From IMG/VR virus record IMGVR_UViG_3300042507_007364, positions 1 to 56,652 of that record: a DNA stretch of 56,652 nt. One strand, 5' to 3'. How positions within the stretch are numbered: the stretch's first letter is position 1; every line of letters begins with the position of its first letter. Below the pieces are notes generated by a model. That model searched no databases. It was not told where the DNA came from and saw only the letters and a program-made list of their open reading frames with translations. This document shows, piece after piece, positions 1 through 56,652 of the stretch. A program made the position numbers and the translations under genes. Origin of the DNA: a virus.

Positions 1-1
1 A

Positions 2-517
2 ACAATTCCAGAATTTTGCATTACCGTTCAACCACAAAGTCCTGAAAAGGCTGATGCCAAAGCAATACAAGTAATTGGCCAAGATCTTTGGACAAAAGCG
101 CAAACCGATGGAATGCATCCAAAGACTGCTCTTAGAAAGTTTAAAGAGTATCTCTCTATATCAAATCCTTCTGAAAATCCATGGGAATACCCCATAATTG
201 TTGGTTATAACAATTGTAATTTTGACGATAGATTTGTTGAATACTGGATGCGCAAATACAAGATAATTAATGGCAAAAATGATTGCCCGTGGTCAAACAT
301 AAAACTCGATATGATGCCCATGATGTTTTCTATTTTTGGCAGGGATAACCTTAAAAATAACAGACTAGACACTTACGCTGGTTTACTTGGTATGAAAAGG
401 ACATCTGAGACTCACGACGCACTTGAGGACGTGAAGATTACGGCGGAAATGTTTAAACGGTATATGTCGTTTATGAACTTTAAGATACGTCCTAAGATCA
501 AGATAACAGCTGAGTAA
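2..517 (+). CDS. DnaQ-like 3'-5' exonuclease, 5' end cut by window edge
   Basis: The reading frame is open from the window edge, so the true start lies outside; the first internal Met is at 113. The visible part carries two motifs of DEDDh exonucleases: VGYNNCNFDDRF (Exo II, invariant Asp after a conserved Asn) and HDALEDVKITAEMF (Exo III, His-x4-Asp). Exo I would be in the missing part. Enzymes of this family remove 3' terminal nucleotides and proofread replicative polymerases. The neighbour is the C-terminal half of DnaE in the same frame, separated only by TAA-AGT before its ATG, so a proofreading partner is the natural reading. Family call is firm; the role is inferred from context. Confidence 0.8.
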   Translation, partial: TIPEFCITVQPQSPEKADAKAIQVIGQDLWTKAQTDGMHPKTALRKFKEYLSISNPSENPWEYPIIVGYNNCNFDDRFVEYWMRKYKIINGKNDCPWSNIKLDMMPMMFSIFGRDNLKNNRLDTYAGLLGMKRTSETHDALEDVKITAEMFKRYMSFMNFKIRPKIKITAE

Positions 518-520
518 AGT

Positions 521-2065
521 ATGTTCAACATCGAAGAAGTAAATTTTAAAAACGACAAAACATGGCGCTTAATTCAAAGTGGAAACACTGGCGGTGTTTT
601 TCAACTCGAAAGCGAGCTTGGAAAGCAGTGGGCCTCCAAGATAAAGCCTAAAAACATAAATGAACTTAGCGCGGTTCTTGCACTTATTAGACCGGCGTGT
701 CTTGAGTCTGGAATGACTGAAAAATACGCGAGAGTAAAGAACGGGCTTGATGTCGCCCACAAGTTTGGAGATGAGGACGTTGACCGTATTCTGCAGCCAA
801 CAAGCGGAGTTCTCATTTATCAGGAACAGCTAATGAAATTTGGTGGCGAGATCGCATGGAAGGAAATGCCTTATATTGACCGTCTAGTTATTGTTGATAA
901 GCTAAGAAAGGGCATTGGAAAGAAGGATTATAAAGTAATCAGTGATCTTCGTGAAAAGTTTGTTTCTGGCTGTGTAAAAAATGGAAAGTCAAAAGACTTG
1001 GCAGAGCAGCTGTTTTCAATGATTGAAAGCGCTGGAAGATACGCCTTTAATGATGCTCACGCGAAAAAATATGCAGTGTGGTCTTACAGAACTGCGTATA
1101 TGAAGGCGAACTTTCCGCATGAGTTTTATTGCACATACCTAACATACTCCAAGGCTAGACAAAAATCAAGAGAAGAGCTTCACGATATGATTAATGAGGC
1201 GAAGCTTTGTGGTATAAAAATACTTCCACCAACAATCACGGAGTCGTCAAAAGACTTTAAAATTGTCAACGATAATAACTCAAAGAGTATTATATTTGGT
1301 CTTAGCCACATCAAGCAGTTTGGAGAGAAGGACTGGGAAACAATAAAGACGAATAGACCAAAGCACTTTTCTGAATTCATAAACCTTGCCTATAGGGAAA
1401 AGGATTCTTTGCGATCTCTTGGTGTAGAATCCCTAATAAAAAGTGGGGCTTGTGATTTGTATGGAATTGGAAGAAAAACAATGCTTGATGTCGTTGGTGC
1501 CATGAACGAACTAACACCAAGAGAGGTTAAGTACGTTGTGGACGAAATTTGTAAAAATGAACCGAACAACTCGGTATCATTAATTAAGCAAAAAATGATT
1601 GAGTGTTCTGAGACTATTAGTACTAAAAAGAGAAAGCCAATAGTCAAATCTGAGGCTGATGCAATAGATGAAAACGCAAAGGACACAACTGACTGGAAGG
1701 CCTCTAGTGAACAAGAACTTTTGTCTATTGCAATGACTTGCAGCGCAGTAGATGAGTACAAAGATATAGCTGACTTTACATGCAAGGATTGCCACAGGAT
1801 GCTGCGAAACAACAAAGGTATCACAAAAAGGGTTATTGCATCAATTGTAGACACAACGTTTACAGTCACGAAGAAGGGTGAAAATCCTGGCCAGGAAATG
1901 TGTCAAATAAACATTACTGACTCAAGTGGCAGCATAAGAATCGTTATTTTCCCAAATGCATACGCAAAACACAAATCAAAAATTAGAAAGGACGGCAAAT
2001 ATGAGTTTACCATAAGAGGAACTGGAAGCGGATGGTCAGTAGAGTCTTTAACAGAAATAAGTTAA
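521..2065 (+). CDS. dnaE: DNA polymerase III alpha (DnaE), C-terminal half
   Basis: 514 residues matching the fingers, beta-binding and OB regions of bacterial family-C polymerases. GVFQLES is at residues 25-31, a LIRPAC block corresponds to the family's ALYRPGP region, YQEQLM is near 105, and GRYAFNDAHAKKYA followed by KANFPHEF lies near 180-200. The last 60 residues look like an OB fold. In full DnaE, the PHP domain and the palm with all three catalytic aspartates precede GVFQLES; here the gene starts only about 25 residues before it. The catalytic palm must therefore be supplied by another polypeptide, probably encoded upstream outside the window. The ATG lies 3 nt after the exonuclease stop, in the same frame. 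No strong Shine-Dalgarno is seen. Confidence 0.88.
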   Translation: MFNIEEVNFKNDKTWRLIQSGNTGGVFQLESELGKQWASKIKPKNINELSAVLALIRPACLESGMTEKYARVKNGLDVAHKFGDEDVDRILQPTSGVLIYQEQLMKFGGEIAWKEMPYIDRLVIVDKLRKGIGKKDYKVISDLREKFVSGCVKNGKSKDLAEQLFSMIESAGRYAFNDAHAKKYAVWSYRTAYMKANFPHEFYCTYLTYSKARQKSREELHDMINEAKLCGIKILPPTITESSKDFKIVNDNNSKSIIFGLSHIKQFGEKDWETIKTNRPKHFSEFINLAYREKDSLRSLGVESLIKSGACDLYGIGRKTMLDVVGAMNELTPREVKYVVDEICKNEPNNSVSLIKQKMIECSETISTKKRKPIVKSEADAIDENAKDTTDWKASSEQELLSIAMTCSAVDEYKDIADFTCKDCHRMLRNNKGITKRVIASIVDTTFTVTKKGENPGQEMCQINITDSSGSIRIVIFPNAYAKHKSKIRKDGKYEFTIRGTGSGWSVESLTEIS

Positions 2066-2115
2066 TTTTATATTGAAAACAGAGTTAGATAACTACAATA
2101 AGGCACAGGTACAAC

Positions 2116-2544
2116 ATGTCAAATTTTAACAAAGTCGTTTTGGTAGGTAACTTGGTTAGTGATCCCGAGCTAAAGGAAATTGGCGATAACAACAGTGTTG
2201 TTCGATTCAGAATGGCAATTAATCGCCGCTACACCACGAAGTCTGGTGAAAAGAAGGAAGAAACCACATACATTGATTGTGAGATGTGGGGTTCTAGAGC
2301 TGGTGTAATTTCCGAGTATCTAAAGAAGTCGGACCCGATTCTTGTAGAGGGACATCTAAAGCAAGAAAACTGGGAAAACAAGGATGGCGAAAAGAGAAGC
2401 AAGATCCTTGTTAGCATTGAAGACTTTGAGTTTCTTTCAAAGCGAGGCTCGGGCGATTCACAGCAAAGCGAATCAAAGCCATCGCAAAAGATCACAAAAA
2501 AGTCTACTCAAAAGCAGTCTGATCTTCAGGACATCCCATTCTAA
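2116..2544 (+). CDS. ssb: Single-stranded DNA-binding protein
   Basis: 142 residues with the classic bacterial SSB layout. An OB fold covers residues 1-105 (FNKVVLVGNLVSDPEL at the start, YIDCEMWG in the middle, VEGHLKQENWENKDGEKR in the second half). A Ser/Gln/Lys-rich linker follows, and the acidic tip DLQDIPF is at the very end; this tip recruits replication and repair proteins in known SSBs. It coats ssDNA during replication. It sits 50 nt after dnaE, and its stop overlaps the next start (TAATG). A possible weak promoter (TTGAAA, then TACAAT about 15 nt later) lies in the 50-nt gap. Confidence 0.95.
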   Translation: MSNFNKVVLVGNLVSDPELKEIGDNNSVVRFRMAINRRYTTKSGEKKEETTYIDCEMWGSRAGVISEYLKKSDPILVEGHLKQENWENKDGEKRSKILVSIEDFEFLSKRGSGDSQQSESKPSQKITKKSTQKQSDLQDIPF

Positions 2545-2720
2545 TGTCTTCAATTAAGATTGTCAAAATTCTTGAGATCTTGCAGGCCAGGGGTTTACTC
2601 AAAGCCCCTGGCCAGCTTGATTTACTTGCTGAAGAAATTGAAAAAGAGCTTAACCTTTCATCGAAGGCCAGCACTAAAAACTTAGGAAAGTTTAAAGGGT
2701 TTACTACAGGTGAGCGATAA
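2544..2720 (+). CDS. 58-residue hypothetical protein containing a DNA hairpin
   Basis: A short ORF starting at the ATG that overlaps the ssb stop by one base and ending inside the start region of the next gene (11-bp overlap). The protein is Lys/Leu-rich; a first helix (KIVKILEILQARGLL) and a second (QLDLLAEEIEKELNL) suggest a small helical fold. No family is recognised. Tight coupling to ssb and the glycosyltransferase gene argues that it is translated. A perfect 9-bp inverted repeat inside it may matter more than the protein. Confidence 0.55.
   Translation: MSSIKIVKILEILQARGLLKAPGQLDLLAEEIEKELNLSSKASTKNLGKFKGFTTGER
2585..2613 (+). repeat. Perfect 9-bp inverted repeat inside the 58-codon gene
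   Basis: GGCCAGGGG at 2585-2593 pairs perfectly with CCCCTGGCC at 2605-2613. TTT/AAA extend the stem inwards with one bulged G and leave a 4-nt loop. No T-run follows, so it is not a standard terminator. It is unusually GC-rich for this AT-rich genome and lies between ssb and the glycosylation island, so it could attenuate or stabilise the transcript. Confidence 0.6.
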
Positions 2721-4377
2721 AAAAAGAATTCTGCTAGTTAGTGAATTTAGCCTGCTAAACACAGGCTTTTCTGTTATGGCATATGACGTCCTTTCAAGAC
2801 TTCACAAGAGCGGAAAGTACGAGGTTGCGGAGCTGGCATCTTATGTTTCAGATGACGATCCAAGAATAAATCAGTTGCCTTGGAAGGTTTATCCAGTAAT
2901 ACCATCGCAGTCGAAAAAAGACGAGATGGAAAGATTCCATCGCGAATATCAAACCTCGCAGTTCGGCTCGTTAAGATTTGAAAGTGCGGTAAATCATTTT
3001 AAGCCAGATATTGTTTTTTCCTATCGGGATTACTGGCATGATGAGTTTATAACAAAATCGCCGTCAAGACCGTATTATACTTACATATGGTCAGCGTGTG
3101 TTGACTCAGAGCCACCAAGAGATGAATGGCTATCAACATTTTCAACTGTTGATTTGCTAACATCATATACGCAATGGGGGCTTAATGTTCTTAGAAAATA
3201 CGGTGGCGGAAAGCTAAACGTATCTCAAATAGATACTATGCCAGGCGTTGACATAGATGTCTTCAAGCCTATGGATAAAGTAAAGATTAGAGAAGAGTAC
3301 GGAATACCAAAAGACGCAAATATCATAATGACCGTAATGAGAAATCAGCCAAGAAAGCTCTTTCCAAATATTATGAGCGCTTTCGCAAATGCGCTTGATA
3401 ATTTGTACAAGCTTGGGCTTGGAGATATCGCTGATAAGACCTATCTATATCTGCACACAGGAAACCCAGATTGCGGATTTGATATCCCAAAAGAGATAAT
3501 CAGATACGGTGTTGGTAATAGAGTAATAGTTACTTATTATTGCCAGACGTGCAAGCAGTCCACTCCTGGTTTTTATTCTGGAGATAGAAAGTATTGCCCA
3601 AAGTGCAGAGCCAAAGCCTGCGCAATGGCAAATACATCTAACGGATCAACAAGAGAGGAGCTTGCAAAAATCTACAACCTTGCTGATCTATATATTCAGT
3701 ATAGCGTAGCTGGCGCACTTGAGATTCCAATAATTGAAGCAAAGGCTTGTGGTGTCCCAGTAGTTTCTGTGGATTACGCAGCTCCGTATGAGCTAGCTAG
3801 ACTTGGCGGTGGATACGGACAGGTAAGAATGGCTGGTTGGAAGCAAGAGTCTGTCAGAGAGACTAGTCAGATTCGTGGCGTTCCAGACGATAAGCACTTG
3901 GAGGAAATATTGACTAGCTTCCTGCAAGAGGGAGAAGAAAAAAGAATGCTGATGCGATCTCTTGCTAGAGAAACGGCTGAGCATTATCACTCAAGTGATG
4001 GTTTTGCTAAAAAATGGGACGATATATTCTCGTCCATACCAGCAAAAAATCCGTTTAGATGGTTTGCCCCGCCGAATATTTCTAGCTACATTAATCTGCA
4101 GAGTAATGGATCTTATGATGCCTTTAATGCTTGTTCTATAGCTTCTCACGCATTCACTAGGGGGTGTATGCAGGGGACACCGTTTCAAATGGCGGCAATA
4201 TCCGATGTTATGAACAACAACTCCGCTTTCACTGGAAACGACATAAATCTTGAGAAACTAAACAACATTGCAAATAAGGAAGTGTTTGAAAGGAACAATT
4301 TCGAGCAAAATCGATATTTCAGCAATGTTAATAAAAAGAGCGCAGTCCAAAATAAAGGGAATGTGAAATTAATATGA
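2710..4377 (+). CDS. GT-B (family 4-like) glycosyltransferase with Cys4 zinc-ribbon insert
   Basis: 555 residues, GTG start. The N-terminal Rossmann half begins KRILLVSEFSLLNTGFSVMA; the C-terminal half has the donor-site block ELAKIYNLADLYIQYS followed by IPIIEAKACGVPVVSVD, typical of group 1 glycosyltransferases. These retaining enzymes move a sugar from a nucleotide donor to an acceptor. Two oddities: the first Glu of the family EX7E motif is Gly335 (E343 is kept, and an extra Glu is at 338), and a CxxC...CxxC cluster (C278, C281, C296, C299) inserts just before the donor site. About 120 extra C-terminal residues follow the GT fold. It overlaps the next gene by 4 bp and heads the glycosylation operon. 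Acceptor unknown. Confidence 0.82.
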   Translation: MSDKKRILLVSEFSLLNTGFSVMAYDVLSRLHKSGKYEVAELASYVSDDDPRINQLPWKVYPVIPSQSKKDEMERFHREYQTSQFGSLRFESAVNHFKPDIVFSYRDYWHDEFITKSPSRPYYTYIWSACVDSEPPRDEWLSTFSTVDLLTSYTQWGLNVLRKYGGGKLNVSQIDTMPGVDIDVFKPMDKVKIREEYGIPKDANIIMTVMRNQPRKLFPNIMSAFANALDNLYKLGLGDIADKTYLYLHTGNPDCGFDIPKEIIRYGVGNRVIVTYYCQTCKQSTPGFYSGDRKYCPKCRAKACAMANTSNGSTREELAKIYNLADLYIQYSVAGALEIPIIEAKACGVPVVSVDYAAPYELARLGGGYGQVRMAGWKQESVRETSQIRGVPDDKHLEEILTSFLQEGEEKRMLMRSLARETAEHYHSSDGFAKKWDDIFSSIPAKNPFRWFAPPNISSYINLQSNGSYDAFNACSIASHAFTRGCMQGTPFQMAAISDVMNNNSAFTGNDINLEKLNNIANKEVFERNNFEQNRYFSNVNKKSAVQNKGNVKLI

Positions 4378-5483
4378 GAGTAGCATACATATCTGTTTAC
4401 CGTGATGGCACCGGTTATGGAAACTCGTCTAGAGATTTTATTAAGTGCCTACAGGGTCAAGGAGTAGACGTAACACCAATTTGGTTTAGTTTAAATCAAA
4501 GACCAAACTTTATTGACGCCCAAATAAAAGAGGGTGGCTCGCTTGATGGCGTGGATGTTGTAATTCAGCAAACGATTCCAAACACATTTGTTAGAACTGA
4601 AGGCGTAAAAAACATCGGTCTTTTTTATTGGGAAACTTCTTCGTTTTCTGACTCTGGCTGGCAGTACTCTTGCAATTTGATGGACGAGATATGGATGACT
4701 ACGCCAGAGCAAATTGAGGCTGCTGTAGATTCTGGTGTTACTGCTCCGATTGGTATGGTAACAAGACCAGCTGATTTTTCAAAATATAATAGTTGGTGTA
4801 ACCAAAAGCTAGATCTTCCAGAAGAAATACAAGACACGTATAAGTTTTACACTATCTCAGATTACTCGTACAGGAAGAATATTTCTGGTACAATTGCGGC
4901 GTTTTTGTCTGAGTTTACATCTAGAGATAACGTTTCTCTTGTTATAAAAACATATATTGACGGTAAAAATCCATCGGAATCACTAGACGCAGTAAAGGCG
5001 TCTATAGAATCTCTAAAGTCTGAAATTAAAAGACCAGAAAGATTGCACCCTAAAATATACCTTATCACTGATGTTTTGCCTGAAAATGAATTAGCTGCTA
5101 TTCACGGCAGCTGTGATTGCTTTGTCAGTGCTTCTCGTGGAGAGGGCGAGTGCATTCCAGCTTTTGATGCAGCAGCAATGGGCAAACCAGTAATAGCAAC
5201 TCACTTCAATGGTATAAAAAGAATGTTTCCTGCAGACTACGAGCCAACAGTGAAGGATATGATAAGCAAGCCGGTTTTTGCCATGTCAAAGGGTGCGATA
5301 GTTCCAGGGCTGTATTCTCACAGAGGGGAATGGATGGAGGGATCTCTTTCCGAAATGATGTTCAAGATGAGAAGGGCTGCAAATGGGCACTACGAAAAAA
5401 TCGCAAAAGAAAACGTAAGACACATGCACAATACCTTTTCGTATGAAGTGGTTGGTCCAAAGATAGTATCAATGCTGAGATAA
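4374..5483 (+). CDS. GT-B (family 4-like) glycosyltransferase
   Basis: 369 residues. The Gly-rich N-terminal loop (DGTGYGNSSRDF, residues 11-22) and the C-terminal donor-site motif ASRGEGECIPAFDAAAMGKPVI, an EX7D variant of the EX7E signature, identify a group 1 glycosyltransferase. FYWETSSF and GMVTRPADF are blocks commonly seen in phage and exopolysaccharide enzymes of this class. The start overlaps the preceding gene (ATGA) and the next gene begins 2 nt after the stop, so the genes are co-transcribed. Likely role: one step in glycosylating phage virion or DNA, or in altering the host surface; the sequence does not say which. Confidence 0.85.
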   Translation: MRVAYISVYRDGTGYGNSSRDFIKCLQGQGVDVTPIWFSLNQRPNFIDAQIKEGGSLDGVDVVIQQTIPNTFVRTEGVKNIGLFYWETSSFSDSGWQYSCNLMDEIWMTTPEQIEAAVDSGVTAPIGMVTRPADFSKYNSWCNQKLDLPEEIQDTYKFYTISDYSYRKNISGTIAAFLSEFTSRDNVSLVIKTYIDGKNPSESLDAVKASIESLKSEIKRPERLHPKIYLITDVLPENELAAIHGSCDCFVSASRGEGECIPAFDAAAMGKPVIATHFNGIKRMFPADYEPTVKDMISKPVFAMSKGAIVPGLYSHRGEWMEGSLSEMMFKMRRAANGHYEKIAKENVRHMHNTFSYEVVGPKIVSMLR

Positions 5484-5485
5484 AA

Positions 5486-6508
5486 ATGAATCCAATAGTA
5501 TCAATACTCAATCGGGTAAATTTGCCTAAAAAGGAAAAGTATCGTATTTTGACTTTTCCAACACACGAATCTTATCAAACAAACCTTGCTGAGACTAGGC
5601 ACGAATTTTTGCTCTTTAATCGCGGCGGTAACTCAAAAATATGGGAGACAAAATATAAACCACTCCCAAAAAACACACACGTATACAATTCAATAACAGA
5701 TACTGAATACGACATTGATTTTATTTTATCGCAAGAGCGTTTTGGCCAAATACAGTTTGCTCAAGAGGTTTCTAAAAGCCTTCGCTTGCCAATAATACAT
5801 CTTGAGCACATAGAGCCACAATTAAACAATTGGCCAAAAGAACAACTTGATTACATGAAGTCCTTTAAGGCCGACATAAATGTCTTTATAACAGAGCATA
5901 ATAGAAAATCATGGGGAATTGATAACTCTAGTGTTGTTAAGCACGGCATAAGAACGGATGATTTTATTGGGTGGTCTGGCCCATCTGATGGTGAAGTTAA
6001 GTATGTTCTGTACATAGTAAACGGTCTTGAGTCACGAGATCAGTTTTGCGGATTCACCGAGTGGCTATCAGTAAAAGAAAAAGTTTTTCAAATCGATCCG
6101 TCAATAAAGTTTGCGCTGATCGGTGAAAATCCGGGTATAAGTCAACCAATTGCAAACGAAAAGTCTCTTATTTCTTCAATAAATAAATGTGCTTGCTATA
6201 TTAACACCTCTAGACTTTCTCCTGTGCCAATGTCTTTGATGGAGGCAATGTCGTGTGGTGCCCCATGCGTCTCAACAGCTAAGCAAGAAATACCAAACAT
6301 AATGCGCAACGATGAAATTTGCACCAATGATATTGACAAAATAGCCGATCAAATTGTTCGTATTTGTAACAGTAAAGAATATGCCAATAAGATCGGCTCT
6401 CATTGTCGCAATAGAATTGTTCAAGACTACAATATAAAAGACTTTATCAGCTCTTGGAATGAAATTTTTGACAGGGCTTATTCAATTAGAATTGGCGAAA
6501 CAATATGA
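5486..6508 (+). CDS. GT-B fold glycosyltransferase, divergent
   Basis: 340 residues. The C-terminal half has the group 1 pattern INTSRLSPVPMSLMEAMSCGAPCVS, in which the second Glu of EX7E is present (MEAMSCG) and the first is replaced by Ser. The N-terminal half contains LPIIHLEHIEPQ and VFITEHNRKSWG, matching the acceptor-side Rossmann domain. The protein is shorter than the two genes before it. It overlaps the next gene by 4 bp. The fold call is good; loss of the first Glu means catalytic activity is not assured. Confidence 0.78.
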   Translation: MNPIVSILNRVNLPKKEKYRILTFPTHESYQTNLAETRHEFLLFNRGGNSKIWETKYKPLPKNTHVYNSITDTEYDIDFILSQERFGQIQFAQEVSKSLRLPIIHLEHIEPQLNNWPKEQLDYMKSFKADINVFITEHNRKSWGIDNSSVVKHGIRTDDFIGWSGPSDGEVKYVLYIVNGLESRDQFCGFTEWLSVKEKVFQIDPSIKFALIGENPGISQPIANEKSLISSINKCACYINTSRLSPVPMSLMEAMSCGAPCVSTAKQEIPNIMRNDEICTNDIDKIADQIVRICNSKEYANKIGSHCRNRIVQDYNIKDFISSWNEIFDRAYSIRIGETI

Positions 6509-6951
6509 AAATAAATATTAATCACAACGAAAACTATCTTGATGGCTACGTTAATCTTGAAAAAAATGGTTCTTTTAAAACAGATCACGTTGTTGAAGAC
6601 TACGTAATAAACAGCGTAAGCGGAACAGAATCTATACAGGAAATTATTTGTCACCCAGGCGCTCTAGAAAAAAGCAAGGCTGGATACGCTGAAATTTTAA
6701 AGTCTTGGGCTAATTTTTCATCAAGCTCATGTACCTTAAAAGCAAAATGCATAGACATTGATGCGCTTGCAAACGCCCTATCATCTGAAGTAATAGACTC
6801 AGAAATGTTTAACTCTATGGTTAGTGGCTATTTTGTGTTTTTTGATAGACATTCATTTACACAAGCACTCTCGTCTGCTGGTTTTAAACCAACGAAAACA
6901 TGGTATGGGCCACATCAGTGGGTATTAAACGTAGAGGCGAAAAAGCAATGA
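6505..6951 (+). CDS. Methyltransferase-like remnant, 148 residues
   Basis: The start, INHNENYLDGYVNLEKNG, resembles the first strand of class I SAM-dependent methyltransferases found in glycan clusters (family form: LNLGCGD.YLPGYVNVD), and the end (FDRHSFTQALSSAGFKPTK) resembles their last helix and strand. The Gly-rich SAM loop, normally at residues 3-7, is replaced by NHNEN, and the acidic SAM-ribose residue is not obvious. It is therefore either a catalytically dead relative with a structural role or a decaying gene, although the frame is intact. It overlaps both neighbours by 4 bp, as expected for a live operon member. Confidence 0.5.
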   Translation: MKININHNENYLDGYVNLEKNGSFKTDHVVEDYVINSVSGTESIQEIICHPGALEKSKAGYAEILKSWANFSSSSCTLKAKCIDIDALANALSSEVIDSEMFNSMVSGYFVFFDRHSFTQALSSAGFKPTKTWYGPHQWVLNVEAKKQ

Positions 6952-7475
6952 AGCCAGTAATTTGCATATTTTTGATGGAAAACAGAAACGGGCCATTATT
7001 CTTTGGAACGGCTTCTGAATGCAAAAATGAGCTAGAAATAAACCCTGATTACCAATACATTTTTGTTGACATTGGCATATCTGGTGACGAGCTAAACTGC
7101 AAGAGATCAATCTACGGAAGCCTACAAAATGTAAGATTCGTAAAGATACTTGAGTCTTTCTTTGAAGACACAAAAATGCTTTCTGAAAAAGAGCGGCTTG
7201 AATCTAGCATATTCTTAATTTGGAATGATTATTTGAAAAATCAAAAAATGCCTTACAAAAAGGCTGGGTTTGATTATTGCGTTTGGTCAAACGAAAAATA
7301 CTCGCACAAAATTTCAGATCTTATCTCTGCTGCCTTAAAAAACACAAAGCCAGTGCTATACAGATCAGAAGACGACGGTTTTTCTCAATACGGCGCTTTT
7401 AACATTTATAGGTACGAGGATATAAGCGAAGACGAGCTTTTTAATCGTGAAAAAGAAAGGCTAGAATTCGTATGA
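6948..7475 (+). CDS. Hypothetical protein of the glycosylation island
   Basis: 175 residues from the ATG that overlaps the previous stop (ATGA); an upstream Met at 6900 in the same frame is less likely because it lies well inside the preceding gene. No family is recognised. The N-terminus (KPVICIFLMENRNGPLFFGTASEC) and YQYIFVDIGIS look like alternating strands and helices. It overlaps the next gene by 4 bp. Position alone suggests a role with the surrounding sugar transferases. Confidence 0.6.
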   Translation: MKPVICIFLMENRNGPLFFGTASECKNELEINPDYQYIFVDIGISGDELNCKRSIYGSLQNVRFVKILESFFEDTKMLSEKERLESSIFLIWNDYLKNQKMPYKKAGFDYCVWSNEKYSHKISDLISAALKNTKPVLYRSEDDGFSQYGAFNIYRYEDISEDELFNREKERLEFV

Positions 7476-8146
7476 AGTGCTCGATAATAATACCCAATTA
7501 CAACCAGGGTCATTTTTTATGGCGTTCTGTAGAGAGCGCGATAAAACAAACACTAGACCCATCAGAATACGAGATTATAATAGTTGATGACGGCAGCAAA
7601 GACAACTCATTGCTTATAGCCCAGGACATTATATCCAAAAATAAATCCCATAATATAAAGCTAGTAAAAAAGAAGAACGGTGGTACGGCAAGCGCACGAA
7701 ATGCTGGTCTTGTAAACTCAACTGGTGAATACATAGGATTTCTAGATGCTGATGATGAGTACTCTCCTGAAAAGACGGCTATGAGCATCAAGTATCTTGA
7801 ATTTGGTTCAGAGGTTGGTCTTGTGTACTCTGATTATTTTGAGGTTCACGGATCAAAACTTTTCTACTCCGCAAAAAGAGATTTTGATCCGCAAATCTTA
7901 AAGCGGGACTGCATAGTTTCAACAAATTCGTTCATTAAACGAGAGGTCCTCTCCACAGTTGGTTACCTTAACGAGTCTATAAAAATAATAGAGGATTACG
8001 ATTTTTGGATGCGGATATCTGCCGCAAATTACATGTGTTTGCGGATTCCAATGCCTCTGTTTACGTACTACGTCCACGGACAAAATAAAACAATCGTATC
8101 TAGCAATGAAGACATTTCTAGAGAGTACATGATGCTTAGGAGATAA
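7472..8146 (+). CDS. GT-A (family 2) glycosyltransferase
   Basis: 224 residues with the standard family 2 order: SIIIPNYNQGHFLWRSVESA at the start (nucleotide-binding strand and helix), EIIIVDDGSKDNS near residue 35, GGTASARNAGL near 73, and the metal-binding FLDADDEY (DxD type) near 92. A later IEDYDFWMR matches the conserved ED acidic block that holds the catalytic base. Family 2 enzymes are inverting transferases that build surface glycans. It is a minimal single-domain enzyme with no membrane segment. Confidence 0.92.
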   Translation: MKCSIIIPNYNQGHFLWRSVESAIKQTLDPSEYEIIIVDDGSKDNSLLIAQDIISKNKSHNIKLVKKKNGGTASARNAGLVNSTGEYIGFLDADDEYSPEKTAMSIKYLEFGSEVGLVYSDYFEVHGSKLFYSAKRDFDPQILKRDCIVSTNSFIKREVLSTVGYLNESIKIIEDYDFWMRISAANYMCLRIPMPLFTYYVHGQNKTIVSSNEDISREYMMLRR

Positions 8147-8147
8147 A

Positions 8148-8681
8148 ATGACAGCAGTAATGAATGAAAACTGTATAGATGACACATTTTTTATAGGTTC
8201 GCTCTACAAGCGGGCAAATCTAAACTTTGTTATTGATGGCTGCATGACACAAAAATATTACGAGATAAATAAATTTATTTCAGAGTTTACATCAAAAAGA
8301 GTTTCTTTTAATTTATTTACTCTTGGTGACACAGCCACAATATCGGTTCCTTCTTTTCCTGTTTTTTCGGCTTCTTATATCTCTTCAATATATGGCCCAA
8401 CTCTTTGCTTTTCTGCCCAAGCTTTTTCAGCTGTTACTTCAAGCGTAAATCTAGCAAAGCCAGTTATTGCTATGGTAATGGATATTGAAGATTGGTCTAA
8501 TAATACTGCCAATTTTGGTCGGGCTGATCTAGTTGCTTTCCCAAACGAATACATCAAAAATGTATTTGATTCAAGATACGGCGGTTCTTATGGAAAAGCA
8601 GCCATCATACTCCCACAATCTGCAGAGGACTACATAAGGATAGCACAATATGCCACGAAAGAGCAAAAAAGCACTAATTAA
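8148..8681 (+). CDS. Hypothetical protein, end of glycosylation island
   Basis: 177 residues starting 1 nt after the family 2 transferase stop and overlapping the next gene by 32 bp. No family is recognised with certainty. Features visible: NLNFVIDGCMTQKYYEINKFISEF, a Ser/Phe-rich middle (SVPSFPVFSASYISSIYGPT), and VIAMVMDIEDWSNNTANFGRADLVAFP, which has the rhythm of a GT-B N-terminal Rossmann half. It could be a partial glycosyltransferase domain. Confidence in function is low. Confidence 0.5.
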   Translation: MTAVMNENCIDDTFFIGSLYKRANLNFVIDGCMTQKYYEINKFISEFTSKRVSFNLFTLGDTATISVPSFPVFSASYISSIYGPTLCFSAQAFSAVTSSVNLAKPVIAMVMDIEDWSNNTANFGRADLVAFPNEYIKNVFDSRYGGSYGKAAIILPQSAEDYIRIAQYATKEQKSTN

Positions 8682-9471
8682 AAAACTGGTTGAGCTTGGT
8701 AAGGCCGAGGTTCTGATTTCTGATTTGCCAATTCCTGATCTTGAGGACATGCTAGCTGAAGCGGAGCCAACAAAAGTTCCAGAGGAGCTAAAGACAGAAT
8801 CTGGTGTAATTGATGACACAGATCCAAAGTGGTCTGATTTTGTGATGTCTCAACTCACAGAAAGAGAATGCAAAGACGGAATGCCAACGTGTGATGGGCT
8901 TCGGAGGATTTTTAAGAAGCTCGTAGGTAAAATTACATCTGTTGATGTTGAGGTTCTCAAGTCACCAACTATATCGGATAGAACAGCGACAGTCAGATGC
9001 TCTATTACATTCCGTAGACACGGTGTTGTTGGTTTTAATTCAGAGTACGTAAGTGACGTATTTGACGTAAATCCAGACAACACACCATTCCCCTACTGCA
9101 ATGCTGCTGTTGCCACAGCCGCAACGAAGGCTGAAGCTCGCGCCCTACGCAAGGCGATTGGTCTAGTAAAGGTTTATACTCTTGAGGAAGTAAATCAAAG
9201 CGCATCAAAGGACGAGATGGACCCCATGATGATTGATGACAATAAGCCAATTTCTGATAGCGCGAAAATTGCGATTAACACAATGTGCAACCGAATGGGA
9301 ATCGATCAGAATAAGCTAATAAAGTTCTGTGGCCTTTCAGCTGAAAGCATTCACGCTTTGACTTACAAGGAATCACACGAAGTAATCAATGTTCTAAACG
9401 GCTTTAGCAGAGGTCCTGAAAATGGCGGTCAGACCGTTCCGGATCAAATCAAGGGCGAGGTAATTTTCTAA
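8650..9471 (+). CDS. Candidate ssDNA-annealing / recombination protein
   Basis: 273 residues. The middle (residues 55-190) has the pattern TCDGLRRIFKKLVGKI ... VRCSITF ... PYCNAAVATAATKAEARALRKAIGLVK. Repeated Ala-rich TKAEARALRKA helices of this kind occur in phage annealing proteins of the Rad52/Erf type. The C-terminal 50 residues (SAKIAINTMCNRMG ... LTYKESHEVINVLNGF) resemble a small helical domain often fused to such proteins. It lies next to a candidate ssDNA-binding gene and downstream of ssb and dnaE. A Shine-Dalgarno (AAGGA) sits 9 nt before the ATG at 8650. The assignment is by pattern memory. Confidence 0.42.
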   Translation: MPRKSKKALIKKLVELGKAEVLISDLPIPDLEDMLAEAEPTKVPEELKTESGVIDDTDPKWSDFVMSQLTERECKDGMPTCDGLRRIFKKLVGKITSVDVEVLKSPTISDRTATVRCSITFRRHGVVGFNSEYVSDVFDVNPDNTPFPYCNAAVATAATKAEARALRKAIGLVKVYTLEEVNQSASKDEMDPMMIDDNKPISDSAKIAINTMCNRMGIDQNKLIKFCGLSAESIHALTYKESHEVINVLNGFSRGPENGGQTVPDQIKGEVIF

Positions 9472-9950
9472 TGCAATACAACTCATCTTATCGTATCTAT
9501 AAACCAAACACTAAAGATCACACAAAGGGGTGTGCGTCTTCGTGGGAGTGGAATCACAAGACATGCAACTTTTTTCTGACTGTTGCGAAGCAAGAAGCAC
9601 AAAAAGACGGTGAGGGCAACAATCGTTTTTCATGGAAAGAGGATTCGGAAACAGTAAAGCTTGATATAGAAGAGGCTGCTGAAATTGCTTGTGTTATTTC
9701 AGGGAGAAAGGCGTTTCTTGGGGCTGCAGACGAGTCTGGAAAGGGCAAGGGCTTCTTTCATCAAAATAAAAGCGGCAATGTTATACTGAAGCTTTATAAG
9801 CTTGACGACGGATTTGCTTTTGAGGTAAGCTCAAAAAAAGGAGACCAGCGTTTTTGGGCTGGTCACCGAATAACCGTATCGGAAGCTTTTGTTATTGAGA
9901 CAATTTGTAAAAATATAATTTCAAGCACATTTGCTGGTTGTGGAGATTAA
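9471..9950 (+). CDS. Small protein with a possible ssDNA-binding (PC4/Whirly-like) fold
   Basis: 159 residues; the start overlaps the previous stop by one base (TAATG). An aromatic/charged core (RFSWKEDSETVKLDIEEAAE, then VISGRKAFLG, FHQNKSGNVILKLYKL, FEVSSKKGDQRFWAGHRITV) followed by a final helix reads as a four-strand sheet plus helix. This layout is shared by PC4/Whirly-type ssDNA-binding proteins. The neighbour supports a DNA metabolism role. It ends in a TTAA shared with the convergent minus-strand gene's stop, with no terminator between. Fold suggestion is tentative. Confidence 0.4.
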   Translation: MQYNSSYRIYKPNTKDHTKGCASSWEWNHKTCNFFLTVAKQEAQKDGEGNNRFSWKEDSETVKLDIEEAAEIACVISGRKAFLGAADESGKGKGFFHQNKSGNVILKLYKLDDGFAFEVSSKKGDQRFWAGHRITVSEAFVIETICKNIISSTFAGCGD

Positions 9951-10516
9951 ACAACGTATGTGTTGATTATTTCTAATATCTTATCTCTTGATGTCTTGTT
10001 ATCTGAAATTCTATAACGTCGATAGCATTCTCTTATAGCCCTTACAGCTATCTCTTCTTGATTTTTAAGCACGTCAGTCAATGCTCTTCTTGATTTGTCA
10101 TTCCATTGGTTTTGAAGCAAAGCGGCATTAAAAGTCCCCTTGAAAGACGCAATAAGTGCCATAAATGCAGAACACAAACACGCTGTGCCGTCTTGATATG
10201 GCGCTATATTTCCAGCTTGTGATGTTGAGCAGCCCCCAATAAGCGCACACATATCACCAAGAGCTTCTTTTGCCTTTCTTAGCCGATCTCTTATAACGGT
10301 GTCTGATATATTTCCAAGAGAGGCTGTTATTCCAGCAAGTTCGTCACAAGCAGAGCAAGACTCTTTATTTGCGTCTGGAGAACCACAAAGATTCACCCCT
10401 GGAAGATAAGGTCTAATTACTGGTGGGGTAATTGGGCCAGTTGGTGATGGTGTAACCTGTGTCGGTGCTGATTGGGATATTACAAACTTCAGTTTGTTTA
10501 AAGATCTGTATTCCAT
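9947..10516 (-). CDS. Cys-containing hypothetical protein with KLKF-type leader
   Basis: 189 residues. The N-terminus (YRSLNKLKFVISQSAPTQ) matches the short amphipathic leader seen on many proteins of this phage; KLKF[VI] is shared directly with the SleB-like hydrolase at 45,654. A Pro/Thr-rich linker (residues 20-40) leads into a helical domain with eight Cys (CGSPDANKESCSAC, MCALIGGCS, CLC, EC). Gene order: last of the late minus-strand block. It starts 1 nt after the upstream stop (TAAAATG) and is probably translationally coupled. No family is recognised. It may be packaged in the virion if the leader idea is right. Confidence 0.6.
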   Translation of the reverse strand: MEYRSLNKLKFVISQSAPTQVTPSPTGPITPPVIRPYLPGVNLCGSPDANKESCSACDELAGITASLGNISDTVIRDRLRKAKEALGDMCALIGGCSTSQAGNIAPYQDGTACLCSAFMALIASFKGTFNAALLQNQWNDKSRRALTDVLKNQEEIAVRAIRECYRRYRISDNKTSRDKILEIINTYVV

Positions 10517-10517
10517 T

Positions 10518-10727
10518 TTATGCTTTCATTGTCGTTGTAAAAAATGCTACTACTGTTGAGATCAAAAACGCAAGCGTGCTTGATGTAAAATAAACTTTTG
10601 TCTGAAGAACCGCAAGCTTTTCCTTTATTTCACCTATGTCGTTTTCTATACGAGTAAGGCGATCATTAGAGCGCTGAAGCTCGTTTAAAACTAATTTTCG
10701 ATACTCCATCCACCCACTATCTTCCAT
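10518..10727 (-). CDS. Small coiled-coil plus transmembrane protein (XhlA-like)
   Basis: 69 residues. Residues 5-45 form a heptad-patterned coiled coil (LNELQRSNDRLTRIENDIGEIKEKL), and 47-66 form one membrane segment (FTSSTLAFLISTVVAFF). This is the layout of haemolysin XhlA-type phage proteins, which often sit beside lysis genes and assist a holin. A GTGTAT element lies 23 nt upstream and a GAGG site precedes the ATG, so it can be transcribed separately from the tail genes. No endolysin is adjacent; the SleB-like gene is 35 kb away. Confidence 0.6.
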   Translation of the reverse strand: MEDSGWMEYRKLVLNELQRSNDRLTRIENDIGEIKEKLAVLQTKVYFTSSTLAFLISTVVAFFTTTMKA

Positions 10728-10734
10728 TTTAACC

Positions 10735-11406
10735 TCACACGTAGTCTATAATACACGAAAGGTTCATAGTTGATTGTTGAAAAGTTTTAGCTGGAGTAAG
10801 ACTCAGGCAAATATACCAGTCATGTCTAGTTGAATACGACAAGCTTCCTGTAGGATTTGAACCACTTACTCCTGGGCTTGTTCTGAGTACTATAGACCCA
10901 GTAGACCCTGCTGGCATTGAAGACCAAGAAGCTGCTCCAGACCCTGGTGCTGTTTCGTCGGTGCTTGTGTGTACGCACTCGTACCACTTGAAGTCGTAAA
11001 ATGAAGTTGATGTTCCAGTCGAAGAACCGTCATTTATATACATTCTGCAGCTAGAGACTCGTATGGATGATAAATCAGAAACCCTTAGATTTAGTGGCGC
11101 AGCTCTATTTGGTATATAGTTTACATTTATATCCTTATACGAACCAAGCTCTGGGCTTATTACGTCTGCCGTTGATGACGTTTCGTACACCGAGTTATTT
11201 ATTTCTTCAGCGACAGCCGTTTTGTCACCAGGAGAAATAAATGTTTTTCCCTGGTACTCTCCAACTTTTTGGAAAATTATTGAATTTTTGGCATCAACTG
11301 CGCCAAAACCAAGAGCCGTTGAAAATGAAGAAAAGTACTTGCTTGACGATCCAATAAGTACATTTTTTGCGCTGCCAAATTGTCCATAAAGACCAATAAT
11401 TGGCAT
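10735..11406 (-). CDS. Virion surface or tail-tip protein, paralogue of the next gene
   Basis: 223 residues from the ATG at 11,406, which overlaps the upstream stop (TAATG); a longer frame to 11,481 exists but lies inside the upstream gene. It is beta-rich and aligns along its length with the product of 11,406-12,050: VGEYQGKTF vs IGEYQDRTF, YIPNRAAPLNLR vs NIPNYKSTLNIR, SPGVSG vs SPGISG, and HDWYICLS vs HDWYVCIS. The pair thus arose by duplication. Position after hub and fibre-like genes suggests a tail-tip or receptor-binding role; no sequence motif proves it. Confidence 0.62.
   Translation of the reverse strand: MPIIGLYGQFGSAKNVLIGSSSKYFSSFSTALGFGAVDAKNSIIFQKVGEYQGKTFISPGDKTAVAEEINNSVYETSSTADVISPELGSYKDINVNYIPNRAAPLNLRVSDLSSIRVSSCRMYINDGSSTGTSTSFYDFKWYECVHTSTDETAPGSGAASWSSMPAGSTGSIVLRTSPGVSGSNPTGSLSYSTRHDWYICLSLTPAKTFQQSTMNLSCIIDYV
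10751..10756 (-). promoter_or_regulatory. GTGTAT element, 23 nt before the XhlA-like gene
   Basis: GTGTATTAT in the end of the upstream coding region, followed by a GAGG ribosome site. Confidence 0.5.
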
Positions 11407-12050
11407 TATAGGTACTCTGTTGTAAAGTATATTCCAAACTGGGTGTGCGAACCTATTCCTGTTGGTGAAGCTGAAATACAAACGTACCAGTCGTGTTGCG
11501 CTTCTGTTGTATTTGATCCAGATACTCTTATGCCACTTATTCCTGGGCTTGCTATTAAGTCAACGTATGGTGTTGATCCACTGCAGGAAATCCAAGACGA
11601 GTCGCCTGAGCCAACAACTGCTTGGGAGACCTCTGGATGAACTATCTCGGCTACTTGGCATATTACACCAGATGGCCCATTATTAACATTTGATCTATCG
11701 TAAATCTGAACTTTCGCATTTTGTGTACGAACAGCAGAACCATGATCAAATCTAATGTTCAGTGTTGATTTGTAGTTTGGTATATTTACAAGTGGCAAAG
11801 AAGCATCTGTAGTGCCACCTCTGCTTATTAGAGCGCCTGTAGCGTTTACATATTTTACGTTATCTATTTCTGCACCAACAGCAGTGCCGTTTGCGTCGCA
11901 TACAAATGTTCTGTCTTGGTATTCACCAATCCTGACGCTAGCAAAAGCGCCACCATTTCCAAAAAAACCTATTCCAGAGCCATTTAAATTTTGGCTTCCG
12001 CTATTTATTGCGCCTATGCCTTCGTTAGCGTAAAAAGTGACTGTTGCCAT
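11406..12050 (-). CDS. Virion surface or tail-tip protein, paralogue of the previous gene
   Basis: 214 residues, beta-rich and Gly/Ser-rich (GSGIGFFGNGG near residue 25), with the conserved blocks IGEYQDRTF, NIPNYKSTLNIR, SPGISG and HDWYVCIS shared with its duplicate. It has its own GTGTAT element exactly 8 nt before the ATG and no Shine-Dalgarno, so a leaderless mRNA is predicted. The stop codon of the upstream gene is part of that element. Likely a structural protein; exact role unknown. Confidence 0.62.
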   Translation of the reverse strand: MATVTFYANEGIGAINSGSQNLNGSGIGFFGNGGAFASVRIGEYQDRTFVCDANGTAVGAEIDNVKYVNATGALISRGGTTDASLPLVNIPNYKSTLNIRFDHGSAVRTQNAKVQIYDRSNVNNGPSGVICQVAEIVHPEVSQAVVGSGDSSWISCSGSTPYVDLIASPGISGIRVSGSNTTEAQHDWYVCISASPTGIGSHTQFGIYFTTEYL

Positions 12051-12056
12051 ACTGTA

Positions 12057-13433
12057 TTATACACCAGGTCTTGGAGTATTAGCAGATCCGTATTCCATTG
12101 GTGATTGAGTTGTGTGTCCGTAGAAAGGCCAAACTCCGCTTGCGCACCCGCCATCGTGAGCGTTTTCTACTTGAAAATAGTATATTGGTCCGTATGTGCT
12201 TGTGCCGTTTGGTGAGGGGAGTCTTCGGGCTTCCACAATCGTACCACTACAGACTGGCTGAACTGCAAAACCTTTAGGATATGCGGACTTTGTACCTCCT
12301 GTGAATGCTATCCCCCCAGGAACTCCATCCGGCCAAACGTTTGCTGCTGTTATTGTGTTTCCAGTGGCGGTAACAATTCCCGGACATACCAAGCCTCGTT
12401 TACCAGGCGGATTACCAATTTCTATAAGATTTATGCATTGAACTTTTCTGTATTGAATTGGTATGGTTTCGTCTTCAACAAAAGAACCAAAGGGGGTTGA
12501 GAATCTTCTATCTGACGGAATGTCTCTACCACCGCTAAACTGAACTATAACTCCTTGATAAATCCATCTAGTCGGCATTCGCGCCGCCTGATTGTAGTTT
12601 GGTTCGTTACCAAGCGGAGACGCATCACCCTCAGAAAGTGGTCCGGGATAAGTTCCATCGTACCCTAGTATTTTTATAAAGACACTATTGTATCCAGCCT
12701 GTTCAAAAATATAAAGCGGCTGATAATCATTAAGAGATGGATCATCACCGTTGTCTGCTTTAAGAACATTAATAGATCTCATCTGCACAATTGTGCCAGA
12801 CGGAATTTTATGATGAATTCTATCGTGTTGATTTGCGGAAGACTCAGCTAGATTTATTGCATAATTATTTATTTCGTTGCCAGACACATACGATCTTGCT
12901 GGGTATGGAAAATCAATTGTGTCTACTGGCATATTTTTTGTTGTTGGATCTGGAAGATTGATTTCATGTATTTCTATTTCTCTCCAGCCATATCTGTTGC
13001 AAAAAATACTATTGCCTGTCGAAACAACTCCAGTTATCTCTGCTAGGAAAAAATGATTTGTTCTCCAAAGCCCGTGTCTTGGGTCATATCTTACATCAAG
13101 CATTCCAGCCACGTGATGCGTTGGAAGAGACTCTCCACCGAGCGGAAACTTTGCGCCTCCTGCGTTTTTTGTTATAAACTTTGTCTGGCTGTAGTTTTTA
13201 GGGCTGCTTTCAACACCATTAAGTTCAGCTAGATTTACAGCCCCAGGAACAGGCCTTCCAAAAATATCGTATCCCCATCCAGCAATAGCTACTGGTCCAG
13301 CAAGGCCTATAAATCTTGCTGTAAATGGGTTTATTGTTCCAGGCTCACCACCTTGTGGAACTGGTCTGTTTCTTAAATTTGAAAGAGACGTATCTCCTGG
13401 TACTAGACCGTGTGTGTCCTTTGGTATTTCCAT
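12057..13433 (-). CDS. Structural protein of the tail tip region, unknown
   Basis: 458 residues, Pro/Gly-rich, no membrane segment or coiled coil. GPVAIAGWGYDIFGRPVP (near residue 55) and RTNHFFLAEITG precede repeated beta-type segments such as IVQMRSI, WIYQGVIVQF and YYFQVENA. It follows the hub-like gene by 1 nt (TAAAATG) and shares its operon. The position in siphovirus gene order (after the hub) fits a minor tail or fibre protein. I do not recognise a family. Confidence 0.55.
   Translation of the reverse strand: MEIPKDTHGLVPGDTSLSNLRNRPVPQGGEPGTINPFTARFIGLAGPVAIAGWGYDIFGRPVPGAVNLAELNGVESSPKNYSQTKFITKNAGGAKFPLGGESLPTHHVAGMLDVRYDPRHGLWRTNHFFLAEITGVVSTGNSIFCNRYGWREIEIHEINLPDPTTKNMPVDTIDFPYPARSYVSGNEINNYAINLAESSANQHDRIHHKIPSGTIVQMRSINVLKADNGDDPSLNDYQPLYIFEQAGYNSVFIKILGYDGTYPGPLSEGDASPLGNEPNYNQAARMPTRWIYQGVIVQFSGGRDIPSDRRFSTPFGSFVEDETIPIQYRKVQCINLIEIGNPPGKRGLVCPGIVTATGNTITAANVWPDGVPGGIAFTGGTKSAYPKGFAVQPVCSGTIVEARRLPSPNGTSTYGPIYYFQVENAHDGGCASGVWPFYGHTTQSPMEYGSANTPRPGV
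12059..12064 (-). promoter_or_regulatory. GTGTAT element, 8 nt before start 12,050 (leaderless class)
   Basis: GTGTATAAT then 8 nt then ATG, no ribosome site. The upstream gene's TAA stop lies within it. Confidence 0.62.
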
Positions 13434-13434
13434 T

Positions 13435-16400
13435 TTAAGTTTCCGGCAGTGCTACTTTCTGATCAAATTCCTTCAATTCAAACACTGGTATGTACTTGCT
13501 CTCTGTTTCTTTCGGCGCCGCTGTTGAAGTAAACGCTACGCTACCACCAATTGGTATGCCGTGTATACTAGGTATTATAGTTTCAGAAGCTCGTAGGGTT
13601 TCTGGATAAGCGCCACCAACAGGTGTAAAAATTTCACTCAATCCAGCGTATGCAGATGCGGTGTAAGTGCCGTAAACGTCAGCGTTTACCATCTCTTTTA
13701 TTGCGCCGCCCGAAATAATCGAAACATTTGGTTTTTCGCTACCAGGAGACGTACTACACATCAGGAAGCTGCTGTCAACAGACGTGTTTTTGTCTTGACC
13801 AGAGGTTATTACTGTGGCTGGTGTTGATCGTGATCTGTCGATGTATATGAATTTTTTACCAGATTCTGGCTCGTAATCTTTTACGATTGAGTCTAGTTTT
13901 ATGAACTCTTTCTTTGCGTCTGCAAGCCTAAATGTATTTGATCTTTCAGAGTCTATCTCTTGCTTTCTCCTGAAGCCGGTTGGACCAAAGAATGTCTTAA
14001 ACCTATATGTTGTAGTAAAGCCGCTAGTTCCATAAGAAAGTGAAATGTCTGCAAGATTTGATATCACCGCGCCATTGGCCGATATTTCGTATCCTATTGA
14101 ATACTCTGGAAGACCAGCAACTGTTATCGATGCGTATCCAACAGTCGAAACCTGGCCAGAAGAGTTGTCTGCAAGTATATTGCCTGCTACATTCATGTTG
14201 CCAACATTTCCATAATTCCATGGCGTAAGACTAGTATCGTCTATTACCTGCGTTGGTCGTAGATTGTAATTTATATTAGTGTTGGTTCCAATAAATGGTC
14301 CGTACTTAAGGAATCTCCATTTTAATGGAACGGCAACTTTGAATCCAGCGTCCATTGCTGGGGTATATCTTCTCTCGGCTAATCCTATTTTTTCTTGCCA
14401 AATCTTTGAAGAGCTGTTTATCATCTCCATGTATTTTTTGGCTGAAATTTGTTTTGATGCTGGAACTATATCATCAGTTCCGGCAACTATCTCGTAGTCG
14501 CTGTAAATCCAGGATAAAAACTCTCTAGCGCCCTCGCTTTTGTCTTTTTTAGTTGTGAGAAGTGCTGGAACTGTAGTCACAGCATCAACTGTTTTTGTTG
14601 CACCAAGAAGTCTTGGGTCTGATTCTATAGCACTTTGATCAGATGAGTATGAGTATACAGTATATGTTGCGATCCTAATATCATCGAATCCAACATTGAA
14701 CGGTTCATTTATTGTAGCTAAGAAATATCTTGGGTCAAATTTATATTGCTCTATGGAGACATCAGATCTAAGAAGGTAACAGTCAGAGCTTGATGATGGA
14801 AGTGTTGTATTTGATTTGCTTACTTTCAAGTAAGACGCTGGGTCGAAGTTATCTAGTCTTGTACCTGGCCTATTTGAAGAAAGGGTTCCGAAGTCTATTT
14901 CACAGTACGGCCTAAATAAGCCCTGCTCACTTCTGAAAGCACCCGAGTCTGTATTCAAGTGCAGACCATATAAATTATGTACAAGGTTATCATTTTGTGG
15001 ATCGCTTAAATCTGGGGCTGAATCAGTTATCTCGTAAGTCATTGGTATTTTTTTACCAGAGTACACATACGAGCCAATATTGCCAGAAGAATCAGCCCCG
15101 GTTATTGAGCTAAACGATGGATCGTTAAAAATAAAGCCAACAAACACCTTGCCGTAATATTCTTGTGCGACACGAAGAGTGGCTTGATAACAAGCCTCTT
15201 TTAATGCTTCTGTCTGTGGTGTTGGAATATATCCACTTAGAAATGTTGTTGGTACATCAGAAAATGACGGGCTTTCTCGGTTGAATGGTGGTGAATATAT
15301 ACCCATTTTCATCGGTATACCATTTAGTGCACCAAATGTTATAGTTTGCGTTGATCCAGAATGAGAGCCGGCTATGAACTTATTTTGATGAAAACCACTG
15401 TAGGTTGTATATGTTATTCCGTTTACGTAAAGCTCTCTAAAAGCATACCAGATCGCAGTGGCCCAAGCTTCTTTGCTGTGCAGTGCTGCTCTGAGTATTC
15501 TTTCTGTTGCAATGTAGCCCTTCTTAGTAAGCTGTGATTTGCTTTTATTTGTGGTTGGGTTACCAACGGAAGAAGCATTTGCCGCACCAGCAGATTTAGT
15601 CGATCTTATTCCACCAAGAGTGACAGTGGGTAAATTAGATACTAGTGATGGATCATCGGAATGTATTGATGAAAGATCAATGAATGGCTGATCGCAAATG
15701 TATCCGTCACCGTCTATGTGGTAGACCTGGGTTAGATCTGTGTTTATGTGTAATGTTCTTTTGTTGTCACCAATAAATATTGCTTTTGTGGGATCGGTTC
15801 TTAGTTCTCTACCAATCTCATATGATGAGAGCTTGTTAGATAGGGAGCTTATAAAGGTATTTATTGAATCATTTGTGAGAGCGTACTGATTTACTCTACT
15901 AATGCCACGAATCGATATAGTTTTTGTGCTGTCTGCTTCTAGTGACTCGCAAACAGCGTACCAGTCAATATTATTGTCTTTGGCGACTCTGTTGATGAAG
16001 TCTTCAATACTAGCGTTTTGTATTTGAACTCTGTAGTTAAGTGGTATGCGTAATGTGAAAGTTCCATCAAATGAAACTTTATATTGCTTTCCGTAAAAAT
16101 TGTACGTTGGTTGCTGTAGTCTAGTATCAAGAATACCGCGCCAAATCATTCCATCAACCGTCCAGTTTGCTGCAATAGCATTGGCAAATGTGTTTAGTGG
16201 CGTAACAACATTATATCCGTCCCACTGAGTGGCGCCACCATTAAAGGACGGACAGTGGTCTGTAATAACTGGAATGTCTTTGAGTATTGCTCTTGGATCA
16301 GTAAGCTGAACGTTAATGAGTCTTCCAGAAGACGAATGCGTTCGACGCCAGCTAGTAACAACGCCACCAAACTTAAAACTACCATTTTGAAAAAGATGAT

Positions 16401-16635
16401 AACTTCCTGGGTTTCCAGCTAAAAACTCAGAGCCTCCTTTTATAGAGGCAATGAGCGCCTGCTCATCTGTGGCGTAATCAAGAGTTCCGTGTCCAGTGAA
16501 ATTTTCTCCGTTGTCCTCGACTAGCTGGACATCTAAGGTTGATGGAGAGCCATTAAAGCCTAAATTACAGCTAAAGCTTACAACGGAGCCACCAAGAAAC
16601 TTTATTGGGGACCCTATTATTGAATCTGCTGGCAT
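13435..16635 (-). CDS. Large tail hub-like protein
   Basis: 1066 residues. The N-terminal 130 residues resemble the first domains of tail-hub proteins: SFSCNLGFNGSPSTLDVQLVED, an oligosaccharide-fold-like block, then FKFGGVVTSWRRTHSSSGRL and VQLTDPRAILKDIPVI, close to the family pattern F-GG-h-x-S-W...V-L-x-D-P-R. Hub proteins close the tail tube and anchor the tip. The remaining 900 residues are beta-rich and unassigned. The start overlaps the upstream stop (TAATG). Downstream of the tape measure gene, as expected for a hub. Confidence 0.6.
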   Translation of the reverse strand: MPADSIIGSPIKFLGGSVVSFSCNLGFNGSPSTLDVQLVEDNGENFTGHGTLDYATDEQALIASIKGGSEFLAGNPGSYHLFQNGSFKFGGVVTSWRRTHSSSGRLINVQLTDPRAILKDIPVITDHCPSFNGGATQWDGYNVVTPLNTFANAIAANWTVDGMIWRGILDTRLQQPTYNFYGKQYKVSFDGTFTLRIPLNYRVQIQNASIEDFINRVAKDNNIDWYAVCESLEADSTKTISIRGISRVNQYALTNDSINTFISSLSNKLSSYEIGRELRTDPTKAIFIGDNKRTLHINTDLTQVYHIDGDGYICDQPFIDLSSIHSDDPSLVSNLPTVTLGGIRSTKSAGAANASSVGNPTTNKSKSQLTKKGYIATERILRAALHSKEAWATAIWYAFRELYVNGITYTTYSGFHQNKFIAGSHSGSTQTITFGALNGIPMKMGIYSPPFNRESPSFSDVPTTFLSGYIPTPQTEALKEACYQATLRVAQEYYGKVFVGFIFNDPSFSSITGADSSGNIGSYVYSGKKIPMTYEITDSAPDLSDPQNDNLVHNLYGLHLNTDSGAFRSEQGLFRPYCEIDFGTLSSNRPGTRLDNFDPASYLKVSKSNTTLPSSSSDCYLLRSDVSIEQYKFDPRYFLATINEPFNVGFDDIRIATYTVYSYSSDQSAIESDPRLLGATKTVDAVTTVPALLTTKKDKSEGAREFLSWIYSDYEIVAGTDDIVPASKQISAKKYMEMINSSSKIWQEKIGLAERRYTPAMDAGFKVAVPLKWRFLKYGPFIGTNTNINYNLRPTQVIDDTSLTPWNYGNVGNMNVAGNILADNSSGQVSTVGYASITVAGLPEYSIGYEISANGAVISNLADISLSYGTSGFTTTYRFKTFFGPTGFRRKQEIDSERSNTFRLADAKKEFIKLDSIVKDYEPESGKKFIYIDRSRSTPATVITSGQDKNTSVDSSFLMCSTSPGSEKPNVSIISGGAIKEMVNADVYGTYTASAYAGLSEIFTPVGGAYPETLRASETIIPSIHGIPIGGSVAFTSTAAPKETESKYIPVFELKEFDQKVALPET

Positions 16636-18218
16636 TATAAAGTACCACCCTGTCCTGGAGTTAGTATAGTTGCATTAAAAGAATAAGTTCCTTTAAATAT
16701 ATCAAGTGACTCGCTAAAAGAAGTAAGCCAAAAATTTGATCCTTGGTTTCCAGTAGGGTAGACATCTATTTCGCTTAAAACTGTTTTTGCGTTACTTCTA
16801 TAGGTGCCGATGGTTTCAAAGTCGGCTTTAAGGCCAGTTCCTATGACAAAATTGGCTGAAATATTTCTCTTTGTTGTGTTTGTTGTTTTTATGTCCTGAA
16901 TAACGGGACCTGTTGTTCTACCTGGGACTGGTATTTCAGCAACAAAATTTTCTTTTGTATTTTGGCTAACATTAACATCAAAATCTATAAAATTTGTACC
17001 CGTTAAATCTACTGCTTTTTCCTTGAACTCAGCTTCGTAATTTACAGTCGCAGAACGTCTATTTTCAGAAATAGTCATTCCATATGGGCCGTAAATATAT
17101 GAAGATCCTGTTATGTACGGATTTGTTAGTGATCCAGTTTCTGTTATTCTTGTTTTTAGTATTCCAAAATTATTTGCAGCTATTATATTTGTAAAGTAAT
17201 CTTTTGCTTTTTTGTGTCCAGTTGGTCCTGGAGCAAAACCTTTTATTGCGCCAGAAACTCTAAAAGATTTATCGTAACCGTGGGTGTTGCTTATTGCGTT
17301 TGGTCCGCTAGCCCTAGACGTCATTGATATGTTAAAATCGTCTTGAACTCCGCTTGTAGTTGTTTTAATAAACTTCCATGTCTGTTGTATAGAATAAGAT
17401 CCGGCGTATTGGTCTGACTGTTCAGAAGATTGATGTCCGACGTATTCGTATCCTGACTTCGGTGCATATAAACTGTAAATAGTTATTGGATTAACTAGTC
17501 CAGCTTCTGTCACCTTTTTTTCAACCCAGTTTTTTGCTTTTACAAATGGGCCATTGTTTCCAGTAGCTGCATATTCTGTGGCAAACGCTTTATAGCTTTG
17601 TGCTGAGACCGTTCTTGTAACAGTATAAGAATTTTCAAAATCGTTATCGGAAGAAACAGTGATTGAGTCAGAAGCTGATTTTAAGTTAAAACCACCAAAC
17701 TCAGATTGCGCAAAAGTAGGATTTACTGGAGTGTATCCGTCAATAAGTATTTCATTTGTAAGTATTGTTATTGTGTAATCTGTTTTTACAACGTGAATAG
17801 CGTCTGCAAATGAAATGTTAGAAATTTGCGGCTTACATTTAAGCACACTGGTAGTTCCATCGTCAGTTTTTATTTCGAGTAAATATTCAGTTGATACTTT
17901 ATTTGTAGCGGAGCCAGTATTCGGCTCTCCTGGATTGATTGTAAAAAGATCACGAAGCGCTCTTTGCTTTTTAAGAAGAGAGCCAAATTTTTTGTCATCA
18001 GTATTAATAGCTGGATCTACGGCCTCAGCAGTTGCCAAACTTGTAAAAAATTGACCAGTGGGGCCTGGTGATCCACGATCAGGAAGCAGCGTTCCATTTA
18101 ATGTGAGTTCAAACTGAGAAGATAGAACTGTACCATCAGTGGTTCTGACGTAATTCTCAGATAGACTGTAAAGCGGTGCTGGGCTAATATATTTGCCGTT
18201 ATATAGTACTATTGCCAT
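16635..18218 (-). CDS. Tail protein, possibly distal tail or tip component
   Basis: 527 residues, beta-rich, no membrane segment. It starts MAIVLYNGKYISPAPLYSLS and contains FELTLNGTLL early and a regular series of Thr/Ser-rich strands later (residues 250-520). A GAGGA site lies 5 nt before the ATG. It is encoded between a fibre-like protein and the hub, where siphoviruses usually encode the distal tail protein; the length is above that family's usual range. Assignment rests on gene order. Confidence 0.55.
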   Translation of the reverse strand: MAIVLYNGKYISPAPLYSLSENYVRTTDGTVLSSQFELTLNGTLLPDRGSPGPTGQFFTSLATAEAVDPAINTDDKKFGSLLKKQRALRDLFTINPGEPNTGSATNKVSTEYLLEIKTDDGTTSVLKCKPQISNISFADAIHVVKTDYTITILTNEILIDGYTPVNPTFAQSEFGGFNLKSASDSITVSSDNDFENSYTVTRTVSAQSYKAFATEYAATGNNGPFVKAKNWVEKKVTEAGLVNPITIYSLYAPKSGYEYVGHQSSEQSDQYAGSYSIQQTWKFIKTTTSGVQDDFNISMTSRASGPNAISNTHGYDKSFRVSGAIKGFAPGPTGHKKAKDYFTNIIAANNFGILKTRITETGSLTNPYITGSSYIYGPYGMTISENRRSATVNYEAEFKEKAVDLTGTNFIDFDVNVSQNTKENFVAEIPVPGRTTGPVIQDIKTTNTTKRNISANFVIGTGLKADFETIGTYRSNAKTVLSEIDVYPTGNQGSNFWLTSFSESLDIFKGTYSFNATILTPGQGGTL

Positions 18219-18230
18219 GTTTTCCTCAAA

Positions 18231-19070
18231 TCAATATGTGCCGCCATCAATTATAGAATCAAGCGGTCCAGCACTTGAAGATGCAATTGAAGAAGCTATC
18301 CTATTTCCGTACCAAGTAACGCCATAATCAAAACTATAAAACTCAAATCCGTCAATTTGTGTTCCAGTCGCAGTAACTGGAGAATTTAATCTTGGCTTAG
18401 AGTAACCGCTAGCCCATTGCTCGCGTGGCCAAATAATAGACGCATTAAAATCAACCTCTCTGTTACCAGCAGCATCCTGAACGGTAAATAAAGTTACCCT
18501 ATAATCGCGCATGTACGTTGATGGAAGACCCGTCGTTCCGCTCGCGTCTTGATCTTGAAAAGGTGATTTTGCAATTGATATTTGAGTTAGCGGCTGATTA
18601 AGAGTGACTTTTTGCGTAGTTCCGCTAGCTGGATAAATCACAAATACTCCAGTTGATGTTGATCCAGTTGCGCTTACTTGATAACCACCAAATGAAAAGC
18701 TTTCAATGGCCATATTTCTAATTGTTCCGTTTTGTAACAATCCAGAACCGGCCATGCTAATAATACCGCCATTAAATGTTATGTCTCTGTTAGAACCAGC
18801 AACTATTGCCTTATTTGACTCAACATCCCCATCAGAGCCAGCTCTGTCAATTTTATTAATTTCTAAAGCTGTCGCTGTGAGCCTGGTTCCGCTTATTAGC
18901 AATACGCCATTTATGTCAACCCCAGTTGTGCATATTCTAAGGGCAGAGTCAGTTCCATTTCCACCAGCAACCGCCAGAAGAGTTGTGGGCATACCGTTGT
19001 TCGAATTAGATATTTGTAAAATATCTTTATATGTCTGGCTTGGCGTTTGTCCTAAAAATGAAGTTCCCAT
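18231..19070 (-). CDS. Fibre-like structural protein
   Basis: 279 residues. The first half has short repetitive strands typical of trimeric fibre stems (GVDINGVLLISGTRLTATAL, SNKAIVAGSNRDITFNGG, MAGSGLLQNGTIRN). The second half reads as a beta-sandwich head ending in FEFYSFDYGVTWYGN. GTGTAT lies exactly 8 nt before the ATG and there is no Shine-Dalgarno, so a leaderless transcript is predicted. It may form a short tail fibre. Confidence 0.58.
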   Translation of the reverse strand: MGTSFLGQTPSQTYKDILQISNSNNGMPTTLLAVAGGNGTDSALRICTTGVDINGVLLISGTRLTATALEINKIDRAGSDGDVESNKAIVAGSNRDITFNGGIISMAGSGLLQNGTIRNMAIESFSFGGYQVSATGSTSTGVFVIYPASGTTQKVTLNQPLTQISIAKSPFQDQDASGTTGLPSTYMRDYRVTLFTVQDAAGNREVDFNASIIWPREQWASGYSKPRLNSPVTATGTQIDGFEFYSFDYGVTWYGNRIASSIASSSAGPLDSIIDGGTY

Positions 19071-19078
19071 ATTGTTTT

Positions 19079-19084
19079 ATACAC
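19079..19084 (-). promoter_or_regulatory. GTGTAT element, 8 nt before start 19,070 (leaderless class)
   Basis: GTGTATAAA, 8-nt spacer, ATG; no ribosome site. Confidence 0.62.
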
Positions 19085-19085
19085 C

Positions 19086-19688
19086 TCATTCTATACCAGA
19101 AATATAAAGTTCGACCTCAAGACTTGAAACATCAAAAGCCCCTATAAAAGCTGTGGAGGTGCCAGATGAATCTGCATAAGCACCAGATATTGCTATTGTT
19201 GTAGTTCCTGTCGATGAACCAAAGCCCTTAATAAATATTGTGCCTGTTGAACTTTCAAAGGCTTGTGCATACACAAATGCGGTTGTTGATCCATTAATTA
19301 TACCATCACCGCTTGCGTACAGGAAAAGAGGCATTTGCGCATTATAATTTCCAGTGCTAGCGCCAGACATAAAAACAGATGTGTACTTTGTTATGTAGGC
19401 CCCCTGAACACAGCTTGACGGTATTACTTGCCATTGCTCAAGAGCGCTGCTAGTGTAAGTTTGCCATCTTTGATTTAGGCCGACATCCCATTGTCCGCAC
19501 TGATCCATTGCGGATAAAATAAGTGGCACAGTTCCAGTGGCTGGAGTTTCTACCGTGCCTATGTACATAGGCATAGCGCCTATCGTTAGGCCTGGCGCAC
19601 CAGTAGCAAATATTGTTGCAGTACCACTTGAGACGCCGTAGGCGCCATAAGTCAAAATATTGCTAATTATTTGGTACTGGGATGGCAT
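19086..19688 (-). CDS. Beta-repeat hypothetical protein
   Basis: 200 residues with repeated Gly/Thr/Ser strand units (TATIFATGA, GTIFIKGFGSSTGTTTIAISGAY, STAFIGAF), which look like a small solenoid or fibre segment. WQTYTSSALEQWQVIP sits in the middle. It begins 1 nt after the tape measure stop (TAAAATG), so it is translated in coupling with it. Probably a minor tail component; family not recognised. Confidence 0.52.
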   Translation of the reverse strand: MPSQYQIISNILTYGAYGVSSGTATIFATGAPGLTIGAMPMYIGTVETPATGTVPLILSAMDQCGQWDVGLNQRWQTYTSSALEQWQVIPSSCVQGAYITKYTSVFMSGASTGNYNAQMPLFLYASGDGIINGSTTAFVYAQAFESSTGTIFIKGFGSSTGTTTIAISGAYADSSGTSTAFIGAFDVSSLEVELYISGIE

Positions 19689-19689
19689 T

Positions 19690-22600
19690 TTATGGTGTTG
19701 GTCGTCCTACTGGAAAGGTAAATGAAGATATGCTAAAGCCAGCTGTGTTCAATGCGTTTTTAATATATTCAGACACTTGTGTAGCAACTTCGTTTTTAAT
19801 GTTCTGTATGTCTTCTTCTGCTGAAGTAAGATTGAATTTCAGATTTATGTCTTGGAGGCCCTCTATTTTGAATGTAATTGTTTCTGGGAAGCCCTCAAGT
19901 GCCTTCGCTAAATTTTGTGCAGTTTTTGTTGCTAAAGCGTTTTGTCCATCTATTATGTCCTTTGCCTCTTTTTGAAGCTTTATTTGCGTGTTAGCAATTG
20001 CCTCAAGCTCAGTTTTAAGCTTATTTATTTCACTAAAACTATTTGATAGTCCAGTGTTAAAACCAGTCAAGCTTGGAACAATTGCCTGTCCTAGATTTAT
20101 TAGATCGCTTAGTTGCGTACCAGTAAATCCAAATCCTTGAAGTGTTGCGCCACCAGCGCTTTGTGCAAGGCCAGTAGCACCAAGGAAATCTCCAGTTGCG
20201 CCTATTCTTCTTGCAAAATCTTCTGCTATGGCTTGCAGGGCTGGGCTATTTACTATTTTTTCAGGGGTTAGATCCTCTGGCTTGAAACCAGCCGCCTGAA
20301 GCTCAGAAGCAAGTCTTCGCAGATTATCTCTGTTTTTCTCTATTTCTTGACGTGCCAAGGCTTGCTCGTCTGGCGTCCCGCCAAATGCCTTGCTTACAAT
20401 GTCTTTAGTAAAACCTAGGCTTGCTTGTAGCTGGCCTTGTATAATTTGAATCTGCTCAAGAACGCCCTGTCTTGATGCGTCTAGGTAATTTCCAAACTCA
20501 TCAAAAAGTCTTGGTATAAGAGACTTTGTTTCGTTGAAGGCTCTAGTGACATCGGCTATGAGTTTATTTGGGTCTGTTTCGGCTAGATTTACTTGCCCAA
20601 CGGCTAACTGTCTTGACTGTATTATGTTATTTATAAAGGAGCCGAATGCCGCTGGTGAGGATTGTTGGTCTACTATAGCGCCTGGGGCAAAAAGACCCTT
20701 AGATATATTTTGAGAAAATATAGCAAAGCCTCTTTGGACATCTGCCAACGCAGCACCAAGACCAGCAAATCCACCACGGCCACCAGTCAATAGACCAGTT
20801 GCGACGCCTGGAAGCTGTGGCTTTATTGCGCCAACGCCACTCCTAAATTGAGCGTCGCTTATATTTCCACTAGCGCGATCTATTTCTAAAAGCTGTCTTC
20901 TAAGAGAGTCTTGTATACTTACTATTTGTTTTTGAACGTCAAGCTGCTGGAATCGCTTCTGTGTGGCTAAATCAGATAGGGCTACAGCATCTTTTAAATA
21001 CTCGTTTTGCTCTTTAATAAGTTCATTAATTGAGGCTATTCTAGCCTCTCTTAGCTTATCGATCCCTAGAAGAGCCTCTCCTACATTTACCTCTCCAGAT
21101 TTAGCCAGCTGTTCAAATCTTTTTTGAAGTTCTGACTCTCTGCCTCTCAAGTCTCTCTCGTTGTCGTCCTCACCAACAGCTGCTCGTGCAGCCTGCCTTC
21201 CTACGAATAGGGGTGGGGCGCCAGAAAAAGAACCAGACCTAAACTGCTCAGCTAGTGTGTTTATTTGATTTATTCTTTGCTGAAGATCTGGCGTTATTAA
21301 TGGCGTTGCTCCAAAACGAGAAAAGAGCTGGGCCTCTGATGTAAACTGCGAAAGCTCTGTTGTCCTTGGAGTGAACGCTCCTGTTCCAAATATAGATGAA
21401 AGGGCGTCAGCACCTAAAACGTTTCTATTTCTGACATTTTGTCTTAGCTGCGAGCTTTGGCTGACTCTTCCAAGCGACGCAAATATTCTTGCGGATGAAA
21501 GCTCAAGAGTTTGAGCGTAATCATTTAAAACCTCATCAAGGCTTAGTGATGCTCTTCCAACTTTACCGAATTGCTTGACAAGGGAATTGAATACCTTTTC
21601 AATTTCTTTTCCTTGCACCACAACGCCTGCTGAGGGTCTTGAAAGAAGGGTTTGCAGTTCTTTTTTAACAAATGCATCAGCTTTAGCACCAGTAAGACCA
21701 AGATTTTGCGCTCTTACGAACGCGTTCTTAAGTGACTGCCTCAGAATCTCAAGCGCTTGCGTTCCGCCTCCTTCTGGGCTTGTGAGATCCTTTACCGCTT
21801 CAGCTATTTGTTCTGAAGTCAGATTTGGGTCAGACCTTCTGACAAGATTTTCTAGCGATCCTTTTACATTGCCCTCTCTTTTAATAATTAAAGAAACAAG
21901 AGCGTCTATTCTTTGAGGCAAGGCGTTTTTATCAAGGAAGAATCTTTCTATGTTTGGTCCAAGTGTCGGGACGCCGCCTTGTGCTATTCTTCCGCTTGAT
22001 ACAAATTCTGCAGTTATGTTCTGCCTAGCAGAAAGCTGTTCTTGCTGTCTTTGCTGTTCTGCTATTCTTTGATCTTCTCTTCTTTGATTTATTACTTTAA
22101 AAGTCTCTAGCCCAGCGCCAGCAATAACACCAGCTGCTGTGCCACGAAGACCAAACCCTAAAAGTCTTGCAAATCCAGCCCCTCCAAGTCCGCCACCTAA
22201 AACATTTATTGCAGATGAAGCGGCTCCTGCGACATTTCTTTCTCTTTCATTTGTACCAAGCCTAGAAACAAAATCAGACAATATTGAAGTTAGGCCAGAG
22301 GCTAAGAAAAGACCAGTTCCCTGTCCAAGCGGAGAAAATATAGCATTCTTTAAAAACCCACCACCTCTACCACCTCCTGCGCCACCACCACCACCTGGTG
22401 GTCCTCCTGGTATCGAAGTGCCTCTTCCGCTAAGCGCTGTAATGTTGTTGTTAAGAATGGAAATTGTTCTATTAACCGAATCGAGTCCAGTTGTAAGTCT
22501 TTGGCTGCTTGTGATTAGTGCTCGGTACGTAACAATAGAAGACTTTATGATGTTTACTAGAGCATAAATTGCTACTGCAAAACCTGCAGGCGCAGCAACA

Positions 22601-25401
22601 GGCGCTATTGCGCCAAGAGTTGGCGCTATTGCTCCGCTAACTAGATTTGCGCCAGACTTAAATACTTCTCTTATAAACGGGTTATCAACAAGACCAACTG
22701 CAGCTTCTTGCAGAGAAATTCTAGCTCTCTCTATCGACTTTCCAACAGTTTCTAGCTGCGTCTGAGCATCACGAAGAACTGATCCAGCGGCTTTCTCTGT
22801 TGTTTGTCTTAAGTTTTCAGCCTGTGAGTTTAGAGCCTCAAAAAGAGCAAGTACCCTTGATGCGTTTCTTACGTCTACAAATTGCGCTATAGCAGAGACT
22901 TTTTCAGACTCTGTTCCAAATCTAGTCTGGAAAAGCTTTGCTACAGACTGAAGTCTTCTTGACGGGTTAAGCTCTTGAAGTATTTTTGGGTCGATACCGC
23001 CTATGAATTTTTCAAACTTTGGCTTGAATAAAGACGTTGTTATTGTCTTTAGCGATGTACCGATAACAGAGGCGGATTCTCTGGTCTGCTGCCTAAGCGC
23101 AGAGGATATGCCGAGAAACTCTTGGAAGTTTCCGCCAAGCTCAGCAAATGCAGAACCGCCACGCTTAACTATTTCAAAAAGATCTTGTGACTCTACTGCA
23201 TAGTCTTTAGAGAACTGGTTTACAAGATCTAATATGTTTTTAGTATCCGAAAGCGTTAAGTTAAATTGCCTATAAACGGCAATAAGACCGTCAACTGTTT
23301 GCTCTTGGGAACCAAACGATGGGCCAAGTCTAGCCTGGGATATTGCTTCTATGGCTCCTTTAAGCTCTGATACGTTTGTGAAGCCAGCCTGAGCAAGCAA
23401 TGCGACACCACTAGCGATTTCACTAGGGGCTATTCCAAGAGATGTGCCTAGGTTCTTTATGAAGCCTGAAAGCTCTTTTATCTTTCCGTTATTTTCTGTC
23501 GTGTCACCAAGCACCTGCCGTACTTTAGTAAGCTGCTGCTCAAGTTTAAAGAATTCACTAGTGGAGTTTCTTATGAAAGAAACTGTACCATATATTCCAG
23601 ACGCGCCTATTACATAGGCTGCAATTCTTTGAGTAGCAATTGTTACTTGTGCCCCGAGTCTCTCAAAGCTGTTTCCAAATCTAGCCGTGAATTGAAGAAC
23701 GCTTTGTCTTCCACCCTCAACATCTCTAAGCGCTTGATTAAATTCACGAAGCGCGTTTTTTGCGTCTTTTGACGCTTTTGTGGTTCTTCCAAGCGCACCC
23801 TCAAGTGAAGCCCCAGTTAGGCTTGAAATATTGACACCAGTAAGCTTGTTTACCTCAAGCGCTTGTTTTGCAAGCTCAGCATTGCTTAATTTTGTGTATC
23901 CAGGACCAGCTTTTCTAGCAACCTCGTTGTTTAGTTTTACAAGAGCGTCGTAAGTTTCACGAACACGATCTCTTATTTTTTGTCTCTTTTTAGCCTCTTC
24001 TTCAAGAACTGCCTGTCTTTGTGAAATTTCTTTACTGACAAGCTTTTCGCGCTCGGCTTGACTTCTTGCAAATGTTGCTCTTTCCGCGTTTGCCGTTATT
24101 ATGTCTGCCTGGGTGGCTGGAGCAGCCCCAGGCGCAATAATTCCAAATCGCCCTTCAACGCTTGCAGCTATATCAGCTCTTGATCTCGAAGCCCTACTTC
24201 TGCCCTTTAACTTGTCAAGCTCAACAAGCTTTTGCTCAAGCGCAATTTCTTTTTCGATCAATCCTCTTAGGGATTCACGAAATCTTAACTGGTCAAGTAT
24301 CGCCTTGCTTCGTTCTTTTTCTTTTGCTGTTAATTTGTCTGTAAGGTCTTTGGCTTCCTTTTTAGCAGCAACACCTTCTGCTTTTATTGTGTCTTCAACC
24401 CGCCTTCTGTCTAGCGGCGCTATTTTACCGCCACCAGACAGCAATGCTGCGACTTCTGGTCTAGACCTTATGTCTCTCTCTATTTCTGAGGCAGATCTTG
24501 CTTTGTAAAATGTTCCTGATTTTGCCGCTGTTGCAGCCTTAGCCGCTTCTGCTTTGACCTGCTCATCTACTGTTTTCTTGATGGCCTGCTCTACGCTATA
24601 AATCTTGTTTGCGTTCGCCTCTCTTATCTTGTAAGCAGCGTTTGCGTCTTTAACAGCCTTTGATGTGTTAAAGTTTTCTGCAGATATTTTTTGCGTTTCA
24701 CCACGAACTTTATTTATCAGATCATTTGCTTCACGCAGCGTGTTTACTGAGCCTGGATCAAATAGGCTTAAAGCTTCAGATCTTATATCCTGTCTTGTTT
24801 TTGCGACATAAGAAGGGTCTAGCTGTGCGCGCTGCTCTTCCTGAGCAGAGCGCGCTCTAATAAATTGCCCTATTGAAGAACCAAGAACCTGTTGTCTAGT
24901 TGCTAGTCTTGTTTTTAGGGTTTCTGTTTTTTCCAAGGCCTTGTCTATTGCTTCTGTGTCAAACTCAAGCTTTATTGCCCGCTTTGCATCGCGCTGCAAT
25001 ACTTTTATTTCTTCGCTTAAAAACTGAAAAAGAGTAACAAGATCCTGAGAATCCTTGAAGGTCTTTGGGTTTAGCTGAATTAATCTTATCGCTTCTCTTG
25101 CGCCAGCAGAAGCGCCCTTAAGGGCGTTAACTGATTTGAAAAGACCCTCTACGTCCCTTGAACCAGCTGCGCCAACTTTCAGTTTCGGATCATTTATGAT
25201 CTTTCTTGCCTGGTCTGCTACTTTTGATATCTGGCCAAAAAGCTCGGTTGCGTCTCCTGGGCTAAAATTTACAGCAACATCAACAGCAGCCCTTTGATTA
25301 AGGGCGCTCTGTATAGCCTTTGCCGCTTGCGAAACAGCAGACTTATTTACATTAATTGTGTTGACAAGCGCGCCAAACCTTAAAAAGAAGTCCTCTGCCA
25401 C
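19690..25401 (-). CDS. Tail tape measure protein
   Basis: 1903 residues, GTG start. It has the family signature around residues 640-810: LAQAGFTNVSELKGAIEAI, QTVDGLIAVYRQF, KDYAVESQDLFEIVKRGGSAF and GISSALRQQTRESA. Long coiled coils fill residues 100-560, two or three hydrophobic segments lie at about 600-620 and 925-965, a Gly-rich linker follows near 1015, and a helical C-terminal third ends the protein. Tape measures set tail length (about 1.5 angstrom per residue in known phages) and are ejected with DNA. Upstream: GTGTAT at 25,421-25,426, then AGAGGA, then the start 19 nt after the element. Confidence 0.93.
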   Translation of the reverse strand: MAEDFFLRFGALVNTINVNKSAVSQAAKAIQSALNQRAAVDVAVNFSPGDATELFGQISKVADQARKIINDPKLKVGAAGSRDVEGLFKSVNALKGASAGAREAIRLIQLNPKTFKDSQDLVTLFQFLSEEIKVLQRDAKRAIKLEFDTEAIDKALEKTETLKTRLATRQQVLGSSIGQFIRARSAQEEQRAQLDPSYVAKTRQDIRSEALSLFDPGSVNTLREANDLINKVRGETQKISAENFNTSKAVKDANAAYKIREANANKIYSVEQAIKKTVDEQVKAEAAKAATAAKSGTFYKARSASEIERDIRSRPEVAALLSGGGKIAPLDRRRVEDTIKAEGVAAKKEAKDLTDKLTAKEKERSKAILDQLRFRESLRGLIEKEIALEQKLVELDKLKGRSRASRSRADIAASVEGRFGIIAPGAAPATQADIITANAERATFARSQAEREKLVSKEISQRQAVLEEEAKKRQKIRDRVRETYDALVKLNNEVARKAGPGYTKLSNAELAKQALEVNKLTGVNISSLTGASLEGALGRTTKASKDAKNALREFNQALRDVEGGRQSVLQFTARFGNSFERLGAQVTIATQRIAAYVIGASGIYGTVSFIRNSTSEFFKLEQQLTKVRQVLGDTTENNGKIKELSGFIKNLGTSLGIAPSEIASGVALLAQAGFTNVSELKGAIEAISQARLGPSFGSQEQTVDGLIAVYRQFNLTLSDTKNILDLVNQFSKDYAVESQDLFEIVKRGGSAFAELGGNFQEFLGISSALRQQTRESASVIGTSLKTITTSLFKPKFEKFIGGIDPKILQELNPSRRLQSVAKLFQTRFGTESEKVSAIAQFVDVRNASRVLALFEALNSQAENLRQTTEKAAGSVLRDAQTQLETVGKSIERARISLQEAAVGLVDNPFIREVFKSGANLVSGAIAPTLGAIAPVAAPAGFAVAIYALVNIIKSSIVTYRALITSSQRLTTGLDSVNRTISILNNNITALSGRGTSIPGGPPGGGGGAGGGRGGGFLKNAIFSPLGQGTGLFLASGLTSILSDFVSRLGTNERERNVAGAASSAINVLGGGLGGAGFARLLGFGLRGTAAGVIAGAGLETFKVINQRREDQRIAEQQRQQEQLSARQNITAEFVSSGRIAQGGVPTLGPNIERFFLDKNALPQRIDALVSLIIKREGNVKGSLENLVRRSDPNLTSEQIAEAVKDLTSPEGGGTQALEILRQSLKNAFVRAQNLGLTGAKADAFVKKELQTLLSRPSAGVVVQGKEIEKVFNSLVKQFGKVGRASLSLDEVLNDYAQTLELSSARIFASLGRVSQSSQLRQNVRNRNVLGADALSSIFGTGAFTPRTTELSQFTSEAQLFSRFGATPLITPDLQQRINQINTLAEQFRSGSFSGAPPLFVGRQAARAAVGEDDNERDLRGRESELQKRFEQLAKSGEVNVGEALLGIDKLREARIASINELIKEQNEYLKDAVALSDLATQKRFQQLDVQKQIVSIQDSLRRQLLEIDRASGNISDAQFRSGVGAIKPQLPGVATGLLTGGRGGFAGLGAALADVQRGFAIFSQNISKGLFAPGAIVDQQSSPAAFGSFINNIIQSRQLAVGQVNLAETDPNKLIADVTRAFNETKSLIPRLFDEFGNYLDASRQGVLEQIQIIQGQLQASLGFTKDIVSKAFGGTPDEQALARQEIEKNRDNLRRLASELQAAGFKPEDLTPEKIVNSPALQAIAEDFARRIGATGDFLGATGLAQSAGGATLQGFGFTGTQLSDLINLGQAIVPSLTGFNTGLSNSFSEINKLKTELEAIANTQIKLQKEAKDIIDGQNALATKTAQNLAKALEGFPETITFKIEGLQDINLKFNLTSAEEDIQNIKNEVATQVSEYIKNALNTAGFSISSFTFPVGRPTP

Positions 25402-25420
25402 TTTGCGTCCTCTAGATTAA

Positions 25421-25426
25421 ATACAC
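25421..25426 (-). promoter_or_regulatory. GTGTAT element of tape measure gene, 19 nt spacer
   Basis: GTGTATTTA followed by AGAGGA and the GTG start (SD class). Confidence 0.6.
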
Positions 25427-25436
25427 TAGAGTCGCC

Positions 25437-26102
25437 TTATTTTACTGAGGTCTTTTTCTTCTTTGGTTTTTCTTCGCTAGTGGCCTTATCTACAACTGGT
25501 GGATTTTGTGTTTCTTCACCGTGTTTTTCTAGCCATTCATTTTCAGGTCTAAGCTTTTCAATCTGTCTCAGGATTTCTTGTGTACCCTCATAGATAAAGG
25601 ACATTATTTCAGAGGCGGCTCTGTTTGCGAGCGGCGAATCATCGTCCTCAAACTCCTTGAAGGATGACCATATTTTTGTGCCGTCTTCTCTAGAGCAGCA
25701 GGCAAAAGCATAGTAGTTAAATCTTCTGTTTTCAGCGAACAGTGTCGCGGATTGTGAGTTTAACTCATATCTTGCGCTGTCAACTTCGTCCATAGCCTTA
25801 CGCTCTGATCGTATTTCTTCTACGATCTTCATTCCATCGGATTTCTTTTCAGTTTTTTCAAGCTTATCCAGAAGTCTATCTATTTTCGCTTGGGATTCTT
25901 TTCTCTCGCCTTCACGAGAATATCTGTCAAGCCCACGCTCTTTAAGTATTTTTTCAACTTCTGCCTCTAAAAAAAGACCGTTTGCGATTGCTTCACGATA
26001 AGCTCTCGCGTATATCGCATCGCTTTCTCTTCTTATTTTGTTGGTAGGCTTAATTATTCTGTAATGCGCGCCTTCAAATTCAAATTTTCTTACTTCTTCC
26101 AT
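25437..26102 (-). CDS. Tail assembly chaperone
   Basis: 221 residues, highly charged. FEFEGAHYRIIKPTNKIRRESDAIYARAYREAIANG at the N-terminus follows the pattern of phage tail assembly chaperones that bind the tape measure before tube polymerisation. A central coiled coil follows, and the C-terminus is Lys-rich (KPKKKKTS). It overlaps the preceding gene by 23 bp in the +1 frame. It has its own ATG with TAGGA 7 nt upstream, so ordinary reinitiation explains expression. No slippery heptamer fits a -1 shift. Placement just before the tape measure supports the call. Confidence 0.68.
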   Translation of the reverse strand: MEEVRKFEFEGAHYRIIKPTNKIRRESDAIYARAYREAIANGLFLEAEVEKILKERGLDRYSREGERKESQAKIDRLLDKLEKTEKKSDGMKIVEEIRSERKAMDEVDSARYELNSQSATLFAENRRFNYYAFACCSREDGTKIWSSFKEFEDDDSPLANRAASEIMSFIYEGTQEILRQIEKLRPENEWLEKHGEETQNPPVVDKATSEEKPKKKKTSVK

Positions 26103-26457
26103 TTTGTTGTCCTAATTGTATTTTAGTTTCTTTTAGAGAAATTTTAAAGTTATTAATGTCTTTTGTTATTCTGTTTTTTTCAGTATTGCCTTGGTCAAAT
26201 ATTGCCTCTCGTAGATCAAGAAATTTATTAAACCACTTTTTCTGATCTGATGTCATCTTAGATTCGTCTACGCCTTCTAGCTCACCCCAAAGAGAACCAA
26301 AGAAATGCTCTATTTTTGAAACAGCACCAACAAAAACGGTTTCCATTCTTGAGCAAGCAATTTTTTGCAGTATTTCTGAACACTTTTGCTCGTTTACCTC
26401 TTGTAGCTTTTGCTGTTGTATTAAGCGAAGCCGTTCACGAGCCTCTTTGTAATTCAT
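26080..26457 (-). CDS. Small helical protein, likely tail assembly chaperone partner
   Basis: 125 residues, almost entirely charged helices (YKEARERLRLIQQQKLQEVNEQ at the start). The start overlaps the upstream stop by 4 bp and the end overlaps the chaperone gene by 23 bp. In many phages two overlapping genes precede the tape measure and act as a chaperone pair, usually linked by a frameshift. Here they are separate genes. Function inferred from position. Confidence 0.5.
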   Translation of the reverse strand: MNYKEARERLRLIQQQKLQEVNEQKCSEILQKIACSRMETVFVGAVSKIEHFFGSLWGELEGVDESKMTSDQKKWFNKFLDLREAIFDQGNTEKNRITKDINNFKISLKETKIQLGQQNGRSKKI

Positions 26458-27491
26458 TTTTTAACCTTCAAGTTGTTTTGTTGAATTTGAATATCAACCT
26501 GCACATCGGGCAGCTCATGTTCCTTTATTGCCCCCTTCGTCTCTAATTTCCTGTTTCTGCTTTGTATACTAGCGAGACCAAGAGGGGTATTCATTGATGA
26601 ATACACTTTTTGTGCGTCTTGGGGTGTTTGTGCAACTATAAATACTTCTTTTGCTGCTGCTATTTTTGGGTTTGTTGTAAATGCAGTCTTCTTTTTGTTT
26701 GTTTTGTTGTACTGTTCTTCAAACCACTTGTCTAGTGCCTCATCGTCGTCTATTACTGACCAATCTGGTCTTTCGTGACTTTCAAATACATTATCGTATA
26801 TGTTTGACCAGTAAGTCAAGTCTCTTTGCGACTTAGCCATGTCTGCAAGTGGTCTACCAAATAAATCGCCACCAGAATTACTATATGTTTTCCATATTGA
26901 TCTCCATGGCTCGGATCTAGCAATTTTTCGTATTTCTTTCTCTGAGTAGAAGTCTTTAAGGATTTCGCCAGTAAGGCAATTAATTAAATCTGCACTCATT
27001 TCTTCATCAAATTCTTTTTGGTCTTTCCACAAAAGCGCACCATTAAAGTATATTGAATATGGCAAAATAGAAGAGGCTTGATATTTTTTAAGTTGATAAT
27101 CTATGGTCTGCGTAAAGAAAGACATCTTTAATTCAAGAAGCTCTTTAAGCTTTGTCTCTGCCATTTTTTTTCTAGAGACAAGCATGTTTTTCTCTATAGT
27201 CTTGTACTCAAATTCTGGTAGTGATTTAGTTATTTCTCTTATTATTGTTTTTGTGTTTTCAAACTCTTTTTCTAGATCGTCACTCCAAAGGCCGTGCCTG
27301 TAGAGCAGCTCCTTTTCTTCTTCGCTAGATAAAAAACCGTCTTTCTTGAAGCGGTTTTCATTTATATTGGATGAGTTATAAATTCTTGAAGAAGTAATTA
27401 TTCCAGGCTGTCTAAATACGTATTGTTTGTCACCGCAATGAATACAAAATTCACCAGATATTATTGAGTAAACCAAGGAGTCGGATATCAC
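26454..27491 (-). CDS. Conserved-type tail assembly protein with N-terminal CxxC
   Basis: 345 residues from the GTG at 27,491; the open frame extends to 27,551 but those codons cross the terminator hairpin, so the later start is preferred. TATACT lies 6 nt before this GTG. The N-terminal FCIHCGD is a lone CxxC. The block EPWRSIWKTY ... LFGRPLADM ... QRDLTYWSNIYDNVFES ... VIDDDEALDKWFEEQ (residues 210-290) recurs in my memory of proteins of other long-tailed phages, usually beside the tail tube gene. Role likely in tail assembly; biochemical function unknown. Confidence 0.55.
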   Translation of the reverse strand: MISDSLVYSIISGEFCIHCGDKQYVFRQPGIITSSRIYNSSNINENRFKKDGFLSSEEEKELLYRHGLWSDDLEKEFENTKTIIREITKSLPEFEYKTIEKNMLVSRKKMAETKLKELLELKMSFFTQTIDYQLKKYQASSILPYSIYFNGALLWKDQKEFDEEMSADLINCLTGEILKDFYSEKEIRKIARSEPWRSIWKTYSNSGGDLFGRPLADMAKSQRDLTYWSNIYDNVFESHERPDWSVIDDDEALDKWFEEQYNKTNKKKTAFTTNPKIAAAKEVFIVAQTPQDAQKVYSSMNTPLGLASIQSRNRKLETKGAIKEHELPDVQVDIQIQQNNLKVKK

Positions 27492-27497
27492 TAGTAT

Positions 27498-27503
27498 AGT
27501 ATA
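27498..27503 (-). promoter_or_regulatory. TATACT element before gene 26,454-27,491
   Basis: TATACT ends 6 nt before the GTG and directly follows the T-run of the upstream terminator; no ribosome site. Leaderless class, without the GTG prefix. Confidence 0.45.
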
Positions 27504-27504
27504 G

Positions 27505-27530
27505 AAAAAACCCGGCCTTTCGGTCGGGTC
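27505..27530 (-). terminator. Intrinsic terminator after tail tube gene
   Basis: Minus-strand stem CCCGACC / GGCCGGG (7 bp, one G-T pair) with a GAAA loop, followed directly by TTTTTT. It lies 24 nt past the tail tube stop and just before the promoter-like TATACT of the next gene, so it separates a highly expressed tail tube mRNA from the chaperone genes. Confidence 0.88.
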
Positions 27531-27553
27531 TTTCTTTAGGACTAAAACCAAGA

Positions 27554-28711
27554 TTAGGTTGGTGGGCCAGAGAACGTACCTGCCACGCCAACGTTTGCTC
27601 CACCGGTCGAAAGAAGCTGGCCTGTAATTGCTGCGCCAGCAATGTCTTTGGGGTCTCTAATGTAGAGTGTGTTGTAGCTAGTGTAGGTATAAGTTGTTGT
27701 TCTATTACCACCACCAGTGTCGCCACCAGTATCAGAAACTGAGGTAAGCTTATTCTTAAGACCCATATCAAAAAGAGTGCCGTCATTGAGACCAATGATA
27801 ATTGGCTCGTTTGTCAAGTTTGCGGTGTTATCTAGCGCAGATACCTTATCGCCAGCGCGGTTGATAATTTCAAAGGTTGTAGTTACTTCAACTGGGAAGT
27901 CAATGTAACGCGCATATGGAGCACGACGACCGAGCTGGAAGATCTCTGGGCGACCAAAGTCTGTAGAAATCTGTATGGACTGTATTCTTGGCAAGTATCC
28001 ACCGTCTTCACCAGTTGCGCTTTGGCCAGAAGCTGGTAGTGTTCCAGTCGCTGCTGCTATTGGTCTTACACCAGCAAGACTTCGTGGAAGAATTGATCCA
28101 GTTGGGTTCCAGTTGTATCTTCTGCGAACTCCAGTGGAGTCGATATCAGTGCCAAAGTTGTTTGGATTGAAAAATCCGGTTGCTGCCCCACCAGATACAC
28201 CTGTTCCGTATACCCAAAGCTTGTTGTTTCCTACGAATGTAACGCTGTGAGTAAAGTTTCCGTCAACGGGCATATTAAAGTTGATGGAGTTTACGTACAT
28301 GCCGCTCATGATGCATGTTCCGCTTGGTGGGCCGCCATAAGCTGTGCCAGTTCCCATTACAGTAACTGTGTCTTCCCAGAAACCAACGGCGATGTTGCAC
28401 TGCTCGTTAGAGAAGCGGCCAACTAGAGTGCCGGTTGTCGCACCCTGTGTTCCAAGAGAGGAAAGCAGGGTTGCTCCGCAAAGAACCTGCTCCATAGTGC
28501 ACTCTACTGATGGAAGATTTTCTGGTTGATCAAAAAGCTCGAGTTCACCAAGCTGGAATACGGTATCTAGGTTAAAGCTTGTGTCTATACCAACACTTTG
28601 AAGGCCGCTTACAGGAATCCAGCCAGTTGTATAGCCAACTGTGCCAGCTGTAGTATTTTTTGCAATACCAACCCCGTATGCTGCGTAATATAGTCTTTTG
28701 TTGTCAGCCAT
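27554..28711 (-). CDS. Major tail tube protein
   Basis: 385 residues, beta-rich and Gly/Thr-rich, with no sheath-like features. SVGIDTSFNLDTVFQLGELEL (residues 38-58), VECTMEQVLCG and a later VEVTTTFEI look like the strands of a tail tube fold. It lies between connector genes and chaperones, is followed at once by a strong terminator, and is preceded by GTGTAT (24 nt) and GGAGA. Together these point to an abundant tube subunit. No sheath gene is adjacent, supporting a non-contractile tail. Confidence 0.75.
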   Translation of the reverse strand: MADNKRLYYAAYGVGIAKNTTAGTVGYTTGWIPVSGLQSVGIDTSFNLDTVFQLGELELFDQPENLPSVECTMEQVLCGATLLSSLGTQGATTGTLVGRFSNEQCNIAVGFWEDTVTVMGTGTAYGGPPSGTCIMSGMYVNSINFNMPVDGNFTHSVTFVGNNKLWVYGTGVSGGAATGFFNPNNFGTDIDSTGVRRRYNWNPTGSILPRSLAGVRPIAAATGTLPASGQSATGEDGGYLPRIQSIQISTDFGRPEIFQLGRRAPYARYIDFPVEVTTTFEIINRAGDKVSALDNTANLTNEPIIIGLNDGTLFDMGLKNKLTSVSDTGGDTGGGNRTTTYTYTSYNTLYIRDPKDIAGAAITGQLLSTGGANVGVAGTFSGPPT

Positions 28712-28735
28712 TTAAGTTTTAGTCTCCGTTTGATA

Positions 28736-28741
28736 ATACAC
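28736..28741 (-). promoter_or_regulatory. GTGTAT element of tail tube gene, 24 nt spacer
   Basis: GTGTATTAT followed by GGAGA and ATG (SD class). Confidence 0.6.
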
Positions 28742-28743
28742 AA

Positions 28744-29682
28744 TTAAGTAACTATTTCAAAATCAAACACAACAGTAGATTTGTAAATAGGAAGAGCGGT
28801 ATAACCCTCTATTTCAGTTGGATTATAATCAAATCTTCCAGTTTTCCATGGATACAGTGCGTACATTTGATCAGCACTTATTCTATTTTCAACTTGACCC
28901 TTGTGATCAAGAGGGTATTTTCTGTTTTCTATTGCTTTATTTACGTCAAACATCTTTGTGCCCTGTCCAGCTAGGGCTAGTGTTGCATCAACAATAGTGT
29001 CGTGAAGACCGGGGTCTTCAGAAACAATATCAAGAGAAATGCTGAAGTTTTGCAGTTTATTTATGTCACCAAGCTGGAAAGGATCCCCGTTTGATTGCGA
29101 GACATCTATAAATACAGCTGGCATAAAAGATCTAAGCTCGTTTGGAACAGAATCAACACCCGATCCTGGAGTATAATTTTCAAATCTCTTTAGGTGTTCT
29201 GTGAACAGCATCTTATACTGACTAGACTTTGTTGGATATACAAATATTGCCCTTTCAGATCTATTGCAGTAGATTACGTTTCCACTTTCTGTAAGTGCGT
29301 TAGCAAAAACTATACCGCCTCTTGCGTAATCAACATAATACTGATAAGTTCCTGTGGTTCCTGTGGGGTAAAAAACATCATTAATAAATATACCGCTTAC
29401 TTGTATAGGGTTTACGCCACCGGTATAAGTTGGAGAAGCGTTTTCCCAAACCCAATCGGAGCTTAGTCCCTGCCAAAATTTAAATCCAGAAGAGTTGTGA
29501 AGCTCAGGTCTGTACGATGGCTTTAAAACAGCCATTTCACTGCCATCAAAAGATTTTGTTCCAGACTCTATATTGTAATAAGCACCAATGTTTATAAAAG
29601 CCTCACGTAATCTCCATGTAAGATTTTCTCGTATCTGTGCACGATTACTGTATTGGCCGAGATATGTTAAGTTTCTAAACAT
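28744..29682 (-). CDS. Tail terminator or completion-type protein
   Basis: 312 residues. Beta-rich; GGVNPIQVSGIFINDVFYPTG and YYVDYARGGIVFAN in the middle, and near the end KYPLDHKGQVENRISADQMY, a segment resembling one I have seen next to tail tube genes. It overlaps the upstream gene's stop (TAATG) and ends just before the tube gene's promoter element. Gene order (connector, this gene, tube) suggests a neck or tail terminator function. Not proven by motif. Confidence 0.5.
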   Translation of the reverse strand: MFRNLTYLGQYSNRAQIRENLTWRLREAFINIGAYYNIESGTKSFDGSEMAVLKPSYRPELHNSSGFKFWQGLSSDWVWENASPTYTGGVNPIQVSGIFINDVFYPTGTTGTYQYYVDYARGGIVFANALTESGNVIYCNRSERAIFVYPTKSSQYKMLFTEHLKRFENYTPGSGVDSVPNELRSFMPAVFIDVSQSNGDPFQLGDINKLQNFSISLDIVSEDPGLHDTIVDATLALAGQGTKMFDVNKAIENRKYPLDHKGQVENRISADQMYALYPWKTGRFDYNPTEIEGYTALPIYKSTVVFDFEIVT

Positions 29683-30665
29683 TAAATTCTCAAGCCCCCT
29701 ATCTGACTAACTATCTTTAAAAGATCCTGTATTGGTTTACCCATAAATGTTTTTTCTCCCCTTTGCGCAGCTTCTACTATTTTCTCTGCAAGCTCCCTTG
29801 CTGAAGCCTTAGCCTCTGGGCTGGCTTCTTTTGATGCTCTTTGGGAGATTGGGCCAGCGCGACCTTCTGAAATCTCTCCCTTTTTATAGGCTCCGTATTT
29901 TAGCACTTGCTCGCGTAAAGCAACACGAAAATAATCACGAGCATCATCATTAATTGTTCTAATAAACTCTTTATCGATATCTACGTCTTTTTTTCTTTTT
30001 ACCCAAGACTTTATAGAAAAAGAACCACCAAAAAGCATTGTGTGCGTTCCGCTCCTAGAGCGCTTTGCTATATTTGCCTTGATTGTGTCTTTAAGCGGTT
30101 CTAGTTTCGGATTTAGTTTTTCATTTCCGTTTACACCAGGCCAAACACTAAAGCCCTGAATGTTACCAGTTGATGGCCTTAATAGCCACTCAAACCAATT
30201 AATTTTTTGTGAAGTTGATTTTTTAACCTTTGTGTCTGAATACGGGTTTAAGAATGTTTTTTTCGAGATGTAAAATATAGAAGACGCTATCTTGTCGAGA
30301 TCTGTTTGGTTTTTGAATCTTACTGTGCCATCTGATCCGTTTTGGTTTATTTCGACTTTAAAAAAGGCTCTAGATCTTTTAAAGATCAAATCTTCAATCT
30401 TAGTATCTTTTCTCAAACCAAGAGCACCTCTAAGCTCTAAGTCAGTCATTGCTTGTTTTATATTTGGGTCATTAATAACGTGTTGACGAAATCTATCTGC
30501 TAAAAACGCAGCTGTTTTCTTTGCGGCTACACTAACTGCCCTCTTCATCAATCTTGATATTGCACCAAGGCCCTTTAAGTCTTTTTCGAGCTGCTTGATT
30601 GCAGAAGAGTACTCAGTTTGATCAAGTATTAGAAATGTAGTGCTGACTTTGGCGGGTTTAGCCAT
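29682..30665 (-). CDS. Neck / tail completion protein
   Basis: 327 residues starting at the ATG at 30,665 with GGAGA upstream; a longer frame to 30,716 is inside the preceding gene. N-terminal helices (SAIKQLEKDLKGLGAISRLMKRAVSVAAKKTA) followed by strands and a NWFEWLLRPS block resemble HK97 gp10-type neck proteins with an insertion. The Lys/Arg-rich, Ala-rich C-terminal tail is unusual. Overlaps both neighbours. Confidence 0.5.
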   Translation of the reverse strand: MAKPAKVSTTFLILDQTEYSSAIKQLEKDLKGLGAISRLMKRAVSVAAKKTAAFLADRFRQHVINDPNIKQAMTDLELRGALGLRKDTKIEDLIFKRSRAFFKVEINQNGSDGTVRFKNQTDLDKIASSIFYISKKTFLNPYSDTKVKKSTSQKINWFEWLLRPSTGNIQGFSVWPGVNGNEKLNPKLEPLKDTIKANIAKRSRSGTHTMLFGGSFSIKSWVKRKKDVDIDKEFIRTINDDARDYFRVALREQVLKYGAYKKGEISEGRAGPISQRASKEASPEAKASARELAEKIVEAAQRGEKTFMGKPIQDLLKIVSQIGGLRI

Positions 30666-31188
30666 TTGATGTCTCCACCCAGTATGTCTTAACTTGATGA
30701 TATCCACCAAGGCCATACGGGACAGGAGCCATAATTAGTTTTACTTTTATTTCTCTGCCCTTAAAAGAGGCGTCAAATACAGCGTCTGTGCACCTTAGTA
30801 GGTCTGGGGAATACTCTTTTGCGCATATCATTTTCCAGACGTTTTCAGATATGCCAGCTGCTGGATTTAGCTCTTTAAACTCTTTGTTGGCTCCATAAAC
30901 TCTAGCGGTTATTGTTTTTGTGTTTTCCTGTATCTTCAAACCAGTTGGAGAAACAGGAAGGTTGGCTAAACCAATACCAGGCACAAGTCTTGGGTTCGAT
31001 CTTCCACCAAAGGACGGCATGTAGGCTTCTTTTTTGCCAATGGGATCTTGTGAAACAGCTGGCGTGGCCTCAACCGCATGTGCAAAAATAAGCTTGCAAG
31101 AAAGACCAAAGCTGTCAGTCAAGTCAGTTGCTATACTGCGCCATTCTGATTTTATTGCGCTTAATTCTGAGCTTGACAGGGTTCCCAT
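30658..31188 (-). CDS. Head closure-like connector protein
   Basis: 176 residues; AGGAG lies 5 nt before the ATG. The N-terminal helix (LSAIKSEWRSIATDLTDSF) is followed by a predominantly beta body. Its size and position (after the adaptor, before the neck protein) fit a stopper or head-closure protein that holds DNA in the capsid until the tail docks. No decisive motif. Confidence 0.48.
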   Translation of the reverse strand: MGTLSSSELSAIKSEWRSIATDLTDSFGLSCKLIFAHAVEATPAVSQDPIGKKEAYMPSFGGRSNPRLVPGIGLANLPVSPTGLKIQENTKTITARVYGANKEFKELNPAAGISENVWKMICAKEYSPDLLRCTDAVFDASFKGREIKVKLIMAPVPYGLGGYHQVKTYWVETSNG

Positions 31189-31190
31189 TT

Positions 31191-31718
31191 TTATCTCCTA
31201 TGAACTGTTGGCCAGTAGAAATCGACGCTTGTTTGACCAATATTTGCGCTTTCGTATGCGCCAAATATAGCCTTGAGTGTTGCTCTGTTTCCTCTTTCCC
31301 AAGCCCATCGTGCCTTTTCGTAATTTTCAAGATAAAATTTGTACGAATCGCCACGAACTTTTAACGCAGCAGTTCCATCATAAGAAGTAACGTCATCACG
31401 AATTTTTACACCGTATTTGGCAGCGTCTCTTCTTACTTCAGACATTGCAAGAATTGCGCCTGCCTTAAAAACAAAAAGCGCTGGAATGCCAGGATCTACA
31501 TCACCGCTAATTATTGGATCTGGTGATATTGTATTGTTTGCTGTATCTATAGTAAAAGTGTTGTTTATTAGCTGGACTTCTGTGACTACGGCTGCTGCAG
31601 CGAGAGTAATAAAACTTTCAAGTATTGCGTCAGTGTATCGCTGTGGCGAATCTAAGTCGCCTATATAATAGCGCAATCTTTCTGGCAAAACGTCTGTCCA
31701 GCTGTTTACTGTTGGCAT
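31191..31718 (-). CDS. Head-tail connector (adaptor, gp6/gp15-like)
   Basis: 175 residues, mainly helical. The start (LPERLRYYIGDLDSPQRYTDAILESFITLAAAAV) and the middle (FVFKAGAILAMSEVRRDAAKYGVKIRDDVTSYD) show the helix pattern of adaptor proteins that sit under the portal, including the usual R-D-D-V/x-SYD turn. It starts immediately after the upstream stop (TAAAAAATG), with no clear ribosome site. Confidence 0.65.
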   Translation of the reverse strand: MPTVNSWTDVLPERLRYYIGDLDSPQRYTDAILESFITLAAAAVVTEVQLINNTFTIDTANNTISPDPIISGDVDPGIPALFVFKAGAILAMSEVRRDAAKYGVKIRDDVTSYDGTAALKVRGDSYKFYLENYEKARWAWERGNRATLKAIFGAYESANIGQTSVDFYWPTVHRR

Positions 31719-31721
31719 TTT

Positions 31722-32204
31722 TTAGACCCAGTGATCTTTTGGATATGTTTGTACGTAAATGACTTGACCAGCACCAGAGTCGCCAGATACTGTTTTTGCC
31801 CAAGCATTTCTTACGGTTCCTATATTTTGACCACCGAACTGTATGCTGTCACCAGAACCAAGAGGAAAGCCAGGCTCAGAGGACCAGCTGCCAGAAAATG
31901 GTATGTTGTAACCAACACGAATTGCTGTTGGTCCTGGGTTGTATATTAGAACCGACTCAACCGGCTCTCCGTGATGGCCGCTTTCTGAAGCAAAAATGTA
32001 TCTTCCGGTTGAATCTATTGATGGCCAGCCTGTTGCGAATGGCTTGATTGTTTTATCGTAGACAAACTGGTTAGCTACTATATTTTCTGAAACAAGACCT
32101 ATTATACCATAAGTAATACTCTGCTGAACAGTTGGATTTTGATAAACAATAGCGCGATTTGTTACACCGCTAACATTGCTTGGGTTTGTTGGGGCTAATG
32201 GCAT
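31722..32204 (-). CDS. Small virion protein, possibly decoration or neck
   Basis: 160 residues, beta-rich (ESVLIYNPGPTAIRVGYNI, GDSIQFGG), no Cys, no membrane segment. It begins its own transcript: GTGTAT lies 17 nt upstream, then GAGGA. A terminator separates it from the capsid gene before it. High expression is likely. No family recognised; a small beta-sandwich decoration or tail-neck protein is a guess from size and context. Confidence 0.5.
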   Translation of the reverse strand: MPLAPTNPSNVSGVTNRAIVYQNPTVQQSITYGIIGLVSENIVANQFVYDKTIKPFATGWPSIDSTGRYIFASESGHHGEPVESVLIYNPGPTAIRVGYNIPFSGSWSSEPGFPLGSGDSIQFGGQNIGTVRNAWAKTVSGDSGAGQVIYVQTYPKDHWV

Positions 32205-32221
32205 TTTTTCCTCTATTTTAG

Positions 32222-32227
32222 ATACAC
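32222..32227 (-). promoter_or_regulatory. GTGTAT element before gene 31,722-32,204, 17 nt spacer
   Basis: Lies directly after the capsid terminator; GAGGA follows (SD class). Confidence 0.62.
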
Positions 32228-32230
32228 AAA

Positions 32231-32260
32231 TAAAAATCCCGCCCCAAACGGAGCGGGATT
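32231..32260 (-). terminator. Intrinsic terminator after major capsid gene
   Basis: Minus-strand AATCCCGC pairs with GCGGGATT (8 bp), followed by TTTTTAT. It lies about 25 nt after the capsid stop and directly before the GTGTAT element of the next gene, isolating the capsid transcript. Confidence 0.88.
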
Positions 32261-32283
32261 CTTAGTATTTGCGTTACTGTAAA

Positions 32284-33348
32284 TCAGAAGGAACCAGCGA
32301 GGATGTATCTGACGTCTAGGCAAGCCCATCCGCCTTCCATCGATCCGTAGAAGCCAACGAGACCGTGTCTGTGGAGATTCTCATCTTCAGTGATCTCAAT
32401 CTTCTGAGATACTGGGTGGATGAAAGACTTGTCTGGCTGAGTTAGGTCAAGACCGATTACAAGCTCTTCGTCGGAAGCAGCGAGTGAGCCGCTTAGTACG
32501 CCTGTGTAGTAGAGCTGATACTCTTGACCAACACCAAGCTCATCAAGGTCGTGGAAGTTTACGCCGTACATACCACGGACAGCGCCTTCTTCACTTCTTT
32601 GAATTGAGGTTCTGATGTCATCAGAGACTAAGCCTAGACCCCACGCGCTCATGTCTTCAAATGCCTCTGGGGACATGTAAAGATCGGTGAGCTTGCGACG
32701 ATTGGTGCTAGTGGAGTTACCGCCACCGTTTCTACGAACGATGGTCTTCATGAGGCTAACGAGCTTTGGTGTGAAAGAACCAGCTGGTGCGTCAGCATCA
32801 TAAGCAGCGATACCACGACCGTAGGCTGCAGCGAGAAGTGTCTGCCAACCGTCGTCGTTGTTCTTCTTTACGAAGGACATGTTGAGAACTTCGATCATTC
32901 TACGAAGAACGTCGAATCTAGCGTTCTTGAGGAATTTTCTTGTGCAATCAATTGAGCTGCCTATCATGTAGGTGTTCAATTGAATGTAGTCAGCCTCAAC
33001 TCTACGCATTGGTATCTTACCGTGATCTGGGATAACGTAGGCAACGTGATCCTTTTCAGTGCCTGGGGCAAGGAGATCAAGAGGAATGCGAAGGTCATTG
33101 GTTGTGCTGAAGTCTTCGGTTACGAAGATATCAGAAACAACGTCACCCTTGAGCACGCCTTCTCTGATTGGGCCTTCAACGGCCTCAGAGTAGTTGAACT
33201 CGTTTAGTGCGGAAGCAATGCCTTTTGCAATTTGAGCCTGCGCTCTCATGGAGACCGCTTTGTCATTACTGCCAGCATCGGAAAGCAGCTGCTTTGCTGC
33301 GTCGGTTAATTCTTGTGTTTCTACGCTGTCTTTGATTTCGTTGTTCAT
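32284..33348 (-). CDS. Major capsid protein
   Basis: 354 residues. The N-terminal helical arm (residues 1-45) is followed by an HK97-type body with FVTEDFSTTNDLRIPLDLL, a long central helix RFDVLRRMIEVLNMSFV near residue 150, and DLYMSPEAFEDM near 220, a common capsid pattern. The codons are visibly richer in C and G at third positions than in neighbouring tail genes, suggesting selection for expression. It sits after protease/scaffold and decoration genes and before a strong terminator. AATAGG precedes the ATG. Confidence 0.85.
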   Translation of the reverse strand: MNNEIKDSVETQELTDAAKQLLSDAGSNDKAVSMRAQAQIAKGIASALNEFNYSEAVEGPIREGVLKGDVVSDIFVTEDFSTTNDLRIPLDLLAPGTEKDHVAYVIPDHGKIPMRRVEADYIQLNTYMIGSSIDCTRKFLKNARFDVLRRMIEVLNMSFVKKNNDDGWQTLLAAAYGRGIAAYDADAPAGSFTPKLVSLMKTIVRRNGGGNSTSTNRRKLTDLYMSPEAFEDMSAWGLGLVSDDIRTSIQRSEEGAVRGMYGVNFHDLDELGVGQEYQLYYTGVLSGSLAASDEELVIGLDLTQPDKSFIHPVSQKIEITEDENLHRHGLVGFYGSMEGGWACLDVRYILAGSF

Positions 33349-33390
33349 TTTATACCTATTTCTTTTGTTTTTATTCAGCTTTTAACTCAA

Positions 33391-33942
33391 TCATAGATCA
33401 ACGTAAACCTTGGCGTAACCGTCCTCGTCAACCTTGGAGAGGAACTTACCGATTACGTAAGAGCCAGAAGCGCTGTTAAGCATTGAGCGTGAAAGCGCGT
33501 CGCCAGCTCCAGGAGCCATATGGAGAGTACCAGATGCAACGCTAGTAATGAAGCCGCTTGGCCCAGTGAAAGCTGGGGCGCCAGGAACTACAGTTACGCT
33601 GTTTGCGCCCATAGTAGTTACGACTCTGTTGGTGACTACATAGCCCTTCTTAAGGACTGTAATCTTGTCACCTACCTGAACCTCGCTCTTGTATGGGTTG
33701 AGGATCTGTCTGGTAAGGTCGATGTTTACTACGTCGTTTAGAAGAATGCCTAGCGGACGAACGCCTGTCGCGTTTAGGCCGTACCAAACTTGGTTAGCGG
33801 CTTGGTCCATAGCGGCACCAGAAGCAACGGTTGAGCCAGTTGCGCTGACCCAGCCGCCACGCTCGCTACCATAACCAATACCAGTAGCCCAGAAATAAGA
33901 GATGTCTACGTCGAGTTCGTTTCTATCAGGTTTTAATGCCAT
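33391..33942 (-). CDS. Capsid decoration / head-stabilising protein
   Basis: 183 residues, beta-rich. ATGIGYGSERGGWV, GVRPLGILLNDVVNIDLTRQ and VQVGDKITVLKKGYVVTN suggest a small SH3- or OB-like barrel, common among capsid decoration proteins encoded beside the capsid gene. GC3 is raised as in the capsid gene. GTGTAT lies 20 nt upstream, followed by AAGGG. Its transcript probably continues into the capsid gene, which lacks its own element. Confidence 0.62.
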   Translation of the reverse strand: MALKPDRNELDVDISYFWATGIGYGSERGGWVSATGSTVASGAAMDQAANQVWYGLNATGVRPLGILLNDVVNIDLTRQILNPYKSEVQVGDKITVLKKGYVVTNRVVTTMGANSVTVVPGAPAFTGPSGFITSVASGTLHMAPGAGDALSRSMLNSASGSYVIGKFLSKVDEDGYAKVYVDL

Positions 33943-33962
33943 TTTTTTACCCTTGTTATGTT

Positions 33963-33968
33963 ATACAC
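33963..33968 (-). promoter_or_regulatory. GTGTAT element of decoration/capsid operon, 20 nt spacer
   Basis: GTGTATAAC then AAGGG then ATG (SD class). Likely drives decoration and capsid genes. Confidence 0.62.
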
Positions 33969-33988
33969 AAATTAAAAATTTGCTTTAA

Positions 33989-34486
33989 TTATTTTCTACG
34001 TAGCGCATGAGCTATGAGATTTTTCGCCACGTCGGCCTTGTTTTCACGCTTGGTCGCTACTACAAAATTCGGAGTTTGGGACTGTTGTTTCTTTGCTGCC
34101 GCAATTGCCTGTGAAGCCTTTGCGACGATTTCTTGCTCTGTGATTACCTTTTCAATCTTGTTGCTTACTTTGCTTACAGCCTTTCTTAGCTCAGCAAACG
34201 CCTCTTCTGACATGGCCTTAAGCTCTGGAAGGTCTTCTTCTGTGTAGCTTTCACCAACCATCTCTCGCATTTCGGCAAGTCTGTCAGCGCCTACTTTGTT
34301 TTCGTAGGCTTGATCAATAAGTTGTTCTGCTTGTGTCTTGAAGTCTTCTAGTTCTTCTAGACGGGCAAGCTTAAGGTTCATGTTTTCAATATGAGTTGTA
34401 GCCAAAGCAATTGCTTGTTCGGCGTAAACTAATTGTTCTTTAAGATCAAGAACCTCGTTATCGTTTTTTGTATTAGTGTCTGACAT
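33989..34486 (-). CDS. Nested scaffold protein, in-frame internal start
   Basis: 165 residues identical to the C-terminus of the protease fusion, starting at an internal ATG (MSDTNTKNDNEVLDLKEQ). The start is preceded by GAGGA at good distance and by GTGTAT 18 nt upstream, the same arrangement as at independent late genes. The protein is almost entirely coiled coil (LDLKEQLVYAEQAIAL onwards) and ends in a basic tail (AHALRRK), as scaffolds that bind capsid protein do. Lambda C/Nu3 is the precedent for a scaffold nested in a protease gene. Confidence 0.75.
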   Translation of the reverse strand: MSDTNTKNDNEVLDLKEQLVYAEQAIALATTHIENMNLKLARLEELEDFKTQAEQLIDQAYENKVGADRLAEMREMVGESYTEEDLPELKAMSEEAFAELRKAVSKVSNKIEKVITEQEIVAKASQAIAAAKKQQSQTPNFVVATKRENKADVAKNLIAHALRRK

Positions 34487-35911
34487 TTTTTCCTCTTTGT
34501 TTTTATACACAAAATTATTTTTATTTTCTAAACTACTGTCTTTTTTGTTTGCTTGGCTTAAAGCGTTCTCACCAGCAGATCCTGGAGCTGGTGCTGATTG
34601 CTCAGATGATGGCCCACTTTGGTCTTGTTGTGGATTAAAAGTGCCCTCTTGAATATCGCCAGAATCGCCCTCTGGTTTGTCTATATAATAGGAAGTTTCG
34701 GATTCTTGGGAAATGCCAAGTTCTTTTAGAACAAAACGAAGCTCGCGCTCGTCCTCGCATGGCCGATACTGTGGTATTGCCATCTGCTTTTCAAGATCTG
34801 TTGGGTCAGCCATTAAAGCAGAGTAAAGAAGCGGCTTATCGCCGTGTCTGTCTTCCTGATAAAGGTGGTATCCAGTGCAGCCAAGCTTTATTTTGCCAAC
34901 GCTTTCGGCTTCTTTTGCTGTAAAAAACAAGAATCCATCAGCTGGTGGCTTAAATGAAGTTGGCATTTCTCTTTTATTTTTTAAATCTTGAGGGGTGTCT
35001 GTTCTAGAAACGTTCGAAGTATCGTCTGGCATTTCTGCTGGATTTAGTATTGAACCAGGCTCCTGAACGGTTGATATTGGCGAGTTTGCATTCATAATAT
35101 CCTGTGGTGTTTGGGCAAAAATTATGCTGTATATTTTGTTCTTCTTTTTATTTGCTGGCTCGTAAACGACGCCCTGTCCAGAAAAAGTTATGTTTTTTAG
35201 CCATCTTCCAATCTGATATCTTTGGCCTTTGTATTGGGTTGTGCCCTTGCCGCCAAAGGCTAGAAGGTCTTTTGACATTTTTGAGTTTGCGTCAGATCTG
35301 TCAAGGAATATTATTTCGGAATCTTCGTCTTTTCTTAGAGCGTATCCAAAATCTTCAAAGAAACATTCCATTGAAACGAAAAGCTTGCCGTCTTGAATGC
35401 CCTTTTTGATTTTTTCAGCGTATGTTGGAAAATAGCCAGACCAAATTATACCGTCTTGTTTAACGTGTATTTTCCCGCTGCAAGAGCGTGGGTTTTTGCA
35501 AGACGATTCGTCGGCTTTAATTATGTTAACTTCTGGAACGTCTCCTTCAACAAGTGTGGTCTCAAGCATAACCCCTATGTTTTCATTTTCGGTGTCCTCG
35601 GAACCCTTGTGCATCCAATTGATTGGTTTAAATTTCGCTGTTGAGTATCTTGAGAGTATTTCTTCGGATGTAAAAACGTCGTCGTTTGCGTTCCATATGT
35701 CGCTAACAAGTATTGATGATAGAGTTGTTACATCATCGGTTGGCTTATAGCCATTTGGTGCAATTGAGGCGATTGCGCAAGCGTTGCCCTTGCAGACATT
35801 ATTAAGAGAATCTGTTTTTACAGAAATGTCTGTGACCAGAGTTGAGTCACACTTTGTTTTGTTATTAACTAAAAGTGAAGCTATTTCTTTTTCGCCTTCA
35901 AAGACTTTCAT
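33989..35911 (-). CDS. Head maturation protease fused to scaffold
   Basis: 640 residues. N-terminal half: a serine-protease-like prohead protease, with KPINWMHKG (candidate catalytic His near residue 100) and KLFVSMECFFEDFGYAL (candidate catalytic Ser near residue 180), the H-then-SME order typical of phage maturation proteases. A Pro/Ser/Gln-rich linker spans about 270-450. C-terminal 165 residues: coiled-coil scaffold. GTGTAT lies exactly 8 nt before the ATG without a Shine-Dalgarno (leaderless prediction). Proteolysis of scaffold and capsid arms would occur in the prohead. Confidence 0.78.
   Translation of the reverse strand: MKVFEGEKEIASLLVNNKTKCDSTLVTDISVKTDSLNNVCKGNACAIASIAPNGYKPTDDVTTLSSILVSDIWNANDDVFTSEEILSRYSTAKFKPINWMHKGSEDTENENIGVMLETTLVEGDVPEVNIIKADESSCKNPRSCSGKIHVKQDGIIWSGYFPTYAEKIKKGIQDGKLFVSMECFFEDFGYALRKDEDSEIIFLDRSDANSKMSKDLLAFGGKGTTQYKGQRYQIGRWLKNITFSGQGVVYEPANKKKNKIYSIIFAQTPQDIMNANSPISTVQEPGSILNPAEMPDDTSNVSRTDTPQDLKNKREMPTSFKPPADGFLFFTAKEAESVGKIKLGCTGYHLYQEDRHGDKPLLYSALMADPTDLEKQMAIPQYRPCEDERELRFVLKELGISQESETSYYIDKPEGDSGDIQEGTFNPQQDQSGPSSEQSAPAPGSAGENALSQANKKDSSLENKNNFVYKNKEEKMSDTNTKNDNEVLDLKEQLVYAEQAIALATTHIENMNLKLARLEELEDFKTQAEQLIDQAYENKVGADRLAEMREMVGESYTEEDLPELKAMSEEAFAELRKAVSKVSNKIEKVITEQEIVAKASQAIAAAKKQQSQTPNFVVATKRENKADVAKNLIAHALRRK
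34505..34510 (-). promoter_or_regulatory. GTGTAT element inside protease gene, drives nested scaffold
   Basis: GTGTATAAA 18 nt before the internal ATG at 34,486 with GAGGA between. It is embedded in coding sequence, so its presence is not explained by being intergenic. Confidence 0.65.
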
Positions 35912-35919
35912 GTTTTAAT

Positions 35920-35925
35920 ATACAC
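35920..35925 (-). promoter_or_regulatory. GTGTAT element of protease gene, 8 nt spacer
   Basis: GTGTATATT, 8 nt, ATG; no ribosome site (leaderless class). Confidence 0.62.
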
Positions 35926-35949
35926 ATTAGTTTTAAAGAGTAAAAGTTC

Positions 35950-35955
35950 TATAAT
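35950..35955 (+). promoter_or_regulatory. TATAAT element, 5 nt before start 35,961
   Basis: Divergent from the protease element. TTCTAT is 8 nt from the ATG, the same geometry as GTGTAT sites, but the hexamer is the host-type TATAAT. Confidence 0.55.
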
Positions 35956-35960
35956 ATTTC

Positions 35961-36614
35961 ATGCACGCAAACTCGCCAGTTATAAAAGTTTTCATAAAAA
36001 ACGATTTCTTGTACGACATGGAAGAAAAGGAAGGCTTTACTGAAGGTCATGTTTTTGGTGTTAGGTCAATGCGAGCAAGAAGTTTGCTTTTTCATGTAAT
36101 GCTTAAAACTGGAGCGCACTGGCGTGGTCTTCCACTTCATTCAATGTGGTGGTACGAGCCAGAAGAAGGCTCCGAGCACTACAGCCTTGAGAATTTGCAG
36201 CTATGGGATTGCTTTACTGAAAAAATACAAATAATACAGTGGGACTATTTGCTTGGTCACCAGTGCGACTGTTTTTTAAGAAACAGAAAGGTGGTACAAG
36301 GAGAGTATTGGTTTACGGTTGAATGGCTAAAAGACGAAAACCCAGATACATCATTTGTTTACACTCCCGATCAAGATAAATGTGCTCATATAATAAAATT
36401 AGATAACGGTCAAATTGCCGCCCTTCCAACAAATAGAATAGCCTTTAAGGATGCCTATTTCATTGGAAACAAACCAAATCCTGGGGCTAAGGGGTATAGG
36501 GTATCTTCTAAGGTGTGGAGTGCCGAAACTTGTGATAGGTGGTCTGTTTCAGAGGAAAATGGTGTATTTTATTTAGATGAAGAAGAAAAAGAATGCAATC
36601 CGCAACAAGAATAA
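35961..36614 (+). CDS. Hypothetical phage protein
   Basis: 217 residues, rich in Trp and Cys (HSMWWYEPEEG, LQLWDCFTEKIQIIQWDYLLGHQCDC). FRNRKVV-type and EYWFTVEW blocks follow, ending in an acidic tail. No family recognised by function. TATAAT lies 5 nt before the ATG with no Shine-Dalgarno, so a leaderless mRNA is predicted. It is transcribed divergently from the protease gene. Confidence 0.6.
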   Translation: MHANSPVIKVFIKNDFLYDMEEKEGFTEGHVFGVRSMRARSLLFHVMLKTGAHWRGLPLHSMWWYEPEEGSEHYSLENLQLWDCFTEKIQIIQWDYLLGHQCDCFLRNRKVVQGEYWFTVEWLKDENPDTSFVYTPDQDKCAHIIKLDNGQIAALPTNRIAFKDAYFIGNKPNPGAKGYRVSSKVWSAETCDRWSVSEENGVFYLDEEEKECNPQQE

Positions 36615-36825
36615 AAAACCTACTGAGGCTGAGTTTTATTACTTTTGCGCGTTTTTGGAATCAGACGGAGACGTTTATCCGCTTCTTTTGACTAGAAACG
36701 AGCTAAAAAGAGCAAAATCAAGAGCTGTGAAAAATAAAGAAGACGTGCCTTCTGAGTTTTTGGTTTTTCAGTACTCTGGCGGAACATTGAAGAAATTAAA
36801 CAGTGAAAGCTTGAATAAGTCATAA
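36577..36825 (+). CDS. Small basic hypothetical protein
   Basis: 82 residues; overlaps the end of the preceding gene by 38 bp in another frame. Lys-rich start (MKKKKNAIRNKNKKPTEAEF) followed by FYYFCAFLESDGDVYPLLLT and a short helix. Probably translated by coupling. No family recognised. The 45 nt after it contain no obvious terminator, only GC-rich sequence before the convergent gene. Confidence 0.5.
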   Translation: MKKKKNAIRNKNKKPTEAEFYYFCAFLESDGDVYPLLLTRNELKRAKSRAVKNKEDVPSEFLVFQYSGGTLKKLNSESLNKS

Positions 36826-36870
36826 AAGCAGGCGCGTACATCCTAGGCCCGCCGAATACTAATCAAGCTC

Positions 36871-37170
36871 TCACGTGTTGTCTTCCTTTTTGTCTTCTAG
36901 TTCGTCTTTTACGTCACCATCATCACAAAGGAGTGGCTTTCTTATAAACTCTCTATACGCCCAAAGCAAGGCTATTAGTGCAACTGGCGCGTACCAAAAA
37001 AGCCAACCGTAGCCAGTTGTGTCTGTAGACTGGTGCTCTATAGATTTTTTAATAGAGAGCATAACGGCACTATCTCCAGTTGTGTCTGGAATAATCTTTG
37101 GTGTTGTGTCGCAGCCAAAAAGAGAAACCGTAAAAAACAATGGCCATATTATTTTAGACATAAATTTCAT
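36871..37170 (-). CDS. Small lipoprotein with one transmembrane segment
   Basis: 99 residues. A signal peptide (residues 1-19) ends in the lipobox LFGC with Cys20 as the lipid site; a second hydrophobic segment (54-72, WLFWYAPVALIALLWAY) is followed by a charged 26-residue tail. A lipoprotein plus a C-terminal membrane anchor recalls unimolecular spanins, but only about 33 residues separate them, too few to cross a periplasm. A membrane-bound lysis accessory is likely because the holin-like gene is next and overlaps by 4 bp. Confidence 0.58.
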   Translation of the reverse strand: MKFMSKIIWPLFFTVSLFGCDTTPKIIPDTTGDSAVMLSIKKSIEHQSTDTTGYGWLFWYAPVALIALLWAYREFIRKPLLCDDGDVKDELEDKKEDNT

Positions 37171-37601
37171 GACTTCCTCGCTGCTGCAGATGTGCCAAAG
37201 TAAAATCCAACTATGCTGAGTAATATTTGTCGATTTTCTGATGAGTATAAAAACCCGTTTACCTCAACAAAAAATTTCTTGCTAGTTTCTGGAATTATGC
37301 CAAAAAGACCCTCTGGATTTGTTGCGTCAACTTCAACAAATGTTGGTACTCCAAAAAATGGAAGTATAAAAGGTGCTGCTATAGAACCAAAAAGAACAGT
37401 TAAGACAATAAGCTGTCTAACGCCCTTTCCTACGTCTATTGGAACTCTTTTAGCGGCCTGGTCTTGATTTGAGGTTGTTTGCTTGTTCGCCTCAATTACT
37501 CTTTCAAAGAGTTCTTTTTCGTCCTGCCTTTTTTCGGCTAGGTAGCGAAAAATAAACCCCAAAGTGCTACCACCAATCATTGATAAAAGCTCAATTGGCA
37601 T
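37167..37601 (-). CDS. Holin-like three-segment membrane protein
   Basis: 144 residues with hydrophobic segments at about 4-20, 64-86 (LIVLTVLFGSIAAPFILPFFGV) and 124-140 (ILLSIVGFYFGTSAA). The GFYFGTSAA ending is common in a phage holin-like family. Holins form the lesion that releases endolysin or depolarises the membrane. It has its own promoter element (17 nt) and GAGG site, allowing separate timing from the portal operon. Confidence 0.6.
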   Translation of the reverse strand: MPIELLSMIGGSTLGFIFRYLAEKRQDEKELFERVIEANKQTTSNQDQAAKRVPIDVGKGVRQLIVLTVLFGSIAAPFILPFFGVPTFVEVDATNPEGLFGIIPETSKKFFVEVNGFLYSSENRQILLSIVGFYFGTSAAARKS

Positions 37602-37618
37602 ATTTACCTCATGAGCTA

Positions 37619-37624
37619 ATACAC
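37619..37624 (-). promoter_or_regulatory. GTGTAT element of holin-like gene, 17 nt spacer
   Basis: GTGTATTAG followed by GAGG and ATG (SD class). Confidence 0.6.
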
Positions 37625-37644
37625 ATTTTTTAATAGCTATTTAT

Positions 37645-39282
37645 TTAAGTGCTCTTTTTGTTATCAGCACGAGTTCTTTTCTTAACTTTTCTCGTAACAG
37701 TATCCTTTGCACCATCTGGCCTTCCAGCTTTGCCTGGAGGTTCTTGCGATCCAGGCGTTTGTTCTCGCAGCTGCTGCAATTCTTTTGCTTTTTTATGGTT
37801 GCTTTCAGGTATAATAGTTTGAATGAATGGGCTAAGCTTATCAAGAACCTCACCATCTTTTCTCATCTCGCTTTCGTTCTTTACTCTTGCCTTTTCAATA
37901 TTCCACATTTCCCCGATTTTCTCTAGAATGGTTTGATTAGAAATGATGTTTCTATCTGCAAGCTCAATAAGTAGCTTAAAGTAGCTTGGTTGATCAAATA
38001 GATTGTCGTTATTGAATCTGACCTTTGGTCTTTCTTGAAAGCCCATGTCGTCACAAATTTGATTCACCTCATGCATGATCCAATCAGACATCGCTCTTCT
38101 TACGCAATCTATTCTTTTCATAAGATTTCTAAGCCCTATGAATGAGTCCGAGCTTCCTGGAACATTGCTGTCGCCACCTATCAAGCTCTTGTGGACACCA
38201 AGACCAAGAAGCATTGATTCGTAGTTTTCTTCAAAGTTTTGTAGCTTCTCTATTGGTGGGAAAAACTGTTCGTAATCTAACATTGAATCCCAGATTACAT
38301 CTAACGTTCCACCAGTGTGGTTTTCGAGTATTTTAGCAAGCTTTACAATAGAGCCTGTATCTGGCAAAATTTCAGCTTTGTGATCACCAAGCTTCCAAAG
38401 ACGAACAGAGTTGTACCAGCTGTCAAGGGCGCTTATTTTTGCCATTCGCAGCTTTTCATTGTAGATTACGTCGTGTAAAATGCTAAAAATAAAACTTTTA
38501 GCCCATATTTCGCTGTCTTTTTTCTTGTAGTGTGCTACGTACACCTCATCTTCTGGAATCGGTATTACGGTTTCTCCAACGCTAGTTTTTTCACCAATTA
38601 GTTTTTTAATTTCTTCTGGAACACTTTTAAGTATGCTCTTGTCTTGAGCGTAAGCGTCTTTAAGATCTTGAACCTGCGCAGAGCTTACTTTAATTCCCCA
38701 GCGCTTGACTCCAGAAAAAATAGCTAGCTCACCACCGAGAAGTCTTATTGTTTGTGGATCATAAAAAACGTATTCAGTTGGTATGTCTATTTTTTCAACA
38801 GCGTTAGCTCTTTTCATTCTTCTTACTGTTGGAGTATCGATTTGCGATGTTTTTCTTCTTACAACTACATTGCCTTCAACGACAAAATAATTCGCAAATC
38901 TTTCACTTCTTTCTTTGAGCGCCACATTGCTTGACCAAACCTTGAAAAAGTTTGTTATGTTTTCGTTTTCGCTTACTATCTCAAGGCCTTCAACCGCTGT
39001 TTCTGTGATCAAATCAACAACAGATCTAATAACGCCAACGCTTTGATAAGCGTTCCTGCAAGACGTCATTATGTCATTGTCTTTATCTGGAATCCGCTCG
39101 TGCGGTCTGAATCTTTCGTATGTTGTTCTTGTGAAAGGGGGCCGAACAGATATATTTTCTTCTAGATTTGAATAGAATCCAGCGACTGCCATATCCTGGC
39201 TAGCCATAGCTCGACCAAGTTTATTTAGTCCTTCTTGCCTGCCCTGATCTGGCGATATATAAAAGTTCTGTTCCTCTGACAT
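37645..39282 (-). CDS. Portal protein
   Basis: 545 residues. The N-terminal third (DNDIMTSCRNAYQSVGVIRSVVDLITETAV near residue 75, then ANYFVVEGNVVVRR and IPTEYVFYDPQTIRLLGG) follows the portal family pattern of helix-strand wing; the long helical stem (KLRMAKISALDSWYNSVRLWKL) and the crown follow. The C-terminus is basic. It forms the DNA entry ring on the capsid and lies directly after the large terminase gene. A GTGTAT element overlaps the terminase stop, 26 nt upstream of the ATG. Confidence 0.87.
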   Translation of the reverse strand: MSEEQNFYISPDQGRQEGLNKLGRAMASQDMAVAGFYSNLEENISVRPPFTRTTYERFRPHERIPDKDNDIMTSCRNAYQSVGVIRSVVDLITETAVEGLEIVSENENITNFFKVWSSNVALKERSERFANYFVVEGNVVVRRKTSQIDTPTVRRMKRANAVEKIDIPTEYVFYDPQTIRLLGGELAIFSGVKRWGIKVSSAQVQDLKDAYAQDKSILKSVPEEIKKLIGEKTSVGETVIPIPEDEVYVAHYKKKDSEIWAKSFIFSILHDVIYNEKLRMAKISALDSWYNSVRLWKLGDHKAEILPDTGSIVKLAKILENHTGGTLDVIWDSMLDYEQFFPPIEKLQNFEENYESMLLGLGVHKSLIGGDSNVPGSSDSFIGLRNLMKRIDCVRRAMSDWIMHEVNQICDDMGFQERPKVRFNNDNLFDQPSYFKLLIELADRNIISNQTILEKIGEMWNIEKARVKNESEMRKDGEVLDKLSPFIQTIIPESNHKKAKELQQLREQTPGSQEPPGKAGRPDGAKDTVTRKVKKRTRADNKKST

Positions 39283-39308
39283 GTTAACCTATTCTAGCTA
39301 TAAGGTCA

Positions 39309-39314
39309 ATACAC
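39309..39314 (-). promoter_or_regulatory. GTGTAT element of portal gene, 26 nt spacer
   Basis: Overlaps the last base of the terminase stop codon; weak ribosome site (TAGG) follows. Confidence 0.5.
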
Positions 39315-41284
39315 TAATACGCTATGTTCCCCTGTCTTCCTTCTTCCATCGATATATTTGAAGATCTTTGGGCGCCCTTCATTTTTCTCATGCCCTTGCC
39401 CTGATACATTGAGTCAGATCTTATGTTGTTTTGCACAATGTATTTTGAGGAGTAGCCGCCAAATGTAGATATGCCTTGCTGCTGCTGATTGTCTAAGTTT
39501 CTTGCTGCGTCATTTGCCAATAACAGACTTGTGAAATGGTCTTTCTTAAGCCGAAGTTTTATACCCTCTGTTACAACGCCTTTTATTTTTGGCAAGTCCC
39601 ATCTTTTTTGACCCTTTGCTGTAGTCTGCTCTTGTATCAAAGTTGTTTGATATTTACACTCTTCTATTTCGGATAGAATATTGTCGTGATTGTAATCGTC
39701 ATCTGATTCAAGGCCTAGTATTTTAGACTGCTCTATTCCTACAGCGTCGTATTCTGGAAATAATATTTTCATCGTGGTGATGTCTTTGAGTAAGTTAAAG
39801 TGAGATGACTCGTACCACTCACGAGATGAAAATTCAATTACTTTTATTACGTGAAGTCCTACTTTGTCAGAGCAATCTTCGTCGTCCATATCGTACAGAC
39901 AATACTCTCCGTCTTTCAGTTTCGTATGATCTTTTAAGCCTTCAATTATTGATCTACCACCGCCACCAGAGTCAAGATGCATTCGAACAATATTGAATCT
40001 AGCGAAAAGATCATGTATTTTTCTGAGAATAAAGGTGTTGTAATCTGGGATCTCTTTGTATCTATCTGGATACTTCTTTTTATCCGCCTCGAATCGTTTT
40101 CTGTTTGTGCTCCAGCAAAAAACTAGCTGTCTACTGCTTTCTGTAACCTTTATGATGCTTATGGCAAGATTGTCTCTTTCTGATGCTGGGTCTATTCCAA
40201 GAACGTACTTTGCGGTCTTATCTCCGTAAGACTCAACAGTAAAAGAAACCTCTCCATCTGGTGTTTTAATTGGGCTTGTAGCTGCGTATATGGCTGAGGC
40301 TGGATAGAAACCCTCTGAGTCTTTTGCAAAAACGCAACCGTATTCCATTTTGAAAATTACTGAATCCATCGTTGCCCTACCTTGATTCAATATTGTTTCA
40401 TCCATAATACCTGGCGGCATTTGATCAAAAGGTATTCGTACTATTGCGTATTCGCTTGGGTCAACACCGCCTTTTCCTTCAGCTGATATGATATTGGCGT
40501 AGTCTTGATAGTACTTGTAGAAGTGATTGAATTGGTAGCTAACAGTACCGGCAAGTATTATTTGGTTGCCTTTGTTTTTTAGATTGTCATCAATCGCGTC
40601 TTCCCCAAGCGTTTCTTTTAAGGCTCTTCTTATGTACTCCTGCTTTACTTTTTCAAAGGTGTTTTGGCTCTGTACAGCAGCAAAGCCTCTGATTACAACC
40701 TCAAATATGTCTGGGTTAACTGAAGCAAACTCGTCAACGATAATTACGTTTGCTCTAAGACCTCTGATTTTTTCACCAGTTCCTATAGGAATGCCCATGA
40801 TCTTGCTGTCACCAAGATCCCAATTGAAACCAAGAACGCTTCTTTTTGGTCCGTTGTTTGGTCCGCATATGTCCTGCAAGACAGGCGCGTTCTTCCATAT
40901 GTTTTCCATAGACTCAAATACTAGGCCAGACTGTCTTAAACCAGCACCAGCAATTACTATTTTTGAGCCTTGGTTAAACATTGCCTTTAGTATTGCTGTA
41001 ATACCAAGCATTGTTGTTTTTGCGCCACCTCTAGTCGCAATAAGTATTGGAAGTCTTTTGTTCCATATTTCATTTAATACGGCCATCTGATACGGGAACA
41101 AATTAACGCCAAGAAAATGCTTAGCGGTAAATCCAACGTATCTTGGGTCCATTCCAATTTTTATAAGCTCTTCTGCCGTTTTTTCTTTTGGCGAATAAAT
41201 ATCAATTGGGTTTTTGATATCAAAGGCGCTTGTATCACCAAGCTCAAGATAAAGATTTTCAAGATACTCTTGGCTCAGTGTCAT
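39314..41284 (-). CDS. Terminase large subunit
   Basis: 656 residues. ATPase: Walker A ATRGGAKTT (83-91), Walker B VIIVDE (180-185), and coupling motif AGTVSYQFN (245-253). Nuclease: RNase H-like with VLGIDPASERDN (Asp365) and a later MHLDSGGGG supplying the next acidic residue. It packages DNA through the portal and cuts it. It overlaps the upstream ERCC4 nuclease gene by 26 bp. The motif spacing is complete, so it should be functional. Confidence 0.94.
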   Translation of the reverse strand: MTLSQEYLENLYLELGDTSAFDIKNPIDIYSPKEKTAEELIKIGMDPRYVGFTAKHFLGVNLFPYQMAVLNEIWNKRLPILIATRGGAKTTMLGITAILKAMFNQGSKIVIAGAGLRQSGLVFESMENIWKNAPVLQDICGPNNGPKRSVLGFNWDLGDSKIMGIPIGTGEKIRGLRANVIIVDEFASVNPDIFEVVIRGFAAVQSQNTFEKVKQEYIRRALKETLGEDAIDDNLKNKGNQIILAGTVSYQFNHFYKYYQDYANIISAEGKGGVDPSEYAIVRIPFDQMPPGIMDETILNQGRATMDSVIFKMEYGCVFAKDSEGFYPASAIYAATSPIKTPDGEVSFTVESYGDKTAKYVLGIDPASERDNLAISIIKVTESSRQLVFCWSTNRKRFEADKKKYPDRYKEIPDYNTFILRKIHDLFARFNIVRMHLDSGGGGRSIIEGLKDHTKLKDGEYCLYDMDDEDCSDKVGLHVIKVIEFSSREWYESSHFNLLKDITTMKILFPEYDAVGIEQSKILGLESDDDYNHDNILSEIEECKYQTTLIQEQTTAKGQKRWDLPKIKGVVTEGIKLRLKKDHFTSLLLANDAARNLDNQQQQGISTFGGYSSKYIVQNNIRSDSMYQGKGMRKMKGAQRSSNISMEEGRQGNIAY

Positions 41285-41828
41285 TTTTAACCTCTCCTAG
41301 AATTGATCTAAAGATGTTGCACGCGTATCTTCTTGCAAAATATTTATTGCTTAGAAAAAGCGTTTTGATTCCCCACTTATGATCAATCTCTGAAATCCTT
41401 GAAAGAACAAAATCTGGAGGCAGCGTAAAATACATTCCTTTTTTAGGGTTTCTTCCCATGTACTTTGCGTAAGCGTCATGTAGGTCGTCTTCAACTATTA
41501 TGAGTGGCTTTGCATACTTTTGTAGTCCATCTAGTTCTCTTTGAAATCTCTCCCAGTTTTTTCCTATATTTCCTAGAAGCTCCTCAACAGACGCTTTTCT
41601 TTCAATAATTATACTGTTTTTGAACTCGGGCATATCATAGCCCTCTAGCGTATAATCACCGTACTCTAGATTTTTAACCAAAACGTTTTTTACAAAGAAT
41701 TTAGATGGCAGCTTTTCTGAAAAATCCCACGGTTTTTTTTCTTGGTTGTCAATGATAACGCTTGCGTATATAGCGCTCTCTACTGTTTTTTTGGCCTTCT
41801 TTAAGGAACCCTTGTTTCCTGAGTTCAT
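41259..41828 (-). CDS. ERCC4-type nuclease
   Basis: 189 residues. The signature GDY...IIIERKAS (around residues 57-80) is that of the XPF/ERCC4 nuclease core, followed by ELLGNIGKNWERFQRELDGL and the strand PLIIVEDDL. No HhH domain is present, so it is a minimal version. Family members cut branched or flapped DNA. It starts 80 nt inside the upstream HNH gene and ends inside the terminase gene. Placement between HNH and terminase suggests trimming of packaging substrate, an inference only. Confidence 0.82.
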   Translation of the reverse strand: MNSGNKGSLKKAKKTVESAIYASVIIDNQEKKPWDFSEKLPSKFFVKNVLVKNLEYGDYTLEGYDMPEFKNSIIIERKASVEELLGNIGKNWERFQRELDGLQKYAKPLIIVEDDLHDAYAKYMGRNPKKGMYFTLPPDFVLSRISEIDHKWGIKTLFLSNKYFARRYACNIFRSILGEVKNDTEPRVS

Positions 41829-42147
41829 TTATCCTCTGTATTTCTTCGGTGTTTTTTTGACAAATAATTTTGAAAAACTCCGATTCAAACTGCTCTTCTT
41901 TCCCTGTTACTAGCTCATGATGTTTTTTGCAAAGAGTTATTCCATTGAATTTCTCTGTTCTTAGCCTTGCCGAGTTTGCATATTTTTTTATATGATGTAC
42001 CTCAAGTCCTCTTTTTTCGCAACATCCTGGAAATTGGCATGAAAACTCATCTCTTTTTAGAACCTCTTTTCTGAAACGCCAATACTCTGGTGAGTATCTA
42101 CCGTCTCTACGCCTGAACTTTGGTTTCCTCAGCCTTTTCTTTGCCAC
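41749..42147 (-). CDS. HNH endonuclease
   Basis: 132 residues, GTG start. HNH core: CQFPGC (37-42), LEVHHIKKY (catalytic His51-His52), N68 in FNGI, and LCKKHH (73-77) completing the zinc site. HNH proteins beside terminase genes are needed for genome cutting in several phages. GTGTAT lies 9 nt before the GTG with no ribosome site. The N-terminus overlaps the dehydratase gene's end by 41 bp. Confidence 0.85.
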   Translation of the reverse strand: MAKKRLRKPKFRRRDGRYSPEYWRFRKEVLKRDEFSCQFPGCCEKRGLEVHHIKKYANSARLRTEKFNGITLCKKHHELVTGKEEQFESEFFKIICQKNTEEIQRINELRKQGFLKEGQKNSRERYIRKRYH

Positions 42148-43129
42148 CGTTATTTAATACACTTTGGGCATAATTAATACTGTAATCGTGCTTGTACATC
42201 TCGTAAAGAAGGTCTCTCCACGTGTACTCTGGTTGCCATCCAAGCTCTCTTTTAATCTTTGATGGATCGCCACAAAGAACGTTTACCTCTAGCGGACGAT
42301 TAAATGATGGGTTTATTTTGCAAGCATCTTCTGGGTTAATATCTGCTAATCCGCAAACATAATGAAGTGCGTCTTTAATTGATATAGTTTCTCCAGTCGC
42401 AACAACATAATCGCTTGGCGTTTGCGCCTGAAGCATCATCCACATCGCCTTAACATAATCTTTCGCATGACCCCAGTCTCTTTTGGCGGCAAGATTTCCA
42501 AGCTCAATTGGACCAGAAAGGCCAAGTTTATATCTAGCTATGCCGTTTGTTATCTTTCTAGTAACAAAATCAAAGCCTCTTCTTGGGCTTTCGTGATTGA
42601 ATAGTATTCCGCAGCACGCATAAATGCCATAAGACTTTCGGTAAATATCAACCATGTTGTGTGCGTACATTTTTGCTGCTGAATAAGGGCTACGTGGAAC
42701 GAAAGGCGTATTTTCAGATTGATTTTCAGTTACGCCACCAAACATCTCAGATGTAGATGCTTGGTAAAATCTTGTGTGTGGCGAGTGCTTTGCTATTGCT
42801 TCTAAAACTATTGTTACAGCAGTACCATTAACGTATGCACAAGATATTGGTTCTTTAAAGCTTTGACCAACGTGAGACATTGCTGCGAGGTTGTAATACT
42901 CGTCTGGTCTTATATGAGATATAATGCTAAATATCCCAGAAGCGTCTGTGATGTCTAGATTTATTTGATGGAAGTTTGAGTTTTTTTCTGCCTCAACCAT
43001 ATTAGAGGCGTTTTTCTCGGTTGAGCTTCTTCTGTATATTCCGTATACTTTGTATCCTTTGCTTAGCAAAAGCTCTGTCAAATATGAGGCGTCTTGACCT
43101 GGGCAACCTGTTACTATTGCTGTTTTCAT
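42107..43129 (-). CDS. gmd: GDP-mannose 4,6-dehydratase
   Basis: 340 residues, full length for the family. Rossmann NAD(P) motif TGCPGQDASYL (7-17), catalytic region STSEMFG (T126, E128), YSAAK (Y149, K153), then the family-specific NHESPRRG and LGNLAAKRDWGHAKDY. It converts GDP-mannose to GDP-4-keto-6-deoxymannose, the precursor of GDP-fucose, GDP-rhamnose or GDP-perosamine. It supplies an activated sugar, plausibly to the glycosyltransferases at 2.7-8.1 kb. It sits in the packaging operon, overlapping neighbours at both ends. Confidence 0.95.
   Translation of the reverse strand: MKTAIVTGCPGQDASYLTELLLSKGYKVYGIYRRSSTEKNASNMVEAEKNSNFHQINLDITDASGIFSIISHIRPDEYYNLAAMSHVGQSFKEPISCAYVNGTAVTIVLEAIAKHSPHTRFYQASTSEMFGGVTENQSENTPFVPRSPYSAAKMYAHNMVDIYRKSYGIYACCGILFNHESPRRGFDFVTRKITNGIARYKLGLSGPIELGNLAAKRDWGHAKDYVKAMWMMLQAQTPSDYVVATGETISIKDALHYVCGLADINPEDACKINPSFNRPLEVNVLCGDPSKIKRELGWQPEYTWRDLLYEMYKHDYSINYAQSVLNNGGKEKAEETKVQA
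42157..42162 (-). promoter_or_regulatory. GTGTAT element of HNH gene, 9 nt spacer
   Basis: Lies within the C-terminal codons of the dehydratase gene; no ribosome site before the GTG start. Confidence 0.55.
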
Positions 43130-43968
43130 TGTTGTTCTCTTGTTTTCTTTACTGTTTCCGAATCTAGTAATTGCGGAGCTAGTTCCCCGTCCATATATTC
43201 TATGGCGTTACGCATGCTGTCTTGTTTCTTTTCCATAGAAAGCCGAAGTAGTTCTGCCATGCGACCCTCTTTTTCCCTTGTCTGCATAGATTCAAACTTT
43301 TTACAAAGGGAGAAGAAGGTGTCCCCACCCACTTTTCCTTTTTCTTCTCTTTGGCGTCTAGTTGCATTAAGTGTTTCGTTTAGCTTTGTAGATTTTTCTA
43401 ATAAATCTTTGTACTCTTTATTTAAGTCTGTTGCCCGCATAGACGCATTGAATATTTTTTGATATAGCTCAGCCTGTTTTGGGTCTGACAGATCTAAATC
43501 CTTGACATCAACAATGTCATTGTTTGCCATAAGAGAGTCACGTATTCTCATGGCGTCATAATAGTCTTTTTGGTTTTTATCTATTCTTAGCTTTAAAAAA
43601 ATTAGCTGCTCAACAGTGTTTTGCTCTGTGTGGGTGAGATCTTCGAGCTGAATTTTATAATTTGCCCATTCTTCGGAGAATAAAATCCAGTCTTCTTCCG
43701 GTAGTTGTTTTTTTATTCTTGACCCTCTTGGGCTTGTTTCAAATGAACGAACGTGAAAATCAAATATATCTCTGTTTTGATAATCTTTTCTTTGTTCTAT
43801 CATCACAACCGGATCTTTGGTTGTGTTTTTCATCATGCCAATACTTTTTCTGTAGCGCTCCACAGTTTTTATTGAACAGCCGATATGTTTTGCTATATCA
43901 GCGTCTGTTTTGTATTTGCAGTTATTTTCTATGTATATCTTGTCAGCTTCTTCAATTCGTTTTGCCAT
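43126..43968 (-). CDS. Probable terminase small subunit
   Basis: 280 residues. The N-terminal helix-turn-helix (TDADIAKHIGCSIKTVERYRK, residues 20-42) is followed by a long charged helical region with coiled-coil potential. The layout (DNA-binding head, oligomerising helices) and position in the terminase operon match small terminases, which recognise viral DNA for packaging. The large subunit lies three genes downstream. Another possibility is a sigma-linked regulator, because it overlaps the sigma gene by 17 bp. Confidence 0.6.
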   Translation of the reverse strand: MAKRIEEADKIYIENNCKYKTDADIAKHIGCSIKTVERYRKSIGMMKNTTKDPVVMIEQRKDYQNRDIFDFHVRSFETSPRGSRIKKQLPEEDWILFSEEWANYKIQLEDLTHTEQNTVEQLIFLKLRIDKNQKDYYDAMRIRDSLMANNDIVDVKDLDLSDPKQAELYQKIFNASMRATDLNKEYKDLLEKSTKLNETLNATRRQREEKGKVGGDTFFSLCKKFESMQTREKEGRMAELLRLSMEKKQDSMRNAIEYMDGELAPQLLDSETVKKTREQQ

Positions 43969-44548
43969 CTCGCCACTCCCCCATTATTTGTGTTATTTCT
44001 AAACGAAGCTTATTTTTATAATATGAATTCACTGGTTCTTCGGAAAGACAAGCCCTGTATATTTCAAGCCCCTCCTCAGATAGCCTAGCCTCAACAAAGT
44101 CTTTCAGCTCCCCAAAAACAACTGAGTTTTCTGTTTCGTTTTTACAAGTCGCTGGCTCGTATGCAACAGAGTCGTCTTTTGAGTTTCTTGCTTTTGCGCT
44201 AAGCGAAACTCTAGCCTTTTTGTGTTGTTCATTTAAACTACCACAATGGTCTCTATAAAAGTTTTTAAGTCTATTTTTGACAACCCTGTTGAGCCAACGC
44301 TCAAGCGAATTTATGTCGTCCCAACCAATGCCTTTTTCTGGTTCGTAAAACTTTAACTGCTGCATGCAAATAAGACGGGCTTGTGAAGCTATATCTTCTA
44401 CTGTCATGTAAGCAAACGTTTTGCCCATGTGGGTTTGGGCTATTTTTTCAACTAATGACAAAACCTCGTCTCTTGAGATTTTCGCCCCAGATGTTTTTGA
44501 TATTTTTTTCAAAAAGATTGCGACTGCGTCTTTCTGAGGTCTTTTCAC
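43952..44548 (-). CDS. Phage RNA polymerase sigma factor
   Basis: 198 residues, GTG start. Residues 51-100 match sigma region 2: EDIASQARLICMQQLKFYEPEKG and then LERWLNRVVKNRLKNFYRD, the core-binding helix and the -10 recognition helix. No convincing region 4 (HTH for -35) is visible, as in T4 gp55-type late sigma factors. It would redirect host RNA polymerase to -10-only promoters; GTGTAT sites across this phage are the obvious candidates. Its own start lies 5 nt after a TATAAT (8 nt after GTCTAT), suggesting a leaderless message read by host sigma. Confidence 0.72.
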   Translation of the reverse strand: MKRPQKDAVAIFLKKISKTSGAKISRDEVLSLVEKIAQTHMGKTFAYMTVEDIASQARLICMQQLKFYEPEKGIGWDDINSLERWLNRVVKNRLKNFYRDHCGSLNEQHKKARVSLSAKARNSKDDSVAYEPATCKNETENSVVFGELKDFVEARLSEEGLEIYRACLSEEPVNSYYKNKLRLEITQIMGEWRDGKTN

Positions 44549-44553
44549 GTTCT

Positions 44554-44559
44554 ATTATA
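44554..44559 (-). promoter_or_regulatory. TATAAT element of sigma factor gene, 5 nt spacer
   Basis: GTCTATAAT on the minus strand; GTCTAT is 8 nt from the GTG start. A perfect -10 consensus suggests use of host sigma for the phage sigma gene. Confidence 0.6.
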
Positions 44560-44569
44560 GACTAGAAAG

Positions 44570-44575
44570 GTGTAT
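44570..44575 (+). promoter_or_regulatory. GTGTAT element of Myb-like gene, 18 nt spacer
   Basis: Divergent to the sigma promoter, about 10 bp away; followed by AGGAG (SD class). Confidence 0.6.
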
Positions 44576-44593
44576 TAATTACAGGAGAATATT

Positions 44594-44797
44594 ATGCAGG
44601 ACAAAAAAGAAAGATGGAGTGCGGAACACAAGAATTTTTTAAAGCTTGAGGCTGGAAAAATGAGAGACTGTGAAATAGCTTCAACCCTTGGAAGAACTCT
44701 TAAGTCGGTAAGGGAGATGAGAAGACGAATGGGTCTTGTTAAAATGTGTGGTCGTGGACGAGTAGAGCTAAGACCAATACAACAAGCGGGGGCATAA
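44594..44797 (+). CDS. Small Myb/SANT-like DNA-binding protein
   Basis: 67 residues. RWSAEHKNFL ... MRDCEIASTLGRTLKSVREMRRRMGL forms a three-helix homeodomain-like unit with the usual Trp at its start; the last helix is basic. It is transcribed divergently from the sigma gene. GTGTAT lies 18 nt upstream with an AGGAG in between. Likely a transcription regulator of the adjacent block. It heads the run of genes to 46,745. Confidence 0.7.
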   Translation: MQDKKERWSAEHKNFLKLEAGKMRDCEIASTLGRTLKSVREMRRRMGLVKMCGRGRVELRPIQQAGA

Positions 44798-44798
44798 A

Positions 44799-45257
44799 AT
44801 GGCAGATAAACCACCAGGTGAAGTGAGTCCTGGCTCTACAGAAATTCTTTTGTACAGGGTTTCAAGAAATGAGGCATCTAGCACTATTGAGTGCTATTTA
44901 GGAGACTCTATTTGTTGTGATGGCGAAGGAATGCTTTCTTATGCTCTTTTTTATAAACAATTTGGGTCTCCTTCTTTTACGCAGATATTAAGTTATCAAG
45001 GTGGTGTTGGCGGTGGTGGCGAAACTAATTCATTTTTGAAAAATAAGGCCTGGACTTACACTCATCTGCATGGATCATCAGAGTCTGGACAGTACTATGT
45101 TGTTGTAAGTAATGCTCTTGAAATAGGTGAAATTTACATGTCTTCTACTGTTTCTTTTCCAAAGTTTTACGGATTTGGAAAAAAGAAAACTAGAGTCTCG
45201 GCAAATGATTCATTAAAATCCCAAGCTAAAACAAGAAATGTGATTCCAAAGTTCTAA
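44799..45257 (+). CDS. Beta-rich hypothetical protein
   Basis: 152 residues, starting 1 nt after the previous stop (TAAAATG). Strand-rich (EILLYRVSR, TIECYLGDSI, YYVVVSNALEIGEIYMSS), with a Gly loop (GGVGGGGETNS), ending in a basic tail. No family recognised. Small virion protein is possible from its similarity in style to the tail-tip genes. Confidence 0.5.
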   Translation: MADKPPGEVSPGSTEILLYRVSRNEASSTIECYLGDSICCDGEGMLSYALFYKQFGSPSFTQILSYQGGVGGGGETNSFLKNKAWTYTHLHGSSESGQYYVVVSNALEIGEIYMSSTVSFPKFYGFGKKKTRVSANDSLKSQAKTRNVIPKF

Positions 45258-45258
45258 A

Positions 45259-45633
45259 ATGCCTATTACTTTATCAAACAGAACCGCAACGACAGTAACA
45301 CTAACAGCCTCTGGCTTTAGTGGGCTAGGCACGGGGGCGTACATAAGAACTGGTGCTTTAGATGTTTTGACGGAACAGACAAACCCGTCTTTGCTTGCAA
45401 GCTCATGGACTGTAATATTAAGCGTCTCCTCTTCTGGTGGAAATTATATTTTTGCGACTTACACAACAAGTAAGGGCGGTGTTGTAAGCATTTTGGAAAC
45501 TGAGTCGTTTAGTGTAAGTGCTTATTTAGAAGCATCAGCAAAGCAAAAAAGATTAACTATTAATAGTCTTTCAAGATCTGGATCTTCTCTTAAGTTAAGA
45601 TCTAGTTTAAGAAAGAACTTCCCAAGTATATAG
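45259..45633 (+). CDS. Small beta-sandwich-like protein
   Basis: 124 residues, Thr/Ser-rich. TATTVTLTASGFSGLGTGAYI and SWTVILSVSSSGGNYIFATYTT look like strands of an Ig or fibronectin-like fold. The C-terminus is basic (KLRSSLRKNF). Starts 1 nt after the previous stop (TAAAATG). Function unknown. Confidence 0.48.
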   Translation: MPITLSNRTATTVTLTASGFSGLGTGAYIRTGALDVLTEQTNPSLLASSWTVILSVSSSGGNYIFATYTTSKGGVVSILETESFSVSAYLEASAKQKRLTINSLSRSGSSLKLRSSLRKNFPSI

Positions 45634-45639
45634 TTCTTG

Positions 45640-45645
45640 GTGTAT
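45640..45645 (+). promoter_or_regulatory. GTGTAT element of hydrolase gene, 8 nt spacer
   Basis: GTGTATAAG, 8 nt, GTG start; no ribosome site (leaderless class). Confidence 0.62.
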
Positions 45646-45653
45646 AAGATTAC

Positions 45654-46745
45654 GTGCGACCAATTGATAAATTAAAATTTATTCTAAAGGCTTATGATCA
45701 AGGTGGGCAGCTAGGATCTGAGCCGGCAAGAAACGAAGCCGAAGGACCGGGCTTTACTTGCTATATGTTTGCTTGGTTTACTGGAGCTGATTACTCCAAT
45801 ATATATATGGTAACTAGAGTTGTGACTGGACCTGATGGTATGCCAGTAAACGTAACAACCCCTGTCCACGCTTACGACATGGACGGTAACAACCAAATCA
45901 ACTATCCCACAACGCCACCTCCAATAGGTGTCCCTTCCACTGGTAAATGGAGGCTTATAAGACTAGGAAACAACACGCCAATTGATACTGTTGTCGGTGA
46001 GCCTGGAAGAGAGATTATTGTTCCGCCACAAGGCGTAAGTACACCAGCTTGCCCGCCGCCCACAACGCTGAACTCTCCACAAATACCACCTCTGCTCGAT
46101 CAAGATGTAAAACCAGCGCCAAGACCAAAGCCAGAAGCAATAACAGAGGCCTACATTATAGACGCTACTTTATGCGGAGAGGCATCAACGGAAGGGTTGG
46201 TTGGCCAGTCTTTAGTTTGGGCAATAGCTGACAATAGAGCTAGATGGAGAGCGTCTAGAACACCTCTTAATATAACTTTGCCAGCTGGAATACCTAGCAC
46301 GCCGATCGTTAAAGAGTTTTTAAAATTAAATGCTTTTAGCTGTTGGAACAACACTTACCCAAGTAAAAATCAGGCTATCAGAGATAGGGCTGGATCTAAT
46401 CCGCGATCAAGCGAAAGCGCCTTTAGAAAAAGAGCAGAATATTTAAAATCTCTTTGTGGCGCGGGCGGCGCACATGAAGACGCTAGCGCGGCACAGGGAA
46501 GAACTGCTCTTGTTGGTGCTGGGATGACACAAGAAGAAGCGGCAAATACATTTCTGTATCTAAATCCTAACGCCTCTGGAAGCAAAGACAACTGGGTTGT
46601 AGACACGGTAAGATCAGCAAAAAACCACCCTGGAAAAGTTAAATGGGTAGACACAATTCGTGATTCTAAAGGAAAGGGCCACACTGCCACTCTCGTTAGA
46701 ATAGGCAGACACGTATTTGTGTCAGGCCCTGGTTTAAATCCATAA
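45654..46745 (+). CDS. SleB-type cell wall hydrolase with leader
   Basis: 363 residues, GTG start. The C-terminal half has the hydrolase-2 (SleB/CwlJ) pattern: ATLCGEASTEGLVGQSLVWAIADNRAR with catalytic-type Glu176, then AFSCWN. The N-terminal 20 residues (RPIDKLKFILKAYDQ) match the leader found on several other proteins, and a Pro-rich linker (100-160) separates domains. It cleaves peptidoglycan glycan strands; the leader suggests a virion enzyme for entry rather than a plain endolysin, though no other endolysin is visible here. GTGTAT lies 8 nt before the GTG, no ribosome site. A terminator follows. Confidence 0.75.
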   Translation: MRPIDKLKFILKAYDQGGQLGSEPARNEAEGPGFTCYMFAWFTGADYSNIYMVTRVVTGPDGMPVNVTTPVHAYDMDGNNQINYPTTPPPIGVPSTGKWRLIRLGNNTPIDTVVGEPGREIIVPPQGVSTPACPPPTTLNSPQIPPLLDQDVKPAPRPKPEAITEAYIIDATLCGEASTEGLVGQSLVWAIADNRARWRASRTPLNITLPAGIPSTPIVKEFLKLNAFSCWNNTYPSKNQAIRDRAGSNPRSSESAFRKRAEYLKSLCGAGGAHEDASAAQGRTALVGAGMTQEEAANTFLYLNPNASGSKDNWVVDTVRSAKNHPGKVKWVDTIRDSKGKGHTATLVRIGRHVFVSGPGLNP

Positions 46746-46768
46746 AAATAAATATTAAACAAAAGAAT

Positions 46769-46798
46769 AACCCGCCATCACTAGCGGGTTACTTTTTA
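46769..46798 (+). terminator. Terminator between convergent genes
   Basis: AACCCGC / GCGGGTT stem with an 8-nt loop, followed by ACTTTTT on the plus strand; the minus strand also has A/T-rich flanks, so it may work both ways. It closes the hydrolase gene (+) and the small MSLEK gene (-). It is nearly identical to the hairpin at 47,149. Confidence 0.85.
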
Positions 46799-46811
46799 AT
46801 TTAACAAAATA

Positions 46812-47114
46812 TCAGGCCGGTGTGGAATAGATTTCGTCAAGAACCCTAGTGTAGCAATATTGCGTATGTGGAATAGGTGTGCTAGGATCATGACAGCAAC
46901 GCGATAGAATGCTTGGGTCTTCTTCCATCGCTTGGAGCGCCCAGTGACAATTCCAACCATAGTGACCAAACCTGTTTGTTGGGACTGGTGCTGGTTTATA
47001 TTTTTTTCTTGGGGTTGATTCAAGTGGCATATTAGGTTCATCAAATCGCGTAAATTGTTGATTAGCCGCTTGAATTACCTGGGTTAGTTTTTGAATTGAT
47101 TTTTCTAATGACAT
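46812..47114 (-). CDS. Small leader-bearing protein, first MSLEK cassette
   Basis: 100 residues. The first 19 residues (SLEKSIQKLTQVIQAANQ) are nearly the same as those of the product of 47,192-47,515; the rest is unrelated. The body is Pro-rich, then carries four Cys (WNCHW, SRCCHD, YCYTR) and aromatic residues. GTGTAT lies 21 nt upstream with TAGGA in between. Conserved head with variable body is what one expects of a targeting leader on different cargoes. No family recognised for the body. Confidence 0.6.
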   Translation of the reverse strand: MSLEKSIQKLTQVIQAANQQFTRFDEPNMPLESTPRKKYKPAPVPTNRFGHYGWNCHWALQAMEEDPSILSRCCHDPSTPIPHTQYCYTRVLDEIYSTPA

Positions 47115-47135
47115 AATTCTTTCCTACTTTTTATT

Positions 47136-47141
47136 ATACAC
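47136..47141 (-). promoter_or_regulatory. GTGTAT element of first MSLEK gene, 21 nt spacer
   Basis: GTGTATAAT with TAGGA before the ATG (SD class). Confidence 0.6.
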
Positions 47142-47148
47142 AAATAAT

Positions 47149-47173
47149 AACCCGCCATCACTGGCGGGTTTTT
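47149..47173 (+). terminator. Second copy of the AACCCGCC hairpin
   Basis: AACCCGCC / GGCGGGTT, 8 bp with a 6-nt loop, the same sequence as the 46,769 hairpin but for one loop-closing base. The better T-run is on the plus strand, yet it lies at the end of a minus-strand gene, just before the promoter element of the next one. Copying together with the cassette is likely. Confidence 0.6.
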
Positions 47174-47191
47174 AAAAATCTTTTATCCCTT

Positions 47192-47515
47192 TTACATTTG
47201 GCCTGGTGTTTGTTGGCCCGGCCCGCCTTGACATGGCGCGTTAAATGGGACAGTTGTTTCAAACCCTTCCTGAAACATACATGGGCCTTCAATGGTTTCT
47301 ACTACGCAATTGTTATCGCCCTTCATCTTTGATCTGCAAACACAAATAGCTTTATTATCTGGCCAAGTACCTACATATTCTGTTTTGCAGAGAACTCTCT
47401 TCGGTGGAAGACCAACTGGGCCTGATGGCCTTGACGGATCAACTACTGGACCCATTGGTTGTCTAGCTGCAGTAATCGCGCTTGTGAGTTTTTGTATTGC
47501 TTTTTCTAGTGACAT
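47192..47515 (-). CDS. Small leader-bearing Cys-rich protein, second MSLEK cassette
   Basis: 107 residues from the ATG at 47,515; an 8-codon longer frame reaches 47,539 but overlaps the GTGTAT element (47,534-47,539). AAGGA lies upstream of the chosen start, 18 nt from the element. Leader SLEKAIQKLTSAITAARQ, then a Pro-rich linker and a body with six Cys (LCKTEY, ICVCRS, NCVVETIEGPC, APCQGG). The Cys spacing suggests a small disulfide- or metal-stabilised fold. Function unknown. Confidence 0.6.
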   Translation of the reverse strand: MSLEKAIQKLTSAITAARQPMGPVVDPSRPSGPVGLPPKRVLCKTEYVGTWPDNKAICVCRSKMKGDNNCVVETIEGPCMFQEGFETTVPFNAPCQGGPGQQTPGQM

Positions 47516-47533
47516 AGTTGTTCCTTGTTTTTT

Positions 47534-47539
47534 ATACAC
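47534..47539 (-). promoter_or_regulatory. GTGTAT element of second MSLEK gene, 18 nt spacer
   Basis: GTGTATAAA with AAGGA before the ATG (SD class). Its position rules against the longer reading frame start at 47,539. Confidence 0.6.
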
Positions 47540-47542
47540 TAA

Positions 47543-47986
47543 TTATCTAAATGGATCAAGATTCGGTGACCAAACCATCCTTTCAATGTTTGGTCTGTCT
47601 GGAATAATAAGCCCTGGTTTTACGTAAGTTGGCTTTATTGATGGCTTAGTTGTTTTTGTGTTTAATTTAATTATACCGCGTCTAGTTAGCTCCATTCGTA
47701 AAGCTTTATAAACACCTGAGTACATTCCCGTCCCTGGGTTTCCGCACTTTTGATTGACAAGGTCAGAAAAAGATCGGATTATTTGTTCCGCGCACTCAGA
47801 GGAAAGATGTTGGGTCTTTACCTTTATTGCTATGTCTGATGCTATTTTAGAAATATCAGTCGGTTTCCATTTGCACGGCAGTGCGCGCTTTGAGGGGCTT
47901 ATTTTTAAATACGAGCACGGAACAGCGTTTTGCTGATCAACAGCAAGAGAAAGTCTTTTAATTGCGATAATTATTTTTTCTTGCAC
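47543..47986 (-). CDS. Leader-bearing hypothetical protein
   Basis: 147 residues, GTG start overlapping the upstream gene's end by 16 bp. N-terminus QEKIIIAIKRLSLAVDQQNAV is a variant of the leader. The body contains IASDIAIKVKTQHLSSECAEQIIRSF and GMYSGVYKALRMELTRRGII, helical, basic overall. No own promoter element; co-transcribed with the two genes before it. Confidence 0.55.
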   Translation of the reverse strand: MQEKIIIAIKRLSLAVDQQNAVPCSYLKISPSKRALPCKWKPTDISKIASDIAIKVKTQHLSSECAEQIIRSFSDLVNQKCGNPGTGMYSGVYKALRMELTRRGIIKLNTKTTKPSIKPTYVKPGLIIPDRPNIERMVWSPNLDPFR

Positions 47987-48600
47987 GGCTTATTTCTCGC
48001 TATTCTTGCAGCCTTTTCTAAATAGCTATTTCTTATGTCTTCTTTCTTTTTATCAAATTTCTTTTTTCTGTCTGTAACTGTTGCTCCGTATGGGCTGCAC
48101 TGAGCATTGTAAAGCTCTGTCTCTCGCTCCACCTCAAGAGAATACATTATTTCATTATGCTTTTTTAGAATCTTGCATTTCTCTTCGTTCTGTTTAGCGT
48201 CTAGCCTGTCTCTATTAGTTGGCGCTTTGTCTCCAGGCTCCATAGAGTTAGGGGTCAAAACTGTTGGCATAACCGCGCTTCTTCCACGTCCTGGTCTCAT
48301 TGATCCGCCGTCTTGGTCTGGGCCAACCGCACCAGCCTGTGGAAGTTTGTGTCTTTCGCCTTCTGGCAAGAAAGACGTCTCTCCTTCTGGAGCACAGCTT
48401 TCCCATTTCCAGCTAAATGGCGTCATTCCGTTTTCGGGGTGCGTGTTATCTATCCAGGTTATACGATCAGCAGCTCGTGTACCATCACTTTTACAGCTGT
48501 TTGCGCTGCTGATTTTTTTGTCGTATTTTGATCTTATTGTTTGACACTCTGTGGGAGCTGCACCCAAAACGTAAATTAATTTTGAAATTGAGTCATTCAT
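47971..48600 (-). CDS. Leader-bearing hypothetical protein
   Basis: 209 residues from the ATG at 48,600, which overlaps the upstream stop (ATGA) and has AGGAG upstream; the longer frame to 48,642 is inside the previous gene. N-terminus NDSISKLIYVLGAAPTEC is a leader variant ending in AA. The body is highly charged with Pro/Gly stretches, then a coiled segment (KKFDKKKEDIRNSYLEKAARIAR) and a Lys-rich end. No family recognised. Confidence 0.55.
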   Translation of the reverse strand: MNDSISKLIYVLGAAPTECQTIRSKYDKKISSANSCKSDGTRAADRITWIDNTHPENGMTPFSWKWESCAPEGETSFLPEGERHKLPQAGAVGPDQDGGSMRPGRGRSAVMPTVLTPNSMEPGDKAPTNRDRLDAKQNEEKCKILKKHNEIMYSLEVERETELYNAQCSPYGATVTDRKKKFDKKKEDIRNSYLEKAARIARNKPCKKK

Positions 48601-49280
48601 TGTGGATTTACTCCTGCTGGAGCTGTTTGTGTTGGTTGGCATGGTTTACATGGCGCGCCAAGCGCAGAGCGAACACCTTCTGTTATTGAATTAATTTGAG
48701 CTTTAAAAAATTCTTTCTTTTGCTTATTTGTTGGGTTTCTACCAATACCGCCAGCAGAAGAGTACGGCTCGCAGCCTTTTCTTGCCAATTCTATAGCTTC
48801 TAGAATTGCTGCAGCGTATAACATATCCCATTTTCCGCGTATGTACTTGCCTGATCTCGGGTCTTTATATCCCCGTAGAAGCGCGCACTTTCTTAGTGTT
48901 TTTATACACGCAAGAAGTTTTTCCTTTTTTGCTAAATTTGGGTCGTTTTGAACGCTTGGAGCGCCCAATTGAGGCTCCTGCATTGCAGCAGCTGGAGGAT
49001 ATTGATTTGTTGGAACATACGGGGCGTCGTTAACAGAAAACTTAAAAATTTCTGGTGGAAGCGGATTTCCGTTTTGGCTGTTCCATGTTTCAAATTCCCA
49101 AACCTGTCCAAGCGTGCCGTATGTAAGTCCGTCAATCTGCTGTCGTCCAGCTTCGTAGGCTGTGTTTATTGCCCCACGAAACCGCTCCCACCTTGCTGTT
49201 ATTTCTTTGCATCTTGGGGGTGTAGACGGTGGTGCTGCGCTTACGGCCAAATGTTTTGCTATGACTGTTTTCAGGTTCAT
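48597..49280 (-). CDS. Leader-bearing hypothetical protein, first of minus block
   Basis: 227 residues. Leader-like start (NLKTVIAKHLAVSAAPPSTPP), then helical segments, FETWNSQNGNPLPPEIFKFSVNDAPYV, and KLLACIKTLRKCALLRG followed by a Cys-Pro end (GAPCKPCQPTQ). GTGTAT lies 10 nt upstream of the ATG with no clear ribosome site. It is divergent to the membrane-protein gene at 49,331, whose own element is 20 nt away. Confidence 0.55.
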   Translation of the reverse strand: MNLKTVIAKHLAVSAAPPSTPPRCKEITARWERFRGAINTAYEAGRQQIDGLTYGTLGQVWEFETWNSQNGNPLPPEIFKFSVNDAPYVPTNQYPPAAAMQEPQLGAPSVQNDPNLAKKEKLLACIKTLRKCALLRGYKDPRSGKYIRGKWDMLYAAAILEAIELARKGCEPYSSAGGIGRNPTNKQKKEFFKAQINSITEGVRSALGAPCKPCQPTQTAPAGVNPQ

Positions 49281-49290
49281 ACAGGTATTA

Positions 49291-49296
49291 ATACAC
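49291..49296 (-). promoter_or_regulatory. GTGTAT element of gene 48,597-49,280, 10 nt spacer
   Basis: GTGTATTAA, 10 nt, ATG; no ribosome site. Confidence 0.58.
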
Positions 49297-49316
49297 TGAA
49301 TATTTTTTATTTTAAA

Positions 49317-49322
49317 GTGTAT
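49317..49322 (+). promoter_or_regulatory. GTGTAT element of membrane protein gene A, 8 nt spacer
   Basis: GTGTATCTT, 8 nt, ATG; 20 bp from the divergent minus-strand element. Confidence 0.62.
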
Positions 49323-49330
49323 CTTAAGCC

Positions 49331-50161
49331 ATGGACGCGTACCGTTTGTTTGTGGCTGCTATTAATAAACAGGTAGAGGTTTTAGGTCTAGATGACCAGC
49401 CTAAAAAAACTGATATTGAATCATGTCCAGAAATATCAATTGCAAAAACAATAGAAGATCTGGTTTCTAGTGTTCGATCTTGTTTTACTGCAGGTGGTGG
49501 CGTTATAAGCTCCGCTATTGTCGTTGGAATGATCGTTACTAAACTGGGTGAGCTTGCAATAGGAATGATAAGATCTGGATCAGTATCAAACTGGAAAGAT
49601 TTTTTTAGTATGCTGTGTTCTTTTCTAGAAACAATAATAAAAACACTCCGTGATATTGGGGTGATGTCTCAATTTTTGGCAAATCCAGCGCTAGTTCAAA
49701 TACTGGTTAGTCAAATTGTTGGCAAGTTGGGCTTTCTTCTTGGCGAAACTTTCTACGGTATGAACAGTGCTGTTTTTGGAAGTCAAAACTTTAAGAATTT
49801 TTTACGCGATCTTTTGGTTGGTGGACCAAACAACATTTCTGCTTTTTGCAGAACGGTAGCCCAAATGACGGAGGAAGAGGTTGGTGAATTAATTAATACG
49901 ATTATGGCGAATTTTGAATCTTTTTCAGCTGCTCTAAATTCCGCTTACAGTGTTCTGTCTCGCGGATTGTCCCAAATTGATTTGCGACCTGCTTTGGTGC
50001 TAGCAATAGTTGCTGCTCTTGGAATAACTCTTGCGAGCGGGGGAACTAGCACACCGATAACAGCGCCAGCGCTTGCGGTATTGGTTGCTGTTTTTATAAT
50101 GTTAGGTATGGAGCCTCCTTCAGAAGAAGAGCTTTCGGGGTACGGAATAACCATTGGATAA
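49331..50161 (+). CDS. Membrane-active protein, leader-bearing, paralogue A
   Basis: 276 residues. N-terminus DAYRLFVAAINKQVEVLG is a leader variant. Hydrophobic segments occur at about 57-80 (GGGVISSAIVVGMIVTKLG) and near the C-terminus (LVLAIVAALGITLASGG, then PALAVLVAVFIMLGM), forming a likely membrane hairpin. The C-terminal part aligns with the next gene (AASGGT/LASGGT, PALAV, LG). GTGTAT is 8 nt before the ATG, no ribosome site. A pore or ejection role is plausible; no family recognised. Confidence 0.6.
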   Translation: MDAYRLFVAAINKQVEVLGLDDQPKKTDIESCPEISIAKTIEDLVSSVRSCFTAGGGVISSAIVVGMIVTKLGELAIGMIRSGSVSNWKDFFSMLCSFLETIIKTLRDIGVMSQFLANPALVQILVSQIVGKLGFLLGETFYGMNSAVFGSQNFKNFLRDLLVGGPNNISAFCRTVAQMTEEEVGELINTIMANFESFSAALNSAYSVLSRGLSQIDLRPALVLAIVAALGITLASGGTSTPITAPALAVLVAVFIMLGMEPPSEEELSGYGITIG

Positions 50162-50164
50162 AAA

Positions 50165-51190
50165 ATGAAAAAAGAACTAAATTACAGATTTATATCCGCT
50201 TTAAACAAACAAGCTGAGGTTTACGAGCAAGCGGATCCATCTGCAAAAGAGTCTGTTGTTGTAACAGAAAAAGACTGTGTGCGCAGAATTGAATCAAGCA
50301 CAACATGGCAGCAGGCCCTTACTTCTTTTATGGAATGCGTGCCAACAATAAATGACCAGACTAAAGCTAGCGCAGAAATACCTAAAGACATATTTAGATT
50401 TATGAGCGCTCTTCAGTCGCTTCAAAGAGTAATAACTAGATCTGCTATTGGTTGGATTTCAGATGCGGTCGCATTAATAACAGCTGGACAGAGGGTTGTT
50501 GATAACAGTGGCCCCTGGTCTATGTTTATAAACGTATTATGTAGCGACGCCCTTCAAAGTTTTTTCCGTGAGGTTGATGAACTCCTTAGAAGGTATAGAT
50601 GGCTTAGTAATTTTTGGGCGTCAAATATGGAGAGCTTTATAAATCATTTTGGTACTATTTTGGCTAATGCTCTTTCTGAAGCCCTTTCCTCTTTGGGTAT
50701 TGCGCCAGTTAACAACATTAGTTTTGAGGAGCAGTTAGTTCGTTTTATGAAAATACGACTTGGTGGTTTTAGTGATGCTGCGCTAGTTGACTTGTGTGCA
50801 ACGTGGGGTGAGCTGAATCAATTACTTAACACCATAAACGCGACACCAGAACAGCGAGAAAAGGCTTGTGAGGAACTGTGGGATCGGCTTTCAACCTACG
50901 TGCTAGGAATTGGCGGCATTGTGATAGACAGCGTAGGTGGGGCAAGAAACGCCATTTCATCCTTTGTGTCTTCTGTAAGCGCTTTCATAAGAGAAAATGA
51001 AGAAACAATAAAAATAACTGTTCTTATAAGCTTGGCCATAGCTGCAGCGGTTGCGGCAGCTGCTTCTGGTGGAACAGCAGCGCCAGCTCTAGCTGTTGCT
51101 GTTTTGGCTCTAGCGGGAGCGCTTGGCATACAGACTGAGGGCTGGACACGTGAATCAATAGAAAGGGCAATACAGAACGGCTCTGTTTAA
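50165..51190 (+). CDS. Membrane-active protein, leader-bearing, paralogue B
   Basis: 341 residues, starting 3 nt after paralogue A. N-terminus KELNYRFISALNKQAEVYEQ shares the F-x-A-[IL]-N-K-Q core with A. The long helical middle contains MKIRLGGFSDAALVDL. The C-terminal Ala/Gly-rich hydrophobic stretch (KITVLISLAIAAAVAAAA, then PALAVAVLALAGALGI) resembles the C-terminus of A. Proteins that insert in the envelope during DNA ejection often have such regions. Function not established. Confidence 0.6.
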   Translation: MKKELNYRFISALNKQAEVYEQADPSAKESVVVTEKDCVRRIESSTTWQQALTSFMECVPTINDQTKASAEIPKDIFRFMSALQSLQRVITRSAIGWISDAVALITAGQRVVDNSGPWSMFINVLCSDALQSFFREVDELLRRYRWLSNFWASNMESFINHFGTILANALSEALSSLGIAPVNNISFEEQLVRFMKIRLGGFSDAALVDLCATWGELNQLLNTINATPEQREKACEELWDRLSTYVLGIGGIVIDSVGGARNAISSFVSSVSAFIRENEETIKITVLISLAIAAAVAAAASGGTAAPALAVAVLALAGALGIQTEGWTRESIERAIQNGSV

Positions 51191-51196
51191 GGGCTT

Positions 51197-51202
51197 GTGT
51201 AT
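51197..51202 (+). promoter_or_regulatory. GTGTAT element before gene 51,211, 8 nt spacer
   Basis: GTGTATTTA, 8 nt, ATG; no ribosome site. Confidence 0.62.
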
Positions 51203-51210
51203 TTACAAAT

Positions 51211-51858
51211 ATGGAAAACTTCTCGCAAGGTGCAGAGTGGACAACGCGTTATAAAAATGATCTCCCTGACAGTGCTTTTCTTTATATTGAGGCTGGCGGC
51301 AAAAGGGACTCCGAGGGGAAAATCAAGCCTCGTTCGCTGCGACACTTTCCGTACAAGGACGCGGACGGCAAAGTTGACCGCGCGCACATTCTTAATGCGA
51401 TTTCGCGAATCCCACAGGCTAAATTCCTGTCTCAGGCTCAAAAGGACAGACTGCAAGCACGGGCAAGGAAAATATATCTTAAGTTTGTAAAGTACAACAG
51501 CAAAAAGGCAAACTCGTTTATTGATATTTTAAACAAGCTGTCCGCCGCCGTTGGCGCTTCTGAAAGAATGCAGCTTCGAATGGATGGGCCAGCAGGAAAA
51601 ATGGACTCGTATGCCGTAGAGGTTTACGATAACATGATTATGGTGTACTCTGACAACGAGTGTGTCATGAAAAAGATAGGTAAAAGAGGAGACTTGAAGC
51701 CGGATTTTTTACGTTATTTAAATGCCCAAGTGGCGGACCTCCGAAAAAACAACCCAATTTGGGGCGAGTGGGAAATTAAAACAGCATTACAGTCTTTGGC
51801 ACACCAGTGGATTGAGCGTTATGCACGAGACTGCTTTGGTGGTACTGTATTAGCATAA
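51211..51858 (+). CDS. Two-domain phage protein with internal leader-like segment
   Basis: 215 residues. The N-terminal domain (1-90) has a pattern found on diverse phage proteins: LPDSAFLYIEAGGK, RSLRHFPYKDADGKVD, then HILNAISRIPQA and a basic helix. Residues 102-117 (SFIDILNKLSAAVGAS) match the leader consensus, here internal rather than terminal. The C-terminal domain is helical with WGEWEIK. GTGTAT is 8 nt before the ATG, no ribosome site. Confidence 0.6.
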   Translation: MENFSQGAEWTTRYKNDLPDSAFLYIEAGGKRDSEGKIKPRSLRHFPYKDADGKVDRAHILNAISRIPQAKFLSQAQKDRLQARARKIYLKFVKYNSKKANSFIDILNKLSAAVGASERMQLRMDGPAGKMDSYAVEVYDNMIMVYSDNECVMKKIGKRGDLKPDFLRYLNAQVADLRKNNPIWGEWEIKTALQSLAHQWIERYARDCFGGTVLA

Positions 51859-51863
51859 AAGCC

Positions 51864-51869
51864 TATAAT
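51864..51869 (+). promoter_or_regulatory. TATAAT element of HNH homing gene, 5 nt spacer
   Basis: TATAAT ends 5 nt before the GTG start; no ribosome site. Same leaderless geometry as the sigma gene. Confidence 0.55.
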
Positions 51870-51874
51870 AATGG

Positions 51875-52396
51875 GTGGAAACCTGGAAGCCCCTAGCTAG
51901 AAACCCTAACTACGAAGTCAGCACCGAAGGTCGCGTCCGTGAAAAGGCGCGGCCTGTTTTTAACCGTGGCAGAATTCACTCAAAGCCCCCTAGAACTATT
52001 GAACCTTTTATCGACACAGAAGGCTACGCTTTTGTTGTTTTGAGAAAGCCCATGGGAACAGGAGCAGAAAAGATATTTGTGCACAGACTGGTTATGGAGG
52101 TTTACCAGGGAGAGTGTCCAGACGAAATGAGTGTTGACCACATTGACAGAGTACGAACAAATAATGCACTCTCCAATTTACGGTACGCAACAAAGGCCGA
52201 GCAGACAGAAAACAGAGATTTAAGCAGAATATCGGGGGAAAACTCGCGTTTCAGCAAATTAACCCAGGCAGACGTGGACGAAATACGAAAAATGATAGAG
52301 ATTGGATTCCTGGACAGTGTAATTGCCGACAGATTTGGTGTTGGCGCAGGCGCAATACGTAACATACGAAACGGAAAAAGCTGGGCAAAGTCCTGA
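51875..52396 (+). CDS. HNH homing-type endonuclease (NUMOD4 + HNH)
   Basis: 173 residues, GTG start. NUMOD4: ETWKPLARNPNYEVSTEGRVR (residues 2-22). HNH: HRLVMEVYQGE ... SVDHIDRVRTNNALSNLRYAT with the H-N-N pattern. C-terminal helix-turn-helix of NUMOD type (VIADRFGVGAGAIRNIRNG). Such genes are mobile and cut at a specific site. TATAAT lies 5 nt before the GTG, no ribosome site (leaderless). It is the last AT-rich gene before the composition switch. Confidence 0.87.
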   Translation: METWKPLARNPNYEVSTEGRVREKARPVFNRGRIHSKPPRTIEPFIDTEGYAFVVLRKPMGTGAEKIFVHRLVMEVYQGECPDEMSVDHIDRVRTNNALSNLRYATKAEQTENRDLSRISGENSRFSKLTQADVDEIRKMIEIGFLDSVIADRFGVGAGAIRNIRNGKSWAKS

Positions 52397-52569
52397 TTTA
52401 TAGCGGGCGCCCAGCCTTTTCAAAAACGATTCGCTGGTGTAATAAGTCCTCATATTGGTTTTTTCGCCTGTGAAATTGGGTGAAACCCCGCGCCCTCCGG
52501 AGCACCCATTGGTGTCGGGCGCGTGCCCGACAATCACCCCCCAGTGCGCTAACGCGCAGGAGTTATGTC
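52397..52569. other. Composition switch from AT-rich to GC-rich sequence
   Basis: No gene fits here. AT-rich sequence runs to about 52,480 and then changes abruptly to GC-rich. A perfect 8-bp stem with a 4-nt loop is at 52,513-52,532 (TGTCGGGC / GCCCGACA), and a 5-bp stem with loop TAAC is at 52,545-52,558, whose last base overlaps the AGGAG ribosome site of the next gene. A weak terminator-like pairing (GCTGGGC / GCCCAGC, then CTTTTC) spans the end of the HNH gene. The join is either an assembly artefact or a mosaic boundary. Confidence 0.7.
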
Positions 52570-53046
52570 ATGTCCACCAAGTCTTCCGCCCGCACCGCCC
52601 CCGCCTCGCCCGCTGCCGTCCTGCGGCTCGCGGCCTCGACCGTCACCACCGAGGTGGCCGATTGGAACGCCGACCGCGTGCTGGCCGCGCCGGCCACGTT
52701 CGGCAAGGCCGTCCTCGGCGACCTGACCGACCGCCGCAAGGCCCGCCGCCTGCCGGCCCAGGCCATGCGCGACGCGACCAAGGCCGCCGGCGTGTACGCC
52801 CGCACCCCGTGCCCGACGACCCAGGCCCCGTGGCTGCAGGCCCAGGCTCGGACCGCCGAGGCCATGGCATGGTTCGCGGGCGCGGTCGACCTCCTCGCGG
52901 CCATCCCGAATCCGCATGGGGTTACCATCGGCCGCATCCCGGGCGTGGCCGCCGACCGGGCCTTGACCGTCCGCGACCTGATCGACGGCCTGACGCTGCC
53001 CCCCTCGAAGTCCGAGGTGGCCGCGTGGTTGGCCTCCGCCGAGTGA
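52570..53046 (+). CDS. Very GC-rich Ala-rich hypothetical protein
   Basis: 158 residues from the ATG with AGGAG 7 nt upstream; a longer frame to 52,480 crosses two hairpins and is not preferred. Almost every codon ends in G or C, far from both the AT-rich phage and the genes after 54,358. The protein is helical and Ala/Arg-rich (LRLAASTVTTEVADWNADRVLAAPATFGKAV ... WLQAQARTAEAMAWFAGAVDLLAAIP), with no membrane segment or known motif. Several long shadow frames exist on both strands, as usual at this GC level; this one is chosen for its ribosome site and residue mix. Confidence 0.55.
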   Translation: MSTKSSARTAPASPAAVLRLAASTVTTEVADWNADRVLAAPATFGKAVLGDLTDRRKARRLPAQAMRDATKAAGVYARTPCPTTQAPWLQAQARTAEAMAWFAGAVDLLAAIPNPHGVTIGRIPGVAADRALTVRDLIDGLTLPPSKSEVAAWLASAE

Positions 53047-53055
53047 CCCCCCCCT

Positions 53056-53082
53056 CCGGCCCCGCCTAACGGCGGGCGCCGG
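53056..53082. repeat. Strong GC hairpin after the GC-rich gene
   Basis: CCGGC-CCCGCC pairs with GGCGGG-C-GCCGG (11 bp, one bulge) around the loop TAAC. It starts 9 nt after the stop. No T-run follows, so it may act as an RNA end-stabiliser or a T-less terminator. The same TAAC loop closes the hairpin in front of this gene. Confidence 0.6.
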
Positions 53083-54322
53083 GGATTACATAGTACCGCG
53101 CACTAGTAGCGACCTACGCCCCGTGCGCGCGGCTTGCCGCTCGGCCCCGAGCCGAAACCGGAATCCGCGTGGCGGGAACGAAAGAGGCGCCTGGTGAGGC
53201 CCCGCCGCCCGGAACACGGGCAATCGAAGCGCGGGAGTCGCGGAACCCCTGGTTTCCATGATCGGGAACGGTGCGCTAGGGCGCGCCGAGCCGGCCCGAC
53301 CGAGACGCGCAAGCGTAGCGGTCCCCTCAACGGAGGTCGGTTATCCTGGATGCTTCGCTGCCGATAGCGCGTAGTGCGCTAGCGGAGCGGGACGGACAGC
53401 GTGTGGACGCTGTACCCTGCAGGGCAAGTAGTGGCGTCATGGATGGCGCCGCGAAGTACAGTACCCATATGATACAGCGAGTAGCGCTAGGCCATGCTCG
53501 CCAACGGTCGAAGGGTACGATAGGCTAGTTCCACCGACAGATACCGTAGGGCGGCTGTCGCGTGCTCCCCGGCTAGGCCGGCAGGTGCGCGGCGGTCCTA
53601 CTGTGGTGATACGTGGGTGCGTTCGCTATCGCGTCACGGCGTGATAGTGTGCGTGCCAGGCGGTCTGATATCTACGCAACGGCTGCGAAGTTTCCTAACG
53701 GATTCGCTACGGCTGGGGTGCTCGTGACCCTGATAAGTAGCCAGCGAGGATATGCCACGGTCGATGATGCCCACGACCTAGATCCAATACTGCGGCGACT
53801 GATCCGATCATCCGGACATATTCCCAAGTGACGCGCTTGCGCTGATGGGATGGCTTCCCGATGATGATCACTAACCTGCAGGGCGGTCAGCCTCCGGGCT
53901 GACGACAACGGTGCGCTATGTCCGGTAGCCAGCGGCTACGGGGTTGCATACGCGCGGCATGCGCACCAGGGAGTCGATCATGCGGGGTTGCTTAGCGACC
54001 AGCCACGCATGACACGGCGGTATCTGTAGGCTACACAGTAGTGGGGTAAGCGGACGATTCTACTGCAGTAGCCGAGTCACAGTCACCAGTAACCCGCAGC
54101 CGCACGCATGGCTGCAGATGGGCGGGGCTAGCGTGCTATCACGCCCCGTTTCCCTACCCCAGCACGGCGGAAACGCTGTGCTGTGGGTTTCCCGGATCTA
54201 CCGGAAAGACCCTGGCGGTCAAACATCCGCTATGGGCACACAGTCTCACCCAGCCTTGACTGGCTGTGGTGGGCATTCACTTATGGGACCGCAGCGTGCG
54301 GTTTCAAAGTCCTCATGTTACT
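53083..54322 (+). ncRNA. Gene-free stem-loop-rich region, candidate large structured RNA
   Basis: About 1.2 kb without a credible gene: frames are short, lack ribosome sites and have no family features. Many local hairpins can be paired by eye: AGCGC/GCGCT near 53,370, ACAGCG/CGCTGT near 53,400, GTCAGCC/GGCTGAC with a TCCG loop near 53,886, GTAGCC/GGCTAC near 53,928, the palindrome CTACTGCAGTAG near 54,060, GGGGC/GCCCC near 54,130, and CAGCAC..GCG-GAAA-CGC..GTGCTG at 54,160-54,183. A terminator-like hairpin closes it on the plus strand. Giant ornate RNAs of phages (GOLLD, ROOL, HEARO classes) are the known comparison. Strand and ends are inferred. It could instead be a control or origin region, or degenerate DNA. 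Confidence 0.35.
54288..54306 (+). terminator. Terminator-like hairpin at end of non-coding region
   Basis: ACCGCA / TGCGGT, 6 bp with a GCG loop, followed by TTTC. The T-run is short but matches the style of other hairpins in this segment (stem then TTT[TC]). Confidence 0.55.
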
Positions 54323-54357
54323 TGCACTCGTAAAGTGCAGAAAGGTGGGATCTTGGT

Positions 54358-54687
54358 ATGAAGATTTCAATTGTTGGTGGGCGCACAAGGTTCGAGTTCC
54401 CTGACTGCGACTGCCGGATGGATGTGGAGCAGTGGGGGGAAGGGCAGAGGCTGTGGATCGTGTGGGGGAAGGAGTCGTACGTGTTCATGATGGTCGGGGA
54501 GTCGTGGGACATGCGGTTGTGCGATGAGCCGACAGCGACGTACTGCAGCAGCGCGCAGGTGCTGATCGCTGCCCTAGAGTACTTGGAGGGAATGAACAAC
54601 TGCTCGCTGTGGGAGAAGCACGTGTCCCCGAAGATTGGCGCAGCTGACCTGGTGCGCGACAACGTTCACAACGCCATGCAGTCCTAA
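54358..54687 (+). CDS. Hypothetical protein
   Basis: 109 residues; a purine-rich AAAGGTGGG lies upstream of the ATG. Trp/Cys-containing, acidic, beta-like start (KISIVGGRTRFEFPDCDCRMDV, GQRLWIVWGKESYVFMMV) and a helical end (SAQVLIAALEYLEG). No family recognised. Codons are moderately GC-rich, unlike the gene at 52,570. Confidence 0.6.
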   Translation: MKISIVGGRTRFEFPDCDCRMDVEQWGEGQRLWIVWGKESYVFMMVGESWDMRLCDEPTATYCSSAQVLIAALEYLEGMNNCSLWEKHVSPKIGAADLVRDNVHNAMQS

Positions 54688-54708
54688 AGTCCTGAAAGGA
54701 GGACTCAC

Positions 54709-55119
54709 ATGAACCAGAAATGGCAGTTCCGAGGTCACTACCGCACCAACGAGTGGAGCGGTGGTTTGACCATGAACCGGTTCCCGAAGCCCAAGACCCC
54801 AGGGCGCACACTCATGCGCTCTGCAGCCAAGGGCTTCCAGGTGGACCAGCAGGGTGGTAATCGCATCCCGAAGGTGGGGCTAGAGCGCAGGGCAATCGCG
54901 CTCGGTCACACAGTGGTGCGACCCACTGAACCACTACCACTTCCTGGTCGTCTGCCAAGAGAAGTGAAGGCTCGCAATTGCCACGTGAAGCTGCGCGACG
55001 CTGCGCAGCAGTGGCGTCCGCTTCCCTCTCGTAGAGTGGAGGCGGCAGCACGCAGGGCAAGCGCTGCTCTGGTGCATGACTTCAAGGCGGCACTCGCCGC
55101 AAGAGGAGGTGTCCTGTGA
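54709..55119 (+). CDS. Basic hypothetical protein
   Basis: 136 residues with a strong AAAGGAGG ribosome site. Arg/Ala/Pro-rich; two basic helices at the C-terminus (RVEAAARRASAALVHDFKAAL). It may bind nucleic acid. Overlaps the exonuclease start by 4 bp, so it is in one operon with it. No family recognised. Confidence 0.6.
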   Translation: MNQKWQFRGHYRTNEWSGGLTMNRFPKPKTPGRTLMRSAAKGFQVDQQGGNRIPKVGLERRAIALGHTVVRPTEPLPLPGRLPREVKARNCHVKLRDAAQQWRPLPSRRVEAAARRASAALVHDFKAALAARGGVL

Positions 55120-55640
55120 GACTCGTCGTTGATACGGAGACGAACGCAATCGACTGGGCGTCGTGGAACGCTGGAGACACGTCGTCGCTGCACACCGTGC
55201 ACTGCGTGTGTGCGTTGGACGTGGACACTGGTCGGGAGTTCCGGTTCCGCAAGTCGGAAGTGCGGAGCGGGATCAACTTCATCGCGCTCAACGCGCAGGA
55301 GATCATCGGGTTCAACGTGGAGTTCGACCGCAGGGTGATGTGCACCCACAACAAGATCGTGCTGCCATCGTGGGTGACGCTGAACGACACGCGGCGAACC
55401 GCAAAGTCCTTGTTCCCCAACGGGTTCAACGAATACAGGGTGCCAGAGGCGTTGCGCGGGCGACACAGTCTGGAAGCGTGGGGGCTTCGCCTTGGGATGG
55501 ACAAGGGCGACTTCTGCAAGCACACTGACTGGTCGCAGTGGTCGCAGGAGATGGAGGACTACTGCGTGCGTGATGTGCACGTCACTGCAGCGCTCTTCCA
55601 GTTCCTGGAGAATTGCAAGGCCACTGGTTTCCACGGCTGA
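55116..55640 (+). CDS. Stand-alone T7-type 3'-5' exonuclease
   Basis: 174 residues, GTG start. All DEDDy residues are visible: D6 and E8 (VVDTET), D71 (IIGFNVEFD), Y149 and D153 (EDYCVRDV). The block HSLEAWGLRLG (117-127) and the following WSQWSQEMEDY closely match the exonuclease domain of T7 DNA polymerase (HALEAWGYRLG ... EEMMDY). In T7 this domain is the N-terminus of the polymerase; here the protein ends right after it, so it must work in trans with a separate polymerase or alone. AGAGGAGG-like site upstream. Confidence 0.85.
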   Translation: MRLVVDTETNAIDWASWNAGDTSSLHTVHCVCALDVDTGREFRFRKSEVRSGINFIALNAQEIIGFNVEFDRRVMCTHNKIVLPSWVTLNDTRRTAKSLFPNGFNEYRVPEALRGRHSLEAWGLRLGMDKGDFCKHTDWSQWSQEMEDYCVRDVHVTAALFQFLENCKATGFHG

Positions 55641-55658
55641 GTGATCAGCCTCAACACT

Positions 55659-55689
55659 CCCACCATGGCTTAAGTGCTGTGGTGGGATT
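55659..55689 (+). terminator. Hairpin after exonuclease gene
   Basis: CCCACCA / TGGTGGG, 7 bp with a 14-nt loop, followed by ATTT. Weak T-run; likely the first of a tandem pair. Confidence 0.5.
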
Positions 55690-55691
55690 TA

Positions 55692-55716
55692 CGGTGGTAC
55701 GTATGCCACCGGTTTC
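55692..55716 (+). terminator. Terminator, copy of the 56,184 type
   Basis: CGGTGG-TACGTATG-CCACCG followed by GTTTC. Stem, 8-nt alternating loop and tail resemble the hairpin at 56,184-56,210. Confidence 0.65.
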
Positions 55717-55743
55717 ACTCTCTCCATTCATAGGAGATTCACT

Positions 55744-56097
55744 ATGCGTCAGAAGAAGACCCCGGTTCACTTCCTGTGCTGCAACGCGGCGCTCACGTCC
55801 CTGGCGATGATGTCGATCCAGGTGGACCAGTTGGCGTTCCAGGCGGTGCTGATGACGGGCGCCGACGAGTCCGACAGCAAGCCCTGCGAGATGCGCAACG
55901 CGATCGTGGCGCTCTCGGAGTCGCTCAGCGGGAGCCACATCGACTTCGAGGACGTCGTGAACAAGTGGGACGCGATCAAGGAGTTGTACTACTCCGGCAT
56001 CTCGCCCGACAGCGACGGTGAGCCGCTCACCATGGACCTCTGCATCGGCGCCACGGAGGAGGCGATGCAGGCGCTCCTGACGTTCATGGACCGCTAA
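55744..56097 (+). CDS. Hypothetical acidic protein
   Basis: 117 residues, AGGAG 7 nt upstream. Predominantly helical, Met- and Asp-rich (HFLCCNAALTSLAMMSIQVDQLAFQAVLM, HIDFEDVVNKWDAIKELY). No motif recognised. Lies between a terminator pair and a tRNA gene. Confidence 0.58.
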   Translation: MRQKKTPVHFLCCNAALTSLAMMSIQVDQLAFQAVLMTGADESDSKPCEMRNAIVALSESLSGSHIDFEDVVNKWDAIKELYYSGISPDSDGEPLTMDLCIGATEEAMQALLTFMDR

Positions 56098-56105
56098 ACT
56101 CCTCA

Positions 56106-56179
56106 ACCCCAGTAGCTCAAACGGATAGAGCAGCTGCCTTCTAAGCAGCAGGTTACAGGTTCGAGTCCTGTCTAGGGTG
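56106..56179 (+). tRNA. tRNA-Arg (anticodon TCT)
   Basis: 74 nt cloverleaf. Acceptor ACCCCAG / CTAGGGT (one C-A mismatch), TA, D-stem GCTC/GAGC, anticodon stem GCTGC/GCAGC with loop CTTCTAA (anticodon TCT, reads AGA), T-stem ACAGG/CCTGT with loop TTCGAGT, discriminator G, CCA not encoded. AGA is rare in GC-rich hosts, so a phage supplying it is reasonable. A terminator follows at once. Confidence 0.9.
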
Positions 56180-56183
56180 TTCA

Positions 56184-56210
56184 CCCGTGGTATGTACGCC
56201 ACGGGTTTTC
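56184..56210 (+). terminator. Terminator after tRNA-Arg
   Basis: CCCGTGG-TATGTACG-CCACGGG, 7 bp, followed by TTTTC and more T/C. The loop resembles that at 55,698-55,705 (TACGTATG). Confidence 0.85.
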
Positions 56211-56240
56211 TACTCTTTTGCCAATGGCAAAGGATCTGTT

Positions 56241-56474
56241 ATGGTCAAGCGTTTCTTCTCGTCCGTTGCACGGTTTCTCTTTTTGGCGTGGATGATTATT
56301 GGTGCCATCTACGGTGTGGCTCAGCTGTGGCTTCCAATCCCGCACAAGGCGACAGTCAATGAGTTCACCATTTTTGCAATTGGTTTGCTCATCTTGCTCC
56401 GCATGAAGTCGATCATCGAAGACATGTTCTTCTGGAGCACTGAGGTCCACAAGATCCTCAACGAGAAGGAGTGA
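56241..56474 (+). CDS. Small membrane protein, two transmembrane segments
   Basis: 77 residues from the ATG with AAAGGA 6 nt upstream; the longer frame from 56,187 runs through the terminator and is rejected. Segments at about 12-32 (FLFLAWMIIGAIYGVAQLWL) and 41-56 (FTIFAIGLLILL). The basic start suggests the N-terminus inside. Could be a holin or host-membrane effector; nothing decides. Confidence 0.6.
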   Translation: MVKRFFSSVARFLFLAWMIIGAIYGVAQLWLPIPHKATVNEFTIFAIGLLILLRMKSIIEDMFFWSTEVHKILNEKE

Positions 56475-56476
56475 CC

Positions 56477-56617
56477 ATGTCAGACATTGACAAGCTCATC
56501 CATCGGGTTGTTCGCAGCCTGATGAGGCGTAAGAACATCAGTTTCGCGGAAGCCTGTCGTATCGTGTATACGAGGGTGGACGTGCTTCAGTCCTGCGAAA
56601 AGGCTTCGGCCCTGTGA
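56477..56617 (+). CDS. 46-residue hypothetical protein
   Basis: ATG 2 nt after the previous stop, overlapping its ribosome region (AAGGAG 6 nt upstream). Basic helices (DKLIHRVVRSLMRRKNISF, then FAEACRIVYTRVDVLQSC). No motif recognised. Translational coupling with the membrane protein supports it as real. Confidence 0.5.
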   Translation: MSDIDKLIHRVVRSLMRRKNISFAEACRIVYTRVDVLQSCEKASAL

Positions 56618-56652
56618 CAGTTCGCTGTCTCTAGCTCAATGGCTCGTATCGG
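56618..56652 (+). other. Window end, no gene visible
   Basis: 35 nt after the last stop. TAGCTCAATGG resembles the D-arm start of a tRNA gene, but only a fragment is present, so no call is made. Confidence 0.3.

Follow-up and report, generated by a model that had tools for sequence, protein, structure and literature searches.

The nearest known system, to which the one described here is analogous, is that of the promoters served by gp36 of phage phiEco32. According to PMC8948821, gp36 is a phage sigma factor without region 4, and its promoters have one conserved element and no -35 element, with transcription starting 6-8 bp downstream. The phiEco32 middle/late promoter motif is given as tAATGTAtA (PMC8948821, PMC4331800). 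Late transcription of T4 (gp55/gp33/gp45) is described in PMC7892883 as using a sigma-domain-2 protein and a single -10-like element, again without a -35 element. In the Thermus phage phiYS40, most of the later phage mRNA is reported to be without leaders (PMC3594737), and the AR9 paper describes phage transcripts as often leaderless (PMC5312081). For Deinococcus-Thermus, a TANNNT -10 element close to the ORF is reported to lead to leaderless mRNA (PMC12340547).

The window analysed here comprises 56,652 nucleotides of an uncultured phage of ~125 kb, which was studied together with its relatives. Its gene list holds 57 called genes and three hand-added ORFs, two of which matter here (41749-42147 and 46812-47114). 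The hexamer GTGTAT was found 31 times on both strands of the window, while dinucleotide shuffles contained 18.6 copies (sd 4.2) and reached 31 in 0 of 100 cases. As the initial annotation had stated, copies stand in sense orientation 8-26 nt before 19 start codons, which accounts for 19 of the 31. With the gene caller alone and a 40-nt upstream range, GTGTAT was present at 17 of 56 window starts (0.5 expected). In each of the five close-clade sets, the window being one of them, it ranked first among upstream hexamers (log10 P -16 to -31), and observed versus expected upstream numbers were 29 vs 1.0 in G001, 30 vs 1.5 in G002, 16 vs 0.7 in G005 and 26 vs 0.7 in G007 and G009 together. The string GTGTATN8ATG occurred 10, 9, 10, 6 and 5 times in G001, G002, G003, G005 and G007, respectively, and its reversed control 0, 1, 1, 0 and 2 times. 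The count before starts across whole genomes, on which the initial annotation had made its proposal depend, was run and GTGTAT survived it; the restriction to gene starts that had been expected did not hold, as 12 of the 31 window copies lie elsewhere by this gene list and GTGTAT is present within genes as well. Over six contigs, 114 copies were located upstream of a called start and 93 were not. Transcription-unit heads were enriched for GTGTAT in 6/6 contigs (P < 0.004), and the first 37.5 kb of G001 were poor in it (2/54 genes vs 27/106).

The sites of the window with a short distance to the start codon are the following:

12059..12064, minus strand: predicted GTGTAT promoter, 8 nt before ATG 12050; also TATAAT-N5
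19079..19084, minus strand: predicted GTGTAT promoter, 8 nt before ATG 19070
35920..35925, minus strand: predicted GTGTAT promoter, 8 nt before ATG 35911 (640-aa gene)
36562..36567, plus strand: predicted GTGTAT promoter, 9 nt before ATG 36577
42157..42162, minus strand: GTGTAT, 9 nt before GTG 42147 of a doubtful, hand-added ORF; within the 3' end of gene 42107-43129
45640..45645, plus strand: predicted GTGTAT promoter, 8 nt before GTG 45654
49291..49296, minus strand: predicted GTGTAT promoter, 10 nt before ATG 49280
49317..49322, plus strand: predicted GTGTAT promoter, 8 nt before ATG 49331
51197..51202, plus strand: predicted GTGTAT promoter, 8 nt before ATG 51211

All eight short-class starts named previously are among them, namely those at 12050, 19070, 35911, 45654, 49331 and 51211 with 8 nt, 42147 with 9 nt and 49280 with 10 nt; the start at 36577, with 9 nt, is a further one. 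The long-distance sites and the features adjoining them are:

10751..10756, minus strand: predicted GTGTAT promoter, 23 nt before ATG 10727
25421..25426, minus strand: predicted GTGTAT promoter, 19 nt before GTG 25401 (1903-aa gene, tape-measure-sized)
28736..28741, minus strand: predicted GTGTAT promoter, 24 nt before ATG 28711
32222..32227, minus strand: predicted GTGTAT promoter, 17 nt before ATG 32204
32231..32264, minus strand: terminator-like hairpin directly upstream of the site at 32222..32227
33963..33968, minus strand: predicted GTGTAT promoter, 20 nt before ATG 33942
33989..34486, minus strand: putative nested in-frame product of 165 aa
34505..34510, minus strand: predicted internal GTGTAT promoter within gene 33989-35911, 18 nt before in-frame ATG 34486
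37619..37624, minus strand: predicted GTGTAT promoter, 17 nt before ATG 37601
39309..39314, minus strand: predicted GTGTAT promoter, 26 nt before ATG 39282 (portal)
44570..44575, plus strand: predicted GTGTAT promoter, 18 nt before ATG 44594
47136..47141, minus strand: predicted GTGTAT promoter, 21 nt before ATG 47114 (hand-added ORF)
47149..47170, minus strand: terminator-like hairpin directly upstream of the site at 47136..47141
47534..47539, minus strand: predicted GTGTAT promoter, 18 nt before ATG 47515

Since the internal site at 34510 is conserved and lies 18 nt before an in-frame ATG, 20 of the 31 window copies may be promoters. The nested product would resemble the lambda C/Nu3 arrangement by analogy.

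The bimodal spacing reported initially was reproduced on the 114 sites of the six contigs: 60 do not exceed 12 nt, 54 have at least 15 nt and none has 13-14 nt. Exactly 8 nt were counted for 33 of the 60 short sites, and 51 of the 54 long sites fall between 15 and 27 nt. In the long class, 52/54 sites have a purine at base 9 after GTGTAT, the position in register with the start codon (38/39 after removal of similar ones; P 1.7e-7 against neighbouring positions), and this matches the expectation of a fixed transcription start. Among the 93 copies not upstream of a start, 62% have a purine there. Sites with a spacing of 9-12 nt have it in 16/20 cases. Seven of the short sites, with spacings of 7 nt (six) and 3 nt (one), do not fit a +1 at base 9, with a purine in 1/7. 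Shine-Dalgarno-like words were detected in 38/54 long and 14/60 short sites and in 84/538 in-gene controls. The consensus around the hexamer is approximately WTnGTGTATWWWA-N4-(+1)purine. In 83 de-duplicated sites, no -35 word is conspicuous by logo and word test, and sigma70-type bipartite promoters are not in excess (39 found vs 39.8 expected, 41 vs 37.4).

Orthologues retained GTGTAT in 27/27, 14/14, 9/10, 11/17 and 9/14 cases, compared to 5-27% for control hexamers. The gene at 12050 has a spacing of 8 nt in G001 and in the orthologues of G002, G005, G007, G008 and G009, while the one at 19070 has it in G001, G002 and G007 and the motif is absent in G005, G008 and G009. The spacing class can be exchanged between orthologues: best-hit orthologues of the gene at 32204 show 8, 7 and 8 nt in G005, G008 and G009. 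Enrichment, retention in orthologues, bimodal spacing and the purine in a fixed register taken together indicate that GTGTAT is very probably a promoter, and the short class very probably gives rise to leaderless or nearly leaderless mRNA. The proposal of a phage-wide single-element promoter with a leaderless 8-nt class is thus supported, on sequence evidence, by enrichment, conservation, spacing, the lack of a -35 element, hairpins and the purine. Different from phiYS40, one element would here serve leaderless as well as leadered genes, and orthologues swap between the two. For an uncultured phage lineage, this provides a promoter map that can be read from sequence alone, with exact start sites and numerous leaderless mRNAs as its predictions. 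Natural orthologue pairs with a leaderless and a leadered layout under one promoter make it directly testable when phages prefer either mode of translation.

A second group of sites carries TATAAT close to the start:

35950..35955, plus strand: TATAAT, 5 nt before ATG 35961; predicted host-like leaderless class
44554..44559, minus strand: TATAAT, 5 nt before GTG 44548 of sigmaB; predicted host-like leaderless class
51864..51869, plus strand: TATAAT, 5 nt before GTG 51875 (HNH endonuclease)

These had been described as versions of GTGTAT in the 8-nt register. The register was confirmed, as the distance is exactly 5 nt in all three and the TAT coincides with that of GTGTAT; a TATACT in this register does not occur in the window, where the nearest lie 16 and 21 nt before TTG 27476. 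TA[TC]A[AC]T is located exactly 5 nt upstream of 18 of 443 genes without GTGTAT (orthologues not removed), compared to a mean of 1.44 per offset at offsets 9 to 40 in the same genes. The TATAAT sites are therefore better read as a separate class: TATAAT-N5-start looks like a distinct, host-like one, similar to the TANNNT promoters of Deinococcus-Thermus in its fixed short distance to the start. GTGTAT sites differ from TANNNT in lacking the conserved T at the sixth position, the third base after GTGTAT being T in 49/114 and A in 48/114 cases.

Two phage proteins, sigmaA and sigmaB, resemble polymerase subunits that might read GTGTAT:

43952..44548, minus strand: sigmaB, sigma-like gene combining domain 2 with a shrunken domain 4; candidate GTGTAT reader
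G001 7142-7696, outside the window: sigmaA, second phage sigma, with r2 and r4

SigmaB has a weak Sigma70_r2 match of 17.5 bits, below the cut-off of 24. In structure comparison (VIA-align), 50 of the 50 matches listed were titled as sigma-factor entries, albeit with Z values below 8. Residues 25-102 align to domain 2 (8dy9_F, Z 6.7, rmsd 2.5 over 72), and the top eight matches of the C-terminal 64 aa, which form three helices, are sigma domain 4. Foldseek gave no match in the PDB at E <= 0.001 (best E 0.028 for the whole model and 2.5 for the C-terminal part), the sigmaB profile gave only chance-level matches to PDB sequences (TFIID at E ~0.1), and none was obtained among GenBank phages at E 0.01. 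Partial relatives with 23-29% identity are present in a distant clade. For the gene following sigmaB (43126-43968), a role as split region 4 or as gp33-like partner was weighed and dropped due to its weak match (E 0.014; GerE 0.075). SigmaA scores above the Pfam cut-offs, with r2 passing in G001-G003 and r4 in these three and in G005, and nine Lak-phage records match it among GenBank phages (E 5e-3 to 6e-3). Besides G001, G002, G003 and G005, which all have GTGTAT, contigs of L179 and L181-L183 encode it.

Compared to phiEco32 gp36, the system shares TGTAtA within GTGTATA, a single element without -35 and a phage-encoded sigma70-family protein, with sigmaA above the cut-off and sigmaB below it but supported by structure. 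It differs in that gp36 is missing region 4, whereas sigmaB seems to retain a shrunken domain 4, and in extent, with ~30 genes per genome here and six named promoters in phiEco32; PMC8948821 does not use the word leaderless. GTGTAT is not in excess in a 23-kb stretch of phiEco32 (6 found vs 9.75 expected). Homology to gp36 was not detected in hhalign against its single sequence, a test of low power in which sigmaB and sigmaA reached probabilities of 0.2% and 1.6%. The same method gave 0.9% for sigmaA against sigmaB and, as it missed this pair, it misses sigma factors in general. The T4 late motif, TATAAATA, differs from GTGTAT, and TATAAA, ATAAAT and TAAATA were missing from the 15 top hexamers listed for each close-clade set. 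Structural neighbours of sigmaB include 7d7c_F of T4 gp55 with a poor fit (Z 6.2, rmsd 6.2 over 89), and sequence homology between sigmaB and gp55 was not detected by the low-powered hhalign.

SigmaB is considered the best candidate for the GTGTAT reader, with chances about even or slightly better. RNA would be started 8 nt past GTGTAT, with the purine at base 9 as putative +1, by host core polymerase that a phage sigma factor has redirected. A start codon at 8 nt would then yield leaderless mRNA, one at 9-11 nt a leader of 1-3 nt and one at least 15 nt away a short leader, in most cases containing a Shine-Dalgarno-like word. The short class would be translated leaderless, which requires a permissive host. 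Because the promoter of sigmaB is of the host-like TATAAT-N5-GTG type, sigmaB would be made first, by the host enzyme, and would in turn switch on the GTGTAT genes. The whole chain of single-element promoter, start 8 nt on, leaderless short class and sigmaB as reader is judged to be evenly balanced between right and wrong. In this system, promoters with a single element and a sigma factor of reduced domain 4 may belong together. More tentatively, such a factor could fix the start, and the distance to the start codon could be an evolvable means of switching each gene individually between leaderless and Shine-Dalgarno translation, possibly with differences in timing or strength between the two classes.

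That sigmaA reads the same promoter instead is less likely, with perhaps a minor share of the probability. It is the clearer sigma factor, it co-occurs with the motif in the four genomes mentioned, and it sits in the GTGTAT-poor region of G001 without the hexamer within 300 nt upstream of itself (absent in G001, G002 and G005); in these three, GTGTAT lies 9 nt before the next gene. SigmaA possesses region 4, yet GTGTAT promoters show no -35 element, and the co-occurrence is weak evidence because the distant records G011-G013 have their own sigma with r2 as well. It is rather improbable that the host primary sigma reads GTGTAT as a variant -10 or extended -10 without help from a phage factor. 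The common register of the TAT in GTGTAT and in TATAAT relative to the start codon would fit this, and bacterial leaderless promoters with an adjacent -10 have been described (PMC12340547), but the final T of TANNNT is not conserved, GTG adjoins TAT out of register with a TGn extended -10, and the TATAAT sites form a class of their own. A ribosome-recruiting or leader signal at the RNA level, suggested by the vicinity to start codons, is highly improbable given the long class with its Shine-Dalgarno-like words, the purine at base 9, the hairpins directly upstream of two window sites and the preference for unit heads. Chance or composition, for which the window copies away from starts could be cited, is contradicted by the enrichment and by orthologue retention far above controls and is practically negligible.

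A literature search for GTGTAT as a phage promoter returned as sole match a listed -35 of C. glutamicum ilvE, which is unrelated. Near relatives of window positions 20000-42000 were not found among GenBank phages by megablast, and the terminase showed 23.9-26.5% identity to them (best 25 of 37 records). Three distant terminases (35-36%) came out of a genome scan for the host, in MAGs from different phyla (Alphaproteobacteria, SAR202 and Gemmataceae). Pfam names such as L5_gp82 are a mere hint of actinobacteria as host. In the distant clade with sigmaB relatives, 2/6 and 0/5 orthologues kept GTGTAT. Its complete absence from distant relatives was considered and rejected, since it is weakly present at 9 of 158 genes (22 loci, not de-duplicated) with 1.05 expected, and GGnGTATA was also noted. 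The hexamer is rarer there and mostly further from the start.

With genes called by a codon-usage caller blind to upstream sequence, all hexamers within 40 nt before called starts were ranked. GTGTAT came first in the window (17/56 starts, 0.5 expected) and in the related contigs G001 (29/160, 1.0 expected, log10 P -30.8), G002 (30/160, 1.5 expected), G005 (16/99, 0.7 expected) and G007 together with G009 (26/88, 0.7 expected), which confirms the genome-wide enrichment before starts claimed in the initial annotation. The window contains 31 copies versus 18.6 expected from shuffles. GTGTATN8ATG was found ten times in G001 versus 0 for the reversed control, and at least once in 15 of 16 records, with merely one or two each in G012-G014. 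The leading upstream hexamers of G011-G014 were Shine-Dalgarno-like, weakly so in G011, and weak GTGTAT sites preceded 9 of 158 genes of the distant clade versus 1.05 expected. The intermediate and distant relatives L079, G012 and G013 carry an extended form, roughly TTTTGGTGTATAATA, which in most cases lies 24-57 nt upstream of the start.

The window, 56,652 bases long, is a complete IMG/VR virus record and probably a fragment of a larger phage genome, because its relatives' contigs reach 125,471 (G001), 121,997 (G002) and 122,608 bases (G003). These three were retrieved with its terminase and capsid-like protein as queries, and it aligned with G001 at 96% over 45.7 kb. The distant relatives were reached via similarity to proteins of the window, G011-G013 through the terminase (36-38%) and G014 through the capsid-like protein (40%). 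The window encodes:
portal, phrog_2739
terminase, phrog_2
32284-33348, capsid-like protein, match below cut-off
PolB fragment, named family match
glycosyltransferases, named family match
HNH nuclease, named family match

Retention was followed through reciprocal best hits between G001 and each relative, for those G001 genes whose GTGTAT lies no further than 46 nt from the start; other hexamers from the same upstream stretches served as control. The motif was kept in 27/27 genes in G002 (137 pairs; other hexamers 27%), 14/14 in G007 (47 pairs; 16%), 9/10 in G009 (33 pairs; 5%), 11/17 in G005 (72 pairs; 5%) and 9/14 in G008 (42 pairs; 7%). The distant clade retained 2/6 (G012) and 0/5 (G013). 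In G002, G008 and G012, a single gene apiece had GTGTAT where its G001 counterpart lacks it. Sixteen of the 19 upstream sites of the window could be aligned with some relative and were intact in all aligned copies, these relatives being non-independent (L083 is part of G007, and some others are mutually close); three had no alignable relative.

The motif is not confined to gene starts: twelve copies lie elsewhere in the window and 93 non-upstream copies were counted in six contigs. Eight of the twelve were altered in all relatives that aligned. Those at 34510, 26606 and 56564 (the last in one relative only) were intact wherever aligned, and that at 35465 in some relatives. Two of these, retained in several relatives, are:
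26601-26606, minus strand, GTGTAT inside a gene in sense orientation, with an ATG 6 nt downstream, in frame according to a hand count
35465-35470, plus strand, GTGTAT in antisense orientation
They could be internal promoters or reflect codon conservation.

The proposed bimodal spacing was borne out by 114 sites in six contigs, with 60 at 12 nt or less (33 at exactly 8 nt), 54 at 15 nt or more and none at 13-14 nt. Base 9 after GTGTAT, which for 8-nt sites is the first base of ATG, was A or G in 52 of the 54 long-class sites, and in 38/39 once sites at least 60% alike were removed (P 1.7e-7). Neighbouring positions were purines in 44 to 80%, and base 9 after the 93 non-upstream copies in 62%. 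Base 9 is thus read as +1 of transcription, so that the 8-nt class very probably yields leaderless mRNAs and the 9-11 class nearly leaderless ones. At spacings of 9-12 nt it was a purine in 16/20 sites and at 7 nt or less in 1/7; for these seven, either transcription would have to begin one base sooner or the start codon would be misassigned. Shine-Dalgarno-like words preceded 38/54 long-class, 14/60 short-class and 202/443 other genes versus 84/538 in-gene controls.

The information content lies mostly in GTGTAT and AT-rich flanks, and no prominent -35 word was found in 83 de-duplicated sites. Judged by its bases, GTGTAT is not a TANNNT element, because the third base after it varies, with 49 T and 48 A among 114 sites. 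Spacing differs between orthologues: gene 56859 of G001 has 17, 17 and 20 nt in G001, G002 and G007, and its best-hit orthologues (31-35% identical) 8, 7 and 8 nt in G005, G008 and G009. Gene 53152 has 8, 8, 15, 8, 8 and 17 nt in G001, G002, G005, G007, G008 and G009; gene 77010 has 8 nt in all six. A single promoter therefore appears to serve both layouts, with the start-codon distance shifting. GTGTAT genes were overrepresented at transcription-unit heads in 6/6 contigs (G001: 18/53 heads versus 11/106 internal genes). A perfect GC-rich stem lay within 45 nt upstream of 6/114 sites versus 19/1800 random 45-mers. Two terminator-like hairpins precede GTGTAT:
32264-32231, minus strand, ending 3 nt before it
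47170-47149, minus strand, ending 7 nt before it

Of 443 genes lacking GTGTAT, 18 (orthologues counted in) have TA[TC]A[AC]T at a distance of exactly 5 nt from the start, versus an average of 1.44 per offset between 9 and 40; lesser bumps occurred at 16-21 nt. TATAAT had been taken for a version of GTGTAT. The shared register holds, and the sequence points to a separate class with a host-like -10, predicted to give leaderless mRNAs as well. The ferredoxin-like phage gene at 35961-36614 (phrog_3704) has its own TATAAT-N5 start and diverges from a GTGTAT promoter.

Two sigma-like proteins are candidate readers of GTGTAT:
window 43952-44548, sigmaB, 198 aa, weak Sigma70_r2 match
G001 7142-7696 (L088), sigmaA, clear r2 and r4
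SigmaA is encoded within the initial 37.5 kb of G001, where genes with GTGTAT are rare (2/54 genes versus 27/106 elsewhere, P 4e-4). It follows tRNA-Arg immediately in G002 and G005, with one called gene between them in G001. SigmaB is favoured, not decisively, because GTGTAT sites have no -35 and because the distant clade has sigmaB relatives together with weak GTGTAT sites. It scored 17.5 bits against Sigma70_r2 (cut-off 24; E 1.7e-4 per genome, 0.0037 in another search). In a model from 17 sequences (pLDDT 74), residues 25-102 were placed on sigma domain 2 (8dy9_F, Z 6.7, rmsd 2.5, 72 aligned); the best 50 structural neighbours were all sigma-factor entries by title, T4 gp55 included, and the best Foldseek E-value was 0.028. 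For the C-terminal 64 aa, modelled separately (pLDDT 87), the top eight structural rows were sigma domain 4 (3hug_C, Z 6.8, rmsd 3.4, 62 aligned; 9a7s_A, Z 6.7, rmsd 2.2, 60 aligned; best Foldseek E 2.5). Z values below 8 could mislead with such small helical parts. Having three helices only, this part is read from the model as domain 4 minus part of the helix-turn-helix. Among the 13 close loci listed, seven have TATAAT-N5-GTG at the start of sigmaB and another three TAAGAT-N5-GTG; L031, L032 and L079 differ from both.

The closest analogue is the set of gp36 promoters of phiEco32, with tAATGTAtA, no -35 and a start 6-8 bp downstream (PMC8948821). T4 gp55 (PMC7892883) and the leaderless mRNAs of phiYS40 (PMC3594737) each share part of the features. 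Among the papers listed in searches of open-licence literature, none dealt with this combination of features.

Scanning six contigs for copies of GTGTAT that lie inside genes and precede an in-frame ATG gave eight matches, of which five share one position in a 640-aa gene (G001, G002, G005, G007 and G008; none in G009). In the window this gene spans 33989-35911 (minus strand), and GTGTAT at 34510 (minus strand) lies 18 nt before ATG 34486, with a predicted 165-aa product equal to the C-terminal part. Lambda has nested protease/scaffold genes, and the arrangement with its putative nested product is similar; a family search gave no match.

A glycosyltransferase cluster occupies 2710-8146. G001 (L092, L093) encodes a TET-associated glycosyltransferase, Thy1, dUTPase and dNMP kinase, and modified bases in the phage DNA are therefore possible. 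A stretch of ~60% GC within this 40% GC phage (52396-56652; about 29500-37200 in G001) had few or no genes by the codon-usage caller. It is the phage's own DNA and not a joined host end, because in G001 it lies inside the contig, with 98% identity.
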